64,000 bases of DNA from Variovorax terrae (GTDB lineage: Bacteria; Pseudomonadota; Gammaproteobacteria; Burkholderiales; Burkholderiaceae_C), in the NCBI RefSeq assembly GCF_022809125.1, contig NZ_JALGBI010000001.1, positions 3,162,001 through 3,226,000 on the forward strand, written 5' to 3'. Every line of letters begins with the position of its first letter. Position 1 is the stretch's first letter. A model generated the notes under the pieces. The model worked only from the letters and a program-made list of their open reading frames with translations. It did not search any database and had not been told where the DNA came from. Made by a program: the position numbers and the translations under genes. Shown here in pieces: positions 1-64,000 of this stretch.

Positions 1-414
1 TTCAACGTCAAAAGGCATTCCATAGTGATCGAGTTTTCGCTTGTGCAGGCTACCAAGCCCCGATCCGGGTTTGTCAGAATAAAATGATGTGAATCCATTC
101 GTATCGGAAATGGCGCAAGGATTGATAACGATGGTTTTGTCATTTCCATGCCGCGCCTTGAGCTTCGCGATATTCGCGGTTGACGGCTCGAAAATGTGAA
201 TCGGCAGATGAGGAAACAACCTTTTCAACTCGCGCGTATAGGTTCCACTGTGTCCCCCCATGTCAACGGCCAGCACGGGTTTTTGTTCCAGCAGGCTCGC
301 AACCAGGGCCACTTCATGTTTGACGGTCCCAGAGCCATATCCTTTTCCCTGCCCATATGCCGCTTTTTTTTCGATGAAGCGCAAAGCATTAAAAATCCAC
401 TGAGGAGCATTCAT
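1..414 (-). CDS. FkbM-family methyltransferase, N-terminal 138 residues (runs off window)
   Basis: The reading frame opens at ATG 414 and stays open to the window edge, so only the N-terminal part is present. It begins MNAPQWIFNALRFIEKKA. At about residues 51-60 it carries VLAVDMGGHSGTYT, an SAM-binding motif I of the FkbM type. HIFEPS follows (the acidic end of strand 2), then a later AISDTNGFTSFY segment typical of FkbM proteins. The family usually O-methylates sugars, peptides or small natural products. It is the last visible gene of the operon that starts at 3291, only 14 bases after the PLP enzyme, so it probably methylates the product of that pathway. The substrate is unknown, and the catalytic C-terminal half cannot be checked. 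Confidence 0.8.
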   Translation of the reverse strand, partial: MNAPQWIFNALRFIEKKAAYGQGKGYGSGTVKHEVALVASLLEQKPVLAVDMGGHSGTYTRELKRLFPHLPIHIFEPSTANIAKLKARHGNDKTIVINPCAISDTNGFTSFYSDKPGSGLGSLHKRKLDHYGMPFDVE

Positions 415-428
415 ATTTATTTTTTGGC

Positions 429-1592
429 TCAGTCAATTGAAGGCAATAGCCGGAGCCCCTGCGCCAGATCTGCCAGCAAATCTTCAGGATCCTCCAAGCC
501 GACGCTGATGCGCACCAATTCGCCCTCAAGCGGCTCCGCACTGACAACTGATCGACCGTAAGAAAGAGCCAGACTCACAGGGCCACCCCAGCCAAATCCG
601 ATTTTGAACAACTTCAGCCCATCGACAAACCGATCGACATCCGTTGAACTAAAACGCTCCTGAAAAACGAGGCTGAAAATGCCGGCGGCGGCGACACAGT
701 CGCGCTGCCAGAAAGTGTGCCCCGGGCACGCCGTCAATGACGGGTGGAGCACGCGCAACACATCGCCGTACCTGGATAACTCTGAAACAAGAAATCTGGC
801 GGCAGCATCCTGGGCACGGTATCGCACGCAAAGGGTGTCCAACCCCCTCAAGATAGATGCAGCATCCCGCGCGGAAACACCCAACCCCATTCGCATGGCG
901 CAGAGTTTGAGAGCTTCGTAGAGCCCTTTGTCGTTACACGTGATGGCCCCCATGACCGTGTCACCACTTCCATTCGCATACTTGCTCAGGGACTGCACCG
1001 CAATGTCAACACCCAGTTCAAACGGCCGATAAGCTATGCCAGCCCCCCAGGTGCTGTCAAGCGCCGTCAACACACCTCGCGCCTGTGCAGACGCCGCGAT
1101 CTCGACAATATCGGGGAACTCAAATGTCGTCGAGCATGGCGCCTCGATCCATACCAATTTGGTGGTGTCTGAAAACTCGAGAGTCTCCAAGTCCGTCGGG
1201 TCATAGAGCCGAACATGAATGCCCCATGCAGCGAGTTCATGCGTAATGAAAACTCGGTTGGCCGCATAGACATTGAGCGGCACCAGCAACTCATCTCCAG
1301 GCTTCAGGAAGGTCATGTAAACGAGCGCAATCGCGCTCAGCCCGCTCGGAGAAAGCAGGCAATGCAGGCCGCCTTCAAGGCGTGCGATCCTGGCTTCAAG
1401 CTCAAATGTGGTGGGCGTCCCGTGGGATCCATAGATGAACCCGTCCTTGCGCGTCCAATCTCGCGCCCTATACGCAGCCATATTCGGGAACACCACCGTG
1501 GCGGCATCGAATGTTCCCGGTTGAATGCTCTCGAACCCCTGAACAGGCCATCGCTCACCATGCAGCAAGGCCGTAGGTTGCGCCAGCGTCAC
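429..1592 (-). CDS. Cys/Met-metabolism PLP-dependent enzyme (cystathionine beta-lyase/MetC-like)
   Basis: A 387-residue fold-type I PLP enzyme of the trans-sulfuration family. Visible marks are YGSHGTPTTFELEARIARLEG near the N-terminus (the phosphate/tyrosine loop region), GLHCLLSPSGLSAI, a cofactor Asp in TALDSTWGAG and the Schiff-base lysine in QSLSKYANGSGD. The C-terminal GFGWGGPVSL and LVRISVGLEDPEDL are MetC-like signatures. I chose GTG 1592 because it overlaps the stop of the preceding gene as GTGA; an in-frame ATG at 1640 would overlap that gene by 52 bases. Enzymes of this family cleave or exchange C-S bonds at the beta or gamma carbon of cysteine or methionine derivatives. Between an oxygenase and a methyltransferase it is more likely a tailoring enzyme than housekeeping MetC. 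Confidence 0.85.
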   Translation of the reverse strand: MTLAQPTALLHGERWPVQGFESIQPGTFDAATVVFPNMAAYRARDWTRKDGFIYGSHGTPTTFELEARIARLEGGLHCLLSPSGLSAIALVYMTFLKPGDELLVPLNVYAANRVFITHELAAWGIHVRLYDPTDLETLEFSDTTKLVWIEAPCSTTFEFPDIVEIAASAQARGVLTALDSTWGAGIAYRPFELGVDIAVQSLSKYANGSGDTVMGAITCNDKGLYEALKLCAMRMGLGVSARDAASILRGLDTLCVRYRAQDAAARFLVSELSRYGDVLRVLHPSLTACPGHTFWQRDCVAAAGIFSLVFQERFSSTDVDRFVDGLKLFKIGFGWGGPVSLALSYGRSVVSAEPLEGELVRISVGLEDPEDLLADLAQGLRLLPSID

Positions 1593-2335
1593 GACACGCC
1601 CTCGATACGCTCTTCTGCAAGCGGCAACACTTGCCACCAACAGGCCAACGCTATCCGCGTTCCGGCAAGCACAGGCAGCACCTCATGGCGAAACCATGGA
1701 TTTGCAGGGAATATCACCATGGCCCCCGCCTTGGGCGCTATGTCAAGCGGGAGCTTGGACTCCCGATTCACCAGCGAATTGAATCGAAACGTTCCTCCCG
1801 CAAACTCGTGCGGGCGTTCGGCCGTTGAAGCTTGGGAAGTCAGCCACAGAATGCCGGCGATCTGCCGTTCCGGCTTAACCACATGCCATTGCGGCATGCC
1901 ACTATCCTTGGCAGGAACCAGGGCACTGTCGTCTGCATGATCCCCGATGTGATCCCCCTTTTGATAAACCAGGCATTGACGCTCGACAAGTTTCAATGAA
2001 TGCCTTCGGGGATTCAACCCCAACGCGGACAGATCTTCTTGAACCCGGGTATGCATGGCCTCGAAAGCCAGGGAGAGCCCCGCCAGTTCAGGCGGCAGAT
2101 TTTTAGAACTACGGAACTGCTGATTGACGTTCCACTGTGCGCCCGCAGCATAACGTGTGCGAGAGGCCCAACTCTGCCCGGTTTCGTGCGCTTGTGTAAT
2201 CACCGCAGCCAATACATGACACTCCGCTTCATTCAGCACAGAATAGGTCTGGACCTGAGGCGACAAGCAGAGAGGTGATTTCCCAGCCTCCTCCGAGCAC
2301 GGAGGAAACCGCGGCTCAATGAATTCATACTGCAT
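1589..2335 (-). CDS. Fe(II)/2-oxoglutarate-dependent oxygenase (PiuC/prolyl-4-hydroxylase-like)
   Basis: A 248-residue protein with a recognisable double-stranded beta-helix oxygenase core. The iron-binding HxD is H133-A-D135 in GDHIGDHADD. The distal His is H217 in PWFRHEVLPV, followed ten residues later by R227, which is placed to bind the 2-oxoglutarate carboxylate. A GGTF segment precedes the distal strand, as in prolyl-hydroxylase-like 2OG-Fe(II) proteins. ATG 2335 (MQYEFIEP) is preferred over the upstream in-frame start at 2371 because the previous gene ends at 2349. It is translationally coupled to the PLP enzyme through a GTGA overlap. Expected activity is hydroxylation, desaturation or ring formation on an amino acid, a peptide or a small product. 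The substrate is not predictable. Confidence 0.8.
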   Translation of the reverse strand: MQYEFIEPRFPPCSEEAGKSPLCLSPQVQTYSVLNEAECHVLAAVITQAHETGQSWASRTRYAAGAQWNVNQQFRSSKNLPPELAGLSLAFEAMHTRVQEDLSALGLNPRRHSLKLVERQCLVYQKGDHIGDHADDSALVPAKDSGMPQWHVVKPERQIAGILWLTSQASTAERPHEFAGGTFRFNSLVNRESKLPLDIAPKAGAMVIFPANPWFRHEVLPVLAGTRIALACWWQVLPLAEERIEGVS

Positions 2336-2348
2336 GACGGCGACCGTT

Positions 2349-3023
2349 CTATGCCACGAGGCCCGACTCAACCGACGAATACGTCACCTCCTGGGGAAGC
2401 AACTCTTCCTCAAGGTAGGTGGTGACCAACAAAACAGCATGCTCAGCCCCTCTATTGAAATAGGCATGAGGCAAGACATTGCTGAACTCAAAAAGTTCGC
2501 CTCTTTTGAGTGGTGCTTTGTACCCGCACAGCATGAAGCGGTCTTCGACATTGAACTGAAGCGGCAGAATCGTTCGATGCGACGCTTGCACTTCCATGAG
2601 GCCGCGCTGGATGCCCTCGGACGACAGATCGGCCCGCGCACCCCGCAAGAAAACCGGCCCGTCAACGTGAAACCCAAGGGTGCCTCCCGCACGAATGACG
2701 TAGAACCCCATCTTGGTCGTGACACCGGGACCATAGTTGCCCGCGTGCATGTCGGACCAATGCTGTACAGCCGCACACAGTGCAGGATCCTCGAAAGCCG
2801 GAGCGGGAATCGGAACGGCATCGAACTCGAAAGCGGCATCTAGCTTCTTGTTTGAAAGCCCCAATGCCCCCTCTTCCATCAAAATATGGAACGCGATGTC
2901 TCTGTGGTCCTCGTCGAGACTCACACCCGGGTTTTTCCAGAATGCATGGCTGGCCAGCAATCGCTGCCAATGATCATCGTCAACCGCAGCGAGCGGACTG
3001 TAAAGACGTTTGGAGAGGTACAT
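2349..3023 (-). CDS. Putative 2OG-Fe(II) / aspartyl-asparaginyl hydroxylase-like oxygenase
   Basis: A 224-residue protein with a cupin-like arrangement. H119-V-D121 in GFHVDGP would be the facial HxD. SHRTILPLQF follows, then H186 in LPHAYFNRGAEHAVLL with R191 close by, which is the His...Arg spacing of aspartyl/asparaginyl beta-hydroxylase-like enzymes. It is unrelated in detail to the neighbouring oxygenase, so the operon carries two different oxygenases. It lies 79 bases after the small peptide gene. That spacer can form a 7-bp GGGAGCG/CGCTCCC hairpin, which may modulate expression between peptide and enzymes. The family assignment is from motifs only; a 2OG-independent cupin enzyme is an alternative. 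Confidence 0.65.
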   Translation of the reverse strand: MYLSKRLYSPLAAVDDDHWQRLLASHAFWKNPGVSLDEDHRDIAFHILMEEGALGLSNKKLDAAFEFDAVPIPAPAFEDPALCAAVQHWSDMHAGNYGPGVTTKMGFYVIRAGGTLGFHVDGPVFLRGARADLSSEGIQRGLMEVQASHRTILPLQFNVEDRFMLCGYKAPLKRGELFEFSNVLPHAYFNRGAEHAVLLVTTYLEEELLPQEVTYSSVESGLVA

Positions 3024-3102
3024 TGCAAACCATGGGCCAGCCCCGGGAGCGGCATCTGGTTTTGCCTTTGCTCAACGCTCCCCAGTCTGTACCCTCCTCG
3101 GG

Positions 3103-3291
3103 TTAGTAGGTACCGCTCGAAAGAGCATTGCGCACGAGTTCGGCACGCGCCTTGAGCCGATCGGAGGGCATGCCCTTGGGTTGTGCGGGCGCAAAATTAA
3201 CCACCCACGCATTGCGAGCGGCTGCCGACATGGGCGGCGCCTTGACAGATTGCTGCAATTCGGTAGCAGCGGTTTGAACCTTGGTTTTCAT
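3103..3291 (-). CDS. 62-residue peptide, candidate precursor of a modified peptide product
   Basis: A small ORF starting at ATG 3291 with GGAG seven bases upstream; a TTG three bases earlier is the only other start. The protein begins MKTKVQTAATELQQSVKAP and ends AELVRNALSSGTY. It has no signal peptide, membrane segment or cysteine. The N-terminal half is leader-like (polar, helix-forming). The C-terminal part has Pro/Gly-rich and Ser-Ser-Gly-Thr-Tyr segments that could be hydroxylated. It is the first gene of an operon with two oxygenases, a PLP enzyme and a methyltransferase, which is the usual place for a RiPP precursor. I do not recognise its family. It could instead be a small scaffold or regulatory protein. 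Confidence 0.6.
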   Translation of the reverse strand: MKTKVQTAATELQQSVKAPPMSAAARNAWVVNFAPAQPKGMPSDRLKARAELVRNALSSGTY

Positions 3292-3317
3292 CAAGTGACT
3301 CCAGAAATTTCAGTGAA

Positions 3318-3346
3318 ATTAGAGGCTACCCCAACCCTTCGAACAA
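3318..3346 (-). promoter_or_regulatory. Candidate sigma-70 promoter of the peptide/oxygenase operon
   Basis: On the minus strand a TTGTTC box (3341-3346) and a TCTAAT box (3318-3323, five of six matches to TATAAT) are separated by exactly 17 bases. Transcription would start near 3311, about 20 bases before the ATG of the small peptide. The region between here and 3668 holds no ORF I believe in. Confidence 0.5.
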
Positions 3347-3668
3347 CAAACGGGGCAATCAGGCTGAAGGAGCCCCAGAAACGCCATATGGAATCCGAAG
3401 ACCCACACGCAATATATCCGAGGATGTTTATACCTGTTTAGCCGATCCGGCCCCAATTTTGCCTTACCGATATGCGTTTTCTTGCGCATGCGGCACAGTG
3501 GTCAAGAGGCGCAAGAGCGGGGGCATTTCGCCACAGGAAAGCGTAGCGGCTGTCACAAATACTCATCTCCGTAAGTCCTTCGATCTGATTTTTTGGTCCC
3601 ACGGACCTGTCAGGCCCTTGACAGACGAACGATGTGTGAGAGCTTGGTTAGGTAACTACCAAGGAGTC
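3347..3668. other. Intergenic stretch, no gene recognised
   Basis: About 320 bases between the peptide operon promoter and the IS66-split small ORF. Open frames here have no plausible ribosome binding site or protein character. I see no tRNA, clear terminator or repeat. Confidence 0.5.
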
Positions 3669-3753
3669 ATGTTCATGCGAATGAAACGAATCAAAGCCAT
3701 TGCGAGCGTTCTGCGCGGTCTTTCGGATCTGTCCAACACCCTGCGCCTGTTTC

Positions 3754-3778
3754 GTAAGCGGCTGGCGATCCCCTCTTG
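3754..3778 (+). repeat. IS66 left terminal inverted repeat
   Basis: Twenty-five bases identical to the reverse complement of 6311-6335. The 8-bp target copy cctgtttc lies immediately outside at 3746-3753. Confidence 0.95.
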
Positions 3779-3835
3779 CTCCTTGGCCATCGGCATAGGA
3801 GTCTCGTGCCGATGTCAACTTCTGCATGAGTCGCC

Positions 3836-4243
3836 ATGAGCACGACCTCCCTTTCCCCGGACCTGACAGCACGCCCCTACTTCCGGCACGATCAGCAGTT
3901 CAAGGATCGTGTCATCGCAAGCTACAGGCAGTCGCGCCAGACGATCTCTGCCATCGCGCGCTCACACGGCATCCGACCCGATCTGCTGCAACGCTGGATC
4001 AGCGATGCGGGCGTGCGCGATGACCATGGGACAGATGATGCTCAAACGACCACCTGCGGCGCAAGTGTCCAGGAACACCACGGCGCCACGATGTTCCTAC
4101 CCATCTCCATCGAGCCAGGTACCAGCCAGACAGCGCCAAGCATCTGCATTGAGCTGAGCATTGCAGGCACTCAGGTAACCGTGCACTGGCCGGCCAGCGA
4201 GGCATCCTCCTGCGCGGCCTGGCTGCGCGAGGTACTGCTGTGA
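3836..4243 (+). CDS. tnpA: IS66 accessory protein TnpA (helix-turn-helix)
   Basis: A 135-residue protein, first gene of the IS66 trio. Residues 15-60 form a transposase_8-like helix-turn-helix: FKDRVIASYRQSRQTISAIA followed by HGIRPDLLQRWI. The C-terminal half (PISIEPGTSQ...) is the beta-rich tail common in IS66 TnpA. It probably binds the element ends or helps assemble the transposition complex with TnpB and TnpC. The stop codon overlaps the GTG start of tnpB as GTGA, so the two are translationally coupled. Confidence 0.85.
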   Translation: MSTTSLSPDLTARPYFRHDQQFKDRVIASYRQSRQTISAIARSHGIRPDLLQRWISDAGVRDDHGTDDAQTTTCGASVQEHHGATMFLPISIEPGTSQTAPSICIELSIAGTQVTVHWPASEASSCAAWLREVLL

Positions 4244-4581
4244 TTCGCATCGATGCCGTATGGCTGGCAGTGCAGCCCATCGACATCCGGGCAGGAGTGG
4301 ACAGCCTGCTTGCGCGCGTGGTCCAGGTCTTTGGCGCCGCCCACGCACACCACGGCTATCTCTTCGCCAACGTGCGGGCCAACCGCATCAAGCTGGTGGT
4401 GCACGACGGCTTCGGCGTATGGTGCGCCACGCGGCGCCTGCACCTGGGCGGCTTCGTGTGGCCGCACCAAGGTGCGGCGGGCGCCTCTTGCATCACGCTC
4501 ACGCGCGAACAGTTCGACGCCTTGGTGCTGGGGCTGCCTTGGCAACGCCTGGAGCAGCTCAAGACCATCACGCGGATGTGA
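4240..4581 (+). CDS. tnpB: IS66 accessory protein TnpB
   Basis: A 113-residue protein of the IS66 Orf2/TnpB family, starting at GTG 4240 inside the tnpA stop. The family signature is clear: QPIDIRAGVDSLLARV near the N-terminus, then HHGYLFANVRANRIKLVVHD, then GFGVWCATRRLHLGGFVWP. It lacks catalytic residues of its own and is known in IS66 elements as an essential partner of TnpC. Length is normal for the family, and no disruption is seen. Confidence 0.9.
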   Translation: MIRIDAVWLAVQPIDIRAGVDSLLARVVQVFGAAHAHHGYLFANVRANRIKLVVHDGFGVWCATRRLHLGGFVWPHQGAAGASCITLTREQFDALVLGLPWQRLEQLKTITRM

Positions 4582-4647
4582 GCCGCAGGCAAGGCAATCC
4601 GAGAATGTCCGATGGCGTTGTAGTGGTCGGCATTCCACAATCAAGAC

Positions 4648-6282
4648 ATGCTCGATCTGCACACACTCAAGGCCCAGGACCTGCGTGCCCTGGACCCTGC
4701 TGCGATGGCCCGGCTCGCCGAGCAGATGCTTGCGCACATGGCCGAGCAAACGAGGCAGATCGACGCACGCGACCAGCAGATCGCCCAGCAGGCGCAGGCG
4801 CTCAAGTTCAAGGACGCCAGGATCGAGCGCATCACATTCGAGCTGGCGCGGCTGAAGGCCTGGAGGTTCGGCGCCAGGACCGAGGCCATGAACGCCGAGC
4901 AGCGCCAGTTGTTCGAGGAGACGCTGGCCGAGGATCAAGCCAGCCTGGAGGCCCAGTTGCAAGCGCTGCAGGGCAAAGGTGACCAAGCATCGGCACCGCC
5001 AGCCGACGGACAGGCCCCGCACAAGCCGCGTCGCCAGGCGCTGCCCGAACACCTGCGCCGTGTCGAGCATCGCCACGAACCCGAAAGCACCTTGTGCCCA
5101 TCCCTCGGCTGCGGCCAGCCCATGACGCGCATCGGCGAGGACATCTCGGAGCGGCTGGACATCGTGCCGGCGGAGTTCTTCGTGCACCGCCACATTCGCG
5201 GCAAGTGGGTTTGCAAGTGCTGCCTGCGCAAGGGCGAAGGCACCCTCGTGCAGGAGAGCGTGGCACCCCAGATCATCGACAAGGGCCAGCCCACGGCCGG
5301 GCTGCTCGCGCACACGCTGGTCAGCCGCTTCGTGGACCACCTGCCGTACTACCGGCAAGAGCAGATCAACGCCCGCTCGGGCGTGCACACGCCGCGCTCC
5401 ACGCTGGCGGCCTGGTCGAGGGCAGCCGCTGCCAGCCTGATGCCGCTGTACGAGGCGCACCGCGCCTTCGTGCTGGGCGCTGCGGTGCTGCACGCTGACG
5501 AGACACCGGTGCGGATGCTCGATCCTGGTGCGGGCAAGACCGTCAAGGCCTATGTGTGGGCGTACGCCCGGGGCGAGCATGACGCAATACCGGGTGTCAT
5601 CTACGACTTCTGCCGAGGTCGGGGCTCCAGATACCCCGCCGACTTCCTGGCCCAATGGAGGGGCACGCTCAGTTGCGACGATTACGCAGGCTACGACGCC
5701 TTGCTCAAACGCCAGGGCTGCATCGAGGCGGGGTGCCTGGCGCATGCGCGACGCAAGTTCGATGAACTGGCCAAGGCCCACACCAGCCCCGTGGCCGAGC
5801 AAGCCCTGCAGCGCATCGCGTGGCTGTACCGCGTCGAGGCCCAGGCGCGTGGGATGATGGGTACCGAACGGCTGGCGCATCGGCAGCGGTATGCCCGGCC
5901 GCTGTGGGACGAATTGCACGCCTGGCTGTGCTTGGAGCGCGCACGCGTGCCCGATGGCAGCGGCATCGCTGCGGCGCTGGACTACAGCCTCAGACGCTGG
6001 CAGGCATTGGGGCAATTCCTGCACGACGGCGCGGTGAGCATCGACAACAACCATATCGAGAACCTCATGCGCCCCTGGGCGATGGGCAGGAAGGCATGGC
6101 TGTTCGCCGGCAGTGAACTGGCCGGCCAGCGTGCGGCCATGGTCATGAGTCTGGTGCACTCGGCCAAGTTGCATGGGCACGATCCATGGGCTTACCTCAA
6201 GGATGTGCTCGAGCGGCTGCTCTCGCACCCCAACCACCGCATCGACGAGCTGTTACCGCACCGCTGGATGCCTGCCGCCTGA
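4648..6282 (+). CDS. tnpC: IS66 DDE transposase TnpC
   Basis: A 544-residue transposase of normal IS66 length. The N-terminal ~120 residues are coiled-coil (LAEQMLAHMAEQTRQIDARD onward). A Cys/His segment follows (CPSLGCGQPM... and WVCKCCLRKGEG) that fits a zinc-binding domain. The DDE core shows Asp in HADETPVRML, Asp in SCDDYAGYDAL and the C-terminal Glu region in DNNHIENLMRPWAMGRK. It is preceded by 66 non-coding bases after tnpB. It cuts and joins the IS ends; the intact frame suggests the element may still move. Confidence 0.93.
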   Translation: MLDLHTLKAQDLRALDPAAMARLAEQMLAHMAEQTRQIDARDQQIAQQAQALKFKDARIERITFELARLKAWRFGARTEAMNAEQRQLFEETLAEDQASLEAQLQALQGKGDQASAPPADGQAPHKPRRQALPEHLRRVEHRHEPESTLCPSLGCGQPMTRIGEDISERLDIVPAEFFVHRHIRGKWVCKCCLRKGEGTLVQESVAPQIIDKGQPTAGLLAHTLVSRFVDHLPYYRQEQINARSGVHTPRSTLAAWSRAAAASLMPLYEAHRAFVLGAAVLHADETPVRMLDPGAGKTVKAYVWAYARGEHDAIPGVIYDFCRGRGSRYPADFLAQWRGTLSCDDYAGYDALLKRQGCIEAGCLAHARRKFDELAKAHTSPVAEQALQRIAWLYRVEAQARGMMGTERLAHRQRYARPLWDELHAWLCLERARVPDGSGIAAALDYSLRRWQALGQFLHDGAVSIDNNHIENLMRPWAMGRKAWLFAGSELAGQRAAMVMSLVHSAKLHGHDPWAYLKDVLERLLSHPNHRIDELLPHRWMPAA

Positions 6283-6310
6283 GGACTCCTGCGCTCAGTC
6301 TTGCCTGCGT

Positions 6311-6335
6311 CAAGAGGGGATCGCCAGCCGCTTAC
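6311..6335 (-). repeat. IS66 right terminal inverted repeat
   Basis: Perfect complement of 3754-3778, followed by the second target copy cctgtttc at 6336-6343. Confidence 0.95.
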
Positions 6336-6384
6336 CCTGTTTCTCGCATTGTGGGAACACTGGCGCTCATATGTCTTGATCTAG

Positions 6385-6640
6385 GCGGAAGAAGCCACTG
6401 ATGCGGTTGCCGGGCTACTGCACCAGCTAGCGATGCGTTGTACCTGGGGTTTTGGAAGAATCCAGTATCAAATCAGCCAACAGTCCAGGTGCAGTGGTCA
6501 TTTTTTGCTATCAAAAGCGTAGCAAATGATTCAAGATACTGGCAGCTCGAAGGTGAGGCGGCCGGCTCTCACGCCTTGGCGCGGGCAAACTGCCCCATTC
6601 GCTCCAAGTCGCGTCTGCCGACTCAAGGATTCAGCCTCTG
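6385..6640. other. Non-coding remnant sequence downstream of IS66
   Basis: About 255 bases with no convincing gene. It contains a short A/T-rich palindromic patch near 6507-6525 (gctatcaaaagcgtagc), reminiscent of intergenic repeats common in Comamonadaceae. I could not compare copies, so the repeat assignment is tentative. Confidence 0.35.
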
Positions 6641-6718
6641 CGCCATCTTCGTCGCGCAAGCGCGAAACGCGATGGCGTATTCAGCGTAGCCTTAGACTTA
6701 GACAGGGACTACTTTGAG

Positions 6719-6916
6719 GTGGTCAGGCGCGAGGATCATTACTACGTTCGCTATGACGCGGGCGCACATCAGCCAAATTGGCGAGAGGATGAAATCACAG
6801 CAGAAGATGCGCAGAGGATTTCTTCAGATCGTGGAGGCACATACGACGTAATCATTGAGTTGCAAAGACGCCTCGGTTTGGATGCGCACATATCGAACTG
6901 GACGCCACCGGTTTAA
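6719..6916 (+). CDS. Small hypothetical protein, probably 5'-truncated
   Basis: A 65-residue product if translated from GTG 6719. The same frame remains protein-like upstream (DGVFSVALDLDRDYFE precedes the GTG) but has no start codon there, so the gene has probably lost its 5' end. The protein contains HHYYVRYD-like and NWREDEITAEDAQRI segments and ends LDAHISNWTPPV. It is followed by a strong terminator. I do not recognise a function. It lies among displaced Rhs toxin tips and IS debris, so it could be a remnant of a small accessory or immunity-like gene. Confidence 0.45.
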   Translation: MVRREDHYYVRYDAGAHQPNWREDEITAEDAQRISSDRGGTYDVIIELQRRLGLDAHISNWTPPV

Positions 6917-6927
6917 GAGACTCGATA

Positions 6928-6963
6928 AATAAGCAAGGGCCGCAAAGGCGGCCCTTGCTTATT
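6928..6963. terminator. Strong bidirectional hairpin terminator
   Basis: A perfect 16-bp stem (aataagcaagggccgc) with an AAAG loop and A/T-rich flanks on both sides. It sits between the plus-strand gene ending at 6916 and the minus-strand toxin/immunity unit ending at 7157, so it can terminate both. Confidence 0.85.
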
Positions 6964-7156
6964 GCGGCTGAAGCCCACGCCTTGGCTTCGCGCAACGCGG
7001 TATAGGGTTACTGTTTCTCCGGGAATCGGCATCTGCTGTCCATGCACAGCCATCAGGGCATAGGCATCGCCTCGGCGGCGGCCATAGCGCGGGTTGAGAC
7101 CAAGCTCCGGGCTGACATCAAAGCCTTTGCGAGTGGGCACGCCCCTCGCAACCAGC

Positions 7157-7438
7157 TTACTTCTCCGCACGCTCCCACATCGACTGCGGCGTATCGCGCC
7201 ATGCCCGCCACCCCAAAGGCAAATCAGCCAGCTCAGCTACCGAAGAGTCCATCTTTGTCACGCTGCGCAAACTGACAAGCATTGGGGCGCCCTCGTCACT
7301 AGATGAAGTTGCTCGGAACTGCCAAGCGCCGTCATCTGCGTCGTGGTAAACGTATGCGATCCAATTGCCGCCTTCCACGATGCTGCGGTCAATGAAGACC
7401 GCAACGTTCGGTGGATCCGCAAAACTCCAATCATCCAT
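7157..7438 (-). CDS. Immunity-like protein for the HNH Rhs tip
   Basis: A 93-residue acidic soluble protein starting MDDWSFADPPNVAVFIDRSI, with GNWIAYVYHDADDGAWQF in the middle. This layout resembles the DUF2185-type small proteins often found as immunity partners of polymorphic toxins. Its start lies nine bases downstream of the stop of the HNH-tipped Rhs fragment, so the two form a toxin-immunity pair in the usual order. An acidic immunity protein suits a basic nuclease tip. The family call is from memory of the motif and should be confirmed by profile search. Confidence 0.7.
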   Translation of the reverse strand: MDDWSFADPPNVAVFIDRSIVEGGNWIAYVYHDADDGAWQFRATSSSDEGAPMLVSLRSVTKMDSSVAELADLPLGWRAWRDTPQSMWERAEK

Positions 7439-8480
7439 GAAAGTACCTCAGCGATTCGATTTCCAGCGATTCTGAACCCGCGACAGAACTTCAGCATTCG
7501 TATAGCTGTTTGATCCTGGCGAAACAGTCGGATCGGCCGGTCGACGCGGCACTACATGGTCAATCTGGGCCGCATTCAAAGGAGGTGTGACACCAGATTG
7601 ATTCCTCACCGGCAGGACAAGCACTTCACCATTCAGGTCGGAGCGCAACACACCACCGTTTACTCGAATGTTCTCCGCGTAAATGTTGATCTTCTGCGTT
7701 TGGGTGAACTCCTTACCAAGCCCAACGCTCGGAGAATCAACGAAACTATAGCTTACCGGACCACCCCACTCCGGCCGAGCTACTAGTGATCCGCGCCCCA
7801 GCACAGCAGGGGCAAAAGATCCGATAAGACCAGATTGTGCAACACCGATTCCGTTGACAATGTTATCAGGCGCATCCAGCAAGCGTGCACCAGCTGCCCA
7901 GCCAGTCAATGGACCACCCACAGCTAAACCAATATCCGTCTGAAATCGCAATTGCTCCACAGTAGGAGTTGGATTCATTCGTTGATTCAGCGCGGCCCGA
8001 GCTTCCCCCGAGGATTCAAAGGTTACGTGACGCCATACCGAACCATAGTCACCAGCAGACCAGGCACGACCAATTTCGTTAATACGGTCGTATGCGCCTG
8101 CAAGAACTTTTCGATCGTTTATTTCCTGAAAGCTCGGCCCACTACTGCCACGCGTGAAGGGAGAACCACCTCCCGCGTCGGCCAGCATGATGCTTGGCCC
8201 AAAACTCACAGGCTTTGGCGCAAGCTCAACCAGACGCTGCTCAATGGCAGCTTGCTCGGTTGCGCTGCGTGAGATCGCACGATCAACACCGTTCCACCAT
8301 TCAGCAACGCCTGAGCCTGAGGGCTCACCGAGCCGCGCTGTACCGCCACTGTTCAATCCATACAGCGCAGTGGACCTATCGCGTTGGTCCTGCGCGGCCT
8401 GCTGCTGGGCTATGAAATCGCCGAGGCGGTCCTCTTTCGTGCCCAGCCTGCCGGCGTTATCCACGAAGGCACCTTCCAGC

Positions 8481-8494
8481 CCATTGCCAAACAC
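8481..8494 (-). other. Attachment-core-like sequence at the tip border of the HNH fragment
   Basis: ccattgccaaacac encodes the FGN border motif of the fragment. It matches gcattgccaaacgc of the element junctions at 12 of 14 positions. It could be a degenerate secondary target for the same recombinase, or simply conserved coding sequence. Confidence 0.35.
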
Positions 8495-8496
8495 CC

Positions 8497-10247
8497 CCTC
8501 CAAAGCCGACACCCCTCTCTGCGTCGTCTGCCCCCGCAGGTTGTCAGCCACCGTGTTGCCCACCGCATTGGCGATGATGCCCGGCAGCGCCTGCGCCACG
8601 CTGCCGCCGTGCACCGCTGCGTAGGCCAGCCCCCCGCCCAGGTTGCCCACCAACCTCTTGGCCTGCTCGCCCATCACGTCCTTGGACAGGTACTCGCCCA
8701 TGTAGCCCTGGGCCGCCGAGGCCATCACGCCCTTCCAGTCAAAGCGCTGCTGCAGCCCCGTGGCCACTGCCAGGCCCTGGGTGATCGCGCTGCCCGCCGC
8801 CATGCGCAGCGCGGGCGAGTTGGCCAGGATGCCCGCGCCCTGCAGCCCACCGGCCACCCCGCCGCCCAGCGCGCCCAGCGCCACGCCTTTCCAGTCAAAG
8901 GATTTCTGCACGCCCAGCGCCATGCCCGTGAGTTGGCTGGCCACCGAGGCCGCAATGCCGGTGACGGCTCCCGCCGCAGCGGTGACGAAGGCCCCGGGCG
9001 CCGCCAGGGCGCTGGCGTAGGCTGAGCCATAGGCCGTCGCAACGGCCGCCTCACTGCCACCGATGGCTGCAGCCGAAGCGGCCGCCTCCGCTGCGGCCGC
9101 CTCGGCCCCGATTTCCGCAAAGTACTCGGAGATGTCTGGGCCCCCATTGATCACCACCACGATGGCCACCACGATCATGATGATTTCGCCCAGGCCTCCG
9201 CAGTCGTCGTCGTCTCCGGCCGGCGGCGGGTTGGGGATGGTGGGGCTGGTGTCGCCGATGGCCTTGCCCGCGTCGTAGGGCCTGAAGGTCTGGCTGGTGT
9301 TGTGGATGTTGGTGACTTTGTTGGGGATCGCCAGCACGGTGTTGGCCGTCAGCGCCACCCCGGGCTGGGTGCCCTGCAGGCCGTTGGCGTCGGCGATCAG
9401 GTACCACAGGCTGGCGTCTCCCCACACCGAGCGTGCAATCGACTGCAGGCTCTCTCCTTCGCGCACCGTGTAGCTGGAGGCGCTGGAGCTGGGGTAGGTG
9501 GCGTTGATGGGCTGGTAGTTCTGGTCAAAGTCCGCGCTGGCCACCGGCGTGAAGTTCTTGTATTTGGAGTCCGGGTCGCTGGGCGCGTCCAGCGGCCGCG
9601 CCAGTTGCTGGGCGTAGTCTTCGCGCTCCACCCCGTCGTTGCCGACGTTGCCGATGCGCCGCCCGTCAAAGTAGTAGTAGCTTTGCGTGCGGTTCTTGGA
9701 GGCGCCGATCACGGTGCGGCTGGCCTGATCGAAGGTGCCTCCCATGAGTTCGTCTCGCTGCAGGATGTGGCCTTGCGCGTCGGTGTAGTAGCTGAAGCTG
9801 CGCCGCCCCGTGGGGTCGTAGGCGGTCTTCAGGTTGCCGTTGACGTCGTAGCCAAAGCGCGTGAAGCCCGGCGCCCATGGGCCGTTGACCTGGCCGTTGC
9901 TGGCCTGCACGTCGATGCCCGCCTGTTTGGCGTCGTCAAACCACAGGTAGCCATAGGAGGTGGTGATGGTGGTGGCGCTGCTGTCGGCCGAGTAGGTGAC
10001 CGAGCCGCTGAGTGTGCCGTCGTTCAGGTAGCTGTAGCGGGTGCCGCTGTTTTTCAGGTCGTTGTGGTCGTCCAGCAGCTTGTTGTCTTTGTCCCAGGTG
10101 CGGCTCGAGCTGGAGCGGCCGGTTCCGTCCGCGTTCCATTCCTGGTACTGGATCACCCGGCCAGCCAGGTCGTTGGTGCGCACCGTGCGCTGGCCGGTGG
10201 ACAGGGTCGTGGTGGTCAGCAGCCCGTTGGCGTCGTAGTCGTAGTTT
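8497..10247 (-). repeat. 1.75-kb repeat shared with the 3' core of the giant rhs gene
   Basis: This stretch is nearly identical, with a few substitutions and small indels, to about 27925-29668 in the giant gene. The match stops abruptly at 10247, one base before a ccaaacgc sequence. The homology is long enough to let RecA recombination move the HNH tip onto the giant core. Confidence 0.85.
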
Positions 10248-10258
10248 GCCAAACGCAA
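10248..10258. other. Attachment-core-like scar at the breakpoint of the Rhs repeat
   Basis: gccaaacgc at 10248-10256 matches the junction core ccaaacgc. On the minus strand GCGTTTGGCAA matches the core plus three more bases of the J2/J3 junctions. It lies exactly where homology between the displaced fragment and the giant gene ends. Confidence 0.4.
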
Positions 10259-10288
10259 CTGGCCCGTAGCTGCGAGCGCATTTTTACC

Positions 10289-10630
10289 TTAAGTCTGAGG
10301 AATTGTTAATCCTGGCTCCCCATAGAGCGACGCACTGGCGCAGCGAACGGTAAATCCAGCCGCTTTGTCGGTCAACTCAAGGCCTGCAATCCCATCTGGT
10401 TGAATCCAAATTTTCGGCTCCAGTTCTGAACTGGACCATCTAATCGGTCCAGCCAAATAGTTGCAGTAAAACAGCGCAAGCCCAATCGGCTCCTTTGCTC
10501 CAGACGGATGTACAAGTTTGAGAATGAGCCGGTCATGGTCATCATGAAATGCATTGAAGGACACAACTCCTCCCCTCCATTCCTGCAAATGAGACCGGAG
10601 TTTTTCAATATCTCGATTCGTCATAGTCAT
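10289..10630 (-). CDS. Immunity-like protein for displaced Rhs tip 2
   Basis: A 113-residue soluble protein with two bases between the stop of the upstream tip (10633) and its ATG; GTGAGG serves as ribosome binding site. It begins MTMTNRDIEKLRSHLQEWRG and has FNAFHDDHDRLILKLVHPSG in the middle, a mixed alpha/beta composition with no membrane segment. I do not recognise the family. Position directly after a toxin tip and small size make it the probable immunity protein for that tip. It was carried along when the tip was separated from the giant rhs core. Confidence 0.6.
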   Translation of the reverse strand: MTMTNRDIEKLRSHLQEWRGGVVSFNAFHDDHDRLILKLVHPSGAKEPIGLALFYCNYLAGPIRWSSSELEPKIWIQPDGIAGLELTDKAAGFTVRCASASLYGEPGLTIPQT

Positions 10631-10632
10631 AC

Positions 10633-11892
10633 TTACCTCACCACATTCAGCGGCTTTCCTCCGAAAAAGAACGTCGTTTTTGCAAAGAGTTCATCATTCG
10701 CAAGAATAGTTGAAAGCTCCCAGTTGGTGTGATTTCCAATCTCAAGCCCTCGATATGTAACACGAGCACCAAGTCCCTGTGTTCCTAGTTGTGAAACGGC
10801 TGGAATTTCAGCGGCAGACGATATCACGCCGTTCAAATTGAACTTAATACCCTCCGAGCGCTGCATGAGGAACCGAATATTGGACGCGAGCGCCTCGTCG
10901 CTCGCGGGCATAGCAGATGCGAACATATTCAAGTTTCCACCACCATAGGAGTAGTAGATTTTTGCGTTCTGGCTGCTGGCAAAGTCGCGCAATGCCCATT
11001 GACCTTCAGTACGTGTAAGACCCAGCCCGAGGTCGAAGCCTTCCAAAACTGCTCTACGACCAGTAGTGCTAAGTCCCATATCGCGCAAGGCTCGTAGCTC
11101 CGACAGCTTAATGGGGGAAGCGCCTGCTGCAGCATCAAGTGCACCGGAACTTCCTGCACCGCCAGTTCTTGACATCATTGAAGCGCTTGTCACGTTCCTC
11201 GCTGTCCATGCGCCAGTCGCTGCGGCCTTGCCCAACGCGTAGCTGGTCCCGGACAGTAGTGTCAGGCTCGCTTCACCTACAGCTTGCATGCCGTAGACGA
11301 CTCCTCGGACATATTGACCTTGCGCAACGGCTTGCCGGGATTGCGTCGCAGCGCCATAGCCGGTCAACCCGCTGACAATTGCTCCCCCCAAAGTGCGCGC
11401 TCCATCGGTAACAGTTTTGGCAGCGCTCCCGAGTTTGTTGGCCCAGGACTGCTCCCCTTGCAGAACGCTCCAATACGGCTGATTCCAGCCGGCACTGAGG
11501 TCACTCGCAATCGACGGGGTCATGGTAACCATGGGCACGCTTCGGAAATCACCGAGTCCGTCCACCAAGTCATCCGGCCCCGAGGAATGAGCAATCACAA
11601 CGACCTCACGCAAAGTGCCCTGGCTCGCAGGAGCTCCCCATTTCACGCTTTCGTACTGATACACACCAGAGGTGGCGCCGTTTGCGACCAACACATCTTC
11701 GCTGGTATCAGATGGCTGCGGCACGTATGGCCGAGTGCCTAACCCTTCAATGGTTGCCCAGTTGTTTTTGGGTACATCGCCCAGAACGATGTGGTCACCG
11801 TTGGCATCCACGTACGGTTGCCTCATGGCACCCGCTCCTTGGCTGTTGCTCATGCTCTCCGCCAGAGAGCTACCGATAGCATTACCAAACGC
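10633..11892 (-). pseudogene. Displaced C-terminal tip (tip 2) of the giant Rhs protein
   Basis: 419 codons from the AFGNAIGSSLAESM border to the stop, without any Rhs core upstream. The open frame continues to 12114 into element DNA, but that part reads Cys/Arg-rich nonsense (out-of-frame element sequence). The tip has an Ala/Gly-rich spacer (GGAIVSGLTGYGAATQSRQA) and a C-terminal ~130-residue domain with YSYGGGNLNMFASAMPASDE and GNHTNWELSTIL that I cannot assign to a known toxin family. Base composition is visibly lower in GC than the Rhs core. Excising the element copies joins it in frame to the giant core, so it is most likely the original warhead. Confidence 0.7.
11885..11892. other. Junction J1: element end against tip 2 (att core ccaaacgc)
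   Basis: Left of the core the sequence is tip 2 coding DNA (gcatta ending at 11884). Right of it starts the element end (atttgccctgacgcaccg). The A at 11884 differs from G in J2/J3, placing the exchange at or right of 11885. Confidence 0.7.
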
Positions 11893-11925
11893 ATTTGCCC
11901 TGACGCACCGCCGTAGTCGCACACG

Positions 11926-11949
11926 CCCGCGCGCCAATGCTGGCGCGGG
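11926..11949. terminator. GC-rich hairpin near the element end
   Basis: cgcgcca/tggcgcg stem with an ATGC loop, extended by two pairs past a bulged G. It lies 35-60 bases from the attachment core and downstream of the minus-strand gene ending at 12035. There is no T-tract, so it may be a terminator or a recombination-related structure. The same structure is at 19942-19965. Confidence 0.4.
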
Positions 11950-12034
11950 CTTGCGGGCGTGAGAGGCGGCAGGCATGGGCGCGATTCTGCTGCAATTTCG
12001 CCGATACGCGGTTTTGCGCCTGCGGCGCTGGCGG

Positions 12035-12313
12035 CTAAGAGAGCAAGGGCGCGACGTAGGGATGCAACTCGTGCAGCAGTGTTCCAAGCGCTGTGATGAG
12101 CAGCACCACTTCATGCAGCGGGATCTTCCGTTTGGATTTTCGGTTCATGCGAAGAGCGTGCTCGATCACATCGAACTTTTCTTCCTGCGGTTTTTCCGAC
12201 GCGTGCTTGCGATTGGGCTTTCGATTCATGGTGGACCGGGCTCCTGAGGTGTTCGCCTCATTGGGCTCAATCTCATCGAACTTTTCCTCTTGCGGGTTTT
12301 CCGGCACACGCAC
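12035..12313 (-). CDS. Small element protein with a duplicated N-terminal motif and hydrophobic C-terminus
   Basis: A 92-residue protein if translated from GTG 12313. An ATG at 12229 with CAGGAG upstream would give a 64-residue form and has the better ribosome binding site. The longer frame shows two copies of a PQEEKFD-(E/V)-IE...MNRK unit, about 40 residues apart, visible at both protein and DNA level, which supports translation of the long form. The C-terminus (HEVVLLITALGTLLHELHPY) is a probable single membrane helix. Function unknown. It is the gene nearest the element end and lies on the far side of the integrase from the cargo. Confidence 0.5.
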   Translation of the reverse strand: MRVPENPQEEKFDEIEPNEANTSGARSTMNRKPNRKHASEKPQEEKFDVIEHALRMNRKSKRKIPLHEVVLLITALGTLLHELHPYVAPLLS

Positions 12314-12323
12314 GGCCGCCCGA

Positions 12324-12342
12324 GCGCGGGCGCAGCCCGCGC
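12324..12342. repeat. Perfect 8-bp palindrome with GCA triloop
   Basis: gcgcgggc-gca-gcccgcgc, between the two small genes. It belongs to a set of similar GCA-loop hairpins in the element's non-coding DNA. Copy B is at 20340-20358. Confidence 0.7.
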
Positions 12343-12354
12343 GGAGGGTTGATC

Positions 12355-12549
12355 TCAGCGAGGCGCGTAGCCGGCCAGCGCCAGGCCCGCGCGCACGGCC
12401 TCCCCGGCACTGCGCATCACATAGGCTTCCTGCTGGTCGACGGCCAGGCCACGGTAGTCATCGAGCCCGACGCGCTTGAGGAACTGAGCGAAGGCCTGCG
12501 CCTGCTCGTCGGTGAGGTACACGGTGATGGGGATGGACTCGTGCTGCAT
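12355..12549 (-). CDS. DUF7706-like small protein
   Basis: A 64-residue protein beginning MQHESIPITVYLTDEQAQAF. AAAGGA lies upstream of ATG 12549; the in-frame upstream extension to 12612 has no ribosome binding site. The pattern of short strand, then helix ending FLKRVGLDDYRGLAVDQQEA, then YVMRSAGEAVRAGLALAGYA matches small proteins I know as DUF7706, common on plasmids and genomic islands of beta- and gamma-proteobacteria. Size suggests a small DNA-binding or regulatory partner. Molecular role unknown. Confidence 0.65.
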   Translation of the reverse strand: MQHESIPITVYLTDEQAQAFAQFLKRVGLDDYRGLAVDQQEAYVMRSAGEAVRAGLALAGYAPR

Positions 12550-13061
12550 GAAGGGTTTCCTTTCGGGTTGATGAGTGATGTGTGAAGACTGGCCCGCAAG
12601 CGGGCACAGCACCCCCCACCCCTCATGAGCGCAACACGCGGCGTCGGCGCCAGGCTGTCAAGGCTGGCCGCAGGCCACCGCGCTTGGCGCGGCGCGCAGC
12701 GGCCTTGACTGACTGGCGACGGCGCCGCAGCCTCGCCCTTCAAGAGGGATGGGTGGTGAGGCACTGACCGGGCACGGCGCGCAGCGCCGTGCAGGCTGTT
12801 CGGCTGTTGGTCCCCGGCTGTTTGGGGGAGGGCTTGGCTGTCGGCGGCGCGGCGGCAAGCCCGCAGGGCTGAAGCGCGCCGCCGGCAGACAGGCCCGGGG
12901 TGGGCGGGCCTTGTTTTGTGATGACTGCGCGCAGAGCGCGCCTGACCAAAGCTCTTGCGGTTGCGGCTTGCCGCTACCGCACCGACCATGGATGTTCAGC
13001 GCGCGGTGAGCGCTACACCGCGTGAGCGCTGACCGCGCGCGCAGGCGACGCGGGGCGCCAG

Positions 13062-13144
13062 ACGTAACGTGTGTTGCGTCCAGCGCGGCCACCAAGCGCG
13101 CTTTGCGCGCGACTGGACGCGCTGGGTGCAACGCCACGTTACGT
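13062..13144. repeat. Large imperfect inverted repeat (83 bases)
   Basis: Outer arms acgtaacgtg (13062-13071) and cacgttacgt (13135-13144) pair perfectly. Inner arms around gcaac and cgcgctgg pair with two small mismatched patches. It could form a cruciform or long RNA hairpin. Copy B is at 21078-21160. Confidence 0.7.
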
Positions 13145-13178
13145 TGAATTGCGCAGCAATTCACCCCGCGTCGCCTGC

Positions 13179-13213
13179 CAGGTTGCAGCGGGCTCGATGC
13201 CCGATGCAACCTG
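13179..13213. repeat. 35-base near-perfect hairpin
   Basis: caggttgca pairs with tgcaacctg and cgggc with gcccg around a TCGAT loop. A single G/A mismatch interrupts 14 base pairs. Copy B is at 21195-21229. Confidence 0.75.
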
Positions 13214-13444
13214 CATCCCTGCTTCGCGCGAAGCGCCATGCTTTGTCTTAGCAGCGCTGGCCCGCCCGTCACGCCCGAGCGCGGCCACGGTATAGCGACG
13301 GCGCGCGGCTTGCCCGCATGCTGCTGCACTTCGCGCGCCAACCCGGCGCAAGCCGCGTGACGAGAGCGGTCCCTCGCCAGCAGCCGCTCTCGCGTGACGG
13401 CCGTGCGCAATGTAATTTACATGCGCGAGCCGCGCGCTCCAGCG

Positions 13445-13690
13445 TCAGCCGCGCAGGTCCAGCCGCGCTTGCAGGCCCGGTGCATGTCGCCCGAGCGCGG
13501 CCAGGATCGCCGGCGATGCGCCCGTGCAGCTCCACGTCCAGGACAGGCCGTCGACCTCGTGCAGCATCGTCGGGTGGGGATGGATTTCGATCGCGCCAAG
13601 CTCGCCGGCTCGCCCGATCGAGGCGGGATCGGCGATCACGGCATCGCGCAGCAGCGCACGAATCTCGTCACGGGTTTTCAGGTCTTTCAT
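13445..13690 (-). CDS. Hypothetical 81-residue element protein
   Basis: ATG 13690 with CGGAG seven bases upstream is preferred to the longer frame opening at 13717. The protein starts MKDLKTRDEIRALLRDAVIA, an amphipathic helix. It continues with a His/Pro-rich segment (AIEIHPHPTMLHEVDG) and WTWSCTGASPAILAALGRHA, and ends LDLRG. There is no membrane segment or signal peptide. It sits 65 bases downstream of the recombinase gene in the same orientation. In integrative elements small proteins here can be excisionases or plasmid-maintenance factors, but I see no helix-turn-helix. Function unknown. Confidence 0.6.
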   Translation of the reverse strand: MKDLKTRDEIRALLRDAVIADPASIGRAGELGAIEIHPHPTMLHEVDGLSWTWSCTGASPAILAALGRHAPGLQARLDLRG

Positions 13691-13755
13691 TTCAAGCTCC
13701 GGGGTTGATGGAGTCACCCATTAGGTCGTCACGACGGCCGCCGTGCGCATGCGCA

Positions 13756-14919
13756 TCAACTCTTTTCTTCTTCCTCGGCCTCGGCCTCCAGCGCCTCCAG
13801 AAGGTCCCGGGCGCTCGCATCGTGATCGAGCCAGGGCTCGGCCGCATCCAGCGTGAGCGGCGCCTCTTGCAGGCCGCCCTGGATGCGCGCGCGCGGGCGC
13901 AGCCTGGCTCCCGGGTGCGTGATCGCGTGCACCTGCGCGAGCTGGCGGATCGCCACCTGCGTGTAGATCTGCGTGGAGCTGATGTCCGCGTGTCCGAGCA
14001 TCGCCTGGATGTGCCGGATGTCCGCGCCTCCTTCGAGCATGAGCGTCGCCATCGTGTGGCGCCACAGGTGGCAGCCGCCGCGCTTGTTCACGCCGGCCGC
14101 CTGCACGTAGGTCGCGATGTGCGTGGACAGCCACGTGGGCGACAGCGGCACGCCTTCCCTGCCCAAGAAGAGCGTGGCGTCCTGATGGTTCCACACGAGC
14201 TGCGGCCGCGCCTCGTCGAGGTACAGCCGCACCCAGTGCGCCGCGCGCTCGCCCATCGGCACCATGCGGTCTTTCTGGCCCTTGCCCTGCCTCACGAGCA
14301 CCACGCGCCGATCGAACTCCATGTCCGTCACGGCCAGGCCGGCGATCTCCGCGCGGCGGATGCCCGTGGCGTAGAGCAGCTCCATCATCGCCCGGTCGCG
14401 CAGCCCGATCGGCGAGCCCGTGTCGGCCATCGCCAGCACCCGCTCGGCCTCCGCGAAGGTGAGCACCGCATGCGGCAAGCGCTTGATCTTGCGCGGCAGC
14501 TCGACGTCCGCCGCCGGGTTCGCCGGGATTTCGCCCACGCGCGTGAGCCACTTGAAGAAGCCGCGCAAGGGCGTGATCTTGGCGCGCTGGCTGGCTACCG
14601 ACAGCGGCTCGCCGTCGCGCTTTTTTCTGTAATGGAACAGCCAGCGCTGGTAGCGCTCGAGCACTTGCAGGCTCACTTGCTGCGGGTGCGTCACGCCGCG
14701 CTCGTCGGCCCAGATGATGAAGTCGCGCACGTAGCGCTCCACGTTCGCGCGGCCCATGCGCGTGTAGCCCTTCACGCCCAGATGCTCCAGGTAGCGGCGC
14801 ATCGCCGCGAACAGGCCTCGCAGGTCCCCGGGCGCGCCGGTCGCGCGTGCGTAGTCGCCCTGGCTGAACTGGCCGCGCGCAAGTGGCTTGTGCGGGTGAG
14901 CTTCGATGCCGCTTCGCAT
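13756..14919 (-). CDS. int: Tyrosine recombinase / integrase (XerD-like)
   Basis: A 387-residue phage-type integrase. Residues 30-125 form a SAM-like core-binding domain (GDLRGLFAAMRRYLEHLGVK onward). The catalytic domain shows all six expected residues: R188 in ATGIRRAEIAG, K213 in RQGKGQKDRM, H284-x-x-R287 in CHLWRHTM, H310 in MLGHAD and the nucleophile Y319 in STQIYTQ. An Asp/Glu-rich tail ends the protein. Its start is nine bases after the primase stop, so the two are co-transcribed. It is the obvious candidate to catalyse exchange at the ccaaacgc core. It does not lie at the extreme end of the element, about 1.9 kb from J1. Confidence 0.9.
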   Translation of the reverse strand: MRSGIEAHPHKPLARGQFSQGDYARATGAPGDLRGLFAAMRRYLEHLGVKGYTRMGRANVERYVRDFIIWADERGVTHPQQVSLQVLERYQRWLFHYRKKRDGEPLSVASQRAKITPLRGFFKWLTRVGEIPANPAADVELPRKIKRLPHAVLTFAEAERVLAMADTGSPIGLRDRAMMELLYATGIRRAEIAGLAVTDMEFDRRVVLVRQGKGQKDRMVPMGERAAHWVRLYLDEARPQLVWNHQDATLFLGREGVPLSPTWLSTHIATYVQAAGVNKRGGCHLWRHTMATLMLEGGADIRHIQAMLGHADISSTQIYTQVAIRQLAQVHAITHPGARLRPRARIQGGLQEAPLTLDAAEPWLDHDASARDLLEALEAEAEEEEKS

Positions 14920-14928
14920 GTGAGCTCC

Positions 14929-17922
14929 TTACGATGCAACGGCCGCCGCAGCCAAGGCGCCATCGCCCGCCAGGCGAGCATGGGCGCAGCTTGCGCGGCC
15001 ATCCAGCCACTCCAACTTGCCTCCAACATGGCCGCCACTTGAGGCCATCTTGAGCCCATCTTGCGCGCCCTCGACCCCAACTTGCGTTGGTCGTAGTGAT
15101 GGCCCGGTCTCCAGCGCTTCGGTCTCGATCAGCCCGCACAGCCTGCGCTCGTCGTCTTCGCCGCCGCCGTCCCACAGCAGCTCGTAGCTGAAGCTGTGGC
15201 CGCGGCTGCCCGCGTGCACGAGCAGGTATTCCATGTCGGCCAGGCGCGCGCAGTGCACCTTCAGCTGGTTGTCGCTCCAGCCGGTGGCGCCTCGCACGTC
15301 CCTGCGCGTGAAGCGCACCTGCGCGGGCGTGATGCGCGCATCGCTCGCGCGCTGGGCGACCATCGCCGCGATCAGGCGCAGGAGTTTTCTCGTTTGCGGC
15401 GGCATCTCATCGAGCGTGCGGCCCAGCACTTCGTGCGCCACCCGGTTCGCCAGCGCTATGTCGCCCTTGGTGACTTCGATGTAGTGCAGCTGCTGGCCCG
15501 CGTGCTCCACGCTCTTGACCTCGCGCTGGTGCTGGTGCACGAGCGCGATCGCGCGGATGAGCGTGAGGTACTTCATGTGGTCGCGCCGCGTGCGCGTCTT
15601 GTCCGCCAGGAAGGTGAGCTGGTCCGCATACGGGTTGACTACCGCCACGCTCGCGAGCAGCCGCTGCGCGTTGTGGTGCAGCGCCTGCACGCGCTCGCGG
15701 CCGGCCGATTGCAGCAGGCCTTCGAGCGTTTGCTTGTGCCGCTGCCTCGCGTGGATCGCGGCCGTCTGCTCGCGGCTTTCGTTCACCGAGAGGACCAGGC
15801 AGCGATTGAGCAGTTCTTCGTCCACGTCGATCGCCGTTGTGGTGAGCATCAGCATGACCGGGCCCTTGACGGTGTATTGCCTCGTTTGCAGGTTGCCCGT
15901 GGCTTCGTCCTTGGCCGTGCTCGCGATCGTGAGTTCACCGTCCGATTGCAAGAGCTTGAGCGCATACGCGGCTTGCCGCACGCCTTCTTCTTCGGCAATC
16001 GCCAGGATCTTGTGTTGCAGGTTGGTTTCGCCCAGGTAGTACAGGCTCTGGCCCGTCATCGCGCTGTAGCGGATGCGCTCTTCGGGCGGCACCAGGTTCA
16101 GCACCGCGTCCATGAGCGCGCTTTTGCCCGCTGCGCTCGTGGACTGGATCAGCACCGCGAGCGGCGCGTCGAGCTTCCTGCTCACGGCCGCCAGGTACGC
16201 GGCCACGAGGTTCATGTCCTCGCCCACCACACCCAGCGCATGCAGGTCCTGCACGATGCGCTGCATGAGGTCGGGTGAGCGCAGCAACTGCATCGCCTCA
16301 GCCTCTTCCTCGGCCGACAGGATCGGCGCCGTGGGGGTCTGTGGCTTGCGCGCCTGCGCCATCAGCTCGTCTTGCAGGCCTTCGAGCTTCATCAGCACCG
16401 CGCCCAGCTCGCGCTTGACAGCGTCTTCGCCCACGCCCAGCTCCACGCTCGCTTGCTTCACGAAGCTCGCGCGCGCCCTGGCCGCGTACACGTCCAGCGT
16501 GTCCACGAAGTAGCCGCCGCTCTTGTCGCAGCGCACCTGCACGTTCACCCGCATCGCCTCAGGCGTCGCGTTCTTCTTCCAGCCGCGAATGCGCCACGTG
16601 CATGCAGCCGCTTCGAGCTGCACTTCGTCGGGCAGCGCGCCAGCAGGCTCGTGCGTCGAATGCTGTGGCGCGCCGGGAGTTTTAGCGGCTAAGAAGGTGG
16701 CGGGTTCCGGGCCTTCTTCCTTCGCCGCGGTCTTCGCTGCGGGCGCGGCAGTGGGTGCGAGTTCAACCGGTTGAACCGAGGGCCGGCCGCTGCCGATCCA
16801 CTCGGCTTGCCGCACCACCAGCGCGAGCGCCTTCTCAGGCGGGCTCATCTTGCAGGCGAATTCGTTGGCGTCCATCCCCTTGGGGAACTGCACGCGCAGC
16901 ACTTCGAAGCCTTCGGCGATCAAGTGCGCCGCCAGCTCGCGCGCGCCTGCTTCGCCCGCCTCGTCGCGGTCATACGCGATCAGCACGCGCTCGATGTGGT
17001 TGGCTTTGAGCGCTTCGAGCATGTCTGCCGTGAAGCCGCTCGTGCCGTAGCTGGCCGTCACGTTCGTGTAGCCGCAGCTCCAGAAGCTCAGCGCGTCCAG
17101 GATCGCCTCGCACTGGATCACTTCGCGCTGGCCTTGCGGGCGCTGGCCCGCTTCCACGATGCCGGCGATGTTGAACACGCCGCGCGACCGCCGCCCTTCT
17201 TCGGGCTGGCGCAGGTACAGGTGCCGCGCCTGCTCGCGGCGCTTGTCGTCGTTGAGTTGACGGCCGTACACGTCCAGCACCTGGCCGCGCTCGTCCAGCA
17301 CGGGCACCACCAGGCACCCGTTGAAGTGTTCGTGGCCCGACTCGCGCAGGATGCCCACGCGCTGCAGGCGACCGCGTATGTCGGCGCCGGCCGCGCGGTT
17401 TTTTAGCGGCAGGCGCAGGCCCAGCGTGCGGTCGCCTACGCCCAGCTTGAAGGTCTCGATCAACTGCGGGTGCACCAGGCCGCGCACCTTGAGGTACGCG
17501 AGTGCTGCTTCGTTGTCCTTGAGCTGCTGGTGGTAGTAGTCCACCACTTGCGCGAGCAAGGCCTGCTCGTTCGCATCGAACGAGACCGGCGCGGCAAGCG
17601 CGCGCACGGTCGTCGCCTTGCGCGGCGCTCCCGCGGCTAAGGCCGGATCGGCTTTCAACAGCTCCACCGCATGCCGGAAGCTCACGCCACGGGCTTTCAT
17701 CACCCAGTCGATCGGACCGCCGCCTTCGTTGCAGCCGAAGCACCGCCACAGGTTCTTCGCGGGCGTGACCTTGAAGCTCGCGGTCTCCTCTTCGTGGAAC
17801 GGGCAGCGCGCGGCCAGGTCGCGGCCTACGCGCTTCAACTCGATCCCCGCCGCTTCCACCAGCCGCTGCACGCTCACTTCGCTTTTGATGCGTTCGATCT
17901 CGTCTTCGGGGATGCGCGCCAT
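14929..17922 (-). CDS. CHC2 zinc-finger / TOPRIM primase fused to a P-loop ATPase
   Basis: A 997-residue replication protein. The CHC2 zinc ligands are C40, H43, C61 and C64. A TOPRIM domain follows with E272/D276 (QCEAILDALSFW) and D318/D320 (AYDRDEAGEAG), the acidic residues that bind magnesium. After an Ala/Glu-rich linker (about 385-440) there is a P-loop SAAGKS at 596-601 in an ATPase domain, which suggests primase and helicase activities in one chain. The C-terminal part contains a winged-helix-like stretch (TRRDVRGATGWSDNQLKVHC). ATG 17922 has AAGGA seven bases upstream. It faces the XRE gene across a 128-bp divergent promoter region. It gives the element its own replication start after excision or during amplification. 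Confidence 0.88.
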   Translation of the reverse strand: MARIPEDEIERIKSEVSVQRLVEAAGIELKRVGRDLAARCPFHEEETASFKVTPAKNLWRCFGCNEGGGPIDWVMKARGVSFRHAVELLKADPALAAGAPRKATTVRALAAPVSFDANEQALLAQVVDYYHQQLKDNEAALAYLKVRGLVHPQLIETFKLGVGDRTLGLRLPLKNRAAGADIRGRLQRVGILRESGHEHFNGCLVVPVLDERGQVLDVYGRQLNDDKRREQARHLYLRQPEEGRRSRGVFNIAGIVEAGQRPQGQREVIQCEAILDALSFWSCGYTNVTASYGTSGFTADMLEALKANHIERVLIAYDRDEAGEAGARELAAHLIAEGFEVLRVQFPKGMDANEFACKMSPPEKALALVVRQAEWIGSGRPSVQPVELAPTAAPAAKTAAKEEGPEPATFLAAKTPGAPQHSTHEPAGALPDEVQLEAAACTWRIRGWKKNATPEAMRVNVQVRCDKSGGYFVDTLDVYAARARASFVKQASVELGVGEDAVKRELGAVLMKLEGLQDELMAQARKPQTPTAPILSAEEEAEAMQLLRSPDLMQRIVQDLHALGVVGEDMNLVAAYLAAVSRKLDAPLAVLIQSTSAAGKSALMDAVLNLVPPEERIRYSAMTGQSLYYLGETNLQHKILAIAEEEGVRQAAYALKLLQSDGELTIASTAKDEATGNLQTRQYTVKGPVMLMLTTTAIDVDEELLNRCLVLSVNESREQTAAIHARQRHKQTLEGLLQSAGRERVQALHHNAQRLLASVAVVNPYADQLTFLADKTRTRRDHMKYLTLIRAIALVHQHQREVKSVEHAGQQLHYIEVTKGDIALANRVAHEVLGRTLDEMPPQTRKLLRLIAAMVAQRASDARITPAQVRFTRRDVRGATGWSDNQLKVHCARLADMEYLLVHAGSRGHSFSYELLWDGGGEDDERRLCGLIETEALETGPSLRPTQVGVEGAQDGLKMASSGGHVGGKLEWLDGRASCAHARLAGDGALAAAAVAS
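16685..16693 (+). repeat. KorB-operator-like motif, one of four GCGGCTAAG sites per unit
   Basis: GCGGCTAAG occurs at 12031-12039, 16685-16693, 17633-17641 and 18516-18524, always on the plus strand, and again 8016 bases later in copy B. The fullest site here reads tttagcggctaag, 12 of 13 matches to the IncP KorB operator consensus TTTAGCSGCTAAA as I remember it. Confidence 0.5.
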
Positions 17923-17998
17923 CTGGGTGTCCTTGTCCGACCCCAGCGCGGGGTCATTGCTCGATTCGGGGGAGGAAATATTTTTCTCGGACGGACGT

Positions 17999-18015
17999 TA
18001 TCACGTTTCGTGTTA
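17999..18015. promoter_or_regulatory. Operator-like inverted repeat in the primase/XRE divergent promoter
   Basis: tatcacg-ttt-cgtgtta: arms match at six of seven positions around a TTT spacer, in the middle of the 128-bp region between two divergent starts. It is a natural binding site for the XRE-family regulator encoded next to it, which could repress both genes. Copy B is at 26015-26031. Confidence 0.55.
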
Positions 18016-18050
18016 TTCTCAAACGCGATTCCAGATCGGGGGTTTAAGGT

Positions 18051-18449
18051 ATGCACACCATCATTTCCTTGAGGTCCCTGCACGTGGCCATCAGCCAGGA
18101 CGAGCGCGAGTTCTTTGTGCAGCTGGGAGCCCGCGTCGCCCAGCTGCGCAAGCAAAGCGGTATCACCCAGGTCCAGCTCGCAGAAGCCCTGGAGCTCTCC
18201 CAAGCCGCCATCACCGCCTACGAGAGCGGCCAGCGCCGCGTGCCCGTCTCCATGCTGCCTGCCCTGGCCCGCATCCTGGGCGTGAGCGTCGAGGAGCTGA
18301 TCGGCGAGCAGCCTTCGCCCGCCGCTCGCAAGAGAGGGCCGGCTCCCAAGTTCCAGCAGCAGCTCGAGCGCATCAGCGCCCTGCCCAAGTCCAAGCAGAA
18401 GTTCGTCATGCAGGTGCTGGAGTCGGTCTTGCAGCAACAGGCCCGCTGA
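18051..18449 (+). CDS. XRE-family transcriptional regulator
   Basis: A 132-residue protein with a Cro/CI-type helix-turn-helix at about residues 22-80: LGARVAQLRKQSGITQVQLA, then LELSQAAITAYESGQRRVPV, then LARILGVSVEELIGE. A basic Pro-containing linker (RKRGPAPKF) leads to a C-terminal helix probably used for dimerisation. GTG at residue 12 (HVAISQDE) with GAGG upstream is an alternative start. It is transcribed away from the primase-integrase operon, the usual arrangement of an element repressor. It likely keeps excision and replication functions off by binding the inverted repeat at 17999-18015. Confidence 0.85.
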   Translation: MHTIISLRSLHVAISQDEREFFVQLGARVAQLRKQSGITQVQLAEALELSQAAITAYESGQRRVPVSMLPALARILGVSVEELIGEQPSPAARKRGPAPKFQQQLERISALPKSKQKFVMQVLESVLQQQAR

Positions 18450-18466
18450 TCGAGCGTTGAACGCAC

Positions 18467-18491
18467 CAAGGGCCGCATCTAGCGGCCCTTG
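18467..18491. terminator. Hairpin terminator between XRE and immunity genes
   Basis: caagggccgc pairs with gcggcccttg (10 bp) around a five-base loop, followed by tgttt. It separates the plus-strand regulator (stop 18449) from the convergent minus-strand immunity gene (stop 18548). Copy B is at 26483-26507. Confidence 0.75.
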
Positions 18492-18547
18492 TGTTTGATG
18501 ATCCCCCTGTCCTTAGCGGCTAAGGGGTGGGGAGAAGGGTTTCTTTT

Positions 18548-18874
18548 TCAAGCAGCAGGTTGGCGTCGTGCCAGCACATAGATCAACGTGATGGCCGCGC
18601 CCCACAGCAAACTATTCGCAATCAACGCCAGGAGGAGTCCCGCCCATCCGGGATCCGTAGTCATCACGAATCGACCCGGCGTCGTCAGAGCAGACAGCAG
18701 TGCCGGTATCACCGTTGCCTGGAAGTGATCGAACGTGGTCCAAGCGTCTTTGTCCTTGAAGCCAAGGCCCGTCACCCCAAGTGTCCAGATCCACAGGATC
18801 GCTGTGCACGCAGCATGCGCTGCGCTGAACATGAACCAGAGCTTGAGTCGAAGATTCGAAGCGATTTCAGCCAC
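18548..18874 (-). CDS. Membrane immunity-like protein for the Rhs lipase tip (copy A)
   Basis: A 108-residue integral membrane protein starting at GTG 18874 with GGGAGAGG seven bases upstream. Hydrophobic segments lie at about residues 11-32 (LWFMFSAAHAACTAILWIWT) and 75-102 (GWAGLLLALIANSLLWGAAI onward), with a weaker one between. It starts 20 bases after the lipase tip stop. Immunity proteins against envelope-acting lipase effectors are often membrane or periplasmic proteins, so topology and place fit. There is no family I can name. Downstream it converges with the XRE gene. Confidence 0.65.
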   Translation of the reverse strand: MAEIASNLRLKLWFMFSAAHAACTAILWIWTLGVTGLGFKDKDAWTTFDHFQATVIPALLSALTTPGRFVMTTDPGWAGLLLALIANSLLWGAAITLIYVLARRQPAA

Positions 18875-18894
18875 AGTACCTCTCCCTTAAAGCA

Positions 18895-19908
18895 TCAGCG
18901 CAATCCGCGCTGGTAAAGATATTGTGCAAGTGCGTCTCTCCTTACGGCCGCAGCCGGCGTGTCCGGCGCGTAGTAGAAGTGGCCCGCACCCTGAGACATC
19001 TGATTCTTCAATGTGAAGGCCGACCCGATGAGAGAGGCATCCGACATGCCCGCAGTAATCGGATCGCCCTTGTCGTTGAGGTTCACGATGACGACGTTCT
19101 TGATGTTCGTCTCCGCTTGCAGCGTCTTCAAGTAGTCCGCGCTGATCGGCGAGCCAATGAGCACCAGGTTATCGACAGTTGTTCCGCCGCGTGCGTAGGT
19201 GACCGCCACTTGCGCAGCCACATTCGAACCATACGAGTAGCCGAGCAAGTTGAACTGACTTCCGCCAACCTGAGGCACGTTGTCCAGCAACGGCACGTAA
19301 GGCAACTCACCGAAGCGAGTGAGCTGTACACCAACCGTCGCATCTAGCCCGGTGCCATTCGAGTAAACGTCTCTGTTGGCAGGCGTGAGCGCGATGCCTT
19401 GCTTGTTGAAGGCGCGCACCATGTCTTTGATGTACGAACCATCCATGCCCGCGCCACCGAAGAACACATTGCCCTTGACGTTCTCGCCGGGCAGCAGCAC
19501 GTTGTCCGGCACGGGAACATCGGTGGTGCCGCCAGTCGGGTTGCCCGCGATATCCATTTCCGGAATCTGCATCGTGCGACCAGGACCACCAGCTGGTGGA
19601 CGATTTCGATCGCCCGAAGCGGGCGTGAGCGGCGCTCTCATGTTGGTGAGCGGGCCAGTGCCAGCAACGACGATTACGTCGTCGGGATTCGCAGCTACAG
19701 GCGTGTTGTCATCAAACGCTTGCACCAGCTGGTCGTAAGCAGCAGAGGCATAGGGCGTGCTAAACGATGGGCCAGCGTTCGCGCTGTAGATCGGCAAGTT
19801 CATCGGATTCGATTGTGCCAAGCGTTGGGCATGGTCCTCGCCGAACGTCGTTGCAGGCGACGAACTCACCGAGCCCACGAGCCCTTGACCCAGCGCATTG
19901 CCAAACGC
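18895..19908 (-). pseudogene. Orphan lipase-like Rhs tip, copy A
   Basis: This carries the same coding sequence as the C-terminal ~337 residues of the giant Rhs, from the AFGNALGQGLVG border to the stop. In this copy the upstream DNA is the far end of element copy B, not Rhs core. The open frame extends to 20130 through out-of-frame element sequence with no credible start. It is therefore a silent cassette that becomes part of an Rhs protein only when the element end is joined to an rhs core. See the giant gene for catalytic residues. Confidence 0.75.
19901..19908. other. Junction J2: element end to element end (attP-like)
   Basis: Left of the ccaaacgc core is the lipase-tip end of copy A; right is the integrase-proximal end of copy B. 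This is the sequence a circular element would have. The core is flanked by a direct repeat, gcattgcc (19895-19902) and gcatttgcc (19907-19915). Confidence 0.7.
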
Positions 19909-20050
19909 ATTTGCCCTGACGCACCGCCGTAGTCGCACACGCCCGCGCGCCAATGCTGGCGCGGGCTTGCGGGCGTGAGAGGCGGCAGGCATGGGCGCGA
20001 TTCTGCTGCAATTTCGCCGATACGCGGTTTTGCGCCTGCGGCGCTGGCGG

Positions 20051-20329
20051 CTAAGAGAGCAAGGGCGCGACGTAGGGATGCAACTCGTGCAGCAGTGTTC
20101 CAAGCGCTGTGATGAGCAGCACCACTTCATGCAGCGGGATCTTCCGTTTGGATTTTCGGTTCATGCGAAGAGCGTGCTCGATCACATCGAACTTTTCTTC
20201 CTGCGGTTTTTCCGACGCGTGCTTGCGATTGGGCTTTCGATTCATGGTGGACCGGGCTCCTGAGGTGTTCGCCTCATTGGGCTCAATCTCATCGAACTTT
20301 TCCTCTTGCGGGTTTTCCGGCACACGCAC
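20051..20329 (-). CDS. Small element protein with duplicated motif, copy B
   Basis: Identical to the product of 12035-12313, including the choice between GTG 20329 and ATG 20245. Its promoter context is the same, since the whole unit is duplicated. Confidence 0.5.
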   Translation of the reverse strand: MRVPENPQEEKFDEIEPNEANTSGARSTMNRKPNRKHASEKPQEEKFDVIEHALRMNRKSKRKIPLHEVVLLITALGTLLHELHPYVAPLLS

Positions 20330-20370
20330 GGCCGCCCGAGCGCGGGCGCAGCCCGCGCGGAGGGTTGATC

Positions 20371-20565
20371 TCAGCGAGGCGCGTAGCCGGCCAGCGCCAG
20401 GCCCGCGCGCACGGCCTCCCCGGCACTGCGCATCACATAGGCTTCCTGCTGGTCGACGGCCAGGCCACGGTAGTCATCGAGCCCGACGCGCTTGAGGAAC
20501 TGAGCGAAGGCCTGCGCCTGCTCGTCGGTGAGGTACACGGTGATGGGGATGGACTCGTGCTGCAT
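20371..20565 (-). CDS. DUF7706-like small protein, copy B
   Basis: Identical 64-residue product to 12355-12549, start ATG 20565. No substitutions seen between copies. Confidence 0.65.
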   Translation of the reverse strand: MQHESIPITVYLTDEQAQAFAQFLKRVGLDDYRGLAVDQQEAYVMRSAGEAVRAGLALAGYAPR

Positions 20566-21460
20566 GAAGGGTTTCCTTTCGGGTTGATGAGTGATGTGTG
20601 AAGACTGGCCCGCAAGCGGGCACAGCACCCCCCACCCCTCATGAGCGCAACACGCGGCGTCGGCGCCAGGCTGTCAAGGCTGGCCGCAGGCCACCGCGCT
20701 TGGCGCGGCGCGCAGCGGCCTTGACTGACTGGCGACGGCGCCGCAGCCTCGCCCTTCAAGAGGGATGGGTGGTGAGGCACTGACCGGGCACGGCGCGCAG
20801 CGCCGTGCAGGCTGTTCGGCTGTTGGTCCCCGGCTGTTTGGGGGAGGGCTTGGCTGTCGGCGGCGCGGCGGCAAGCCCGCAGGGCTGAAGCGCGCCGCCG
20901 GCAGACAGGCCCGGGGTGGGCGGGCCTTGTTTTGTGATGACTGCGCGCAGAGCGCGCCTGACCAAAGCTCTTGCGGTTGCGGCTTGCCGCTACCGCACCG
21001 ACCATGGATGTTCAGCGCGCGGTGAGCGCTACACCGCGTGAGCGCTGACCGCGCGCGCAGGCGACGCGGGGCGCCAGACGTAACGTGTGTTGCGTCCAGC
21101 GCGGCCACCAAGCGCGCTTTGCGCGCGACTGGACGCGCTGGGTGCAACGCCACGTTACGTTGAATTGCGCAGCAATTCACCCCGCGTCGCCTGCCAGGTT
21201 GCAGCGGGCTCGATGCCCGATGCAACCTGCATCCCTGCTTCGCGCGAAGCGCCATGCTTTGTCTTAGCAGCGCTGGCCCGCCCGTCACGCCCGAGCGCGG
21301 CCACGGTATAGCGACGGCGCGCGGCTTGCCCGCATGCTGCTGCACTTCGCGCGCCAACCCGGCGCAAGCCGCGTGACGAGAGCGGTCCCTCGCCAGCAGC
21401 CGCTCTCGCGTGACGGCCGTGCGCAATGTAATTTACATGCGCGAGCCGCGCGCTCCAGCG
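20566..21460. other. Palindrome-rich non-coding region, copy B
   Basis: Second copy of the candidate origin block. The large inverted repeat is at 21078-21160 and the 35-base hairpin at 21195-21229. Two origins in tandem would allow excision of a monomer by recombination or replication. Confidence 0.5.
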
Positions 21461-21706
21461 TCAGCCGCGCAGGTCCAGCCGCGCTTGCAGGCCCGGTGCA
21501 TGTCGCCCGAGCGCGGCCAGGATCGCCGGCGATGCGCCCGTGCAGCTCCACGTCCAGGACAGGCCGTCGACCTCGTGCAGCATCGTCGGGTGGGGATGGA
21601 TTTCGATCGCGCCAAGCTCGCCGGCTCGCCCGATCGAGGCGGGATCGGCGATCACGGCATCGCGCAGCAGCGCACGAATCTCGTCACGGGTTTTCAGGTC
21701 TTTCAT
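21461..21706 (-). CDS. Hypothetical 81-residue element protein, copy B
   Basis: Identical to the product of 13445-13690, with the same ribosome binding site before ATG 21706. Confidence 0.6.
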   Translation of the reverse strand: MKDLKTRDEIRALLRDAVIADPASIGRAGELGAIEIHPHPTMLHEVDGLSWTWSCTGASPAILAALGRHAPGLQARLDLRG

Positions 21707-21771
21707 TTCAAGCTCCGGGGTTGATGGAGTCACCCATTAGGTCGTCACGACGGCCGCCGTGCGCATGCGCA

Positions 21772-22935
21772 TCAACTCTTTTCTTCTTCCTCGGCCTCGG
21801 CCTCCAGCGCCTCCAGAAGGTCCCGGGCGCTCGCATCGTGATCGAGCCAGGGCTCGGCCGCATCCAGCGTGAGCGGCGCCTCTTGCAGGCCGCCCTGGAT
21901 GCGCGCGCGCGGGCGCAGCCTGGCTCCCGGGTGCGTGATCGCGTGCACCTGCGCGAGCTGGCGGATCGCCACCTGCGTGTAGATCTGCGTGGAGCTGATG
22001 TCCGCGTGTCCGAGCATCGCCTGGATGTGCCGGATGTCCGCGCCTCCTTCGAGCATGAGCGTCGCCATCGTGTGGCGCCACAGGTGGCAGCCGCCGCGCT
22101 TGTTCACGCCGGCCGCCTGCACGTAGGTCGCGATGTGCGTGGACAGCCACGTGGGCGACAGCGGCACGCCTTCCCTGCCCAAGAAGAGCGTGGCGTCCTG
22201 ATGGTTCCACACGAGCTGCGGCCGCGCCTCGTCGAGGTACAGCCGCACCCAGTGCGCCGCGCGCTCGCCCATCGGCACCATGCGGTCTTTCTGGCCCTTG
22301 CCCTGCCTCACGAGCACCACGCGCCGATCGAACTCCATGTCCGTCACGGCCAGGCCGGCGATCTCCGCGCGGCGGATGCCCGTGGCGTAGAGCAGCTCCA
22401 TCATCGCCCGGTCGCGCAGCCCGATCGGCGAGCCCGTGTCGGCCATCGCCAGCACCCGCTCGGCCTCCGCGAAGGTGAGCACCGCATGCGGCAAGCGCTT
22501 GATCTTGCGCGGCAGCTCGACGTCCGCCGCCGGGTTCGCCGGGATTTCGCCCACGCGCGTGAGCCACTTGAAGAAGCCGCGCAAGGGCGTGATCTTGGCG
22601 CGCTGGCTGGCTACCGACAGCGGCTCGCCGTCGCGCTTTTTTCTGTAATGGAACAGCCAGCGCTGGTAGCGCTCGAGCACTTGCAGGCTCACTTGCTGCG
22701 GGTGCGTCACGCCGCGCTCGTCGGCCCAGATGATGAAGTCGCGCACGTAGCGCTCCACGTTCGCGCGGCCCATGCGCGTGTAGCCCTTCACGCCCAGATG
22801 CTCCAGGTAGCGGCGCATCGCCGCGAACAGGCCTCGCAGGTCCCCGGGCGCGCCGGTCGCGCGTGCGTAGTCGCCCTGGCTGAACTGGCCGCGCGCAAGT
22901 GGCTTGTGCGGGTGAGCTTCGATGCCGCTTCGCAT
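21772..22935 (-). CDS. int: Tyrosine recombinase, copy B
   Basis: Identical to the integrase at 13756-14919, with all catalytic residues (R188, K213, H284, R287, H310, Y319) intact. Both copies could therefore supply active recombinase. Confidence 0.9.
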   Translation of the reverse strand: MRSGIEAHPHKPLARGQFSQGDYARATGAPGDLRGLFAAMRRYLEHLGVKGYTRMGRANVERYVRDFIIWADERGVTHPQQVSLQVLERYQRWLFHYRKKRDGEPLSVASQRAKITPLRGFFKWLTRVGEIPANPAADVELPRKIKRLPHAVLTFAEAERVLAMADTGSPIGLRDRAMMELLYATGIRRAEIAGLAVTDMEFDRRVVLVRQGKGQKDRMVPMGERAAHWVRLYLDEARPQLVWNHQDATLFLGREGVPLSPTWLSTHIATYVQAAGVNKRGGCHLWRHTMATLMLEGGADIRHIQAMLGHADISSTQIYTQVAIRQLAQVHAITHPGARLRPRARIQGGLQEAPLTLDAAEPWLDHDASARDLLEALEAEAEEEEKS

Positions 22936-22944
22936 GTGAGCTCC

Positions 22945-25938
22945 TTACGATGCAACGGCCGCCGCAGCCAAGGCGCCATCGCCCGCCAGGCGAGCATGGG
23001 CGCAGCTTGCGCGGCCATCCAGCCACTCCAACTTGCCTCCAACATGGCCGCCACTTGAGGCCATCTTGAGCCCATCTTGCGCGCCCTCGACCCCAACTTG
23101 CGTTGGTCGTAGTGATGGCCCGGTCTCCAGCGCTTCGGTCTCGATCAGCCCGCACAGCCTGCGCTCGTCGTCTTCGCCGCCGCCGTCCCACAGCAGCTCG
23201 TAGCTGAAGCTGTGGCCGCGGCTGCCCGCGTGCACGAGCAGGTATTCCATGTCGGCCAGGCGCGCGCAGTGCACCTTCAGCTGGTTGTCGCTCCAGCCGG
23301 TGGCGCCTCGCACGTCCCTGCGCGTGAAGCGCACCTGCGCGGGCGTGATGCGCGCATCGCTCGCGCGCTGGGCGACCATCGCCGCGATCAGGCGCAGGAG
23401 TTTTCTCGTTTGCGGCGGCATCTCATCGAGCGTGCGGCCCAGCACTTCGTGCGCCACCCGGTTCGCCAGCGCTATGTCGCCCTTGGTGACTTCGATGTAG
23501 TGCAGCTGCTGGCCCGCGTGCTCCACGCTCTTGACCTCGCGCTGGTGCTGGTGCACGAGCGCGATCGCGCGGATGAGCGTGAGGTACTTCATGTGGTCGC
23601 GCCGCGTGCGCGTCTTGTCCGCCAGGAAGGTGAGCTGGTCCGCATACGGGTTGACTACCGCCACGCTCGCGAGCAGCCGCTGCGCGTTGTGGTGCAGCGC
23701 CTGCACGCGCTCGCGGCCGGCCGATTGCAGCAGGCCTTCGAGCGTTTGCTTGTGCCGCTGCCTCGCGTGGATCGCGGCCGTCTGCTCGCGGCTTTCGTTC
23801 ACCGAGAGGACCAGGCAGCGATTGAGCAGTTCTTCGTCCACGTCGATCGCCGTTGTGGTGAGCATCAGCATGACCGGGCCCTTGACGGTGTATTGCCTCG
23901 TTTGCAGGTTGCCCGTGGCTTCGTCCTTGGCCGTGCTCGCGATCGTGAGTTCACCGTCCGATTGCAAGAGCTTGAGCGCATACGCGGCTTGCCGCACGCC
24001 TTCTTCTTCGGCAATCGCCAGGATCTTGTGTTGCAGGTTGGTTTCGCCCAGGTAGTACAGGCTCTGGCCCGTCATCGCGCTGTAGCGGATGCGCTCTTCG
24101 GGCGGCACCAGGTTCAGCACCGCGTCCATGAGCGCGCTTTTGCCCGCTGCGCTCGTGGACTGGATCAGCACCGCGAGCGGCGCGTCGAGCTTCCTGCTCA
24201 CGGCCGCCAGGTACGCGGCCACGAGGTTCATGTCCTCGCCCACCACACCCAGCGCATGCAGGTCCTGCACGATGCGCTGCATGAGGTCGGGTGAGCGCAG
24301 CAACTGCATCGCCTCAGCCTCTTCCTCGGCCGACAGGATCGGCGCCGTGGGGGTCTGTGGCTTGCGCGCCTGCGCCATCAGCTCGTCTTGCAGGCCTTCG
24401 AGCTTCATCAGCACCGCGCCCAGCTCGCGCTTGACAGCGTCTTCGCCCACGCCCAGCTCCACGCTCGCTTGCTTCACGAAGCTCGCGCGCGCCCTGGCCG
24501 CGTACACGTCCAGCGTGTCCACGAAGTAGCCGCCGCTCTTGTCGCAGCGCACCTGCACGTTCACCCGCATCGCCTCAGGCGTCGCGTTCTTCTTCCAGCC
24601 GCGAATGCGCCACGTGCATGCAGCCGCTTCGAGCTGCACTTCGTCGGGCAGCGCGCCAGCAGGCTCGTGCGTCGAATGCTGTGGCGCGCCGGGAGTTTTA
24701 GCGGCTAAGAAGGTGGCGGGTTCCGGGCCTTCTTCCTTCGCCGCGGTCTTCGCTGCGGGCGCGGCAGTGGGTGCGAGTTCAACCGGTTGAACCGAGGGCC
24801 GGCCGCTGCCGATCCACTCGGCTTGCCGCACCACCAGCGCGAGCGCCTTCTCAGGCGGGCTCATCTTGCAGGCGAATTCGTTGGCGTCCATCCCCTTGGG
24901 GAACTGCACGCGCAGCACTTCGAAGCCTTCGGCGATCAAGTGCGCCGCCAGCTCGCGCGCGCCTGCTTCGCCCGCCTCGTCGCGGTCATACGCGATCAGC
25001 ACGCGCTCGATGTGGTTGGCTTTGAGCGCTTCGAGCATGTCTGCCGTGAAGCCGCTCGTGCCGTAGCTGGCCGTCACGTTCGTGTAGCCGCAGCTCCAGA
25101 AGCTCAGCGCGTCCAGGATCGCCTCGCACTGGATCACTTCGCGCTGGCCTTGCGGGCGCTGGCCCGCTTCCACGATGCCGGCGATGTTGAACACGCCGCG
25201 CGACCGCCGCCCTTCTTCGGGCTGGCGCAGGTACAGGTGCCGCGCCTGCTCGCGGCGCTTGTCGTCGTTGAGTTGACGGCCGTACACGTCCAGCACCTGG
25301 CCGCGCTCGTCCAGCACGGGCACCACCAGGCACCCGTTGAAGTGTTCGTGGCCCGACTCGCGCAGGATGCCCACGCGCTGCAGGCGACCGCGTATGTCGG
25401 CGCCGGCCGCGCGGTTTTTTAGCGGCAGGCGCAGGCCCAGCGTGCGGTCGCCTACGCCCAGCTTGAAGGTCTCGATCAACTGCGGGTGCACCAGGCCGCG
25501 CACCTTGAGGTACGCGAGTGCTGCTTCGTTGTCCTTGAGCTGCTGGTGGTAGTAGTCCACCACTTGCGCGAGCAAGGCCTGCTCGTTCGCATCGAACGAG
25601 ACCGGCGCGGCAAGCGCGCGCACGGTCGTCGCCTTGCGCGGCGCTCCCGCGGCTAAGGCCGGATCGGCTTTCAACAGCTCCACCGCATGCCGGAAGCTCA
25701 CGCCACGGGCTTTCATCACCCAGTCGATCGGACCGCCGCCTTCGTTGCAGCCGAAGCACCGCCACAGGTTCTTCGCGGGCGTGACCTTGAAGCTCGCGGT
25801 CTCCTCTTCGTGGAACGGGCAGCGCGCGGCCAGGTCGCGGCCTACGCGCTTCAACTCGATCCCCGCCGCTTCCACCAGCCGCTGCACGCTCACTTCGCTT
25901 TTGATGCGTTCGATCTCGTCTTCGGGGATGCGCGCCAT
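22945..25938 (-). CDS. CHC2/TOPRIM primase-ATPase, copy B
   Basis: Identical 997-residue product to 14929-17922, with zinc ligands, TOPRIM acids and P-loop intact. The nine-base gap to the integrase start is the same. Confidence 0.88.
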   Translation of the reverse strand: MARIPEDEIERIKSEVSVQRLVEAAGIELKRVGRDLAARCPFHEEETASFKVTPAKNLWRCFGCNEGGGPIDWVMKARGVSFRHAVELLKADPALAAGAPRKATTVRALAAPVSFDANEQALLAQVVDYYHQQLKDNEAALAYLKVRGLVHPQLIETFKLGVGDRTLGLRLPLKNRAAGADIRGRLQRVGILRESGHEHFNGCLVVPVLDERGQVLDVYGRQLNDDKRREQARHLYLRQPEEGRRSRGVFNIAGIVEAGQRPQGQREVIQCEAILDALSFWSCGYTNVTASYGTSGFTADMLEALKANHIERVLIAYDRDEAGEAGARELAAHLIAEGFEVLRVQFPKGMDANEFACKMSPPEKALALVVRQAEWIGSGRPSVQPVELAPTAAPAAKTAAKEEGPEPATFLAAKTPGAPQHSTHEPAGALPDEVQLEAAACTWRIRGWKKNATPEAMRVNVQVRCDKSGGYFVDTLDVYAARARASFVKQASVELGVGEDAVKRELGAVLMKLEGLQDELMAQARKPQTPTAPILSAEEEAEAMQLLRSPDLMQRIVQDLHALGVVGEDMNLVAAYLAAVSRKLDAPLAVLIQSTSAAGKSALMDAVLNLVPPEERIRYSAMTGQSLYYLGETNLQHKILAIAEEEGVRQAAYALKLLQSDGELTIASTAKDEATGNLQTRQYTVKGPVMLMLTTTAIDVDEELLNRCLVLSVNESREQTAAIHARQRHKQTLEGLLQSAGRERVQALHHNAQRLLASVAVVNPYADQLTFLADKTRTRRDHMKYLTLIRAIALVHQHQREVKSVEHAGQQLHYIEVTKGDIALANRVAHEVLGRTLDEMPPQTRKLLRLIAAMVAQRASDARITPAQVRFTRRDVRGATGWSDNQLKVHCARLADMEYLLVHAGSRGHSFSYELLWDGGGEDDERRLCGLIETEALETGPSLRPTQVGVEGAQDGLKMASSGGHVGGKLEWLDGRASCAHARLAGDGALAAAAVAS

Positions 25939-26066
25939 CTGGGTGTCCTTGTCCGACCCCAGCGCGGGGTCATTGCTCGATTCGGGGGAGGAAATATTTT
26001 TCTCGGACGGACGTTATCACGTTTCGTGTTATTCTCAAACGCGATTCCAGATCGGGGGTTTAAGGT

Positions 26067-26465
26067 ATGCACACCATCATTTCCTTGAGGTCCCTGCACG
26101 TGGCCATCAGCCAGGACGAGCGCGAGTTCTTTGTGCAGCTGGGAGCCCGCGTCGCCCAGCTGCGCAAGCAAAGCGGTATCACCCAGGTCCAGCTCGCAGA
26201 AGCCCTGGAGCTCTCCCAAGCCGCCATCACCGCCTACGAGAGCGGCCAGCGCCGCGTGCCCGTCTCCATGCTGCCTGCCCTGGCCCGCATCCTGGGCGTG
26301 AGCGTCGAGGAGCTGATCGGCGAGCAGCCTTCGCCCGCCGCTCGCAAGAGAGGGCCGGCTCCCAAGTTCCAGCAGCAGCTCGAGCGCATCAGCGCCCTGC
26401 CCAAGTCCAAGCAGAAGTTCGTCATGCAGGTGCTGGAGTCGGTCTTGCAGCAACAGGCCCGCTGA
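26067..26465 (+). CDS. XRE-family regulator, copy B
   Basis: Identical to the regulator at 18051-18449, with its operator-like repeat at 26015-26031 and terminator at 26483-26507. Repressor dosage is doubled relative to a single insertion. Confidence 0.85.
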   Translation: MHTIISLRSLHVAISQDEREFFVQLGARVAQLRKQSGITQVQLAEALELSQAAITAYESGQRRVPVSMLPALARILGVSVEELIGEQPSPAARKRGPAPKFQQQLERISALPKSKQKFVMQVLESVLQQQAR

Positions 26466-26563
26466 TCGAGCGTTGAACGCACCAAGGGCCGCATCTAGCG
26501 GCCCTTGTGTTTGATGATCCCCCTGTCCTTAGCGGCTAAGGGGTGGGGAGAAGGGTTTCTTTT

Positions 26564-26890
26564 TCAAGCAGCAGGTTGGCGTCGTGCCAGCACATAGATC
26601 AACGTGATGGCCGCGCCCCACAGCAAACTATTCGCAATCAACGCCAGGAGGAGTCCCGCCCATCCGGGATCCGTAGTCATCACGAATCGACCCGGCGTCG
26701 TCAGAGCAGACAGCAGTGCCGGTATCACCGTTGCCTGGAAGTGATCGAACGTGGTCCAAGCGTCTTTGTCCTTGAAGCCAAGGCCCGTCACCCCAAGTGT
26801 CCAGATCCACAGGATCGCTGTGCACGCAGCATGCGCTGCGCTGAACATGAACCAGAGCTTGAGTCGAAGATTCGAAGCGATTTCAGCCAC
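26564..26890 (-). CDS. Membrane immunity-like protein for the expressed lipase tip (copy B)
   Basis: Identical to 18548-18874. This copy lies 20 bases downstream of the stop of the full-length giant Rhs and is therefore in the functional toxin-immunity operon. Copy A gives a second dose from an uncertain promoter. Confidence 0.65.
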   Translation of the reverse strand: MAEIASNLRLKLWFMFSAAHAACTAILWIWTLGVTGLGFKDKDAWTTFDHFQATVIPALLSALTTPGRFVMTTDPGWAGLLLALIANSLLWGAAITLIYVLARRQPAA

Positions 26891-26910
26891 AGTACCTCTC
26901 CCTTAAAGCA

Positions 26911-29900
26911 TCAGCGCAATCCGCGCTGGTAAAGATATTGTGCAAGTGCGTCTCTCCTTACGGCCGCAGCCGGCGTGTCCGGCGCGTAGTAGAAGTGGCC
27001 CGCACCCTGAGACATCTGATTCTTCAATGTGAAGGCCGACCCGATGAGAGAGGCATCCGACATGCCCGCAGTAATCGGATCGCCCTTGTCGTTGAGGTTC
27101 ACGATGACGACGTTCTTGATGTTCGTCTCCGCTTGCAGCGTCTTCAAGTAGTCCGCGCTGATCGGCGAGCCAATGAGCACCAGGTTATCGACAGTTGTTC
27201 CGCCGCGTGCGTAGGTGACCGCCACTTGCGCAGCCACATTCGAACCATACGAGTAGCCGAGCAAGTTGAACTGACTTCCGCCAACCTGAGGCACGTTGTC
27301 CAGCAACGGCACGTAAGGCAACTCACCGAAGCGAGTGAGCTGTACACCAACCGTCGCATCTAGCCCGGTGCCATTCGAGTAAACGTCTCTGTTGGCAGGC
27401 GTGAGCGCGATGCCTTGCTTGTTGAAGGCGCGCACCATGTCTTTGATGTACGAACCATCCATGCCCGCGCCACCGAAGAACACATTGCCCTTGACGTTCT
27501 CGCCGGGCAGCAGCACGTTGTCCGGCACGGGAACATCGGTGGTGCCGCCAGTCGGGTTGCCCGCGATATCCATTTCCGGAATCTGCATCGTGCGACCAGG
27601 ACCACCAGCTGGTGGACGATTTCGATCGCCCGAAGCGGGCGTGAGCGGCGCTCTCATGTTGGTGAGCGGGCCAGTGCCAGCAACGACGATTACGTCGTCG
27701 GGATTCGCAGCTACAGGCGTGTTGTCATCAAACGCTTGCACCAGCTGGTCGTAAGCAGCAGAGGCATAGGGCGTGCTAAACGATGGGCCAGCGTTCGCGC
27801 TGTAGATCGGCAAGTTCATCGGATTCGATTGTGCCAAGCGTTGGGCATGGTCCTCGCCGAACGTCGTTGCAGGCGACGAACTCACCGAGCCCACGAGCCC
27901 TTGACCCAGCGCATTGCCAAACGCCCCGCCCTCAGCCAACACCCCCCTCTGCGTCGTCTGCCCTCGCAGGTTGTCAGCTACCGTGTTGCCGATGGCGTTG
28001 GCGATGATGCCCGGCAGCGCCTGCGCCACGCTGCCGCCGTGCACCGCCGCGTAGGCCAGCCCCCCGCCCAGGTTGCCCACCAACCTCCTGGCCTGCTCGC
28101 CCATCACGTCCTTGGACAGGTACTCGCCCATGTAGCCCTGGGCCGCCGAGGCCATCACGCCCTTCCAGTCAAAGCGCTGCTGCAGCCCCGTGGCCACTGC
28201 CAGGCCCTGGGTGATCGCGTTGCCCGCCGCCATGCGCAGCGCGGTGGAGTCGGCCAGGATGCCCGCTCCCTGCAGCCCGCCGGCCACCCCGCCGCCGAGG
28301 GCGCTCAGCGCCACGCCTTTCCAGTCAAAGGATTTCTGCACGCCCAGCGCCATGCCCGTGAGTTGGCTGGCCACCGAGGCCGCAATGCCGGTGACGGCTC
28401 CCGCCGTAGCGGTGACGAGGGCGCCGGGTGCCATCATGGCGCTGCCATACGCCGCCGCGCCGGCCGCTCCTCCGCTGCCACCGGTGACCGTTGCTGCGGC
28501 TGCGGCTTCTGTGGCGGCTGCCTGGGCTCCGATTTTTGCGAGGTATTCGAGGATTTGCGGGCCCGCGTAGACCACCACCACCACGGCCACCACGATCATG
28601 ATGATTTCGCCAAAGCCTCCGCAGTCGTCGTCGCCTCCGGCCGGCGGCGGGTTGGGGATGGTGGGGCTGGTGTCGCCGATGGCCTTGCCCGCGTCGTAGG
28701 GCCTGAAGGTCTGGCTGGTGTTGTGGATGTTGGTGACTTTGTTGGGGATCGCCAGCACGGTGTTGGCCGTCAGCGCCACCCCGGGCTGGGTGCCCTGCAG
28801 GCCGTTGGCGTCGGCGATCAGGTACCACAGGCTGGCGTCTCCCCACACCGAGCGTGCAATCGACTGCAGGCTCTCTCCTTCGCGCACCGTGTAGCTGGAG
28901 GCGCTGGAGCTGGGGTAGGTGGCGTTGATGGGCTGGTAGTTCTGGTCAAAGTCCGCGCTGGCCACCGGCGTGAAGTTCTTGTATTTGGAGTCCGGGTCGC
29001 TGGGCGCGTCCAGCGGCCGCGCCAGTTGCTGGGCGTAGTCTTCGCGCTCCACCCCGTCGTTGCCGACGTTGCCGATGCGCCGCCCGTCAAAGTAGTAGTA
29101 GCTTTGCGTGCGGTTCTTGGAGGCGCCGATCACGGTGCGGCTGGCCTGATCGAAGGTGCCTCCCATGAGTTCGTCTCGCTGCAGGATGTGGCCTTGCGCG
29201 TCGGTGTAGTAGCTGAAGCTGCGCCGCCCCGTGGGGTCGTAGGCGGTTTTCAGGTTGCCGTTGACGTCGTAGCCAAAGCGGGTGAAGCCCGGCGCCCATG
29301 GGCCGTTGACCTGGCCGTTGCTGGCCTGCACGTCGATGCCCGCCTGTTTGGCGTCGTCAAACCACAGGTAGCCATAGGAGGTGGTGATGGTGGTGGCGCT
29401 GCTGTCGGCCGAGTAGGTGACCGAGCCGCTGAGTGTGCCGTCGTTCAGGTAGCTGTAGCGGGTGCCGCTGTTTTTCAGGTCGTTGTGGTCGTCCAGCAGC
29501 TTGTTGTCTTTGTCCCAGGTGCGGCTCGAGCTGGAGCGGCCGGTTCCGTCCGCGTTCCATTCCTGGTACTGGATCACCCGGCCAGCCAGGTCGTTGGTGC
29601 GCACCGTGCGCTGGCCGGTGGACAGGGTCGTGGTGGTCAGCAGCCCGTTGGCGTCGTAGTCGTAGTTTTCCGCGTGCCCGTCGCTGGCGTAGATGGCGCG
29701 CCTGCGCTGGCCCGCCGAGTCGTATTCGATGCTCACGCCGTCGCCGCTGGTGCCGCGCGTGACCACGCCGCCCACCAGTTTCCCCATGGTCACCGTGAAG
29801 CGGTTCATGCTGTCGTAGGCGTAGTAGTAGTCCTGGTTGGCCTTGACGTTGTGCAGCGCATCGTAGTAGTTGGACACCACCCGGATCCGGTTGCCGTTGG

Positions 29901-32900
29901 CGTCGTATTCGTAGCTGGTGTCGTAGCGCCCACTGTCGTCCACGCGGGTGATGCGGTTGAGCGCATCGTAGGTGGTGCGCGAGGCCTGGAAGGTGATGCC
30001 CGAGCCAGCCGTGGAGCGGTAGGACTCGTAGTTGCGGTTGCCGTTGTTGTCGTATTCGAAGTCGCTCTGAGTGCCGGCGCCAGAGTCCACGATCTGGCTG
30101 ATATAGCCGTTGCCGTAGTAGCTGTAGCGGATGTTCTGCCCTAGGATGCCTCCGGCCAAAACGCTGGTCTGGCTGGCAATCAGCCCGGCAAAGTTGTACG
30201 TGTAGGTGTAGACGTTGCCGCCAAAATCCTGATGCCACATCCTGCGGCCGAAGGCGTCGACCATGGTGATGAAGGTGGCATGCCCATCGTTGTTGTCCGT
30301 GGTCTGGGTCACCTTCCAGCCGCCGGCCGCGGCACCGGTGATGCCCAGGATGCCGCTGTCGTATTGGTAGCTGTAGCGAACGCTGACGCCTTGCGCGCTG
30401 GTGGTTTTGCTCACGCGACCCAGGGCATCGTAGTAGGTGCGCTGGCGGAAATTCAGCGCATTGGTCTGTGCGATGCGCTGGCCCAGCTCGTCGTATTCGT
30501 AGACATCGAAGCTGCGCGCGCCGGTGACGCCATCGATCACCGGACGGTCGGCGCGGATGAGGTGCTTGTTCTTGTCGTAGGTGTTGAGCGTCACGCGGCC
30601 GATTTCGTCGGTGGCGATGCGCAGCTGTCCAAAGATGTCGAAGGCGCTCTGCTTGGAGCTTCCATCGGCGTGCCATTCTCTCGTGACGAGCCCGGCGGCA
30701 TTGAAGGTCTGGGCCGTGCGGTTGCCGTTGGCATCTGTCATGGCGACCGCCTGCCCCGTACGGTCGTAGTAGTAGTACGTGGTCGGACGCTCGGTGTATT
30801 TCACCCCGTTGGCGTGGGTGTTGGTCACCAGCGGTGCCTGCTTGGATGTCAGCAGTCCCATGGTGTTGTAGCCGAGGTTGGTGACATTGCCGTTGCCATC
30901 GATCTCGGAATCCACCTCGCCAAAGGCATTGTGGGTCTGGCGCCGATGGATCAGGCTGCTGGTGTTGGTCAGGCCATCGACCATCCAGCGCGCGTCGATG
31001 TTGACCGCCCCCGCCGTGTTCCTCGGATTGAAGAAGCCGTTGCTGGACGAGACAACCCGCCCGGCCGCGTTGTAGAGGTCGTAGGAAAACTCGTAGTCGC
31101 CGTTTGCCAGCGCGGATGCATCCCACTTGAATGAGCCGCTGGCGGTGCGCGTTGCCGTCACCTCCAGGAAGTCGAACGTGGCATAGGCAATGATGTATTT
31201 GGACGGATCTTCGGGCGTGACGGTGACGGTGTCAGGCACCTTGTCTATCACCGTGCGCGTTTGTGTTTCATACCGCGTGGTGTAGACGATGTTGCCCGCC
31301 GCATCTCGCTGGTAGATGGGGTCTTGGCCGATTTGACCGGTATAAGGCTCTTTGTCAGTTCTCCAACGGGTCTCGTAGATGGGAGAGTTGTAGTTTGGCG
31401 CCCACAGCGGCTTGCTGTAGTCTTTTGCCCAAATGGGCTGGGTGTAGTCGTAGACCGTGTAGTACCCTACGCTTTCGTCCCAATATGTCCAATGGACATA
31501 GTCGACGATGACGTTTTGATAGTCATAGACATACCAGTTGTAGCCGATAACGACCTGATAGGACACTTGGATATCCCGGTACAGGGTGCCCATGATCGGG
31601 ATGTATCCCACGATGACCGGGTCTTGCCCCACGGGGATCTGCTCGGTGATTTCGCGGGTCACATCCGTGTAAGTGCCCGTCAGCTTCTGGTAGGGCGTCG
31701 CCGTGACAGCGCCATACACGGCTTCGCCCAGCGCGTTCCTTCCCAGCAGAGGAGCGCTGTAGCCATCGCCAAAAATGTAGGTGCCGTCCGCATTTCGCCC
31801 CAGAACGACCGGCGCGCCATACACGGGCATCTTGGTGTTGGCCGAGTCCTTGGGACGGTAGCGCAGCTTCAGTGTGGTGGCGTCCACAGAACTGGGGGGT
31901 GTGAAGGTCAGCACATTCGGCTTCGTGACCCCTGAGAGCACGGTGTTTCCGCTCGCATTCGCGCCCAGTGTGGTGTTGCCACTGCCTTTGGCGACGATGA
32001 AGCCGTCGCCGTCGTAGGCGATGAAGCTCAACGAATACGCGTAGGTCTGGTCGGCGGCGGGAATCAGGCCGGCCAAGTCGGCTTGCCAGGCAAGGCTGCC
32101 GTTGATCCAGGTGAACTGGCTCGCCGCGGCTCCTTGCGTGCTGACCGAGCCCGAAATACCTTTGCCGTCCGTGCTGCTGTATTGGATCTCCATCCGCGCA
32201 GAGGCCGGCAGATTGCTGAACACCAGCGAGGTGGGCGCAAACTGGACAAAGCGCATGTTGGTGTACACGCCGTTGGCCGGTGCAATGCTGCCCAGCAACG
32301 TATCCAGCTTGTTGCCGGCCAGATCCAGCATCTCGATGCGGATGTCGCGCGGATCGCTGCCCAGGGGAACGTCAAAACACCCCGCGGAGGTGCTCGTATA
32401 CACGCCGACTTCCGTGAACGCGTTGGTCCCCATGTAGTACCGGGTCATCACATGGATCTTGCGGGGAGCAACGCCCGCCGTGGTGCGCAGTCCGCGAAAA
32501 TGCACCATGCCATCTGTCGTATAGATCGGATCCGACGACGAGCTTGCGGCCGAGACGGTGCCGCCATTCAAGAAATAGGTGTCGCGCCGGACAACCTCTC
32601 CGGCAGGCTGCACCCCGACATACCGGAATTCATAGTTACCCCCCCCCAGGCTGCTGATGTCGGCCACAAAGGCTCCATCCACAGCCGCGTAGCCAAACGT
32701 CGAAAGCCGGCTTTCCAAAGAGCCGTAAGTGGTGATCTTGGCCGGGTCGAACTGAACAAACCCTCCCGTGGAACCCAGCGGGCGGTAGTAGAGTTCCGGG
32801 CGGGTGCCGGGCTTGAGCGCCGTGCTTCGGTCGCCCAACATGAGGAAGTTCCCTGAGGCCAGGGCGGATGTGGCCCTGCCAGAGAAGTTATATGTCATGA

Positions 32901-35900
32901 TTCCGCTGACGGTCTTGCCCAGCGATGACATCGCTATGGCAGAAAAGACGACCGTCGGAAGGCCATTGAGCGGGGAGGCCTTCAGAATGATGGGATAGTC
33001 TCCAACGGCCTCCATCCCCCAGGACTCAAGAGGCATGGCATCACCGGCAATTGCCGCGACCAGGGTGTTCCCCGACCGGGTGAGGTAGACCGTCTGCCCC
33101 CGAAAATCAATGGACCAGGTGCAAGCGCCGTACAACTGCTCGATACCACTTGGAAACTCGAAGCCAATGCCGGTTGCAGCCAGTAATCCCGTTGCGCGCT
33201 CGCCCGAAGTGTCCCAACTGGTAGTGACCGTCCCGCTTCCCCACATCGACACGCTGACAGGCATAGAAATGAACTTCGGAATGGTCGTGGCTTGCGTGGC
33301 GTCAGCAAGGTAGGAGCCGGTGGCGCTGGACATCGAGCTGCCGCGCTGAAGGTTGATCTGCCCGAAAACACCCGACTGCACATCGACCGTGACCGTCTGG
33401 AGTGTCACGGATTGGTGGGCCCCGTCCATCTTGGGCTGGATGACGTCGACGATCTGGCCACGCTGGTCATACACCGTGAAAGTCTGCAGGATATTGCTGT
33501 TGACAGTCACGATGCTGCCCAGCGTCATGGTTCTCAAGTTGAGTGTCTGCGACTCGATTTCGAGTGTGGCATTCCCATCCCGGTCATAAACCCAGACTTT
33601 GGTGATGCCGTCTTTGCTGTTGGACCGCCAGACCCTGCCCGCGTTGTCGTAGTCGCTGAATTCCTGTGCTTCTCCGCTGGGCCCTCCTGCCCCAGTGCGT
33701 TTTCCGGTGATCTCGCCGTACGCGTTGTAGATGACAGAGTTCTCTTGGGCCTGGCTCCAGACCGGCATATTCGCAGCGTCGCGCCCCCCCGTGAACCGAG
33801 CCACTTCGCGGTTGGCCGCGTCGTAGCGGATGCTGATCATTTCGCGGCTCATGACGCCATCGGCATCGGTTCGGTCGTACATGCGCGCGGTCAGATTTCC
33901 GACAGCGTCATAGCCAAAGCTGGTCACCTCCCCCTTCGCATTGAAGGTCTTGAGTCGCCGCCCGCCCGCTCCATAGACGTTGCGCGTGATCAAATCGTCT
34001 GTTTCCGAGCCGTTGTCTGTGCCGCGTTCGATTTGCCTCGTCACGTTGTTGAGGCCGTCGTACTCGTAGTCGATCGTGTGGCGCACGGAGGCGCCGGTAT
34101 AGTCGGTGAAGCTTCCCCCCATCTCCCGCAGCTTGCGCCCCAGCGCGTCGTAGCTGACGTCTGACCTCACGCCATTGGCATCCGTCTGGGAGAGCAGATT
34201 CCCCAGACCGTTGTAGGTCTTCGTGATGGTGGATGCGCCGGTCGACGATGTCACGGCCCCATTCGCCGAGTTGACGCTGGCGTAGGCCACCGACAGGCGG
34301 GACTGGCTCAGGACACGGCCATTTCGGTCATAGCCATAGCTGGTGACCCGATCCTCGGAGGAGACGGATAGCTTGGCGGTAACGTTGGCGACAAGGTCGA
34401 CTGCCTGCAAACCGGCCAGGTTTGCGGGGGACAACGCCTGTGCATATTGTCTTTCGGTCAGGACGTTGCCATTGCTGTCACGGCTCCATTGGATGGCATA
34501 GCCCTTCGGATCGATCTGCAGCGTCTTTTGCCCTAGCTTGTCATACCAGGTAAAGGTGGCGTTGCCTTCCGGGCTGACTGTCTTGATGACTTGCCCGTTT
34601 TCGTTGTAGACATATTGAGTCACCAGGGCGCCACCGCCTATCGGGCTTACGCCATACTGGCTAGACGTCGCGTTGTAGCTGCCGTAGGTGACATTGGTCA
34701 CCGTTGACTTGATCAGCCGGTTGTTGGCGTCGTACTCCTGCTGTGTTTCCCGGCAATTGTTGGCGCTGATCGGATTCGGCAGCGCGTCGCTGACCGGCAG
34801 TCCAAGCGCATCTCCATAGACCTTCAGGTTGATGACATTGCCGACGGCGTCATATTTCCATTGAGTCAATGTTCCTACGGCATTGACTTCTGCGATCTTC
34901 CGGTTGTTGACGTCGAACCAGGAGCGCACCCGCGAGCCATTGGCGTCGACTACTGAAATGCAGTTTCCGACGGCGTCATAAGCGCGGGATTCGGTTGGCG
35001 TGACGGTGATCCAGCCGGTGCTCGGCTTATAGACCGACAGGCTTTCTGAGATCTTGGAGATCTGGCGATCCAACGCATCGTAGACAAAGGTCGTGATCCT
35101 CTGCTCAGGCAATCCCTGAGCTTCTGTGCGCCGGATGAGGTTGCCAAAGGTGTCGTAGTCGGAGGCATTCACCACACTGATGGCTTGCCCCACTCCATTG
35201 AGGCTCGTGATGGGGAGCTTCTCTGTGCGCACGCGGCCGGCTTTGTCGAACGTGTAGACCGTCACTCCATTGAGCTTGTTGGTCAAGGAGCTTCTGTCCC
35301 CAAAAGCGTTGTACCCGTAACTCTCCTTGTAGCCCTCGGCGTCGGTGCTGCTGAGCAGGCGATCCAGCTTGTCGTAGATGAACGACGTGGTCGCGTCGCC
35401 CGCGTTGGCGCCTGGCAGCGCTGGGGTGGTCGCTTCGCTGATCGCGCCTGTCAGCGCAGTGGCAAAGTGAACCACTTTCTGGATCTGCCCGAAGACTGTG
35501 TACGATGACTGCGTCACGCCGCCTTCAGGGTCGACCTGAAGCTTGACCCGTCCTAACTGGTCATAGTAGAAGTAGGCACTGTTATTCCTCGCATCCGTGA
35601 GCTTGGTCCGATTGCCCAATGCGTTGTAGGAAGAACGCGTCACGCCCAGCATGGCGTCCGTGACAGAGATCTCGTTTCCAGCCGCGTCGTAGTCTCTGAC
35701 AACTTTGCTTCCTCGTGCATCGGTTGTCACCAGGAGCTGGCCGATCGCGTCATAGCCATAACGGGTTTTCGCCGCGCTCAGCGTTCCGGTGCCTTCCGTC
35801 TGCTCCGCCTTGCGGCCAGCGACGTCGTAGACAAACGTTGTGACATGGTTTCCGGTCGGATCGGCCCCAAGCGCTGCCTTGATTTCGCTCTCCGTCCCTC

Positions 35901-38900
35901 CCACGTTGCCCAGAATCGTCTTCGCGTATTGGGTCGTGGATTCGATTTGACCCAGCGCGTTATAGACCCGGCCTGTCACCGCGCCAGTGGCGTCGACACT
36001 CAGAATTTCCCGATTCAGAGCGTCAAACACGCTCTTGCGCACCCGATCCTGATTGGTATTCGCCGGAACACCCAAAACGCCTTCGCTCACCATTGCTTGG
36101 CGGATCGCCTCAGTCGATGCCGTCGAACTGAGAGCCGCCAGCTTGGTTTCCCCCAATTGCTTGAAGTAGCTGGTAACCTTGATCCGGTTGCCCGCCAAGT
36201 CGTACTGAACCTCGGTAACCGCACCAGTGGCGTCGATGGAGAGAACCTGCCGATTGGCCACATCGTAGGCAAACCTGGCAGTTCTGTTGGCGGGGTCGGT
36301 GTACGCGACAACCCCGCTGGAAGAAGTCGTCTGCAAGGCCGACAGGGTCGTGGCGGTGCTTGAGGTTGTCGTAGCGACAGGAGCAGTGATTGCCTGAGCA
36401 AACAGAACTCTTTGAGTCACATTGCCGACTTTGTCATAGACGTTCTGGGCGACACCGCCCAGAGCATTCACCTCGAAAACCAGGCGGTTGGCTGCATCGA
36501 AATTGAAGAGATAAACCCGGTCGTCGCTGGTGCTGCCAGTGACACTCGACGGGAGAGCACTCCCTGCGACAGGGTTGCTGTACTCGACGCGCTTGATCAG
36601 ATTGCCATTGCCGTCGTAACGGCGCTCGACGACAGCCCCGATTCCATCCGCGGTCCAGGTCAGCCGGTTGGCTTTGTCATAGATGCTGCGTGTTCGATGG
36701 TCGCGGGCAGAGTCGGCGACGGCGGCCACCGCGGTGCTCAGGGCATCTTTGGTCGCCACGGTACCCACCGGAACCGACTTGGCATACGCCATTTCCTCCG
36801 TGATGTTTCCGTTGCCGTCATACGTGCGGGCAACAACGGCGCCCCGACCATCAATTGAGTAGATCGCGCGGTTCAGTTGGTCGTAGACCGTGCGGGTTTC
36901 TTGGTCGTGTGCCGGATCCGCGACGGGGTTGGGCACTGATCCCGCGGTCCATGCCGTGTAGCTGACAGGCTTGGCATAAGCGACTCGCTTGATGACATTA
37001 CCCGAATCATCATAGGTGTACTTGACGACTTCACCTAGGTTATTGATTGTGGCGACCAACCGTCCATCTCTGTCATAGACGTTGTTGATAACCATATTCT
37101 TCGACGTATCCGTCGACAGCCGGGAGTTGATGTCCGAGGCACTCCAGGCGAGATCCAGCCCGGTCAGGCTGATGGGCGCTGCGAACCGCTCCTTCCGGAT
37201 GATCCGGCCTTCCGCGTCATAGGAAGTCTTTTCCACCGCACCGGAAGCACTCACTACATGCGTCAGGCGACCGCTGGCGTCATAGACATAACGCGTGACA
37301 TTGTTGTTCGCATCTCGGGAACTGGTGACGTTGCCTGCCTTGTCATAGGTGTAAGTCCGGCTGATGTTCAAGCCTGCTGGATCTACACGCTCGCTGACTC
37401 GCCGCCCCAGACCGTCGTAGCTGTACTGCGTCACGACGTTGTTCGCGTCGGTGACGGTGAGCATGTTGCCTTCCGCGTCAAAACTGTAGCGGGTGATCAG
37501 ATTCAGTCCGGTGGGGTCCACCGTCCGGCTCGCCAGTTGACCATTCAGGTCGTACGTCAGTACCGTGACGGTTCCGCCGGGGCTCGTCACTTGGATCTGC
37601 CGGCCCTTCGCGTCGTACTGGTAGGTCGTGACCAGATTCAAACCCGATGGGTCTACGGTTCGCGTAAGAATTCGGTTTGCCGCATCGTAGGTAATGGCAA
37701 CGAGATTATTGTTGGCATCCTTGGTCTGAATCAGTCGATTGGCTCGGTCATAGCTGTTGGACGTCGTCGTCAGCGCCGTGGTCGTCGTCTGCAGATTGCC
37801 ATTTCGATCGTAGGTGTACGTGGTGGTATTTCTCCTACCATCAACGACACTTTGAACTTGCCCGTGGCGGTTGTAGGCCGTGGTGATCGTGATGTTTTCC
37901 GGGGTCGTTATGGCGACGGTCCGCGCTGCGCTGTCATAAACGTAGGTCGTCGTTTTCTGCAACGCATCGGTCTGGCGGAGGATCCGGTCAAACGCGTCAT
38001 AGGCAACGGTCCGAGTCGCCCCCGTGGGGTCGACGGTGGTGACGACACGCCCAAGTCGGTCGTATGTGTAGGTGAGGATGTTGGTATTGGCATCCACACT
38101 CTGAATCAACCGACCGAAGCCATCGTAGACCGCTACCGTTGTGGCGCCCAGACCACCGGACACCGCGTCCGCCACCACACTCGTCTTCAACCCTCGTCGG
38201 TCATAGCTGGAAGTCGTGACGCGCGTCCTGGTGGCATCGATGACTTGAGTTCTTTTCTCCTCTTCGCCAAAAGCGTTGTACTGAAAAGAGGTTGTATTGC
38301 CACGCGCATCAATGACACTCGCAGTGGTGCCAGTGGAGGAATAATTGAAGGTGACTCGGCTGTCCAGGGAGCTGTTTTTTACTGCATTGATGGCGGAGGT
38401 CAGCGTCAAATTGACCAACCCGCCAGCCATGCTGCCGGTAAGACCGGTGAGGTTGATCGGGCTTCCATAGCGGACCGTCGCCGTGAGAAGCCCGAGTGCG
38501 TTGTACTCGCACTCTTGAACCTCTCCCAACGCATTGACAGTGTGCGTCAGTTTTCCGGCGGCGTTGTAGAAGAACAGCGTCTTGTTCCCGAGTTGGTCCG
38601 TGGCACTGGTTCGCCGCCCCGCCGCGTCATAGGCGTATGTGACTCCGTACTGCGTCCAGATGGCGTCGATCTGATTTTGCGTCTGATTTCCCGTCAACAA
38701 CGCAGCACCCTCCGGCGTCAGTTCGCCGGTCAAACGGCCGAGAACATCGAAGCGCGTCAGGAAAGCACGGGTGTCTGCAGTATTTGGCGCTACCGTCTTG
38801 GAGGTCAGATTGCCGGCAGCGTCGTAGTCAAAGTTGGTGACGGTACCCTCGGTATTCGTCTGCTGGGACAGGCGATTCAGTACATCATAGGAACGCACAA

Positions 38901-41652
38901 CGACCTGATCCAGGCTGCTGCTTGTTGGCCGCAGGCTCGCCACCGTGGAGGTGACATTGACAGCCACGGTGACTTTGGCCGCATACCGGACGGTTGTTGC
39001 CAAGTTGCCATTGGCGTCGTAGGATCTTTCCGTCAGGTAGCCTTCAGGATCGACTTCGGCAACGGCTTGTCCTTTTCCGTTGTAGAAGCTAACCGTGCGG
39101 GCATCATCCGGGCTGGAGCTCGGAATAAGCTCCGTCAGCGTTCCCGAAGCTCTTTTTGTGGCATTTGTTTGAGAAATATAGGCAATTCGCTCGTTCTGCC
39201 GTCCAGCGTTGTCGTAGCGAAATTCCGTCAGGAACCCTTCCGCGTCCAGTGTTCCCGTCAAGAGGCCATCGTTGTCATAGAAATTTCGAACGAGGCGGTC
39301 CTTGCCGGCAGGGTCCACGACAGGTGTGACGCTCTGGCCAGATGGCGTAGCGCCAAGGCCACTGATATCCACGGTCTTCGCGTAACGCAACACCGCAACC
39401 ACTCGGGAAGCACCGTCGTACTTGAACTCAGTGACGGCGCCTTGGCCATCCACCGATCGAGACACCCGGCCCGCGGCATCGTAGATCCACCATGTCTGGC
39501 TGTCTAACGCTGTGGCATTTGGCCGAACCGACGACAATGACGGAGTCCGCGGGTTGCCATTGGCGTCAACCAGAAGAGTGGCATTGACTGCATTGCTGTA
39601 TGTTTTGGCTCGCGTGACTTGTCCGGCTGCATTGAACGAATACTCAGTGAGCCGCCCCATTCCGTCTACATCGGCGACTTTCCGACCGGCATTGTCGTAG
39701 AGAGTCCAGCTCAGGACGTCCGTGGGGTCCTTGGTCATGACCAGACGATTGTCTGCGTCATAGAAGTACCTGGTCGTTCCCAGATTGGAGGTTACCGAAC
39801 TGCCAGATTGCACACTGGTAAGGCGTCCGGCTTTGTCGTAGGAACGTGTAGTGATCAGTCCGTTCGCCGACGTCACTGTGATCTTGCCACCCGCATCGTC
39901 GTACGAAGTCAGGGTCAGCTGATTCAGGGCATCGGAGACCGACAGCACCCGGCCCATTCCATCGTAGGTAAACGTCGAAATACCAGATTTCGGGTTGATG
40001 GTCTGCAGCAGTTTGCCGAACTGGTCGTAGATGTACTGAGTCGTCGACGCGGTAGCGCCAGCCACTCCATTGCCAGTGGTCGGATCAACCGAGCTATATG
40101 CTGTGACGCTGCTGAGTTGGCCGCGAGCGTCGTATGCCGCGTCCGTGCGAGACATGTACGCCTTGCTCTGCCCGTTTGCCCAAGTGACAAGATCGGCCTC
40201 CAGCGGAACAGCAGTGACCGACAGACCGGAAACAGGGTAAGCACCTCCGCCATAAACGATCGTGCTTGTTCTCTCTCCATAGCTGTTGTAACGATACTCG
40301 GTGACACGGCCCTCCGGGCTGATCACAAACCGCAGCTCGTTCTTCCCCGTCGCATCGTAAACATATCGCGTCGTCGCCGGGATTGACGGCAGCAACGGGC
40401 CAGAGCCGTCTGGGTCGGCAACAAGGTAGACCGTCTCTGTCTGCAGCTGGTTGCGTACATCGAAGGTGCGGGAAATGGTATTGCCGGCCGCATCCCTCTG
40501 GAGAATTTGATTGCCTCTCGCGTCGTACTGCATGTCAACAACGAGGCCAGCACCGTCATTGGTCTGAATCAGGTCTCCGTTCGCGTTGTAAACAAAAGTC
40601 CGAACCTGAGACACACCCTCCACCGCGGGAGACGTGATTTTTGTCAGCTGCCCACTTGCGTCATATTCATAGACACTTTGCAGCCCAAGTGGATCAACTA
40701 TCGTCGTTCGCCGATTGACCGTGTCGTAGTTGTAGCTCGTGACTTGGTTGAGGGCATCACGGACCGTGGCGATCCGATAGTCCGCACCGATCTGGGTATA
40801 GGTGAAGCTGAGTACCGTTCCGTCGCTTTGCGTGACGCTGGCGATTCGTTTGCTGGTTCCGTCGTAGGTGTAGGTGGTGGTGTAGATCTTGCCGTCTGTG
40901 ACGGAATTGTCTCCTGGCGTCAGATCCACCACGACGGAGGTCAGACGGTTGCTGGCGTCATAGGCATAGTGCACACGTGTCGTCGTTGCAGCCGCCGCCC
41001 CGGTTCCCGTCACCGTTCGGATCTGACTCAGGTTTCCCGCCGAATAGTCAAAGTAGACAGTCTCCCCACTTGCACTAGCGATACTGCTGACCGTGCCATT
41101 GGCGTTGTAGGCATATGTCAGGGAGTTTCCCCTAGGGTCCGAACTCGACAACAAGCGCCCGTTCGCTGATGAATAGCTTTCCGTGAGCCCGGTCGATCCG
41201 TCCGTCCAGGTATAGGTCGAAGTCGCATCCACATACCGGATCGTGCGATATGCTCCGGCTCCGTCAGTGCTCTGATAGAGCCCCTGGGAAGCGTCCCACG
41301 TGTACACGGACTTGGCGCCATCACGGTCAATGCGCGTCAGTGAGCTCCCCGCCGTGTTTCGAGTTCCGCTCAGAACCAACGGCTGGCTGAAGAAGCCCGA
41401 AGACCAGTTATCAGCGTTGTCGTCGTTGAAGACGCCAAGGCTGTTGTAGGTACGCAGCGCAACCACGTCCAAGCCGTGGCTGACCAATTTATCATCCACA
41501 TCCTGAAGAACCAGGTTGCCATTGGCAACGTTAACGTAGCTTTTTTCAGCGGCACGCCCCGAAGACGCGTCGCCCAAAACCCCACGCTGCCCCAGAACCT
41601 GCAAGGATGTGAGACTGAGCCCCAGGCTGTTGCCGCTGACAATTGCTACCAT
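26911..41652 (-). CDS. Giant Rhs/YD-repeat polymorphic toxin with lipase-like tip (4913 residues)
   Basis: A single open frame of 14.7 kb starting at ATG 41652 (MVAIVSGNSLGLSL). YD-type repeats (RYDNAGR-, TYDRLGR-like) fill about residues 100-2730 and 3560-4230 and should form the Rhs cocoon. A non-YD middle part (about 2750-3550) includes an aromatic-rich stretch near 3320-3486. LysM lies at about 4252-4305 (YTVREGESLQSIARSVWGDA), followed by an Ala/Gly-rich hydrophobic domain to 4576 with two FDWKGV motifs. After the border AFGNA (4577-4581), encoded at the element junction, comes the tip: an alpha/beta hydrolase with G-Y-S4801-Y-G-S, D4858 in GDPI and H4886 in GAGHF as probable triad. Predicted role: delivery of a membrane-lipid-attacking effector to competitors. 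The last 1006 bases belong to the element. The export route is not evident; no VgrG, PAAR or Sec signal is seen. Confidence 0.9.
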   Translation of the reverse strand: MVAIVSGNSLGLSLTSLQVLGQRGVLGDASSGRAAEKSYVNVANGNLVLQDVDDKLVSHGLDVVALRTYNSLGVFNDDNADNWSSGFFSQPLVLSGTRNTAGSSLTRIDRDGAKSVYTWDASQGLYQSTDGAGAYRTIRYVDATSTYTWTDGSTGLTESYSSANGRLLSSSDPRGNSLTYAYNANGTVSSIASASGETVYFDYSAGNLSQIRTVTGTGAAAATTTRVHYAYDASNRLTSVVVDLTPGDNSVTDGKIYTTTYTYDGTSKRIASVTQSDGTVLSFTYTQIGADYRIATVRDALNQVTSYNYDTVNRRTTIVDPLGLQSVYEYDASGQLTKITSPAVEGVSQVRTFVYNANGDLIQTNDGAGLVVDMQYDARGNQILQRDAAGNTISRTFDVRNQLQTETVYLVADPDGSGPLLPSIPATTRYVYDATGKNELRFVISPEGRVTEYRYNSYGERTSTIVYGGGAYPVSGLSVTAVPLEADLVTWANGQSKAYMSRTDAAYDARGQLSSVTAYSSVDPTTGNGVAGATASTTQYIYDQFGKLLQTINPKSGISTFTYDGMGRVLSVSDALNQLTLTSYDDAGGKITVTSANGLITTRSYDKAGRLTSVQSGSSVTSNLGTTRYFYDADNRLVMTKDPTDVLSWTLYDNAGRKVADVDGMGRLTEYSFNAAGQVTRAKTYSNAVNATLLVDANGNPRTPSLSSVRPNATALDSQTWWIYDAAGRVSRSVDGQGAVTEFKYDGASRVVAVLRYAKTVDISGLGATPSGQSVTPVVDPAGKDRLVRNFYDNDGLLTGTLDAEGFLTEFRYDNAGRQNERIAYISQTNATKRASGTLTELIPSSSPDDARTVSFYNGKGQAVAEVDPEGYLTERSYDANGNLATTVRYAAKVTVAVNVTSTVASLRPTSSSLDQVVVRSYDVLNRLSQQTNTEGTVTNFDYDAAGNLTSKTVAPNTADTRAFLTRFDVLGRLTGELTPEGAALLTGNQTQNQIDAIWTQYGVTYAYDAAGRRTSATDQLGNKTLFFYNAAGKLTHTVNALGEVQECEYNALGLLTATVRYGSPINLTGLTGSMAGGLVNLTLTSAINAVKNSSLDSRVTFNYSSTGTTASVIDARGNTTSFQYNAFGEEEKRTQVIDATRTRVTTSSYDRRGLKTSVVADAVSGGLGATTVAVYDGFGRLIQSVDANTNILTYTYDRLGRVVTTVDPTGATRTVAYDAFDRILRQTDALQKTTTYVYDSAARTVAITTPENITITTAYNRHGQVQSVVDGRRNTTTYTYDRNGNLQTTTTALTTTSNSYDRANRLIQTKDANNNLVAITYDAANRILTRTVDPSGLNLVTTYQYDAKGRQIQVTSPGGTVTVLTYDLNGQLASRTVDPTGLNLITRYSFDAEGNMLTVTDANNVVTQYSYDGLGRRVSERVDPAGLNISRTYTYDKAGNVTSSRDANNNVTRYVYDASGRLTHVVSASGAVEKTSYDAEGRIIRKERFAAPISLTGLDLAWSASDINSRLSTDTSKNMVINNVYDRDGRLVATINNLGEVVKYTYDDSGNVIKRVAYAKPVSYTAWTAGSVPNPVADPAHDQETRTVYDQLNRAIYSIDGRGAVVARTYDGNGNITEEMAYAKSVPVGTVATKDALSTAVAAVADSARDHRTRSIYDKANRLTWTADGIGAVVERRYDGNGNLIKRVEYSNPVAGSALPSSVTGSTSDDRVYLFNFDAANRLVFEVNALGGVAQNVYDKVGNVTQRVLFAQAITAPVATTTSSTATTLSALQTTSSSGVVAYTDPANRTARFAYDVANRQVLSIDATGAVTEVQYDLAGNRIKVTSYFKQLGETKLAALSSTASTEAIRQAMVSEGVLGVPANTNQDRVRKSVFDALNREILSVDATGAVTGRVYNALGQIESTTQYAKTILGNVGGTESEIKAALGADPTGNHVTTFVYDVAGRKAEQTEGTGTLSAAKTRYGYDAIGQLLVTTDARGSKVVRDYDAAGNEISVTDAMLGVTRSSYNALGNRTKLTDARNNSAYFYYDQLGRVKLQVDPEGGVTQSSYTVFGQIQKVVHFATALTGAISEATTPALPGANAGDATTSFIYDKLDRLLSSTDAEGYKESYGYNAFGDRSSLTNKLNGVTVYTFDKAGRVRTEKLPITSLNGVGQAISVVNASDYDTFGNLIRRTEAQGLPEQRITTFVYDALDRQISKISESLSVYKPSTGWITVTPTESRAYDAVGNCISVVDANGSRVRSWFDVNNRKIAEVNAVGTLTQWKYDAVGNVINLKVYGDALGLPVSDALPNPISANNCRETQQEYDANNRLIKSTVTNVTYGSYNATSSQYGVSPIGGGALVTQYVYNENGQVIKTVSPEGNATFTWYDKLGQKTLQIDPKGYAIQWSRDSNGNVLTERQYAQALSPANLAGLQAVDLVANVTAKLSVSSEDRVTSYGYDRNGRVLSQSRLSVAYASVNSANGAVTSSTGASTITKTYNGLGNLLSQTDANGVRSDVSYDALGRKLREMGGSFTDYTGASVRHTIDYEYDGLNNVTRQIERGTDNGSETDDLITRNVYGAGGRRLKTFNAKGEVTSFGYDAVGNLTARMYDRTDADGVMSREMISIRYDAANREVARFTGGRDAANMPVWSQAQENSVIYNAYGEITGKRTGAGGPSGEAQEFSDYDNAGRVWRSNSKDGITKVWVYDRDGNATLEIESQTLNLRTMTLGSIVTVNSNILQTFTVYDQRGQIVDVIQPKMDGAHQSVTLQTVTVDVQSGVFGQINLQRGSSMSSATGSYLADATQATTIPKFISMPVSVSMWGSGTVTTSWDTSGERATGLLAATGIGFEFPSGIEQLYGACTWSIDFRGQTVYLTRSGNTLVAAIAGDAMPLESWGMEAVGDYPIILKASPLNGLPTVVFSAIAMSSLGKTVSGIMTYNFSGRATSALASGNFLMLGDRSTALKPGTRPELYYRPLGSTGGFVQFDPAKITTYGSLESRLSTFGYAAVDGAFVADISSLGGGNYEFRYVGVQPAGEVVRRDTYFLNGGTVSAASSSSDPIYTTDGMVHFRGLRTTAGVAPRKIHVMTRYYMGTNAFTEVGVYTSTSAGCFDVPLGSDPRDIRIEMLDLAGNKLDTLLGSIAPANGVYTNMRFVQFAPTSLVFSNLPASARMEIQYSSTDGKGISGSVSTQGAAASQFTWINGSLAWQADLAGLIPAADQTYAYSLSFIAYDGDGFIVAKGSGNTTLGANASGNTVLSGVTKPNVLTFTPPSSVDATTLKLRYRPKDSANTKMPVYGAPVVLGRNADGTYIFGDGYSAPLLGRNALGEAVYGAVTATPYQKLTGTYTDVTREITEQIPVGQDPVIVGYIPIMGTLYRDIQVSYQVVIGYNWYVYDYQNVIVDYVHWTYWDESVGYYTVYDYTQPIWAKDYSKPLWAPNYNSPIYETRWRTDKEPYTGQIGQDPIYQRDAAGNIVYTTRYETQTRTVIDKVPDTVTVTPEDPSKYIIAYATFDFLEVTATRTASGSFKWDASALANGDYEFSYDLYNAAGRVVSSSNGFFNPRNTAGAVNIDARWMVDGLTNTSSLIHRRQTHNAFGEVDSEIDGNGNVTNLGYNTMGLLTSKQAPLVTNTHANGVKYTERPTTYYYYDRTGQAVAMTDANGNRTAQTFNAAGLVTREWHADGSSKQSAFDIFGQLRIATDEIGRVTLNTYDKNKHLIRADRPVIDGVTGARSFDVYEYDELGQRIAQTNALNFRQRTYYDALGRVSKTTSAQGVSVRYSYQYDSGILGITGAAAGGWKVTQTTDNNDGHATFITMVDAFGRRMWHQDFGGNVYTYTYNFAGLIASQTSVLAGGILGQNIRYSYYGNGYISQIVDSGAGTQSDFEYDNNGNRNYESYRSTAGSGITFQASRTTYDALNRITRVDDSGRYDTSYEYDANGNRIRVVSNYYDALHNVKANQDYYYAYDSMNRFTVTMGKLVGGVVTRGTSGDGVSIEYDSAGQRRRAIYASDGHAENYDYDANGLLTTTTLSTGQRTVRTNDLAGRVIQYQEWNADGTGRSSSSRTWDKDNKLLDDHNDLKNSGTRYSYLNDGTLSGSVTYSADSSATTITTSYGYLWFDDAKQAGIDVQASNGQVNGPWAPGFTRFGYDVNGNLKTAYDPTGRRSFSYYTDAQGHILQRDELMGGTFDQASRTVIGASKNRTQSYYYFDGRRIGNVGNDGVEREDYAQQLARPLDAPSDPDSKYKNFTPVASADFDQNYQPINATYPSSSASSYTVREGESLQSIARSVWGDASLWYLIADANGLQGTQPGVALTANTVLAIPNKVTNIHNTSQTFRPYDAGKAIGDTSPTIPNPPPAGGDDDCGGFGEIIMIVVAVVVVVYAGPQILEYLAKIGAQAAATEAAAAATVTGGSGGAAGAAAYGSAMMAPGALVTATAGAVTGIAASVASQLTGMALGVQKSFDWKGVALSALGGGVAGGLQGAGILADSTALRMAAGNAITQGLAVATGLQQRFDWKGVMASAAQGYMGEYLSKDVMGEQARRLVGNLGGGLAYAAVHGGSVAQALPGIIANAIGNTVADNLRGQTTQRGVLAEGGAFGNALGQGLVGSVSSSPATTFGEDHAQRLAQSNPMNLPIYSANAGPSFSTPYASAAYDQLVQAFDDNTPVAANPDDVIVVAGTGPLTNMRAPLTPASGDRNRPPAGGPGRTMQIPEMDIAGNPTGGTTDVPVPDNVLLPGENVKGNVFFGGAGMDGSYIKDMVRAFNKQGIALTPANRDVYSNGTGLDATVGVQLTRFGELPYVPLLDNVPQVGGSQFNLLGYSYGSNVAAQVAVTYARGGTTVDNLVLIGSPISADYLKTLQAETNIKNVVIVNLNDKGDPITAGMSDASLIGSAFTLKNQMSQGAGHFYYAPDTPAAAVRRDALAQYLYQRGLR
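27917..27924. other. Junction J3: element cargo end joined to the rhs core
   Basis: The core ccaaacgc encodes Ala-Phe-Gly of AFGNA at residues 4577-4579. Right of it is rhs pre-tip coding DNA (cccgccctcagccaac); left of it is element DNA identical to the left side of J2. The reading frame passes through without change. Confidence 0.75.
27925..29668 (-). repeat. 3' core of giant rhs repeated in the displaced HNH fragment
   Basis: Counterpart of 8497-10247. It covers the end of the YD core, the LysM motif and the pre-tip domain. Divergence is concentrated in the Ala-rich part around 28420-28600. Confidence 0.85.
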
Positions 41653-42065
41653 GACTGATCCATTCTGTCGTCCGGATAGGCTCCAAGCCCTTCAAGCCAG
41701 ACATCCCCTTTGGACATCGGCCACCGGTCTCGCCAATACATCCGGGCCTGTTGCTTTTTGTTTAGCAAGAGGCAGCCCACTTGAAGGCGCGTCGGCACGA
41801 GGCCAGGCGGAGCTGTACGACTGCAGGAGCATTTGGTGCACTGCGTGAGCCCGAAAAAATCGAAAAAATACAAACCCGCTAAACATATCCAATCAGCCTT
41901 GGATATATTGCGATATCTGCTTCCAGGGGTGCGCACCGATGCCGACATCGGTGCCATCGCCCCTTCACTTGAGGCTGCATGGTCTGGTCACACGCCGTCA
42001 CCTCACTCGCCTCGATAAATCACCAGATCTTTGAGGTTTTCTTCAATCCTGCAGGGAGATTCGCC
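41653..42065. other. Divergent intergenic region upstream of the giant rhs gene
   Basis: About 410 bases between two divergently transcribed genes, so it should hold both promoters. There is an A/T-rich patch around 41850-41930 and a gatat/atatc inverted repeat near 41900-41920. I cannot identify sigma factor boxes with confidence. A 103-codon minus-strand frame overlaps the rhs start but looks non-coding. Confidence 0.5.
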
Positions 42066-42662
42066 ATGACAAAACCGCTCCCCTCATCGCCTGCCGCGCT
42101 GGATCCTCTGATCCAGATGGCACTGGCGTCCAGTGCCCGGAATGACGCAGAACAGACGCTTGACTTGCTGCAGGAAGCGATGGAAAAGATGCCGTCATCG
42201 GGACTCCCATATTTCCTGGCTGGAGCCGAGTTGGCCCAGCTTGGTCGTTTCGACGAAGCAGAAGCGGCCTATGCGCGCGCCGTGCTGCTGGCCCCGGAGT
42301 TCGACATGGCACGCTATGAGTTGGGCACGCTGCAGTTCGTTTCGGGCAAGTCGGCCCTCGCAATGGTGACGTGGCAGCCACTCCTCGAAAGATCCGATAT
42401 GGATGCGCTCAAGATGTTCGTGAACGGCTACATTGAATTGGCGGCCGATCGCCTTGATGCAGCGATTCTTCTGTTTGAGCAAGGAATGCGTGCCAACACC
42501 CAGAATGCCGCGCTCAATAGCAATATTGGTTTACTGATTTCTGCGGTACGCCAATCGACCGTGGCGCCACCCCAGGATCCGACCACCTCAGTCACTCCGC
42601 CACCGCAAGCAGAGACTCATTTTTTGCTTTCGAGCTACCGGCAGCGAGGCGCGGCCCATTGA
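42066..42662 (+). CDS. TPR-repeat protein
   Basis: A 198-residue protein starting at ATG 42066 with AGGGAGA seven bases upstream (the frame is open further upstream without a better start). Residues 15-165 form about four tetratricopeptide-like units, such as LPYFLAGAELAQLGRFDEAE and LDAAILLFEQGMRANTQNAA. A Pro/Thr/Gln-rich tail follows (PPQDPTTSVTPPPQAETHFL). There is no signal peptide or membrane helix. TPR proteins are protein-binding adaptors or chaperones. Close to a flagellar export cluster it may be a substrate chaperone or assembly factor, but I have no direct evidence. Confidence 0.7.
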   Translation: MTKPLPSSPAALDPLIQMALASSARNDAEQTLDLLQEAMEKMPSSGLPYFLAGAELAQLGRFDEAEAAYARAVLLAPEFDMARYELGTLQFVSGKSALAMVTWQPLLERSDMDALKMFVNGYIELAADRLDAAILLFEQGMRANTQNAALNSNIGLLISAVRQSTVAPPQDPTTSVTPPPQAETHFLLSSYRQRGAAH

Positions 42663-42716
42663 TGTATTTTTGCGAGCCCAGCTTGATGAATGCAGTGATA
42701 TGCAAGGAATTCCATC

Positions 42717-43121
42717 GTGTCTGGCATTGACAATGTCAGTCAGCTCACCGCTGTCATGCGTGCTCAGGTTGCAGCGCTACGCCAGTCAGTGCGCTCTGCG
42801 CCGAGCAAGAGCGCACCTCACGCCCCCAATCGCACAGAATCAGGCTCATCACAGGAGCCTCTGGATCTTGCACGCTTGGTTGCTCAACGCGTCCAGTCGC
42901 TTGATCCTCAAGACCCACAGCGCAAGCGAAAAGCACTCCGGATTTTTCTGGAAACAGTTCTTTTGGCCGAACTCGGCATCAAGCTTGCCAATGACCCGGC
43001 GTTTCTCACCATGGTCGATACTGTGCACCGCCAGATGGAAGCGGACTCGGATTTGGCAAAGGCCATGGATGATGCAGCCGCCATACTACTATCGAAAAGC
43101 CCGGACGCAGCACCAGAGTAA
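42717..43121 (+). CDS. Hypothetical protein, 134 residues
   Basis: Starts at GTG 42717 with AAGGAA seven bases upstream, 54 bases after the TPR gene and probably co-transcribed with it. The N-terminal 50 residues are polar and Ser/Pro-rich (SAPSKSAPHAPNRTESGSSQ). The rest is helical (KALRIFLETVLLAELGIKLA, then MVDTVHRQMEADSDLAKAMD). There is no membrane segment and no domain I recognise. It ends 21 bases from the stop of the convergent TPR gene of the flagellar operon. A small partner or chaperone in the same system is a guess from position only. Confidence 0.6.
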   Translation: MSGIDNVSQLTAVMRAQVAALRQSVRSAPSKSAPHAPNRTESGSSQEPLDLARLVAQRVQSLDPQDPQRKRKALRIFLETVLLAELGIKLANDPAFLTMVDTVHRQMEADSDLAKAMDDAAAILLSKSPDAAPE

Positions 43122-43142
43122 CGTGTTGTCGCCAAGTACGGG

Positions 43143-44351
43143 TTATCGGCGAAGAATTGGCGGCAACCATTGGCTCATCTTGCCACCAAGTGGGGCGTCC
43201 CGTTGGCCCAGCAATCGATGAGCCAAACGCTGTACTGCGGCAGCATCAGCGGCCTCGCCGCTCAGCAGAGCTTGCGCATAGCCTGCGGATACGGCTCTAC
43301 GATCCAAGCGAATCGCTCGTTCAATATGTTCTTGTGCGGCTGCAGTTTGGCGCTGCATCACCAGCACTACGGCTAAACCGCCGTGGCTTTCGGCAAAATT
43401 TCGATCCAGTTCCAAGGCGACTTCAAACGCCCTTCTTGCCGACGACAAGTCACGCTGCATCACAAAGGCCCACCCTAATCCATGCCAGGTTCCAATGTGG
43501 CCTGGCATCAAGCTAACCGCTTTCTCAAAATCTTTACATGCCTCGTCGAACCGGAGTTCCAGCATACCGGCAAAGCCCAAAGCCGACCAGGCACGACCTT
43601 CGTTCGGGCTGCGTTCCAGCACTTGTCCGAGAAGCTCGCGCGCTTTCGGAGCATCGCGCTGCGCCAAAGCCAAGGATGCCTGTGTCACCATTGCTTCCAC
43701 TTGGGTCGGCATAGCTAGCAGAGCCTGGCCGGACAGTCTCAATGCCGCCTCGGGCTGATTGACATCCAACGCAATCATGCTGGCGACGCCGTTGGCTTCT
43801 GGCGTCAGTGCAACGGCCTTGTTCTCCTCGATCCAGGCCCATGCCTCCTTCAAAGCCCTGAGATGATGAAGCGAGCGAAGCCACAACATCCGCATGTTAT
43901 CCAGTGACAACGCGGTGGCGTCGCCATCTGCGATGGGAGTTTCGACCGCTCCGCTCATCCACGGCAGCAGGCGTTTGCGACAGGCGGCGTAGTCTGCCCC
44001 AATGAAATCGATCTGCGCAAGGTTGTACTCCAGCACAGGGTGCGCGCCTAGCTCCCTCGCCAACGCCATCAAGATCGTTCCGGCCTCCTCAAAGCGTCGA
44101 TTCGCCATCAGCAGGCTCGCTTCGCGAAAGCCCCATGCCTGGCGATCCATTGAAAGAGACTGAGCTGTATTCAAATGGACCTGCGCTCGAGAGAACTCTC
44201 CGGTAATCAGCGCTTGCTCAAAGGTATCGGCTAGCAAATGGGGATTGGCAGGGTCGCTCTGCAAGTAACCCTCCAGCTTTGCCAATCGTTCATGCGCAAC
44301 GGAAATAGCAGGAGTCTTGGGCGGTGTCAAAGGAATATCGTTCATGGGCAT
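43143..44351 (-). CDS. TPR-repeat protein at the end of the flagellar operon
   Basis: A 402-residue protein made largely of tetratricopeptide-like helices from about residue 15 to 380. The clearest units are AWSALGFAGMLELRFDEACK, WHGLGWAFVMQRDLSSARRA and SHGGLAVVLVMQRQTAAAQE. It is 28 bases downstream of the sigma factor stop and in the same orientation, so it is probably the last gene of the operon. It has no signal peptide, so it is cytoplasmic. A role in flagellar regulation, glycosylation or export chaperoning is possible; some TPR proteins in flagellar clusters act with flagellin modification. It resembles the 42066 protein in repeat type but not clearly in sequence. Confidence 0.7.
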   Translation of the reverse strand: MPMNDIPLTPPKTPAISVAHERLAKLEGYLQSDPANPHLLADTFEQALITGEFSRAQVHLNTAQSLSMDRQAWGFREASLLMANRRFEEAGTILMALARELGAHPVLEYNLAQIDFIGADYAACRKRLLPWMSGAVETPIADGDATALSLDNMRMLWLRSLHHLRALKEAWAWIEENKAVALTPEANGVASMIALDVNQPEAALRLSGQALLAMPTQVEAMVTQASLALAQRDAPKARELLGQVLERSPNEGRAWSALGFAGMLELRFDEACKDFEKAVSLMPGHIGTWHGLGWAFVMQRDLSSARRAFEVALELDRNFAESHGGLAVVLVMQRQTAAAQEHIERAIRLDRRAVSAGYAQALLSGEAADAAAVQRLAHRLLGQRDAPLGGKMSQWLPPILRR

Positions 44352-44379
44352 CTGTCAATCACGTCTATAGTTTTGACCG

Positions 44380-45222
44380 TCAAAGCACCACATCGGCAAT
44401 CGGCTTCTCCTGCAATGCCTCACGCAACTGCATCAGCGCCTGCTTGTGAATCTGGGCAATGCGCCCTCGAGTCAGGCCCAGCATGGAAGCAATTTCCTCG
44501 AATGGAATCTCCTGCTGGTAATGGTAGCGAATGACGGTGCGCTGCTGCTGTGGCAAACCTTCTATAAGAGAAGCGATGCGCTGCCGCAATTGCTTGACTT
44601 CGGCGCTTCGATAAAACGGAATGGCTTCCGAAGTCTCCGGTGCTTCGATCATGCTTGTGCCTTCAAGCATCCAAGACAGCGCGAGCCCCAATCCAACGTC
44701 GGCCACGTAGCGCAATAATTGCTCCGGCGCGCGTCCTCCTGGTTTTCCACGCCCGCCAATCCCTTCACTTTCACCTTCTATCGCTTGAGGCAGTTTGACC
44801 GACTCGCGACGCTCCGTCTGCAGACGTTTGCGCGCGGCAATCTGCTGTTGCTTTTCTGTGAGTTTCTCCAAGCCATTCAGGATGGCGCCGTGCATTCGCC
44901 TCGCCGCAAAGGTCTTGAACTGAACGCCCACTGACGGATCGAACCGATCCAGCGCTTCGAGCATCCCCATCGATGCCAACTGATAGTATTCAGCAAACTC
45001 GATTTCATCATGCAGGCGTTTGGCGTAGTAAGTCGCTGCGACGATACGCACATACGGAAGGTAGAGACGAACCAGTTGCTCACGCGCTTGGTAGTCCGTC
45101 TCCTTGATCCACTTCAGCCACAGCTCCTCCTCAACGCAGCCTTCTTGCTTGCCGGCGATAGCCTTCCTGACGGTGAGGGCATCACCGGACGCTTCTGTGA
45201 GCATTTCATCAGGCCGTGTCAT
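44380..45222 (-). CDS. fliA: Flagellar sigma factor FliA (sigma-28 family)
   Basis: A 280-residue sigma-28 family protein. Region 2 is clear: LVRLYLPYVRIVAATYYAKR, then EYYQLASMGMLEALDRFDPS with FKTFAARRMHGAILNGL. Region 4 at the C-terminus has LPQQQRTVIRYHYQQEIPFE and IASMLGLTRGRIAQIHKQAL. An Ala/Gly/Arg linker of about 40 residues between regions 3 and 4 is longer than in enteric FliA. ATG 45222 is chosen because fliP ends at 45224; the longer frame to 45273 would overlap fliP. Position inside a structural operon, rather than with a flagellin, is typical of secondary (lateral) flagellar systems. It should direct late genes outside this window. Confidence 0.88.
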   Translation of the reverse strand: MTRPDEMLTEASGDALTVRKAIAGKQEGCVEEELWLKWIKETDYQAREQLVRLYLPYVRIVAATYYAKRLHDEIEFAEYYQLASMGMLEALDRFDPSVGVQFKTFAARRMHGAILNGLEKLTEKQQQIAARKRLQTERRESVKLPQAIEGESEGIGGRGKPGGRAPEQLLRYVADVGLGLALSWMLEGTSMIEAPETSEAIPFYRSAEVKQLRQRIASLIEGLPQQQRTVIRYHYQQEIPFEEIASMLGLTRGRIAQIHKQALMQLREALQEKPIADVVL

Positions 45223-45223
45223 C

Positions 45224-46186
45224 TCAATGGAAACTTCCCACGAGCGCCTTGAGCACAAGGCTCCAACCGTCAATCAGCACGAACATCAGAATCTTCACCG
45301 GCAGCGCAATGGTTGTTGGCGGCATCATCATCATGCCCAAGGCCATCAACAGGCTAGACACAATCAAGTCAATCAGCAAAAAGGGTAAGAAGATCACAAA
45401 GCCGATCTGGAAGGCCGCACGCAACTCGGAGAGCATGAATGCTGGAATCAACTGCACATTGCTAATGTCAGCCATGGTCTTCGGGGCAGGCGCGTGCGAA
45501 AGCTCTACGATCAGTGCGAGATCCTGTTCACGGGTCTGGCGAACCATGAACTCACGCAGCGGTGCAATGCCCTTTTCATACCCGGCATCAATCCCCAGTT
45601 TGCCAGCCATAAAGGGCTGAAACGCCTCTTCATTGACCTTCTGTATGACTGGCGACATAGTGAACATTGTGAGAAACAGAGCCAAACCAATCAGCGCCGT
45701 GTTGGGAGGTGTTTCGTTCATGCCAATTGCGTGGCGCAACATGGACAACACAATGATGGTGCGCAAGAAGCTTGTCAGGCACATCAGTATCGCCGGCAGA
45801 ATCGCCAACACCGTCAAACCAAGCACTACACGTAAGGCCTGCGCCGTCTGACCTGAGACAACCGTTGGTAGAGTGGCAGTGGCCCCCGCCTCGGAACGGT
45901 TGCTTGCCTGGCCGGCAGTTGCCCCATTGCCGGCGGTTGCGACAGGTGTTTTTCGCGATGCTTCGATGGGAGCCTGCACCTTGGACGTCTCTTGCTCAGC
46001 GAACGTCAATTCAGGCACAGGAGCGGCCGCCTTCGCAGTGGAAATGGCTGCGGCAACGGGTACAACCTCCAACGTCTCATGCGGCGCATCAGACTCCTGG
46101 GACCATGCCGACGCAAGGCAACCGATCGCTACTAGCAAGCCGGCCAAACAGCTTCGCCCGATACCCAGATAACTCCAGCGAATCAC
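45224..46186 (-). CDS. fliP: Flagellar export gate protein FliP
   Basis: A 320-residue FliP starting at GTG 46186, overlapping the fliO stop as GTGA. An N-terminal signal segment (CLAGLLVAIGCLASAW, about 13-28) is followed by an unusually long Ala/Pro/Thr-rich linker to about residue 110. Four FliP membrane helices come next, beginning QALRVVLGLTVLAILPAILM, with signature stretches FLRTIIVLSMLRHAIGMNET and PAFMLSELRAAFQIGFVIFL. FliP normally has about 245 residues, so the leader is about 70 longer. It forms the core of the export channel with FliQ and FliR, neither of which is encoded in this window. Confidence 0.92.
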   Translation of the reverse strand: MIRWSYLGIGRSCLAGLLVAIGCLASAWSQESDAPHETLEVVPVAAAISTAKAAAPVPELTFAEQETSKVQAPIEASRKTPVATAGNGATAGQASNRSEAGATATLPTVVSGQTAQALRVVLGLTVLAILPAILMCLTSFLRTIIVLSMLRHAIGMNETPPNTALIGLALFLTMFTMSPVIQKVNEEAFQPFMAGKLGIDAGYEKGIAPLREFMVRQTREQDLALIVELSHAPAPKTMADISNVQLIPAFMLSELRAAFQIGFVIFLPFLLIDLIVSSLLMALGMMMMPPTTIALPVKILMFVLIDGWSLVLKALVGSFH

Positions 46187-46746
46187 GGCACCCTCCCAGC
46201 AGATGCTGCTGTGTCTGCATGATGCGAGGAAGGGCTGCCATCGTTTGGCTGCCCGGCAATCAAGGTAATGGCCTCACCAGCGCAGCCAATCAGCCATTGG
46301 CGCCCCTGCCATTCCACGACGTGAGCACTGTGCTGCGGTGTCAGGCGTACCGACGACACCACGCGTAGACACTTCTGGTCCGGAACCTTCAACCACGTTG
46401 GCCAACCGGGGGCCCGGCTACCTCGCGGAGGCTGTCGGATGCGCCGACCAATCCAGACGACCGCGCACAGCAACAACAGTACGCCGACAACAATCATGTA
46501 GACATCAGAATTTGAGGCGGCGTTAGTTGCAGAATCCCGTCGCAAGGGAATGTCTGCCGGCAGTATCTCGGCGACTGTCGCCTGGGCAGCGAGTGCGTGC
46601 CCTGTTGCCGCCCATGCCGATGTGGACCTGCCGCCAGTCCATCCTAAAGCAAGTACCACACACAGTCGCGCCCAAACACGCGATTTTTCCGCCGGGAAGA
46701 GCAGGGATTCGCCCAACGGCCGCACTCCCATCTTGCTTGGTATCAT
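46183..46746 (-). CDS. fliO: Flagellar biosynthesis protein FliO
   Basis: A 187-residue protein from ATG 46746, one base after the fliN stop. A first hydrophobic stretch (ARLCVVLALGWTGG) may be a signal segment. The main membrane helix is VYMIVVGVLLLLCAVVWIGR, followed by a basic Pro/Gly segment and the short FliO soluble domain (CLRVVSSVRLTPQHSAHVVE, WLIGCAGEAITLI). FliO helps assemble the FliP ring and is weakly conserved. Identification rests on the single helix plus domain and on the fliN-fliO-fliP order. Confidence 0.75.
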   Translation of the reverse strand: MIPSKMGVRPLGESLLFPAEKSRVWARLCVVLALGWTGGRSTSAWAATGHALAAQATVAEILPADIPLRRDSATNAASNSDVYMIVVGVLLLLCAVVWIGRRIRQPPRGSRAPGWPTWLKVPDQKCLRVVSSVRLTPQHSAHVVEWQGRQWLIGCAGEAITLIAGQPNDGSPSSHHADTAASAGRVP

Positions 46747-46747
46747 T

Positions 46748-47152
46748 TCAACTTTGGGTTGCCAAACGCATCGCAACCGGCAACTCAACGATCTGCAATG
46801 CGAAGTGGCCATCCAGCGCAACCAGTTGGCCACGAGCGACCACACTGTTTTCAAGCAGCAAGTCTACTGGCTCATCAAGACCAGAATTCAATGACAGCAC
46901 TTGATTCTCTCGCAGGGCCAACAACTCGGCCACACTCAACGTGATTTCACCGACTCGTACTTGCAGTTTCGCTTTCACCTGGTAAAGCGGGTTTGTGCTG
47001 GGAGATATCAATGGAGCGCCAGACTCCTTGGCCGTGTCGCCTCCATGCAGTTCGGGCATGACAATGACTTGCGCCACTGCGGGCGCGCTTTCGCGCATTG
47101 ATGCAATCTCGGGGTGTGCACCCGCTAAAAGACTCTTCACGACTTGGTTCAC
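46748..47152 (-). CDS. fliN: Flagellar C-ring protein FliN
   Basis: The open frame is longer, but the protein probably starts at GTG 47152 (134 residues), with AGAGAGAAAG just upstream and 31 bases after the fliM stop. The C-terminal half is a SpoA/surface-presentation domain: YQVKAKLQVRVGEITLSVAE, then LLALRENQVLSLNSGLDEPV and LLLENSVVARGQLVALDGHF. The N-terminal part is short and variable, as in FliN. It builds the lower C-ring with FliM and docks the FliH-FliI export complex. Confidence 0.82.
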   Translation of the reverse strand: MNQVVKSLLAGAHPEIASMRESAPAVAQVIVMPELHGGDTAKESGAPLISPSTNPLYQVKAKLQVRVGEITLSVAELLALRENQVLSLNSGLDEPVDLLLENSVVARGQLVALDGHFALQIVELPVAMRLATQS

Positions 47153-47183
47153 GACTTTCTCTCTGCTATGTATAGGAAATAGA

Positions 47184-48059
47184 TCAATGGTTTTGCACTG
47201 ACGGGCTGTCAAGAGTGCACAATTCCAATGCGAGACAGTCCTGCTGTTGCCCCAGCCACGCTGCACACACAGGGCGACCCACTGTATCCATGACATGCAG
47301 CGGCCGGTCTAGTTGATGAGACAGCGGAATGATGTCGCCCACCTGCAATGTCTCCAGCTGCCCGAGACTGAGGTTGATGCTGTCCAGTTCCACTCTGAGC
47401 TTGATGGGCTGCCCCGATAGTGCTTGGGTGATTTCGACCAACGGTGGCTTGCGTGTTGTGGTGCTCCTGACACCAACATTGCTCAGTGAAGACAGTACCG
47501 TCTCGACAGTGCCTCCGTCAAGCCACAGAAAAAAGCTCCCCCTGCACCATGGCCAACGAACCATGACGTCGCCACTCCAAGCAGATGCGCTACGGTTTGC
47601 ATCGCTAGCGGCAGGGTGCTGCTCCAGACCGTGCAAGCCTGGAATCTGACGCAAGCGGGTGAACCAGTCGGATAGTGCCGCCTCGACCACGTCCATCGCA
47701 ATCGACTCCGATGCCGCTCCAGCTCCGAGCAGCGAAGGCGACAAACCAAACATCGATGCATGCACACCATGACGTATACCGGCCAGACTTGCGCATTCAT
47801 GCGCCTCTATCAGCATATCGCTCGAGTGGCGTGCCGGCTTTGAATAAGCCCACGCCAAGCCGGCACCACGCTCATGGCGCGCACCTTCAACCTGTGCCGC
47901 GCCTTCGCCCGCTGCCGGACCAATGCCCCAATCACGCGCCCAGTCCGCCGCCAAACTGGTAAACGCCTGTTCGAGCGCCTCGCATTGCGCCAGCGACCAA
48001 GCACGCAACGCGCGCGCAGGCTGTTCCAGCACGACCTCCGGCTGATCACTCGTGCTCAT
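47184..48059 (-). CDS. fliM: FliM-like C-ring protein (divergent)
   Basis: A 291-residue protein, shorter than typical FliM (about 330). The C-terminal 75 residues are a SpoA domain: ALSGQPIKLRVELDSINLSL, then GQLETLQVGDIIPLSHQLDR. The middle part fits the FliM core only loosely (WPWCRGSFFLWLDGGTVETV). The N-terminus (MSTSDQPEVVLEQPARALRA) has no LSQxEIDALL-like CheY-binding sequence. It overlaps the flgE stop as ATGA. By gene order it is FliM, but switching by CheY may be lost, or it may be closer to a type III secretion YscQ-like ring protein. Confidence 0.7.
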   Translation of the reverse strand: MSTSDQPEVVLEQPARALRAWSLAQCEALEQAFTSLAADWARDWGIGPAAGEGAAQVEGARHERGAGLAWAYSKPARHSSDMLIEAHECASLAGIRHGVHASMFGLSPSLLGAGAASESIAMDVVEAALSDWFTRLRQIPGLHGLEQHPAASDANRSASAWSGDVMVRWPWCRGSFFLWLDGGTVETVLSSLSNVGVRSTTTRKPPLVEITQALSGQPIKLRVELDSINLSLGQLETLQVGDIIPLSHQLDRPLHVMDTVGRPVCAAWLGQQQDCLALELCTLDSPSVQNH

Positions 48060-49231
48060 TTGCTCTTCATAGCGAACAGTTCCTGAAGCATGTCATTGGC
48101 GGTTGAGATCACCTGCGAACTGGCTTGATATCCGCGCTGCATTACCACCAGATCACTGAATTCCTGGGACAGATCGACATTGGAGATCTCCACCATCCCC
48201 GATCGCACATTGCCAAACCCCCCCATGCCTGCTGCGCCAATGTGCCAAGCTCGCACATCCTTGGAGCCAAACTGATTGTCACCAACGGACTCCACCGCTT
48301 CCAGTGAATCAAAGCGTGCCAGTGCCAGCCGTGTGCTCTTGATGACCTGCCCGTTCGAATAAGTCAGCGACAACGCTCCAGCTGCATCAAACGTCGCCTT
48401 GGTCAATCCCCCAGGACCAAAGCCATTTTGCGACGCCATGGCGAGCGTAGACAGATTGGCCGATGGGTAGGAAGTCACTTCGGTCGAGAAGTCTAGCGTG
48501 AGCGGCACGGCTGAAAGACCCGCGGGCGTATAGATGACTTGGACTTTTGCCGCAGTGCTTTGCGGCCGGCCATCTTGAAAAATGATCTCCCCAGTCCCTA
48601 CCACGTTCGTCCCGTCCATCAGATCCACCTGCCAGCTGCCGGCCGTGGTTGCACTGGTGTCGGTGAGCTTCACACTCAGCATATGCTCCCCGCCCAATGC
48701 ATCGACGACCTTGACGCCTCCCACCGTCTGTTCGGCCATGGTGCTGGACAAGTTACCGCTGAACTTGACTGTCGTGGTGGCACTACCTGCGTTGGTCTGC
48801 AGTCCTGCCAAGCTGATGCGTACCAAGTTTCCTGAAGCATCGCGTCCCATCACGAAGCTGTGATCGATCTTGTTGATCAGCATACCCTCTGTATTGAACT
48901 GGAACTGCCCAGCACGAGTGTAGGTCACATCCCCCTTCTCGTTCTCCAGTATGAACAGTCCCGTGCCATCGACAGCCATATCCAAGTCATTGCCGGTTTG
49001 CCGCAGTTCACCCTGTCTGAATGAAAGTGTCGTGCCGTTCGCATTGAGCCCATAGCCAACCTGACCCGCTCCGCCTCCTTGCCCTGAATTGGAGTAAAAC
49101 AAGTCAGAAAACTGCAAACTCGACCCTTTGAAACCCGGTGTGTTGATGTTTGCCGTATTGTTGGCAATCACTCGCAGGCCTTTTGAATAGCCGAGCAGTC
49201 CCGTCATCCCTACGTAAATTGATTCCAGCAT
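48056..49231 (-). CDS. flgE: Flagellar hook protein FlgE
   Basis: A 391-residue hook protein starting at ATG 49231 with AGGAGG six bases upstream; a longer in-frame start at 49291 is rejected because it would run into flgD. The N-terminal rod/hook signature is MLESIYVGMTGLLGYSKGLR with NNTANINTPGFKGSSLQFSD. The C-terminal helix contains MVEISNVDLSQEFSDLVVMQ and RGYQASSQVISTANDMLQEL. The central domain (about 90-330) is the variable outer hook domain. It is exported by the flagellar apparatus and assembled under the FlgD cap. Confidence 0.93.
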   Translation of the reverse strand: MLESIYVGMTGLLGYSKGLRVIANNTANINTPGFKGSSLQFSDLFYSNSGQGGGAGQVGYGLNANGTTLSFRQGELRQTGNDLDMAVDGTGLFILENEKGDVTYTRAGQFQFNTEGMLINKIDHSFVMGRDASGNLVRISLAGLQTNAGSATTTVKFSGNLSSTMAEQTVGGVKVVDALGGEHMLSVKLTDTSATTAGSWQVDLMDGTNVVGTGEIIFQDGRPQSTAAKVQVIYTPAGLSAVPLTLDFSTEVTSYPSANLSTLAMASQNGFGPGGLTKATFDAAGALSLTYSNGQVIKSTRLALARFDSLEAVESVGDNQFGSKDVRAWHIGAAGMGGFGNVRSGMVEISNVDLSQEFSDLVVMQRGYQASSQVISTANDMLQELFAMKSK

Positions 49232-49287
49232 GAAAACCTCCTGTGAAAATCGATTCTTTCGAAATAGATCAGCCGATTTCGCGCCGT

Positions 49288-49689
49288 TCAACGTACCGCT
49301 GAAATCTGGCTCAGCGAAACATTAGCCAGCGTTTCACCCGCCGTAGTCAATACCGTGATCATCGGTATATCTCCTGATAGCGATAGTGCTTTGACTGTGC
49401 CCGTCACCGAGACGCTATCAGTTGTGATGTCCACCGTGCGGCCGATAAGCCCGACTGACTGCAAAGTCGCCTGATTGATGATCAGCGTATCAATCTTGTT
49501 GTTGAGTTGTTGTGTCTGCTCCAGACTCGTGAACTGCGCCATTTGGGCCATGAACTGCTGGTTATCCATGGGCTTGAGCGGGTCCTGATAGGTCAACTGG
49601 GTCAACAGGATTTTGAGGAAATCCTGCATTCCCAAGCTATTGGACTGCAAGTTGGGGGAGGCTGAGCCTCCGATGGCCGATATTGTCAT
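49288..49689 (-). CDS. flgD: Hook capping protein FlgD
   Basis: A 133-residue FlgD, short compared with about 220-230 in enteric bacteria. The conserved N-terminus is present: MQDFLKILLTQLTYQDPLKP, then MDNQQFMAQMAQFTSLEQTQ. After NNKIDTLIINQATLQSVGLI only one beta-rich segment (VDITTDSVSVTGTVKALSLS) remains, so the C-terminal FnIII-like domain is reduced. It overlaps fliK by four bases (ATGA). It caps the growing hook and is needed for FlgE polymerisation. Confidence 0.88.
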   Translation of the reverse strand: MTISAIGGSASPNLQSNSLGMQDFLKILLTQLTYQDPLKPMDNQQFMAQMAQFTSLEQTQQLNNKIDTLIINQATLQSVGLIGRTVDITTDSVSVTGTVKALSLSGDIPMITVLTTAGETLANVSLSQISAVR

Positions 49690-50801
49690 GGGGCCTCCTC
49701 TGTTTTCCGTAAGTTAAATGAAATTTGCACGCTGCGCACCGGAAACGCCGTGGCGATCAATGCTTCTTCGCTCTCTGATGATCCGACGGCGTATTCAGTC
49801 GATATATCGTTGCCATTGCAAATAACCTTTGATAAACGCAAACCCTCGCCCGCAAGAGCCTGCCGAAGTTGCGCGATAAGCACGGGTAACTGTTGATGCG
49901 ACACAACGTCGTTGGCATGCATACCGAGCCAGACGACCACCCCCGAAGGAGTGTTCTCCACGTGAACGCTCAGGCTTCGCCCAATAGTGACGGGCATCAA
50001 GGCGCGCTGCACGCCATCTCGCGCTTTCACTGCGGCCGATCCCTGAGTCAGGGACACGTCACCTGCGGGAGTCAACGGTGGAAATCCAGGTTTCGCCGGC
50101 GCCGTATTTGTAAGCGTCGACGGGGTCCCTGCAAGCGCTGTCAGCGTCACATGTGGCCACCACTGTTCCTGCGAAGCCTTCATAACAATGCCCTCCAAGT
50201 CCGCGCCCGCATCCGTGCAGTTGGAAGTCAGTATTCGAGCGCCACTCGATACAGCGGTCTCTCTTTCAACAAGCAATGGATTGCTAGCCATAGACACGGT
50301 ATCCTTCCATCCGGCTTGCTTGCTCCGGCCCCTCTCCGCAACGGTGGTCGCGTATGGCATATTCGGTGCGCTATCAATGGACAAAGGCTCTGGTCTAGAT
50401 TCCTTCCATCCGCCGGCGCGAGACGCCGTGATGTTCACTCCAGACTCCGGCGACGTCGAGACGCTGTCAACAGAGACCGCCGCCGTGGTGGTTGCTTGAG
50501 CTTTATCTCCAGCAACGGTCCCCGCGATAGGCGAACTTGGTGCCGTTTCATCACAGCGCAGAATGGCGACATCCGGAGCCACCTGGAAACGCAGACCGCC
50601 TCCATTCATACTCCAGACTGTCGGCGCAGGATGAGCCGCCAGCTGCGATGGTTTAAACCATGCATCCAATTGGACTCGCTCCATCTCGCGTAGCCAAAGA
50701 TCACCTGATCCTCCCACCGAATGAGGCTCTGAAGGTATTTCACGCCGAAGCGACGATGCAGGGTTGTCACGGCAAAAGGGTAGCCAAGCTTGAATATTCA
50801 C
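49686..50801 (-). CDS. fliK: Hook-length control protein FliK
   Basis: A 371-residue protein starting at GTG 50801, which overlaps the fliJ stop (GTGA) and has GGAGG five bases upstream. The frame is open further upstream but inside fliJ. The first ~270 residues are low-complexity, Ser/Thr/Ala-rich (TATTAAVSVDSVSTSPESGV). The C-terminal domain has ARDGVQRALMPVTIGRSLSV, then WLGMHANDVVSHQQLPVLIA with AQLRQALAGEGLRLSKVICN, consistent with a FliK-type switch domain. It lacks strong sequence signatures, so the call also uses the order fliJ-fliK-flgD. Confidence 0.7.
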   Translation of the reverse strand: MNIQAWLPFCRDNPASSLRREIPSEPHSVGGSGDLWLREMERVQLDAWFKPSQLAAHPAPTVWSMNGGGLRFQVAPDVAILRCDETAPSSPIAGTVAGDKAQATTTAAVSVDSVSTSPESGVNITASRAGGWKESRPEPLSIDSAPNMPYATTVAERGRSKQAGWKDTVSMASNPLLVERETAVSSGARILTSNCTDAGADLEGIVMKASQEQWWPHVTLTALAGTPSTLTNTAPAKPGFPPLTPAGDVSLTQGSAAVKARDGVQRALMPVTIGRSLSVHVENTPSGVVVWLGMHANDVVSHQQLPVLIAQLRQALAGEGLRLSKVICNGNDISTEYAVGSSESEEALIATAFPVRSVQISFNLRKTEEAP

Positions 50802-51301
50802 AGAACGCCTCCGTCGTTGGATATGGCCTCTGGCAATGCGACCGCTCGAATAGAACGCCGTGCCGCCCAATCACGATCCTGTTCGCCCGCTTGTCGATGC
50901 CGAATGGTATTGGCGTACGATTTCAGCTCATCTGTGCGGTGCTGCAGCACGCCGTCTAGACGTAGCTGCGCAGCCAGACAGAGTTTCTGCACTTGGACAT
51001 GCTCCCGCTGCCGGTCGACCAGCGCCTGACGCTGTTCATCGATGCGGCTTTGTGACTGCGAGAGGTACATCAGCATCTGCTGGTACAGGTTGGGGGCCAG
51101 ACGCAGAACGCCGGAATAATTCAAAGTACGAGCTTGTTCATCCCAATGGCTGATCAATCTAGCCAGCTCAGCCTCGCGAGTTCGTATGTCGGCCTGGATC
51201 ACGGCCAGATCTCTCTGCAGCCGATTCAAACGCCATTGCTGGCGTTGGTGAATCGGCTCCAGAGAAAAAACGAAACCTCTGAGATCGACATCGGCCGGCA
51301 C
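50798..51301 (-). CDS. fliJ: Flagellar export chaperone FliJ
   Basis: 167 residues from GTG 51301, directly after the fliI stop. The protein is almost entirely helical coiled coil: QWRLNRLQRDLAVIQADIRT, then REAELARLISHWDEQARTLN and QSRIDEQRQALVDRQREHVQ, as expected for FliJ, the stalk of the FliI ATPase ring. The C-terminus ends QDRDWAARRSIRAVALPEAI. Identity is supported by position between fliI and fliK. Sequence motifs alone would be weak. Confidence 0.75.
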   Translation of the reverse strand: MPADVDLRGFVFSLEPIHQRQQWRLNRLQRDLAVIQADIRTREAELARLISHWDEQARTLNYSGVLRLAPNLYQQMLMYLSQSQSRIDEQRQALVDRQREHVQVQKLCLAAQLRLDGVLQHRTDELKSYANTIRHRQAGEQDRDWAARRSIRAVALPEAISNDGGVL

Positions 51302-51303
51302 AC

Positions 51304-52683
51304 TCAAGATGCATCCTCTCGCAGCGTCATCTGGCTCAGTATTGCCTTCAGCTTCTGCAGTGCCTCGTCCCTGGACACCCCTTCCGTCCCCTGCTTCAAC
51401 CATTCGTGCAGGGCGGGCTCCAACGAAAGCGCCGAGTCCAGCTGTCGATTCGATCCCCTTTCATAGGCACCAATTTCAACCATCTGCCGATTGCGCTCCA
51501 GTAGTGCAAGTTGATTTACCGCTTCCATGGCCAGCGCGCGATCAGCATCCGTTGCAAGATCAGGCATCAATCGACTTGCACTTTTGAGGACATCGACGGC
51601 CGGATACAGCCCGCGGTGAGCGATCTGGCGCGACAGAACGATATGACCATCCAGGATGGCACGCAAGCTGTCGGATACCGGTTCATTGAGGTCATCACCT
51701 TCGACCAGAACGGTCAGCAAAGCGGTGACGGAGCCCCCGCCGGGCGCTGTTCCGAAACGCTCGCACAGCTCGGGTAACTCTGCAAAAACCGACGGCGTAT
51801 ACCCACGCGCTGTTGGCGGCTCACCAGCCGACAGACCTATTTCCCGGCGCGCCATCGCCAGACGGGTAATGGAGTCCATGGTCAGCAGCACATCGCGCCC
51901 CTCATCGCGGAAGTATTCAGCAATGGCCACTGCAGCATGCGCGGCCCGAACCCGTGCCAGAGCAGGCTGATCAGCGGTAGCTACAACGACCACAGATCGC
52001 TTGAGCCCTTTCGCCCCCAGTTGCTTGTCGATAAATTCGCGCACTTCGCGGCCGCGCTCGCCAATCAAGGCAATCACGTTGATTCGGTCACCGGCCTCTT
52101 TAGTCGCGGACTGGGCATGCCGAGCCATCATGCCCAGCAACGTACTCTTGCCAACACCGCTTCCTGCAAAAATCCCTACTCTTTGACCGCGCCCGATAGT
52201 GAGCAGTCCGTCGATGCTGCGAACTCCAGTTTCCAGTACGCGGGTAATGCGCGGGCGCATCATCGGATTGATGGCCGCCCCTTTCAATGGATACGCCGTC
52301 ACAGTGGCAGGAGGCGCAGCGCCGTCGATTGGATCACCAAAACCGTTGAGGACTCGTCCAAGCAGAGCCGGCCCCACGCGGACATCCGCACGAAGGCCCA
52401 CGGCACGGACCTCACATCCCGCTGCCACCCCATCAGTTGCGCCATATGGCATCAAGGTCACACGCCCCGGCTTGAGACCCACAACCTCAGCGAGAATGTC
52501 AGTCATTGCACCTGCGGCGGGCCCTGATCCAATTTGCCGTACTCTGATTTTGCAAAGTTCGCCGATCGCAACATCTGGCCCTGCTGAATCAATGGCCAAG
52601 CCCTGCATTTGCCGCACCCATCCGATTCGATCCGACAACTCCGAACGGGCCAACGCGCTAGAGTAAGATGCCAACGCGTTCAC
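51304..52683 (-). CDS. fliI: Flagellum-specific export ATPase FliI
   Basis: A 459-residue FliI/YscN-type ATPase with GTG start overlapping the fliH stop (GTGA). The Walker A is AGSGVGKST at 173-181. GERGREVREFIDKQLGAKGL follows, then the Walker B region RDEGRDVLLTMDSITRLAMA and ARREIGLSAGEPPTARGYTP, the family signature. The N-terminal domain lies at about 20-100 and the C-terminal bundle at about 380-459. It unfolds and energises export of rod, hook and filament proteins with FliH and FliJ. Confidence 0.95.
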   Translation of the reverse strand: MNALASYSSALARSELSDRIGWVRQMQGLAIDSAGPDVAIGELCKIRVRQIGSGPAAGAMTDILAEVVGLKPGRVTLMPYGATDGVAAGCEVRAVGLRADVRVGPALLGRVLNGFGDPIDGAAPPATVTAYPLKGAAINPMMRPRITRVLETGVRSIDGLLTIGRGQRVGIFAGSGVGKSTLLGMMARHAQSATKEAGDRINVIALIGERGREVREFIDKQLGAKGLKRSVVVVATADQPALARVRAAHAAVAIAEYFRDEGRDVLLTMDSITRLAMARREIGLSAGEPPTARGYTPSVFAELPELCERFGTAPGGGSVTALLTVLVEGDDLNEPVSDSLRAILDGHIVLSRQIAHRGLYPAVDVLKSASRLMPDLATDADRALAMEAVNQLALLERNRQMVEIGAYERGSNRQLDSALSLEPALHEWLKQGTEGVSRDEALQKLKAILSQMTLREDAS

Positions 52684-53525
52684 AGCGAACTTTCTCTTTG
52701 TCCCAGCGGGGACTCATAAATATGTTGCGGCGGTTCGTGTCGCAACGCCTTTCGTTGTGTTCGTTCACGTACCAGCAGTTCGGCCAAGGCCCGGACCCGG
52801 GTTTCCAAACGCGCATCCAATCCGCCTTCGGGTGATTTGACGATACACCCTCCCAGAACCACCTCGGGATCTGCGATCCAGCTCACACCCGGCGAGGTCA
52901 GAAGCTCATCCGTCACCCCGGCGACCTGTGCGGACTCGCGTAAAGCAACAAGATCGTCAGGATGCAAATGCACCGCCGTGGTGACGTGTGAGCACATCTG
53001 CTCCCTCGCGCGGCGGACCAGCCAGCGCAGACCCTCAGGCTGTGTTGCGGCCTTCCCCAACAATTCGAACGACACCTCGGCACACAAAGCGACAAGATCC
53101 TCTTCGCAGGCCTCTATCCTCTCGCGGATCTGCGCTGGCAGCGTGCGCAACAATGCGTCCAGGCTGAGCAAACGCTCAGCCAGACCGGCATGAACTTCTT
53201 CCCGTGCTGCCTGCCGCGCCTTCAGGACTTCCTCGTCCAGAACGCGTGCACGGTGTTGCGCGTCTCTTTGAGCAGCAGCAAGCACCTCCTGCTGCGCCGT
53301 AGCAAGGCCCTTTTCATAGCCTTCTCGATAGCCTACATCCACAGCATCGTCCCGCACTTCAACAGAAGGAACCAATGCAACGACAGAGTCTCGCGTACTT
53401 ACAGCGGCCTCAACCAGAGGCTGCGGCCGCCTGAGGGTGACAGGGTGCGCCCCCAACCCCACCCCGCGCAACACGATCGGCCGCTGCAGTTCTCGGTCAG
53501 AGAGTGAAGACGAAGAACGGCTCAC
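52680..53525 (-). CDS. fliH: Flagellar assembly protein FliH
   Basis: A 281-residue protein with GTG start overlapping the fliG stop (GTGA). The middle (about 65-130) is Ala/Glu/Gln-rich coiled coil: YEKGLATAQQEVLAAAQRDA, then LDEEVLKARQAAREEVHAGL. The C-terminal domain includes LRWLVRRAREQMCSHVTTAV with LHPDDLVALRE and DPEVVLGGCIVKSPEGGLDA, the FliH/YscL signature. It regulates and tethers FliI. Confidence 0.85.
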   Translation of the reverse strand: MSRSSSSLSDRELQRPIVLRGVGLGAHPVTLRRPQPLVEAAVSTRDSVVALVPSVEVRDDAVDVGYREGYEKGLATAQQEVLAAAQRDAQHRARVLDEEVLKARQAAREEVHAGLAERLLSLDALLRTLPAQIRERIEACEEDLVALCAEVSFELLGKAATQPEGLRWLVRRAREQMCSHVTTAVHLHPDDLVALRESAQVAGVTDELLTSPGVSWIADPEVVLGGCIVKSPEGGLDARLETRVRALAELLVRERTQRKALRHEPPQHIYESPLGQRESSL

Positions 53526-54154
53526 GCATGGCCTCCAATTGTCCGCGTGAAGAATGCGCGTATCCGAGCGAGGCTCCGCTCGTGTGCGTTCGGATCGCTA
53601 CCCTTCGGAATCGCCTTCGTCACGCCGGAGATGCGTTCTTCCAAGCTATGCAGCAGCACTTTACGCAGTGCAATGGGAAGATTTTGATCTGCAGAAGAAA
53701 GCAATTCCAGAACTTGGCGACGCTTGCTTGGCTCAAGGGCAGCCAACACCTCCTCGCGCCAAGGCCAGGAAGCAATCGCAAGAACCATCATGACCAAGGC
53801 GCTTGGCTCCGATTTGAGAAGCTTTGCAACAATCCATGGTTGGGCCTCCATCAAACGTTCCTGTACACCAATGTCCTCGGGCTGCCGCGGTGTTGTCGGA
53901 TCGAAGTGTGGTGCCGTTTCAGTTGTCTTGAGCGCCTCCCTCAACAACACCGGATCGCGCGCAATACCCATGACCTGCAATTCAGACAGCAAAGAACCAA
54001 GCTGGACTTGCTGTGCTACAGATAGCTGACTCAATAGCCACTTCTGATCCTGCACCGACATGGCATGAACCAGCAAAGCGGCCCGACGGGCCTCGAAGCG
54101 CTCAGCCCGCCCAGGCTGTGACAAGGAATCGAAGAATGTGGTCCCTGCGCTCAT
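53522..54154 (-). CDS. fliG: FliG-like motor/C-ring protein, unusually short
   Basis: A 210-residue protein between fliF and fliH, the normal fliG place, starting at ATG 54154 (ATGA overlap with fliF). Typical FliG has about 330 residues. This one retains a FliG-like stretch (RLMEAQPWIVAKLLKSEPSA then LVMMVLAIASWPWREEVLAA), but I cannot find the C-terminal torque helix with its charged residues. The end is SLARIRAFFTRTIGGHA. It may only build the C-ring for export without generating torque, or it may be degenerate. Identity rests on position and partial similarity. Confidence 0.65.
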   Translation of the reverse strand: MSAGTTFFDSLSQPGRAERFEARRAALLVHAMSVQDQKWLLSQLSVAQQVQLGSLLSELQVMGIARDPVLLREALKTTETAPHFDPTTPRQPEDIGVQERLMEAQPWIVAKLLKSEPSALVMMVLAIASWPWREEVLAALEPSKRRQVLELLSSADQNLPIALRKVLLHSLEERISGVTKAIPKGSDPNAHERSLARIRAFFTRTIGGHA

Positions 54155-55653
54155 GCTCGCCACTCTTGTGGATCACCGAAACCGGCACCACCCGAGGCGC
54201 CTGCGGGAGTTGCTGAGCCAATAGGCGATTTTGACAACCACTCCTGTACAGCCCGCAAGGCAGCGTCACGTTCAGCTTCAGACAATGTCTGTTCCAAAGA
54301 AGAATTCGCGGAACGAGCCCTGGCCCGGCCAATGACCAGGGCCATCACCAACACCGCCACCACGACGGCCCCCAATGCCATGATCACAGTATTCTGCGTA
54401 GCCAAGCCCCCAGTACTCCCGGAGCCTTCCGACGCGCCAGGCGCAGTCAGGCGAGCAGGCACGGCATCCGAAGGCGGCGATACGCTGGCAATAGTGCCGC
54501 CAACCGCTCCAATCGTCTGCACCACCACCACATCGCCTCGATCTGAGCTTGCCCCCACGGCCGCAGCCACCATCCTGCGAACCTGCTCTTCTTGCTGCGT
54601 CTCCAGGGGATGCCGCACCACAGCGATCACTTGCAAGCGGCGAATGGACCCAGGCTGACTGACCATTTGCTCTACCCTTCGACCCACCGCATATTCAATT
54701 TCTCTCTGAGAGCTTCCGGTTCGAGCCATCCCATCTCCCGGACGAGTGTCCAGTGGAGCACCCGTATCACGCACCACCTCCCGCTCACGCACCATCACAC
54801 CCGCCGGTACTCCTTCTTGACGGGTAGGTGCTGCTATGACATCTTCAGTGGTGGTACGTACATGATCCATGTTCAGGGTTACGTCTACGCTCGCCAACGC
54901 TTGACCGGGTCCAAAGGCTCGCTCGAGGACCATAGCGGCCTTGCGAGACAAGTAGTTTTCGGTGTCGCGCTTGAGGTCTAGGCGAGTGCTACCCGCGCCG
55001 ACTTCATCCTCGGCACCCACACCGCGTGTGAGCGCCACACCCTGACTATCCACGATGGTCACATCCTGCATGGACATCCCCGGAACGGCGGCTGCCACCA
55101 AGCGCTGGATACCGCCCACCTGTTCGACTCGCAATGCCTGCCCTTGACGCAAGGTGAGAGTGATTGAAGCCTTCGGCCGTGCTGCGGCCAACTTGAACAA
55201 CCCCTGCTCTGGCAATGCCAGCAATACACGCACGTCGCGCACCTCCGCCAAAGATTGGATAGTGCGCGTGATTTCGCCTTGTAGAGCTCGCTGGTAGTTA
55301 ATTTTCTGAGCAAACTCGGTCATTCCGAAGTCTGTGTTGTTGAATAGTTCGAAGCCGACCGCGCCGTGCAATGGCAGGTCCCGGCCCATCAACTTCAGCC
55401 GTGTGGCGTGAACAACGGGCCTATCTACCAGAATTGCGGCCCCTCCCTCACTCAATTGATAGGGGATCTTCAAGCGCTCTAATTCGGCAACCATGGCCTG
55501 AGCATCCTGCGGCTTCAGATCCGAAAACAGCACCTGATAGTCGGCCTTTGTAAACCACCAGACTCCCAGCACAAGCGATGCAATGATGACGATGACACCG
55601 GCAACAAGACTTGTGCGAGCGCGTTGCGACAGCGTGAACCAGAAAGCTGTCAT
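54151..55653 (-). CDS. fliF: Flagellar MS-ring protein FliF
   Basis: A 500-residue FliF with GGAG six bases before ATG 55653. The first membrane helix is about residues 15-36 (TSLVAGVIVIIASLVLGVWW). Ring-building motifs follow: DYQVLFSDLKPQDAQAMVAE, LKIPYQLSEGGAAILV, ALQGEITRTIQSLAEVRDVR and PKASITLTLRQGQALRVEQV. The second helix is near residues 410-435 (VIMALGAVVVAVLVMALVIG), with a short cytoplasmic tail for FliG. It is slightly shorter than enteric FliF (about 550). Confidence 0.94.
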   Translation of the reverse strand: MTAFWFTLSQRARTSLVAGVIVIIASLVLGVWWFTKADYQVLFSDLKPQDAQAMVAELERLKIPYQLSEGGAAILVDRPVVHATRLKLMGRDLPLHGAVGFELFNNTDFGMTEFAQKINYQRALQGEITRTIQSLAEVRDVRVLLALPEQGLFKLAAARPKASITLTLRQGQALRVEQVGGIQRLVAAAVPGMSMQDVTIVDSQGVALTRGVGAEDEVGAGSTRLDLKRDTENYLSRKAAMVLERAFGPGQALASVDVTLNMDHVRTTTEDVIAAPTRQEGVPAGVMVREREVVRDTGAPLDTRPGDGMARTGSSQREIEYAVGRRVEQMVSQPGSIRRLQVIAVVRHPLETQQEEQVRRMVAAAVGASSDRGDVVVVQTIGAVGGTIASVSPPSDAVPARLTAPGASEGSGSTGGLATQNTVIMALGAVVVAVLVMALVIGRARARSANSSLEQTLSEAERDAALRAVQEWLSKSPIGSATPAGASGGAGFGDPQEWRA

Positions 55654-55723
55654 GATTTTCTCCGGATGACCAGCCGACCCGTACAGCTGGCGTTGATCGA
55701 TTTCGGAAGATTTGTGTGGCGCG

Positions 55724-56080
55724 TCATATCTGCATCTTCATCACATCTTGGTAGGCTTCAAGCAAGCGGTTGCGCACCTGCAGCATCAGCTGGAAGGACA
55801 AACGACTTTCCTCCAATCCGATCATGATTTGATGCAGGTTCTGCGCATCACCCACCGCCAATCGCTGAAGATCAACTTGACTGTCGGTAAGTTGCTGATT
55901 GATCTGGGTCAATCCTTGCGAAACAAGCGCTCCGAATGACGCAGAAGATGCATTCACGCCGGTGACATCACCCGCCCAGCGCAAGGCTTGCGTGGGCGCC
56001 AGATACTCGGCAGCATTGCCGGCCTGTAACTGCGCCGACACTGCCGGTAGCACAAGCTCGATCGGAGTCATTGAACTCAT
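55724..56080 (-). CDS. fliE: Flagellar MS-ring/rod adaptor FliE
   Basis: A 118-residue FliE of normal length, overlapping flgC by four bases (ATGA). The C-terminal half is the conserved region: SFGALVSQGLTQINQQLTDS, then QNLHQIMIGLEESRLSFQLM and LQVRNRLLEAYQDVMKMQI. It is the first exported substrate and links FliF to the FlgB rod. About 70 bases separate it from fliF. Confidence 0.92.
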   Translation of the reverse strand: MSSMTPIELVLPAVSAQLQAGNAAEYLAPTQALRWAGDVTGVNASSASFGALVSQGLTQINQQLTDSQVDLQRLAVGDAQNLHQIMIGLEESRLSFQLMLQVRNRLLEAYQDVMKMQI

Positions 56081-56523
56081 GTGTTCCCACCTCCAATGTC
56101 CAGTGTCTTGAGTGCGAGGTTGCGCGCAGTATTCATCGCCGCCACATTGGCTTCATAAGATCTCATCGCACTCATCAAGGTGACCATTTCCGTCGCCGTG
56201 TCCACGCCGGGATAAGCGACAAAGCCACGCTCGTTGGCCATGGGGTGGCCGGGCTCATATGCCAAGCGCGGGTTCACATCGGCCGGCAGTACGGCAACCG
56301 ATGGCAGCATGCCTATCTTGTCGGCATCCAACCGGTCACCGACCAAAGCACTGAACCCAGGCGTCGCGCCTGCCAACACTGTGGCGCGGAGAGGTCTGTA
56401 ACCATTGCCGTCAGCGCTTTGTACCGTATTGGCATTGGCCAGATTAAGAGCAGAGACGTCGACACGAGTACGTTCGACACTCATGCCGGCGGCACTGATG
56501 GCGAATGCATGTAGATAATTCAT
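56077..56523 (-). CDS. flgC: Proximal rod protein FlgC
   Basis: A 148-residue rod protein. N-terminal signature: FAISAAGMSVERTRVDVSAL followed by NLANANTV. C-terminal signature: PGVDTATEMVTLMSAMRSYE then ANVAAMNTARNLALKTLDIG. Length and both terminal helices fit FlgC. It is followed directly by fliE. Confidence 0.93.
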   Translation of the reverse strand: MNYLHAFAISAAGMSVERTRVDVSALNLANANTVQSADGNGYRPLRATVLAGATPGFSALVGDRLDADKIGMLPSVAVLPADVNPRLAYEPGHPMANERGFVAYPGVDTATEMVTLMSAMRSYEANVAAMNTARNLALKTLDIGGGNT

Positions 56524-56573
56524 GGATTAATTCTTCCAAGGTGATGAGTCAAGAGGTCGCCAGTACTGCCGCC

Positions 56574-56957
56574 CTACTTCTTACCGTCACTCACGGCCAT
56601 CGATAAAATCGCGTAGTGGCGCGAGAGACCCTTCGCGAGTGCTTGATACTGCATTGCGTTCTGCGCCATGGCAGTGATCTCGACATCCAGCTGAACGCCT
56701 TGCAATTGCCCAATAGCGCCGAATGCCGGTTCGATTGTTGGTCGAACCTGCGCCAGCGAATTGGCGTCAAGTCGACCAGACGCTCCAAGGCTTCTGCGCG
56801 CCTCTTCAAGCTGGGCCTCAAAGTTCACGCGCAATGGAACATGCCCTGGTGTATTCGCATTGGCAATGTTGACTGCAATAGCCTGATGACGCAGGCTTGC
56901 GGCGTCGAGAGCCAATGCCAGCGAACTGACGGTAATAGCTTCCATGCCTTCGGTCAT
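56574..56957 (-). CDS. flgB: Proximal rod protein FlgB
   Basis: A 127-residue protein starting at ATG 56957 with GGAG seven bases upstream. Shared rod motifs: LDAASLRHQAIAVNIANANT with PGHVPLRVNFEAQLEEARRS, and at the end AQNAMQYQALAKGLSRHYAI. It lacks the long central domain of FlgE/F/G, as expected for FlgB. It forms the base of the rod with FlgC and FliE. Confidence 0.92.
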   Translation of the reverse strand: MTEGMEAITVSSLALALDAASLRHQAIAVNIANANTPGHVPLRVNFEAQLEEARRSLGASGRLDANSLAQVRPTIEPAFGAIGQLQGVQLDVEITAMAQNAMQYQALAKGLSRHYAILSMAVSDGKK

Positions 56958-57004
56958 ACCTGCACTCCGCTTAGAAAAATAGGCGATATGCGCACAATGC
57001 CTCT

Positions 57005-58141
57005 TTACTGAACCACCAGTTCGGCATGCAGCGCGCCGGCGGCTTTCACCGCACGCAGAATGGAAATGATGTCGCGCGTGTTTGTCCGCAGCCGGGACAA
57101 TGATTGAACAAGGTCAGACACCGTGCTGTTTCCCGTCACGAATCCAGAGCCACTGCCAGCGCTGTTTTGCTCGTTCACATCGATACGGGTATTGGTGACA
57201 ATCGCAGTGCGGACGCCCGAGCCGCCATGCCAAATGTTCATGGGTTGCGATGCTGTATTCTGATTCGCAATCGAAATCTTGATGTCACCATGGGAAATGG
57301 CTACAGGCGATATCCGGACATCACCGCCGGAAACCACGGTGCCGGTGCGCTCGTTGATCACCACCTTGGCGCGACGGTCAGGCTCCACCGTCACGCCTTC
57401 CACTCTGGCAAGAAACATCACCAGTTGGTCGCGTTGCGATTCTGGCACTGCGATCTCAATCCCCGAGGCATCCCGGGCTTGAGCGATGCCTGAGACCACT
57501 TGGCTGTTGATGGCTGAAGCGATACGATTGGCCGTTGTGTAGTCGGGCTCACTCAGCACGAAAGTGATGTTCTGCCGACCACGCTCTCCTTGGGCTGCAA
57601 CTTCTGCGTTGACTCCCACCTCCACGGTGGCGCCGCCAGGGATCGAGCCCACCGTGGGATGGTTTTTCTGGACTACATTGCCATTCGCGTCATAGCGATA
57701 ACCGCCCACCGAAAGTGGTCCTTGCGCCAATGCATAGATCTTCCCATTGGCCGCTTTGAGCGAGGTCAGCAACAGACTACCGCCCAACAAGCTGCGAGCA
57801 TCCCCTGCAGAAGCGACTGTCACGTCAAGTGTGTCACCTTCGCGTGAAAAGGCGGGCAGCGCAGCACTGACCATCACCACAGCCACATTGCGACTTTGTA
57901 TCTGCTCCGGAGCCAATGTCAGGTTGAATTGGGACAGCACGTTAGCCAGGGACTGCCGGGTAGCCCTATTTGACGGAGAATCTCCGGTGCCTGCCAAACC
58001 CGTAACAATGCCAGTCCCTACGAGGGCATTCTCGCGCCACCCTTGCAGTTTTCCAAGGTCCTTGATGCGGACAGAATCAGCGTGGACGCCAGCGCCGCCA
58101 AACGTCACCACGATTGCCAGCAATGCTTTGCGTGCGTTCAT
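57005..58141 (-). CDS. flgI: Flagellar P-ring protein FlgI
   Basis: A 378-residue protein from ATG 58141, with GGAG six bases upstream; the longer frame to 58168 has no ribosome binding site. It has a Sec signal peptide (MNARKALLAIVVTFGGAGVHA). Then come DSVRIKDLGKLQGWRENALV with GTGIVTGLAGTGDSPSNRAT, the FlgI signature, and later VVISGGDVRISPVAISHGDI-like and LSRLRTNTRDIISILRAVKA segments. It forms the periplasmic ring around the rod. A P-ring confirms a Gram-negative flagellum rather than a plain secretion machine. Confidence 0.93.
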   Translation of the reverse strand: MNARKALLAIVVTFGGAGVHADSVRIKDLGKLQGWRENALVGTGIVTGLAGTGDSPSNRATRQSLANVLSQFNLTLAPEQIQSRNVAVVMVSAALPAFSREGDTLDVTVASAGDARSLLGGSLLLTSLKAANGKIYALAQGPLSVGGYRYDANGNVVQKNHPTVGSIPGGATVEVGVNAEVAAQGERGRQNITFVLSEPDYTTANRIASAINSQVVSGIAQARDASGIEIAVPESQRDQLVMFLARVEGVTVEPDRRAKVVINERTGTVVSGGDVRISPVAISHGDIKISIANQNTASQPMNIWHGGSGVRTAIVTNTRIDVNEQNSAGSGSGFVTGNSTVSDLVQSLSRLRTNTRDIISILRAVKAAGALHAELVVQ

Positions 58142-58190
58142 CCACCACTCCACTGGCACCCGATGCAAAAAGAAGATGCAGCTGCCATAA

Positions 58191-58793
58191 TCAAAACCCT
58201 ACCGCATCAAGTAATTTTCGCCACCAACCACGCCGTGAGCGTTCTGACACGTCACCCTCACCCAGATAGTTAATCCGAGCATCGGCCAAGCGTGTGGAAA
58301 GTACCACGTTGCCATCAGAGATGTCTTGCGGACGAACTCGGCCTTCGAGATGGACTTTTTGCTGCTCTTCGTTAACCGTCAGGAGTTGCTCGCCCACAAC
58401 CTTGAGGTCACCATTGGCGAAGACCTGTTGTACCGTCACAGTCAGCGTAGCCAACAGCTTGTTGGAGCGCTGGGTTCTCCCACCGCCGTCAAATTCTCCA
58501 TTCGCCCTGATACCGACTTGCCCCACAGTTTTTCCCGAACCATGGTTGAGCGATGCACTTATGTCATTGGTGCGCCGCGTACCGGTGTCCGAGCTCGTGC
58601 TGGCACTGGAGTTCTCGAACACCTGCACCGTCAGGACGTCTCCAACGCGAAACGCCTTGTTGTCCGAGATCAGCGCACGGTAGGTACTTTCATCATAGAG
58701 ACTTCCTGCATGCGCAGTCATTCCGCTCAGGGCAATAGTGCATCCCCATAGCAACAACGCAAGACGGCAAGCCGCATGAAAGCTCCCGGTCAT
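58191..58793 (-). CDS. flgH: Flagellar L-ring protein FlgH
   Basis: A 200-residue protein whose ATG 58793 overlaps the flgA stop (ATGA); the frame is open upstream but that is flgA. The N-terminus MTGSFHAACRLALLLWGCTI has a hydrophobic stretch and a cysteine in a loose lipobox (LLWGC), so lipid attachment is possible but not certain. The mature part has LISDNKAFRVGDVLTVQVFE, then GGRTQRSNKLLATLTVTVQQ and RVRPQDISDGNVVLSTRLAD, the FlgH signature. It forms the outer-membrane ring. Confidence 0.92.
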   Translation of the reverse strand: MTGSFHAACRLALLLWGCTIALSGMTAHAGSLYDESTYRALISDNKAFRVGDVLTVQVFENSSASTSSDTGTRRTNDISASLNHGSGKTVGQVGIRANGEFDGGGRTQRSNKLLATLTVTVQQVFANGDLKVVGEQLLTVNEEQQKVHLEGRVRPQDISDGNVVLSTRLADARINYLGEGDVSERSRRGWWRKLLDAVGF

Positions 58794-59833
58794 TGCAGGA
58801 TCTCCACACTCGAAGGCCCAGCCACCCGAGCCAGCGCGGATGCGCTCGCCCCGTGCATTCGCACTCTGATCCATTGCCCGACCCTCCCATCTTGCAAGGC
58901 TTCAACTTGGCTCTGCAACGCAATGTCGCCGCTGCGAACTCGCAGACCGACCCAATCGCCACGCAATACCGCTAAGTCTCTATTGATAGAACTCTCGGTC
59001 AACACCTCACCTGCCCGAATCCAGCGACGCAAGCGTGTGGGAGGCGACGCATCTCCCGATCCGCTGGGAAGCAGCGCAGCACCTGAGACCATCCCAGCCG
59101 TCATGTCCGTGTCCCGGTAAGTCAGTGCATCAGGCGTCAACCCTGCACCCGGCTCTAGATTTCGCGCGGCTACCGGCATGACTTTCCATGCATGGACTTC
59201 AAAGGTCACGGGCACGCTACGTACCAACTTTTCATTCGTATAGGCGTCCACCCAAACCACCATGCGCCGCTCTGGCCGAACGCCTGTCTGCGGCCGGACT
59301 TTAAGCACGACATCTGTCGCGACAAGCTGGACGTTCGCCGGAATCGCCACCGGCTCTACCGTCGCATGCTCGCTACGCCCCGAGAGCCACTCCTTCAAGT
59401 GGTCTGCCGCCAGGCTCACCGCACGCTTCCCGTCCAACTCCTGCGTCGCAGCCCGGATCTCGAGAGAGTGAGCTCCGCGCCACTCAATTTCTTGCACTGA
59501 GAGGCCCGTTTGAGAACGCAACCAACGAGTCAAGGCTTCACGGCCCAATATGACCGGAACCCCGCCACGCGGTGCTGAGCCAAGCGGTACGGCCATCAAG
59601 CGGCGCAACAGAGGCAAGTCTTTCGTTGTCAGACTCACGATATCGCCCAAACAGATGTGTGGCTTGCTGACACTGGCAAACACGGGCATCTCAATCACCA
59701 CACGCACAGGTGCAGCGGCCCCAGCATCCAGGACGCTCAGTGCCATGCAGCAGCATGCACACAGCGCGCCCCATTTGGCCCACTTTGCAGTACGTGCGCG
59801 AGCCATAGCCTTGATGCGACGACAGAAAGACAT
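58790..59833 (-). CDS. flgA: P-ring assembly chaperone FlgA
   Basis: A 347-residue protein, longer than enteric FlgA (about 220). An N-terminal signal segment (WGALCACCCMALSVLDAGAA) directs it to the periplasm. The C-terminal 140 residues are the FlgA/SAF domain: ARNLEPGAGLTPDALTYRDT, then RRWIRAGEVLTESSINRDLA with VLRGDWVGLRVRSGDIALQS, ending VGQWIRVRMHGASASALARV. It escorts FlgI to the P-ring. It lies upstream of flgH and flgI as a block of ring genes. Confidence 0.9.
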   Translation of the reverse strand: MSFCRRIKAMARARTAKWAKWGALCACCCMALSVLDAGAAAPVRVVIEMPVFASVSKPHICLGDIVSLTTKDLPLLRRLMAVPLGSAPRGGVPVILGREALTRWLRSQTGLSVQEIEWRGAHSLEIRAATQELDGKRAVSLAADHLKEWLSGRSEHATVEPVAIPANVQLVATDVVLKVRPQTGVRPERRMVVWVDAYTNEKLVRSVPVTFEVHAWKVMPVAARNLEPGAGLTPDALTYRDTDMTAGMVSGAALLPSGSGDASPPTRLRRWIRAGEVLTESSINRDLAVLRGDWVGLRVRSGDIALQSQVEALQDGRVGQWIRVRMHGASASALARVAGPSSVEILQ

Positions 59834-59849
59834 GCCGCAACTCGTCGGT

Positions 59850-60644
59850 CTACTTACGAAGGCCGTTGATCATGCCGAGCATTTCATCAGAAGCCTGTAC
59901 CACCTTCACACTCGCCTCATACGCTCTCTGGGCCACCATGAGATTGACCATCTCATCGACCATCCTGACATTGGATCCTTCAAGATACCCCTGCATCAGA
60001 GTCCCCATGTTCTCGTCCCCGGCCTTGCCGGCGATGGGTTCGCCCGACGCTTCGCTGCTGCGATAGAGGCTGTCGCCTTGGGCCAGCAATCCCGATGGAC
60101 TCGTGAACCGCACCAGCTCGAGTTGCCCGATGTCTATGGGGGTAGATTGCCCCGCCACTGTCACTTGAACATGCCCATCAGAACCGATGGTCATGGTTTT
60201 CATGTTTTCAGGCAGCGCGATGCCCGGCTTCAGTGCATAGCCTGCCGGAGTTGCCAACATCCCATCACGATTGATCTTGAAGGTACCGCCACGCGTGAAG
60301 GCCCGAGAGCCGTCAGGCATGGTGAGCTCGAAAAACCCATCACCTTGTACTGCGATATCAAAAGTGGCGTCTGTCTTCTTGATGTCGCCCATGTCGAACT
60401 GCTTGGACAGACTCGCGATGCCGACTCCCGCGCCAGAGCGAGAACTCACCCCCAAAATACCAGTGTCGTTGTCCATCACAGGCTGCGCCGAACGAGCTGC
60501 TTCACGAACCATCAGATCAGAAAAACTGACCCTCCCCTTCTTAAAACCCGAAGTGTTCGCATTAGCGATGTTGTTCGCAATGGTATCGACATTCATTTGC
60601 TGGGCCTGCATGCCCGTGGCACCGATATACATAGCATCAAACAT
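59850..60644 (-). CDS. flgG: Distal rod protein FlgG
   Basis: A 264-residue protein of normal FlgG length. It starts MFDAMYIGATGMQAQQMNVD with NNIANANTSGFKKGRVSFSD. Middle motif: FDIAVQGDGFFELTMPDGSR, and AFTRGGTFKINRDGMLATPA. C-terminus: MQGYLEGSNVRMVDEMVNLM and VAQRAYEASVKVVQASDEML. It forms the distal rod that passes through the P and L rings. Confidence 0.94.
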   Translation of the reverse strand: MFDAMYIGATGMQAQQMNVDTIANNIANANTSGFKKGRVSFSDLMVREAARSAQPVMDNDTGILGVSSRSGAGVGIASLSKQFDMGDIKKTDATFDIAVQGDGFFELTMPDGSRAFTRGGTFKINRDGMLATPAGYALKPGIALPENMKTMTIGSDGHVQVTVAGQSTPIDIGQLELVRFTSPSGLLAQGDSLYRSSEASGEPIAGKAGDENMGTLMQGYLEGSNVRMVDEMVNLMVAQRAYEASVKVVQASDEMLGMINGLRK

Positions 60645-60666
60645 GTTTACTCTCCATCATTAGAGG

Positions 60667-61452
60667 TCAGCTCAAATCACCTAGCTTTCGTATCGCCGTT
60701 CCCAGCATTTCGTCATAGCCAAGCGCTACTTTCTGCATGGACTCAAAATGACGCATGGTTTGCATCAGCGACATCATTTCCTGCATTGAGCTCACGTTGG
60801 AGTTCTCCAGAGAACCTTGACGCACCTGCCCTCCCACGTCATTCACTTGCACAGCACTACTCCCGCTCCCCCAAAGGCCATCACCAAGCCGCACAAGAGA
60901 ACTGGGAGATTCAAAGTTAACCACTTTGATTTGCGCCACAGGAATTGCTTCAACGGATCCAGATGCGGTCTTGGATTCGAAAACTTGCCCTGAGCCGTCG
61001 ATGAAAGGATCTGGTCGATTCAAGAAAATCTCGCCTCCCTTGCCCATCACGAGATCTCCTCTTGCGGTAACAAGCCGGCCACGACCATCCAGACGAAACG
61101 CACCTTGACGGGTGTATGCGAGACCATCTGCCGTTGAAATCTCGAAATAACCCGGCCCCGTCAATGCCAAGTCCAGACTCTGCCCTGTCGATTTGAGGGT
61201 GCCGGCGCGGGTATCCACCAGCACCGTTGCTAGTGCGCCTACGTTCTGCGATGTGCTTCGCGAACCACTCATTCGCTCGTTGTCCATCGATTGGACGAAA
61301 GTTCCACCCAGCGGCGATGCCTGAGGAAGTGTGACCACCACATCTCGCTTGTAGCCTGGCGTGAGCGCATTGGCGAGATTGACACCGACTCGCTCCAAGC
61401 GAGCCATGTCTTGATGCATGCTGTTAAGACTTATGGCAAGAATTTCGTTCAT
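60667..61452 (-). CDS. flgF: Proximal/distal rod protein FlgF
   Basis: A 261-residue rod protein. N-terminus: ISLNSMHQDMARLERVGVNL with ANALTPGYKRD. Middle: SLDLALTGPGYFEISTADGL and AYTRQGAFRLDGRGRLVTAR. C-terminus: GSLENSNVSSMQEMMSLMQT with MRHFESMQKVALGYDEMLGT. It sits between flhA and flgG. The order flgF-flgG and its slightly more divergent sequence make FlgF the better call. Confidence 0.88.
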   Translation of the reverse strand: MNEILAISLNSMHQDMARLERVGVNLANALTPGYKRDVVVTLPQASPLGGTFVQSMDNERMSGSRSTSQNVGALATVLVDTRAGTLKSTGQSLDLALTGPGYFEISTADGLAYTRQGAFRLDGRGRLVTARGDLVMGKGGEIFLNRPDPFIDGSGQVFESKTASGSVEAIPVAQIKVVNFESPSSLVRLGDGLWGSGSSAVQVNDVGGQVRQGSLENSNVSSMQEMMSLMQTMRHFESMQKVALGYDEMLGTAIRKLGDLS

Positions 61453-61469
61453 GGCGTGAAATTGCTGAC

Positions 61470-63536
61470 TCAGAGTTGAACGACACCGAACGACTTGAGT
61501 TCGACACTATGAGGTATTTCAGCCATGGACAGCACCCGCAGGTGGGGCATCACACGCTCGGACAAAGAACGCACATGCCGACGTAATTCAGGCGCACATA
61601 GCAGGACGGGCAGCAGATTGTTTTTCATCATGCGCTCCGCTTGTTGAACAAGCCTAGTGACAAACTGTTCCGCCATCTTGGGCTCCAGCACAAAGGGTTG
61701 CGCTGATGACTGTTCCCGCGCCGCATGAATACTTTGCAGAAAACGGCTCTCCATGGCCGGGTCCAATGTGATGACGTGCAATGCTGTGGCATCCCCTAGC
61801 AAGCTCTGACAAATAGCATGGCCAAGCCGTTGACGAACGGCCTCAGTCAGTTGAGCTGCATCCTTGGTCACTCGACCTGCATCGGACAATACTTCGAGAA
61901 TTGCCTCAATATGCCGGATCGAAACTTTTTCGCGAAGAAGGTTCTGCAGTACCTTCTGTAGTTCGCTTGTAGACAGTATTGTCGGAATGAGTTCCTCGAC
62001 AAGTCCAGCTTGGTTCTGGCGAACTCGTGCAAGTAGCCGATCTACTTCTGAGCGCGTCAGCAAACTCGCCGATTCACGTCGTAAAACCTCAGTCAGATGC
62101 GTCATGAAGACAGCCGATCCATCCACAAGCGTGTACTTTGCCTGGGTCGCCGCATCGCGCAATGACTCCTCAATCCACACGGCGGGCAGCCCGTAAGTAG
62201 GATCACGAGTGACCTCACCAGGAATGGATCGGGTATCTCCCGCCGGATGAATGGCTAGCAGTTGTGTTGTGCGTGCCTGACCCTTGGCCACCTGCACGCC
62301 ATCAATCCAGATTTCGTAGCGATCTGCCTCCAGGCGGGAGGCATCTTTGAATCTCACGCGTGGCAGTACCAAGCCCAGCTCCTGCGCGTGCTGTTTTCGA
62401 AAAGCCGCCACACGCTCCATAAATGGACTTCCAGCCTGATGAACTGCGGCCACCCAGTGACTCCCTACAAAAACTTCCAGAGGCTCAACGGGCAGCAACG
62501 CGTAAGGATCATCAACAGCAGATTCCGCCTCCTTAGCTGCTACCTTACCTTGATCTTTGCTTGGAGTTGCGCCGTTGCTAGAAACAGTTCGATAGAGGAT
62601 CGCAGATATCAGCAACAGACCGCCTAACAACACCATGGTCGGTGCCACGGGAATGCCAGGCAGCAACAGCAATCCACCAAGTGTTCCTGCAACAAGAAGC
62701 AAAGTCTTGGGAAATGAGGTGATCTGGCGTAGTACCTCGTGGCTGAGATTGGCGTCCGATGCGGATCGGGTGACAATGATGCCTGTGCCCACCGCGATGA
62801 CGAGAGCGGGCACCTGTGTGACAATGCCATCTCCGATGGTGAGCAGAGTGTAGGTCTGAAGCGCCTGCGCCCAGGGCAATCCATGCTGCATCACACCGAT
62901 CACCAGCCCCCCGATGATGTTGATCAGCAAGATGATGATGCCAGCCACGGCATCTCCCTTCACGAACTTGCTGGCTCCATCCATGGACCCATAGAACGCC
63001 GCTTCCTTTTCGAGATTCTTTCGTCGGCGCTGCGCTTCAGCCTGGTCGATGAATCCCATGTTCAGATCCGCGTCGATGCTCATCTGCTGCCCGGGCATGC
63101 TGTCGAGAGTAAAGCGTGCAGCCACCTCTGAAACGCGCTGAGCCCCGTTGGTAACCACCACATACTGCACAACGATCAGAATCAGAAAAACAATCAAACC
63201 GATCACATAGTTTCCACCCACTACAAATGAGCCAATGGCTGCAATCACACGACCTGCGTCGCCGTCCGACAGAATCAGCCGAGTCGCAGCGACATTGAGT
63301 GACAGTCGGAATAGAGTCGCGATCAATAGCAATGAAGGAAACGTGGAAAACTCTACAGGTCTGGCCATGTAGAACGTGAGCAATAAAATCAGAAAGGCGA
63401 AGCTGAAGTTCGTCAGAATGAGAAAGTCCAGCAAGCCGCTTGGTATAGGCGCAAACAGAACAACCAGGACCCCGAGCACGACCAAGACCATCGCCACATC
63501 GCTGTGTCGTCCAAGAAGGCGCTGCATGGCGTTCAT
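61470..63536 (-). CDS. flhA: Flagellar export gate protein FlhA
   Basis: A 688-residue FlhA. The N-terminal half has about eight membrane helices, beginning VAMVLVVLGVLVVLFAPIPS. The FHIPEP-family signature DSMPGQQMSIDAD is at residues 145-157, in a cytoplasmic loop that contains acidic and basic conserved residues. The C-terminal cytoplasmic domain (from about 340) includes PLEVFVGSHWVAAVHQAGSP and ends VLSMAEIPHSVELKSFGVVQ. It overlaps the flhB stop by four bases (ATGA). It binds substrate-chaperone complexes and couples the proton motive force to export. Confidence 0.96.
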   Translation of the reverse strand: MNAMQRLLGRHSDVAMVLVVLGVLVVLFAPIPSGLLDFLILTNFSFAFLILLLTFYMARPVEFSTFPSLLLIATLFRLSLNVAATRLILSDGDAGRVIAAIGSFVVGGNYVIGLIVFLILIVVQYVVVTNGAQRVSEVAARFTLDSMPGQQMSIDADLNMGFIDQAEAQRRRKNLEKEAAFYGSMDGASKFVKGDAVAGIIILLINIIGGLVIGVMQHGLPWAQALQTYTLLTIGDGIVTQVPALVIAVGTGIIVTRSASDANLSHEVLRQITSFPKTLLLVAGTLGGLLLLPGIPVAPTMVLLGGLLLISAILYRTVSSNGATPSKDQGKVAAKEAESAVDDPYALLPVEPLEVFVGSHWVAAVHQAGSPFMERVAAFRKQHAQELGLVLPRVRFKDASRLEADRYEIWIDGVQVAKGQARTTQLLAIHPAGDTRSIPGEVTRDPTYGLPAVWIEESLRDAATQAKYTLVDGSAVFMTHLTEVLRRESASLLTRSEVDRLLARVRQNQAGLVEELIPTILSTSELQKVLQNLLREKVSIRHIEAILEVLSDAGRVTKDAAQLTEAVRQRLGHAICQSLLGDATALHVITLDPAMESRFLQSIHAAREQSSAQPFVLEPKMAEQFVTRLVQQAERMMKNNLLPVLLCAPELRRHVRSLSERVMPHLRVLSMAEIPHSVELKSFGVVQL

Positions 63537-64000
63537 GTTCGCGCTCCCGCTGCGGCACGGGTATGGTATTGCTCACGCATGGCCAGCACCCAAACAATGA
63601 TGCGCGCTACTTGAGCGTACAACTCTGGTGGGACATGATTTTCTACCGGAAGATCGTGATAGATACGGCGTGCCAGCGAGGGGCTTTGCACCACAGGAAT
63701 TCGATGCCGTGCGGCGATTTCCCGCATGGCAGCGGCCAAGTGCCCAGCTCCTTTGGCCAACAGCTGAGGTGACTCCATCTCACCGTGCACGTAACGCAAA
63801 GCCACGGCGACATGAGTCGGATTGGTAATGACGACGTCCGCATTGCGCGTCTTCTGCAACGCCAGACTGCGCGCCAACAGCTCGCGGCGCAGCTCGCGCA
63901 TCCGAGCCCGAATGCGGGGATCCCCATCGCGGTGTTTGGTCTCGTCCTTCAACTCGCGACGACTCATGCGCATCTTCTTGGCGAACTCATACCGGGTATA
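63533..64000 (-). CDS. flhB: Flagellar export switch protein FlhB, C-terminal part (runs off window)
   Basis: The frame is open to the window edge, so the membrane part is missing. 155 residues are visible, starting YTRYEFAKKMRMSRRELKDE just outside the last membrane helix. Next is the autocleavage site N-P-T-H in ADVVITNPTHVAVALRY, then ARRIYHDLPVENHVPPELYA, the FlhB C-terminal domain. Cleavage between N and P switches export from hook to filament substrates. It is the most upstream gene seen in the operon, so the promoter and possibly fliQ and fliR are outside. Confidence 0.93.
   Translation of the reverse strand, partial: YTRYEFAKKMRMSRRELKDETKHRDGDPRIRARMRELRRELLARSLALQKTRNADVVITNPTHVAVALRYVHGEMESPQLLAKGAGHLAAAMREIAARHRIPVVQSPSLARRIYHDLPVENHVPPELYAQVARIIVWVLAMREQYHTRAAAGART

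What the first reader, a model, noticed from the sequence alone, without database searches (positions are those of the whole stretch)
11885..27924. Integrative element that uses the Rhs tip border as attachment site and replaces the toxin warhead in frame
Seen: an 8016-bp unit with its own tyrosine recombinase, primase-ATPase and XRE regulator is inserted inside the giant rhs coding sequence. At one end it carries a complete lipase tip plus immunity gene. All boundaries fall on ccaaacgc, which encodes Ala-Phe-Gly of the AFGNA motif between pre-tip domain and tip, and the reading frame passes through J3 unbroken. Known: Rhs and CdiA tips are exchanged by homologous recombination and orphan tips accumulate. 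Inference: here exchange is done by a dedicated site-specific element whose cargo is the warhead. Insertion immediately gives the host a new toxin with matching immunity and displaces the old one. I know of no described element with this design.
Basis: partly seen in the sequence, partly recalled or inferred. Interest (0 to 1): 0.95.

Follow-up and report, generated by a model that had tools for sequence, protein, structure and literature searches.

The report
Mobile element that swaps toxin warheads
Two identical back-to-back copies of an 8-kilobase DNA element sit exactly on the border between the body and the predicted toxic tip of a giant Rhs gene, a likely bacterial weapon; each copy carries its own tip, a likely immunity gene and a recombinase predicted to do the cutting and pasting, and relatives in E. 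coli and Enterobacter, found with and without such inserts at their own tip borders, suggest a dedicated machine for rearming these weapons.

Summary
In detail: two exact 8,016-bp copies (11885-19900, 19901-27916) lie inside a giant rhs gene; all three borders are one 8-bp word, in one codon phase, at Ala-Phe-Gly of AFGNA. Each copy carries a tip, a putative immunity gene, an XRE regulator, a primase and a XerC-like tyrosine recombinase.

The design recurs. Relatives sit at VENN of CdiA, DPIGL of Rhs, AFGNA of giant Rhs and, less surely, G(A/P)KG of TpsA2-type proteins and RYYDP of Rhs. Two natural with/without pairs are base-exact: 16.7 kb at DPIGL in E. coli D6 against Ec-U10, and two 7,685-bp units at VENN in an Enterobacter plasmid against CP033467; the old tip lies beyond the insert. 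Target motif follows the recombinase tree (3 changes, the minimum; 0 of 200 shuffles as low).

Best reading: a widespread family of integrative elements that use toxin borders as attachment sites and carry replacement warheads. Action of the element's own enzyme and excision are inferred. Earlier papers noted integrases near orphan tips; ten open-access searches found no description of the element. Against: relative G035 has a non-rhs flank; no AFGNA with/without pair was found.

The parts
26911..41652 (-). giant rhs gene: core 27925-41652, now ending in the element's tip
   Evidence: one open frame of 4,913 aa
27917..27924 (-). J3: core | element border, GCGTTTGG on the coding strand (AFG of AFGNA)
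19901..27916 (-). element copy B (8,016 bp), next to the rhs core
   Evidence: exact copy of 11885-19900
26911..27916 (-). new tip (likely lipase / alpha-beta hydrolase), in frame with the core
   Evidence: Pfam sub-threshold abhydrolase hits and GYSYG
26564..26890 (-). putative immunity gene of the new tip (108 aa)
   Evidence: position directly after the tip; no Pfam family; inferred
26067..26465 (+). XRE-type HTH regulator
   Evidence: PF13560, PF01381
22945..25938 (-). primase with CHC2 zinc finger and Toprim; sub-threshold P-loop region
   Evidence: PF01807 81.6 bits, PF13155 65.2 bits
21772..22935 (-). XerC-like tyrosine recombinase (integrase)
   Evidence: PF00589 147 bits; R188, H284, R287, H310, Y319 invariant in the 14 aligned integrases, own included
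19901..19908 (-). J2: element | element border
11885..19900 (-). element copy A (8,016 bp)
18895..19908 (-). tip in copy A, cut off from any core; open frame begins at 20130 inside copy B
18548..18874 (-). putative immunity gene, copy A
   Evidence: copy of 26564-26890
18051..18449 (+). XRE-type regulator, copy A
   Evidence: copy of 26067-26465
14929..17922 (-). primase, copy A
   Evidence: copy of 22945-25938
13756..14919 (-). integrase, copy A
   Evidence: copy of 21772-22935
11885..11892 (-). J1: element | downstream (apparently displaced) tip border
10633..11892 (-). apparently displaced older tip, AFGNAIGSSLAES..., same codon phase as the core
   Evidence: no Pfam family
10289..10630 (-). 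putative immunity gene of the displaced tip (113 aa)
   Evidence: position; no Pfam family; inferred

Best explanation
Two tandem copies of what is likely an integrative element lie exactly on the core/tip border of the rhs gene, so that the first copy's tip is in frame with the core and what appears to be the older tip lies downstream, and the element's own tyrosine recombinase likely made the insertion with the border as its attachment site. Shown in the window: exact copies, one 8-bp border, one codon phase, open frame through J3. Shown in relatives: base-exact insertion at the matching border in two natural pairs, and target classes that follow the recombinase tree. Inferred: the recombinase exchanges strands inside the border, a circular form exists, the second copy arose by integration of a further circle or by unequal exchange, and the expressed weapon is the core fused to the nearest tip, with immunity supplied by the gene that travels with it. 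The conserved border motif would serve as attB because the delivery protein cannot afford to change it. The primase may help the circle replicate, and the XRE protein may control excision.
For: Window anatomy. Natural pair 1: Ec-U10 1-10074 matches D6 up to 14757 (99.5%) and Ec-U10 10001-19071 matches D6 from 31396 (99.2%); GACCCGATAGGGCT (DPIGL) stands once in exact form in the U10 stretch, at the split, and at both ends of the 16,712-bp insert in D6 (and three times inside it); U10's tip and its neighbour gene lie beyond the insert. Natural pair 2: CP033467 matches NZ_CP074172 over 6,013 bp (99.7%) up to the end of TGTTGAGAATAAC (VENN) and over 1,403 bp (99.8%) from its start; the insert is 15,370 bp = 2 x 7,685. 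Tandem arrays also in G035 (8,817 bp, exact, DAFGNA) and G148 (11,647 bp, one mismatch, TQSDPIGL). Survey: Rhs C-terminal core in 31 of 61 element loci against 1 of 42 control XerC/D loci; 16 hits in 12 element loci begin at profile positions 32-42, DPIG being at about 39. Target class follows the integrase tree: 3 changes, the minimum; shuffled mean 8.7; 0 of 200 as low. Giant Rhs homologues keep AFGN[AS] before divergent tips in 13 of 19 non-own loci.
Against: No excision or strand exchange is observed. The circular records (Shigella 8,758 bp; Lonsdalea 11,289 bp) could be collapsed tandem arrays rather than circles. For the AFGNA type I found no with/without pair. In G035 the third border is exact but abuts a kinase-like gene, not an rhs core. 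Of 52 element integrases with at least 1 kb downstream, 19 showed no border motif by my patterns; of 10 downstream frames then given to NCBIfam, Rhs cores were found in L056, L062, L063 and L074, not in L034, L035, L036 (two places), L052 or L061. Of 11 high-scoring integrases without a primase upstream, 3 showed DPIG, 6 nothing, 2 had too little sequence. Inverted repeats at the borders are clear in few cases, and not in the window. The TPS class rests on few rows (alone, 13 of 500 shuffles as low), and its border is the least sure.
Confidence: 0.88

Rival explanations
1. Ordinary C-terminal displacement: tips are exchanged by homologous recombination between conserved core sequences, and the recombinase genes are passengers.
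For: This is the model in the passages seen of PMC3150448 and PMC3482391, and the window has a core fragment at 7448-10258 that fits it (88 and 95% identity to the core over two 300-bp stretches).
Against: At J1-J3 the shared sequence is 8 bp, in the two natural pairs 13 and 14 bp; whole units with recombinase and primase are inserted, and the recombinase branch predicts the motif.
Confidence: 0.05
2. A general mobile element with no link to toxins that landed in rhs; the tip is a chance passenger.
For: G035's J3 flank is not rhs; 19 of 52 element integrases showed no motif by my patterns.
Against: The unit begins inside the tip reading frame at a coding motif in window, G035, G148, Enterobacter and E. 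coli; Rhs core at 31 of 61 element loci against 1 of 42 controls, apart from the VENN, AFGNA and TPS cases.
Confidence: 0.04
3. Transposition with target-site duplication explains the short direct repeats.
For: Short direct repeats at both ends.
Against: The repeat length differs (8, 13, 14, 17, 23 bp) and the repeat is part of the element's own tip code; the element encodes a tyrosine recombinase with invariant R, H, R, H, Y.
Confidence: 0.01
4. The exact tandem duplication in the window is an assembly artefact and only one copy exists.
For: The copies are perfectly identical.
Against: Other assemblies show tandem units too, some not identical: E. coli D6 (repeat blocks broken by differences), Paraburkholderia with different tips in two units, Photorhabdus L071 with different tips after its two integrases. 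One copy would leave the main reading unchanged.
Confidence: 0.1

Closest known systems
Orphan CdiA-CT/CdiI and Rhs-CT modules (Poole 2011 PMC3150448, passages; Zhang 2012 PMC3482391, passages)
   Same: Tip plus immunity pairs exchanged at VENN or at the Rhs core end; displaced pairs kept downstream.
   Different: Those passages invoke recombination between conserved sequences, not a self-encoded site-specific element; Zhang notes XerC/D genes beside some polyimmunity loci.
E. coli cdi islands with integrase and transposase genes among orphan pairs (Ruhe 2016 PMC4927057, passages)
   Same: Orphan arrays with intervening integrase genes; site-specific recombination suggested.
   Different: No unit, borders, attachment site or with/without pair in the passages seen.
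Rhs-associated integrases of bee gut bacteria (Steele 2017 PMC5727410, passages)
   Same: Integrase near Rhs genes, proposed to help capture them.
   Different: Left open there; I did not compare their integrase with this one.
Phages and islands that enter the 3' end of a gene and carry a copy of that end (recalled)
   Same: attB inside a gene; the reading frame continues into the element.
   Different: There the gene product is restored; here it is given a different end.
Integron gene cassettes (recalled)
   Same: Tyrosine recombinase, arrays, newest unit next to the expressed position.
   Different: Each autonomous unit here has its own recombinase; attB is a coding motif of the target gene.
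Shufflons / Rci (recalled)
   Same: Site-specific recombination exchanges a protein's C-terminal end.
   Different: Shufflons invert resident segments; here units are in direct orientation and appear as insertions.
Recombinase-associated acquired interbacterial defence clusters (Ross 2019, recalled)
   Same: Tyrosine recombinase with immunity genes.
   Different: Immunity only; no in-frame warhead replacement.

Membership tests
Tyrosine-recombinase integrative element | self-encoded tyrosine recombinase with the catalytic residues | tested here: met
   PF00589 147 bits; R188, H284, R287, H310, Y319 invariant in the 14 aligned integrases (naming them catalytic is recalled)
Tyrosine-recombinase integrative element | short direct repeats at both ends | tested here: met
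   8 bp in the window; 17 bp G035; 23 bp G148; 13 bp Enterobacter; 14 bp E. coli
Tyrosine-recombinase integrative element | empty site in related genomes | tested here: met
   met for the DPIGL and VENN types; not found for the window's AFGNA type (same-genus search held only the own genome)
Tyrosine-recombinase integrative element | excised circular form | tested here: inconclusive
   two small circular records, possibly collapsed arrays
Integrative and conjugative element | relaxase and transfer genes | tested here: inconclusive
   none among the unit's ORFs given to Pfam; no dedicated relaxase search
Integron | one platform integrase acting on integrase-less cassettes | tested here: not met
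   both units in the window have their own integrase; integrase-less att-tip-immunity-att pieces do exist in D6
Integron | folded attC sites | not tested
   not examined
Shufflon | segments in inverted orientation | tested here: not met
   the tandem units are direct repeats
Rhs C-terminal displacement by homologous recombination | long homology at the exchange point | tested here: not met
   8, 13 and 14 bp at the borders; met only for the separate fragment 7448-10258

The most novel reading that the evidence does not exclude
The conserved border motifs of polymorphic toxins (VENN, DPxGL, AFGNA, G(A/P)KG, perhaps RYYDP) are attachment sites of one ancient superfamily of warhead-carrying integrative elements found in several bacterial phyla. 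Each recombinase branch has adapted to one border. Orphan-tip arrays are then stacks left by, and still readable through, this recombination: a reversible last-in-first-out magazine in which excising the top unit re-arms the older warhead, and integrase-less tip-immunity cassettes ride in trans.
Probability: 0.55. Interest if true: 0.96.

Novelty: new variant of a known kind. Interest (0 to 1): 0.91.

Why it matters
How Rhs and CdiA weapons change their tips at one exact, conserved point without losing frame or immunity is usually answered by homologous recombination. If these elements do it, warhead exchange is a mobile-element trait with an enzyme, a site and a testable reaction. It would explain why many orphan arrays are clean tip+immunity units, why the border motifs are so conserved, and how one event brings a matched toxin and antidote. 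It would also give a marker (primase + XerC beside a border motif) for finding new antibacterial tips.

Tried and rejected
The 8-mer alone as evidence: rejected, 9 copies in the window against 3.55 expected. E. coli K-12 rhsE as the empty site: rejected, it holds a different rhs allele and my border pattern was not found there; Ec-U10 served instead. Strains CUWW06, A25 and XJ6-3 were fetched as other candidates and not used for a pair. Inverted repeats around the borders as proof of a recombinase core site: good in Lonsdalea (8-bp arms around 6 bp, 1 of 200 shuffles as high) and one G035 border (2 of 200), weak elsewhere and absent in the window, so not used as proof. Small circular records as proof of excision: not used, they may be collapsed arrays. 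A same-genus search for an AFGNA with/without pair held only the window's genome. Motif counts: the VENN hit in L051 looks like chance and is still in the count; tandem copies and reference loci are in it too, so rows are not independent. Tree labels were set by me from motifs and annotation, some by eye (for example L061, where NCBIfam found nothing; the L036 rows by their FHA neighbours). In one search, 26 of 80 rows (near-copies, fragments, long branches) were dropped before counting; with all 80 rows also gave 3 changes (shuffled mean 14.3, 0 of 200 as low). In one search, 5 of the 61 element loci (L021, L042, L043, L044, L089) supplied training sequences; without them it is 26 of 56. The fold of the lipase tip was not predicted.
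Full report
WHAT IS THERE. Two perfect copies of 8,016 bp stand head to tail at 11885-19900 and 19901-27916; the next 8 bases (27917-27924) repeat the start of each copy. On the coding (minus) strand the repeat is GCGTTTGG, the codons Ala-Phe-Gly of AFGNA, in the same codon phase in the core frame, the tip-copy frame and the downstream-tip frame. The rhs gene runs 41652-26911 without a stop. Reading away from the core, each copy holds a tip (likely alpha/beta hydrolase: sub-threshold Pfam hits and a GYSYG elbow), a 108-aa gene in the immunity position, an XRE regulator on the other strand, a primase with CHC2 and Toprim domains, and a tyrosine recombinase. Beyond copy A lies what appears to be the older tip, AFGNAIGSSLAES..., with its own follower gene. 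No other full-length copy is in this genome; two short weak matches are.

THE SAME DESIGN ELSEWHERE. In the window's family 11 of 299 genomes, own included, encode a relative of the integrase (E <= 1e-60); in the order 9 of 399, own included. G035 has an exact tandem array of an 8,817-bp unit with a 17-bp border GATGCATTTGGCAATGC (DAFGNA), another tip, and a downstream tip with a Tox-ART-HYD1 domain. G148 has a tandem array of an 11,647-bp unit (one mismatch over 11,670 bp) with a 23-bp border that codes TQSDPIGL, a motif of ordinary Rhs cores, between Rhs reading frames. Plasmid relatives carry a similar gene set (HTH - primase - XerC, with toxin- or immunity-like neighbours) next to FG-GAP, TpsA2, FHA and hemagglutinin/CdiA-type genes and, in Leptospira, next to a gene annotated as peptidase M23; two small circular plasmids hold it with Rhs-type tips. 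An Enterobacter plasmid has an exact tandem of 7,685 bp whose 13-bp border codes VENN.

NATURAL WITH/WITHOUT PAIRS. (1) At the E. coli rhsE locus, strains Ec-U10 and D6 are 99.5% identical over 10,075 aligned bp on the core side and 99.2% over 9,074 aligned bp on the other side. The far block starts exactly at GACCCGATAGGGCT (DPIGL). This word stands once in exact form in the U10 stretch, at the split (a one-base variant lies 1 kb on), and at both ends of a 16,712-bp insert in D6, as well as three times inside it; U10's own tip and the gene after it (same protein accession) lie beyond the insert. The D6 att spacings are 848, 7,025, 1,808, 7,031 and 1,011 bp: an 848-bp piece with only a tip and its Imm8 immunity gene at the core, two autonomous units (both with a HYD1 tip), and remnants. 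(2) Plasmid CP033467 (Enterobacter cloacae) and NZ_CP074172 (Enterobacter sp. JBIWA003) match over 6,013 bp (99.7%) up to the last base of TGTTGAGAATAAC and over 1,403 bp (99.8%) from its first base; the second plasmid has exactly 2 x 7,685 bp between. In E. coli 53 of 5,426 genomes match the integrase of the D6 type at megablast sensitivity and 224 of 5,426 match the core-end query from SCU-111, so at least 171 of the 224 lack that integrase; more distant integrases would not have been seen.

SURVEY AND CONTROLS. With my integrase profile, 57 of 68 hits over 300 bits have the primase within 1.5 kb upstream, against 6 of 53 lower hits (the latter in four loci with two recombinases, see the passing notes). 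Within 3 kb downstream of primase-linked integrases a strict border motif appears in 24 of 52 with at least 1 kb of sequence, a weak Rhs sign in 9 and none in 19 (11 more had too little sequence); for low-scoring integrases without primase it is 0 strict and 2 weak of 45; for 11 high-scoring ones without primase 3 strict, 6 none, 2 too short. A Rhs C-terminal profile hits 31 of 61 element loci and 1 of 42 controls (26 of 56 without training loci). Sixteen hits in 12 element loci start at profile positions 32-42, DPIG being at about 39; other hits start at 1-26: full cores, or tips whose core homology reaches further up. NCBIfam's Rhs core model hits downstream of the integrase in Binatota, Opitutales, Stieleria and Pirellulaceae loci (4 of the 10 proteins given); three of these four are metagenome bins, so misbinning is possible. 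Further end-repeat pairs: SDPIG in Massilia, a word coding VGPKG in the downstream tip of Pseudomonas HMWF032, and RYYDP in an Oligoflexia element with two recombinases (14 bp each). The last lies at a contig end.

SITE FOLLOWS ENZYME. On a tree of 54 integrases, 28 of them with a target label, VENN (4 rows), AFGNA (3) and TPS (2) each form one clade (support 100/100, 100/100, 99/91), and Rhs-DPIG (19) needs 2 changes; together 3 changes, the minimum, against a shuffled mean of 8.7 (0 of 200 as low). The rows are few, TPS alone is weak (13 of 500 shuffles as low), some labels were set by eye, and kinship of hosts adds to the clustering.

WHY THE BORDER CAN BE AN ATTACHMENT SITE. Giant Rhs homologues in the family (15 of 399 genomes with a match, own included) keep AFGN[AS] just before divergent tips, in frames of over 250 aa, in 13 of 19 non-own loci; my pattern did not find AFGN[AS] in the other 6. 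The motif is a fixed address at the end of a conserved body.

MECHANISM. Shown: position, exactness, phase, displacement (in the two pairs) and recurrence. Inferred: the recombinase exchanges strands in the border between a circular element and the gene; the core then reads into the new tip, and immunity comes with it; repeated rounds stack units. The downstream tip keeps the element's end in front of it, which supplies an in-frame ATG (20130 and 12114 in the window; in the Enterobacter array a hydrophobic leader-like start); whether such tips are made is unknown. Excision is not shown.

AGAINST. G035's third border abuts a gene that looks like a sugar-acid kinase (my reading of the frame), and no match to the window's rhs was found in 56 kb there: a later deletion or an ectopic site. 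Several element loci show no recognised toxin border by my tools. Circular records may be assembly products. No AFGNA with/without pair was found. Inverted repeats at the borders are mostly weak.

LITERATURE. Ten searches (PubMed Central papers under open licences, no bioRxiv library) found no description of such an element. Seen as passages: Poole 2011 and Zhang 2012 explain tip exchange by recombination, Zhang noting XerC/D genes near polyimmunity loci; Ruhe 2016 notes integrase genes among orphan arrays and suggests site-specific recombination; Steele 2017 notes Rhs-associated integrases in bee gut bacteria and leaves their role open; the Proteus mirabilis CDI paper PMC11278526, the Neisseria T6SS paper PMC10210955 and the Vibrio paper PMC9765294 do not describe it in the passages seen. 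Other papers were seen only as search listings. So the association was glimpsed; the unit, its attachment sites and the with/without proof look new. I file it as a new variant of a known kind because the machine (tyrosine-recombinase integrative element) is known and what is new is its target and cargo logic.

Noticed in passing
window 7448-10258: A second, partial rhs core with a third tip; 88 and 95% identical to the main core over two 300-bp stretches, with border VFGNG: classic displacement by homologous recombination beside the element-borne kind.
   Followed up: partly
L044 (E. coli D6), reverse-strand positions 14684-15532: An 848-bp piece with tip and Imm8 immunity gene, flanked by the 14-bp att sequence but without integrase, sits at the expressed position; perhaps a cassette moved in trans.
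   Followed up: partly
L089 446 and 8753; also L073, L079, L090: Elements with primase and two tandem recombinases in Oligoflexia, Elusimicrobia and Verrucomicrobia; in L089 a 14-bp repeat codes RYYDP of the Rhs core.
   Followed up: partly
protein list: Of the first 37 non-own integrase relatives (of 120 rows listed), 15 have a longest contig of 6.9-9.7 kb, about one unit, as expected from circles or collapsed tandem arrays.
   Followed up: no
L020 19637: In G035 the array's core-side border abuts a sugar-acid-kinase-like gene instead of an rhs core.
   Followed up: partly
L039 (Leptospira plasmid): Primase plus integrase relatives follow a large gene annotated as peptidase M23, perhaps a further type of target.
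   Followed up: no
L041 15738 and 23423: The element end supplies a hydrophobic leader-like start in frame with the downstream VENN tip; whether it is translated is unknown.
   Followed up: no
L077: A control integrase (295 bits, no primase) lies in a locus with two Rhs core ends, one on each side of it; perhaps a decayed or different member.
   Followed up: no
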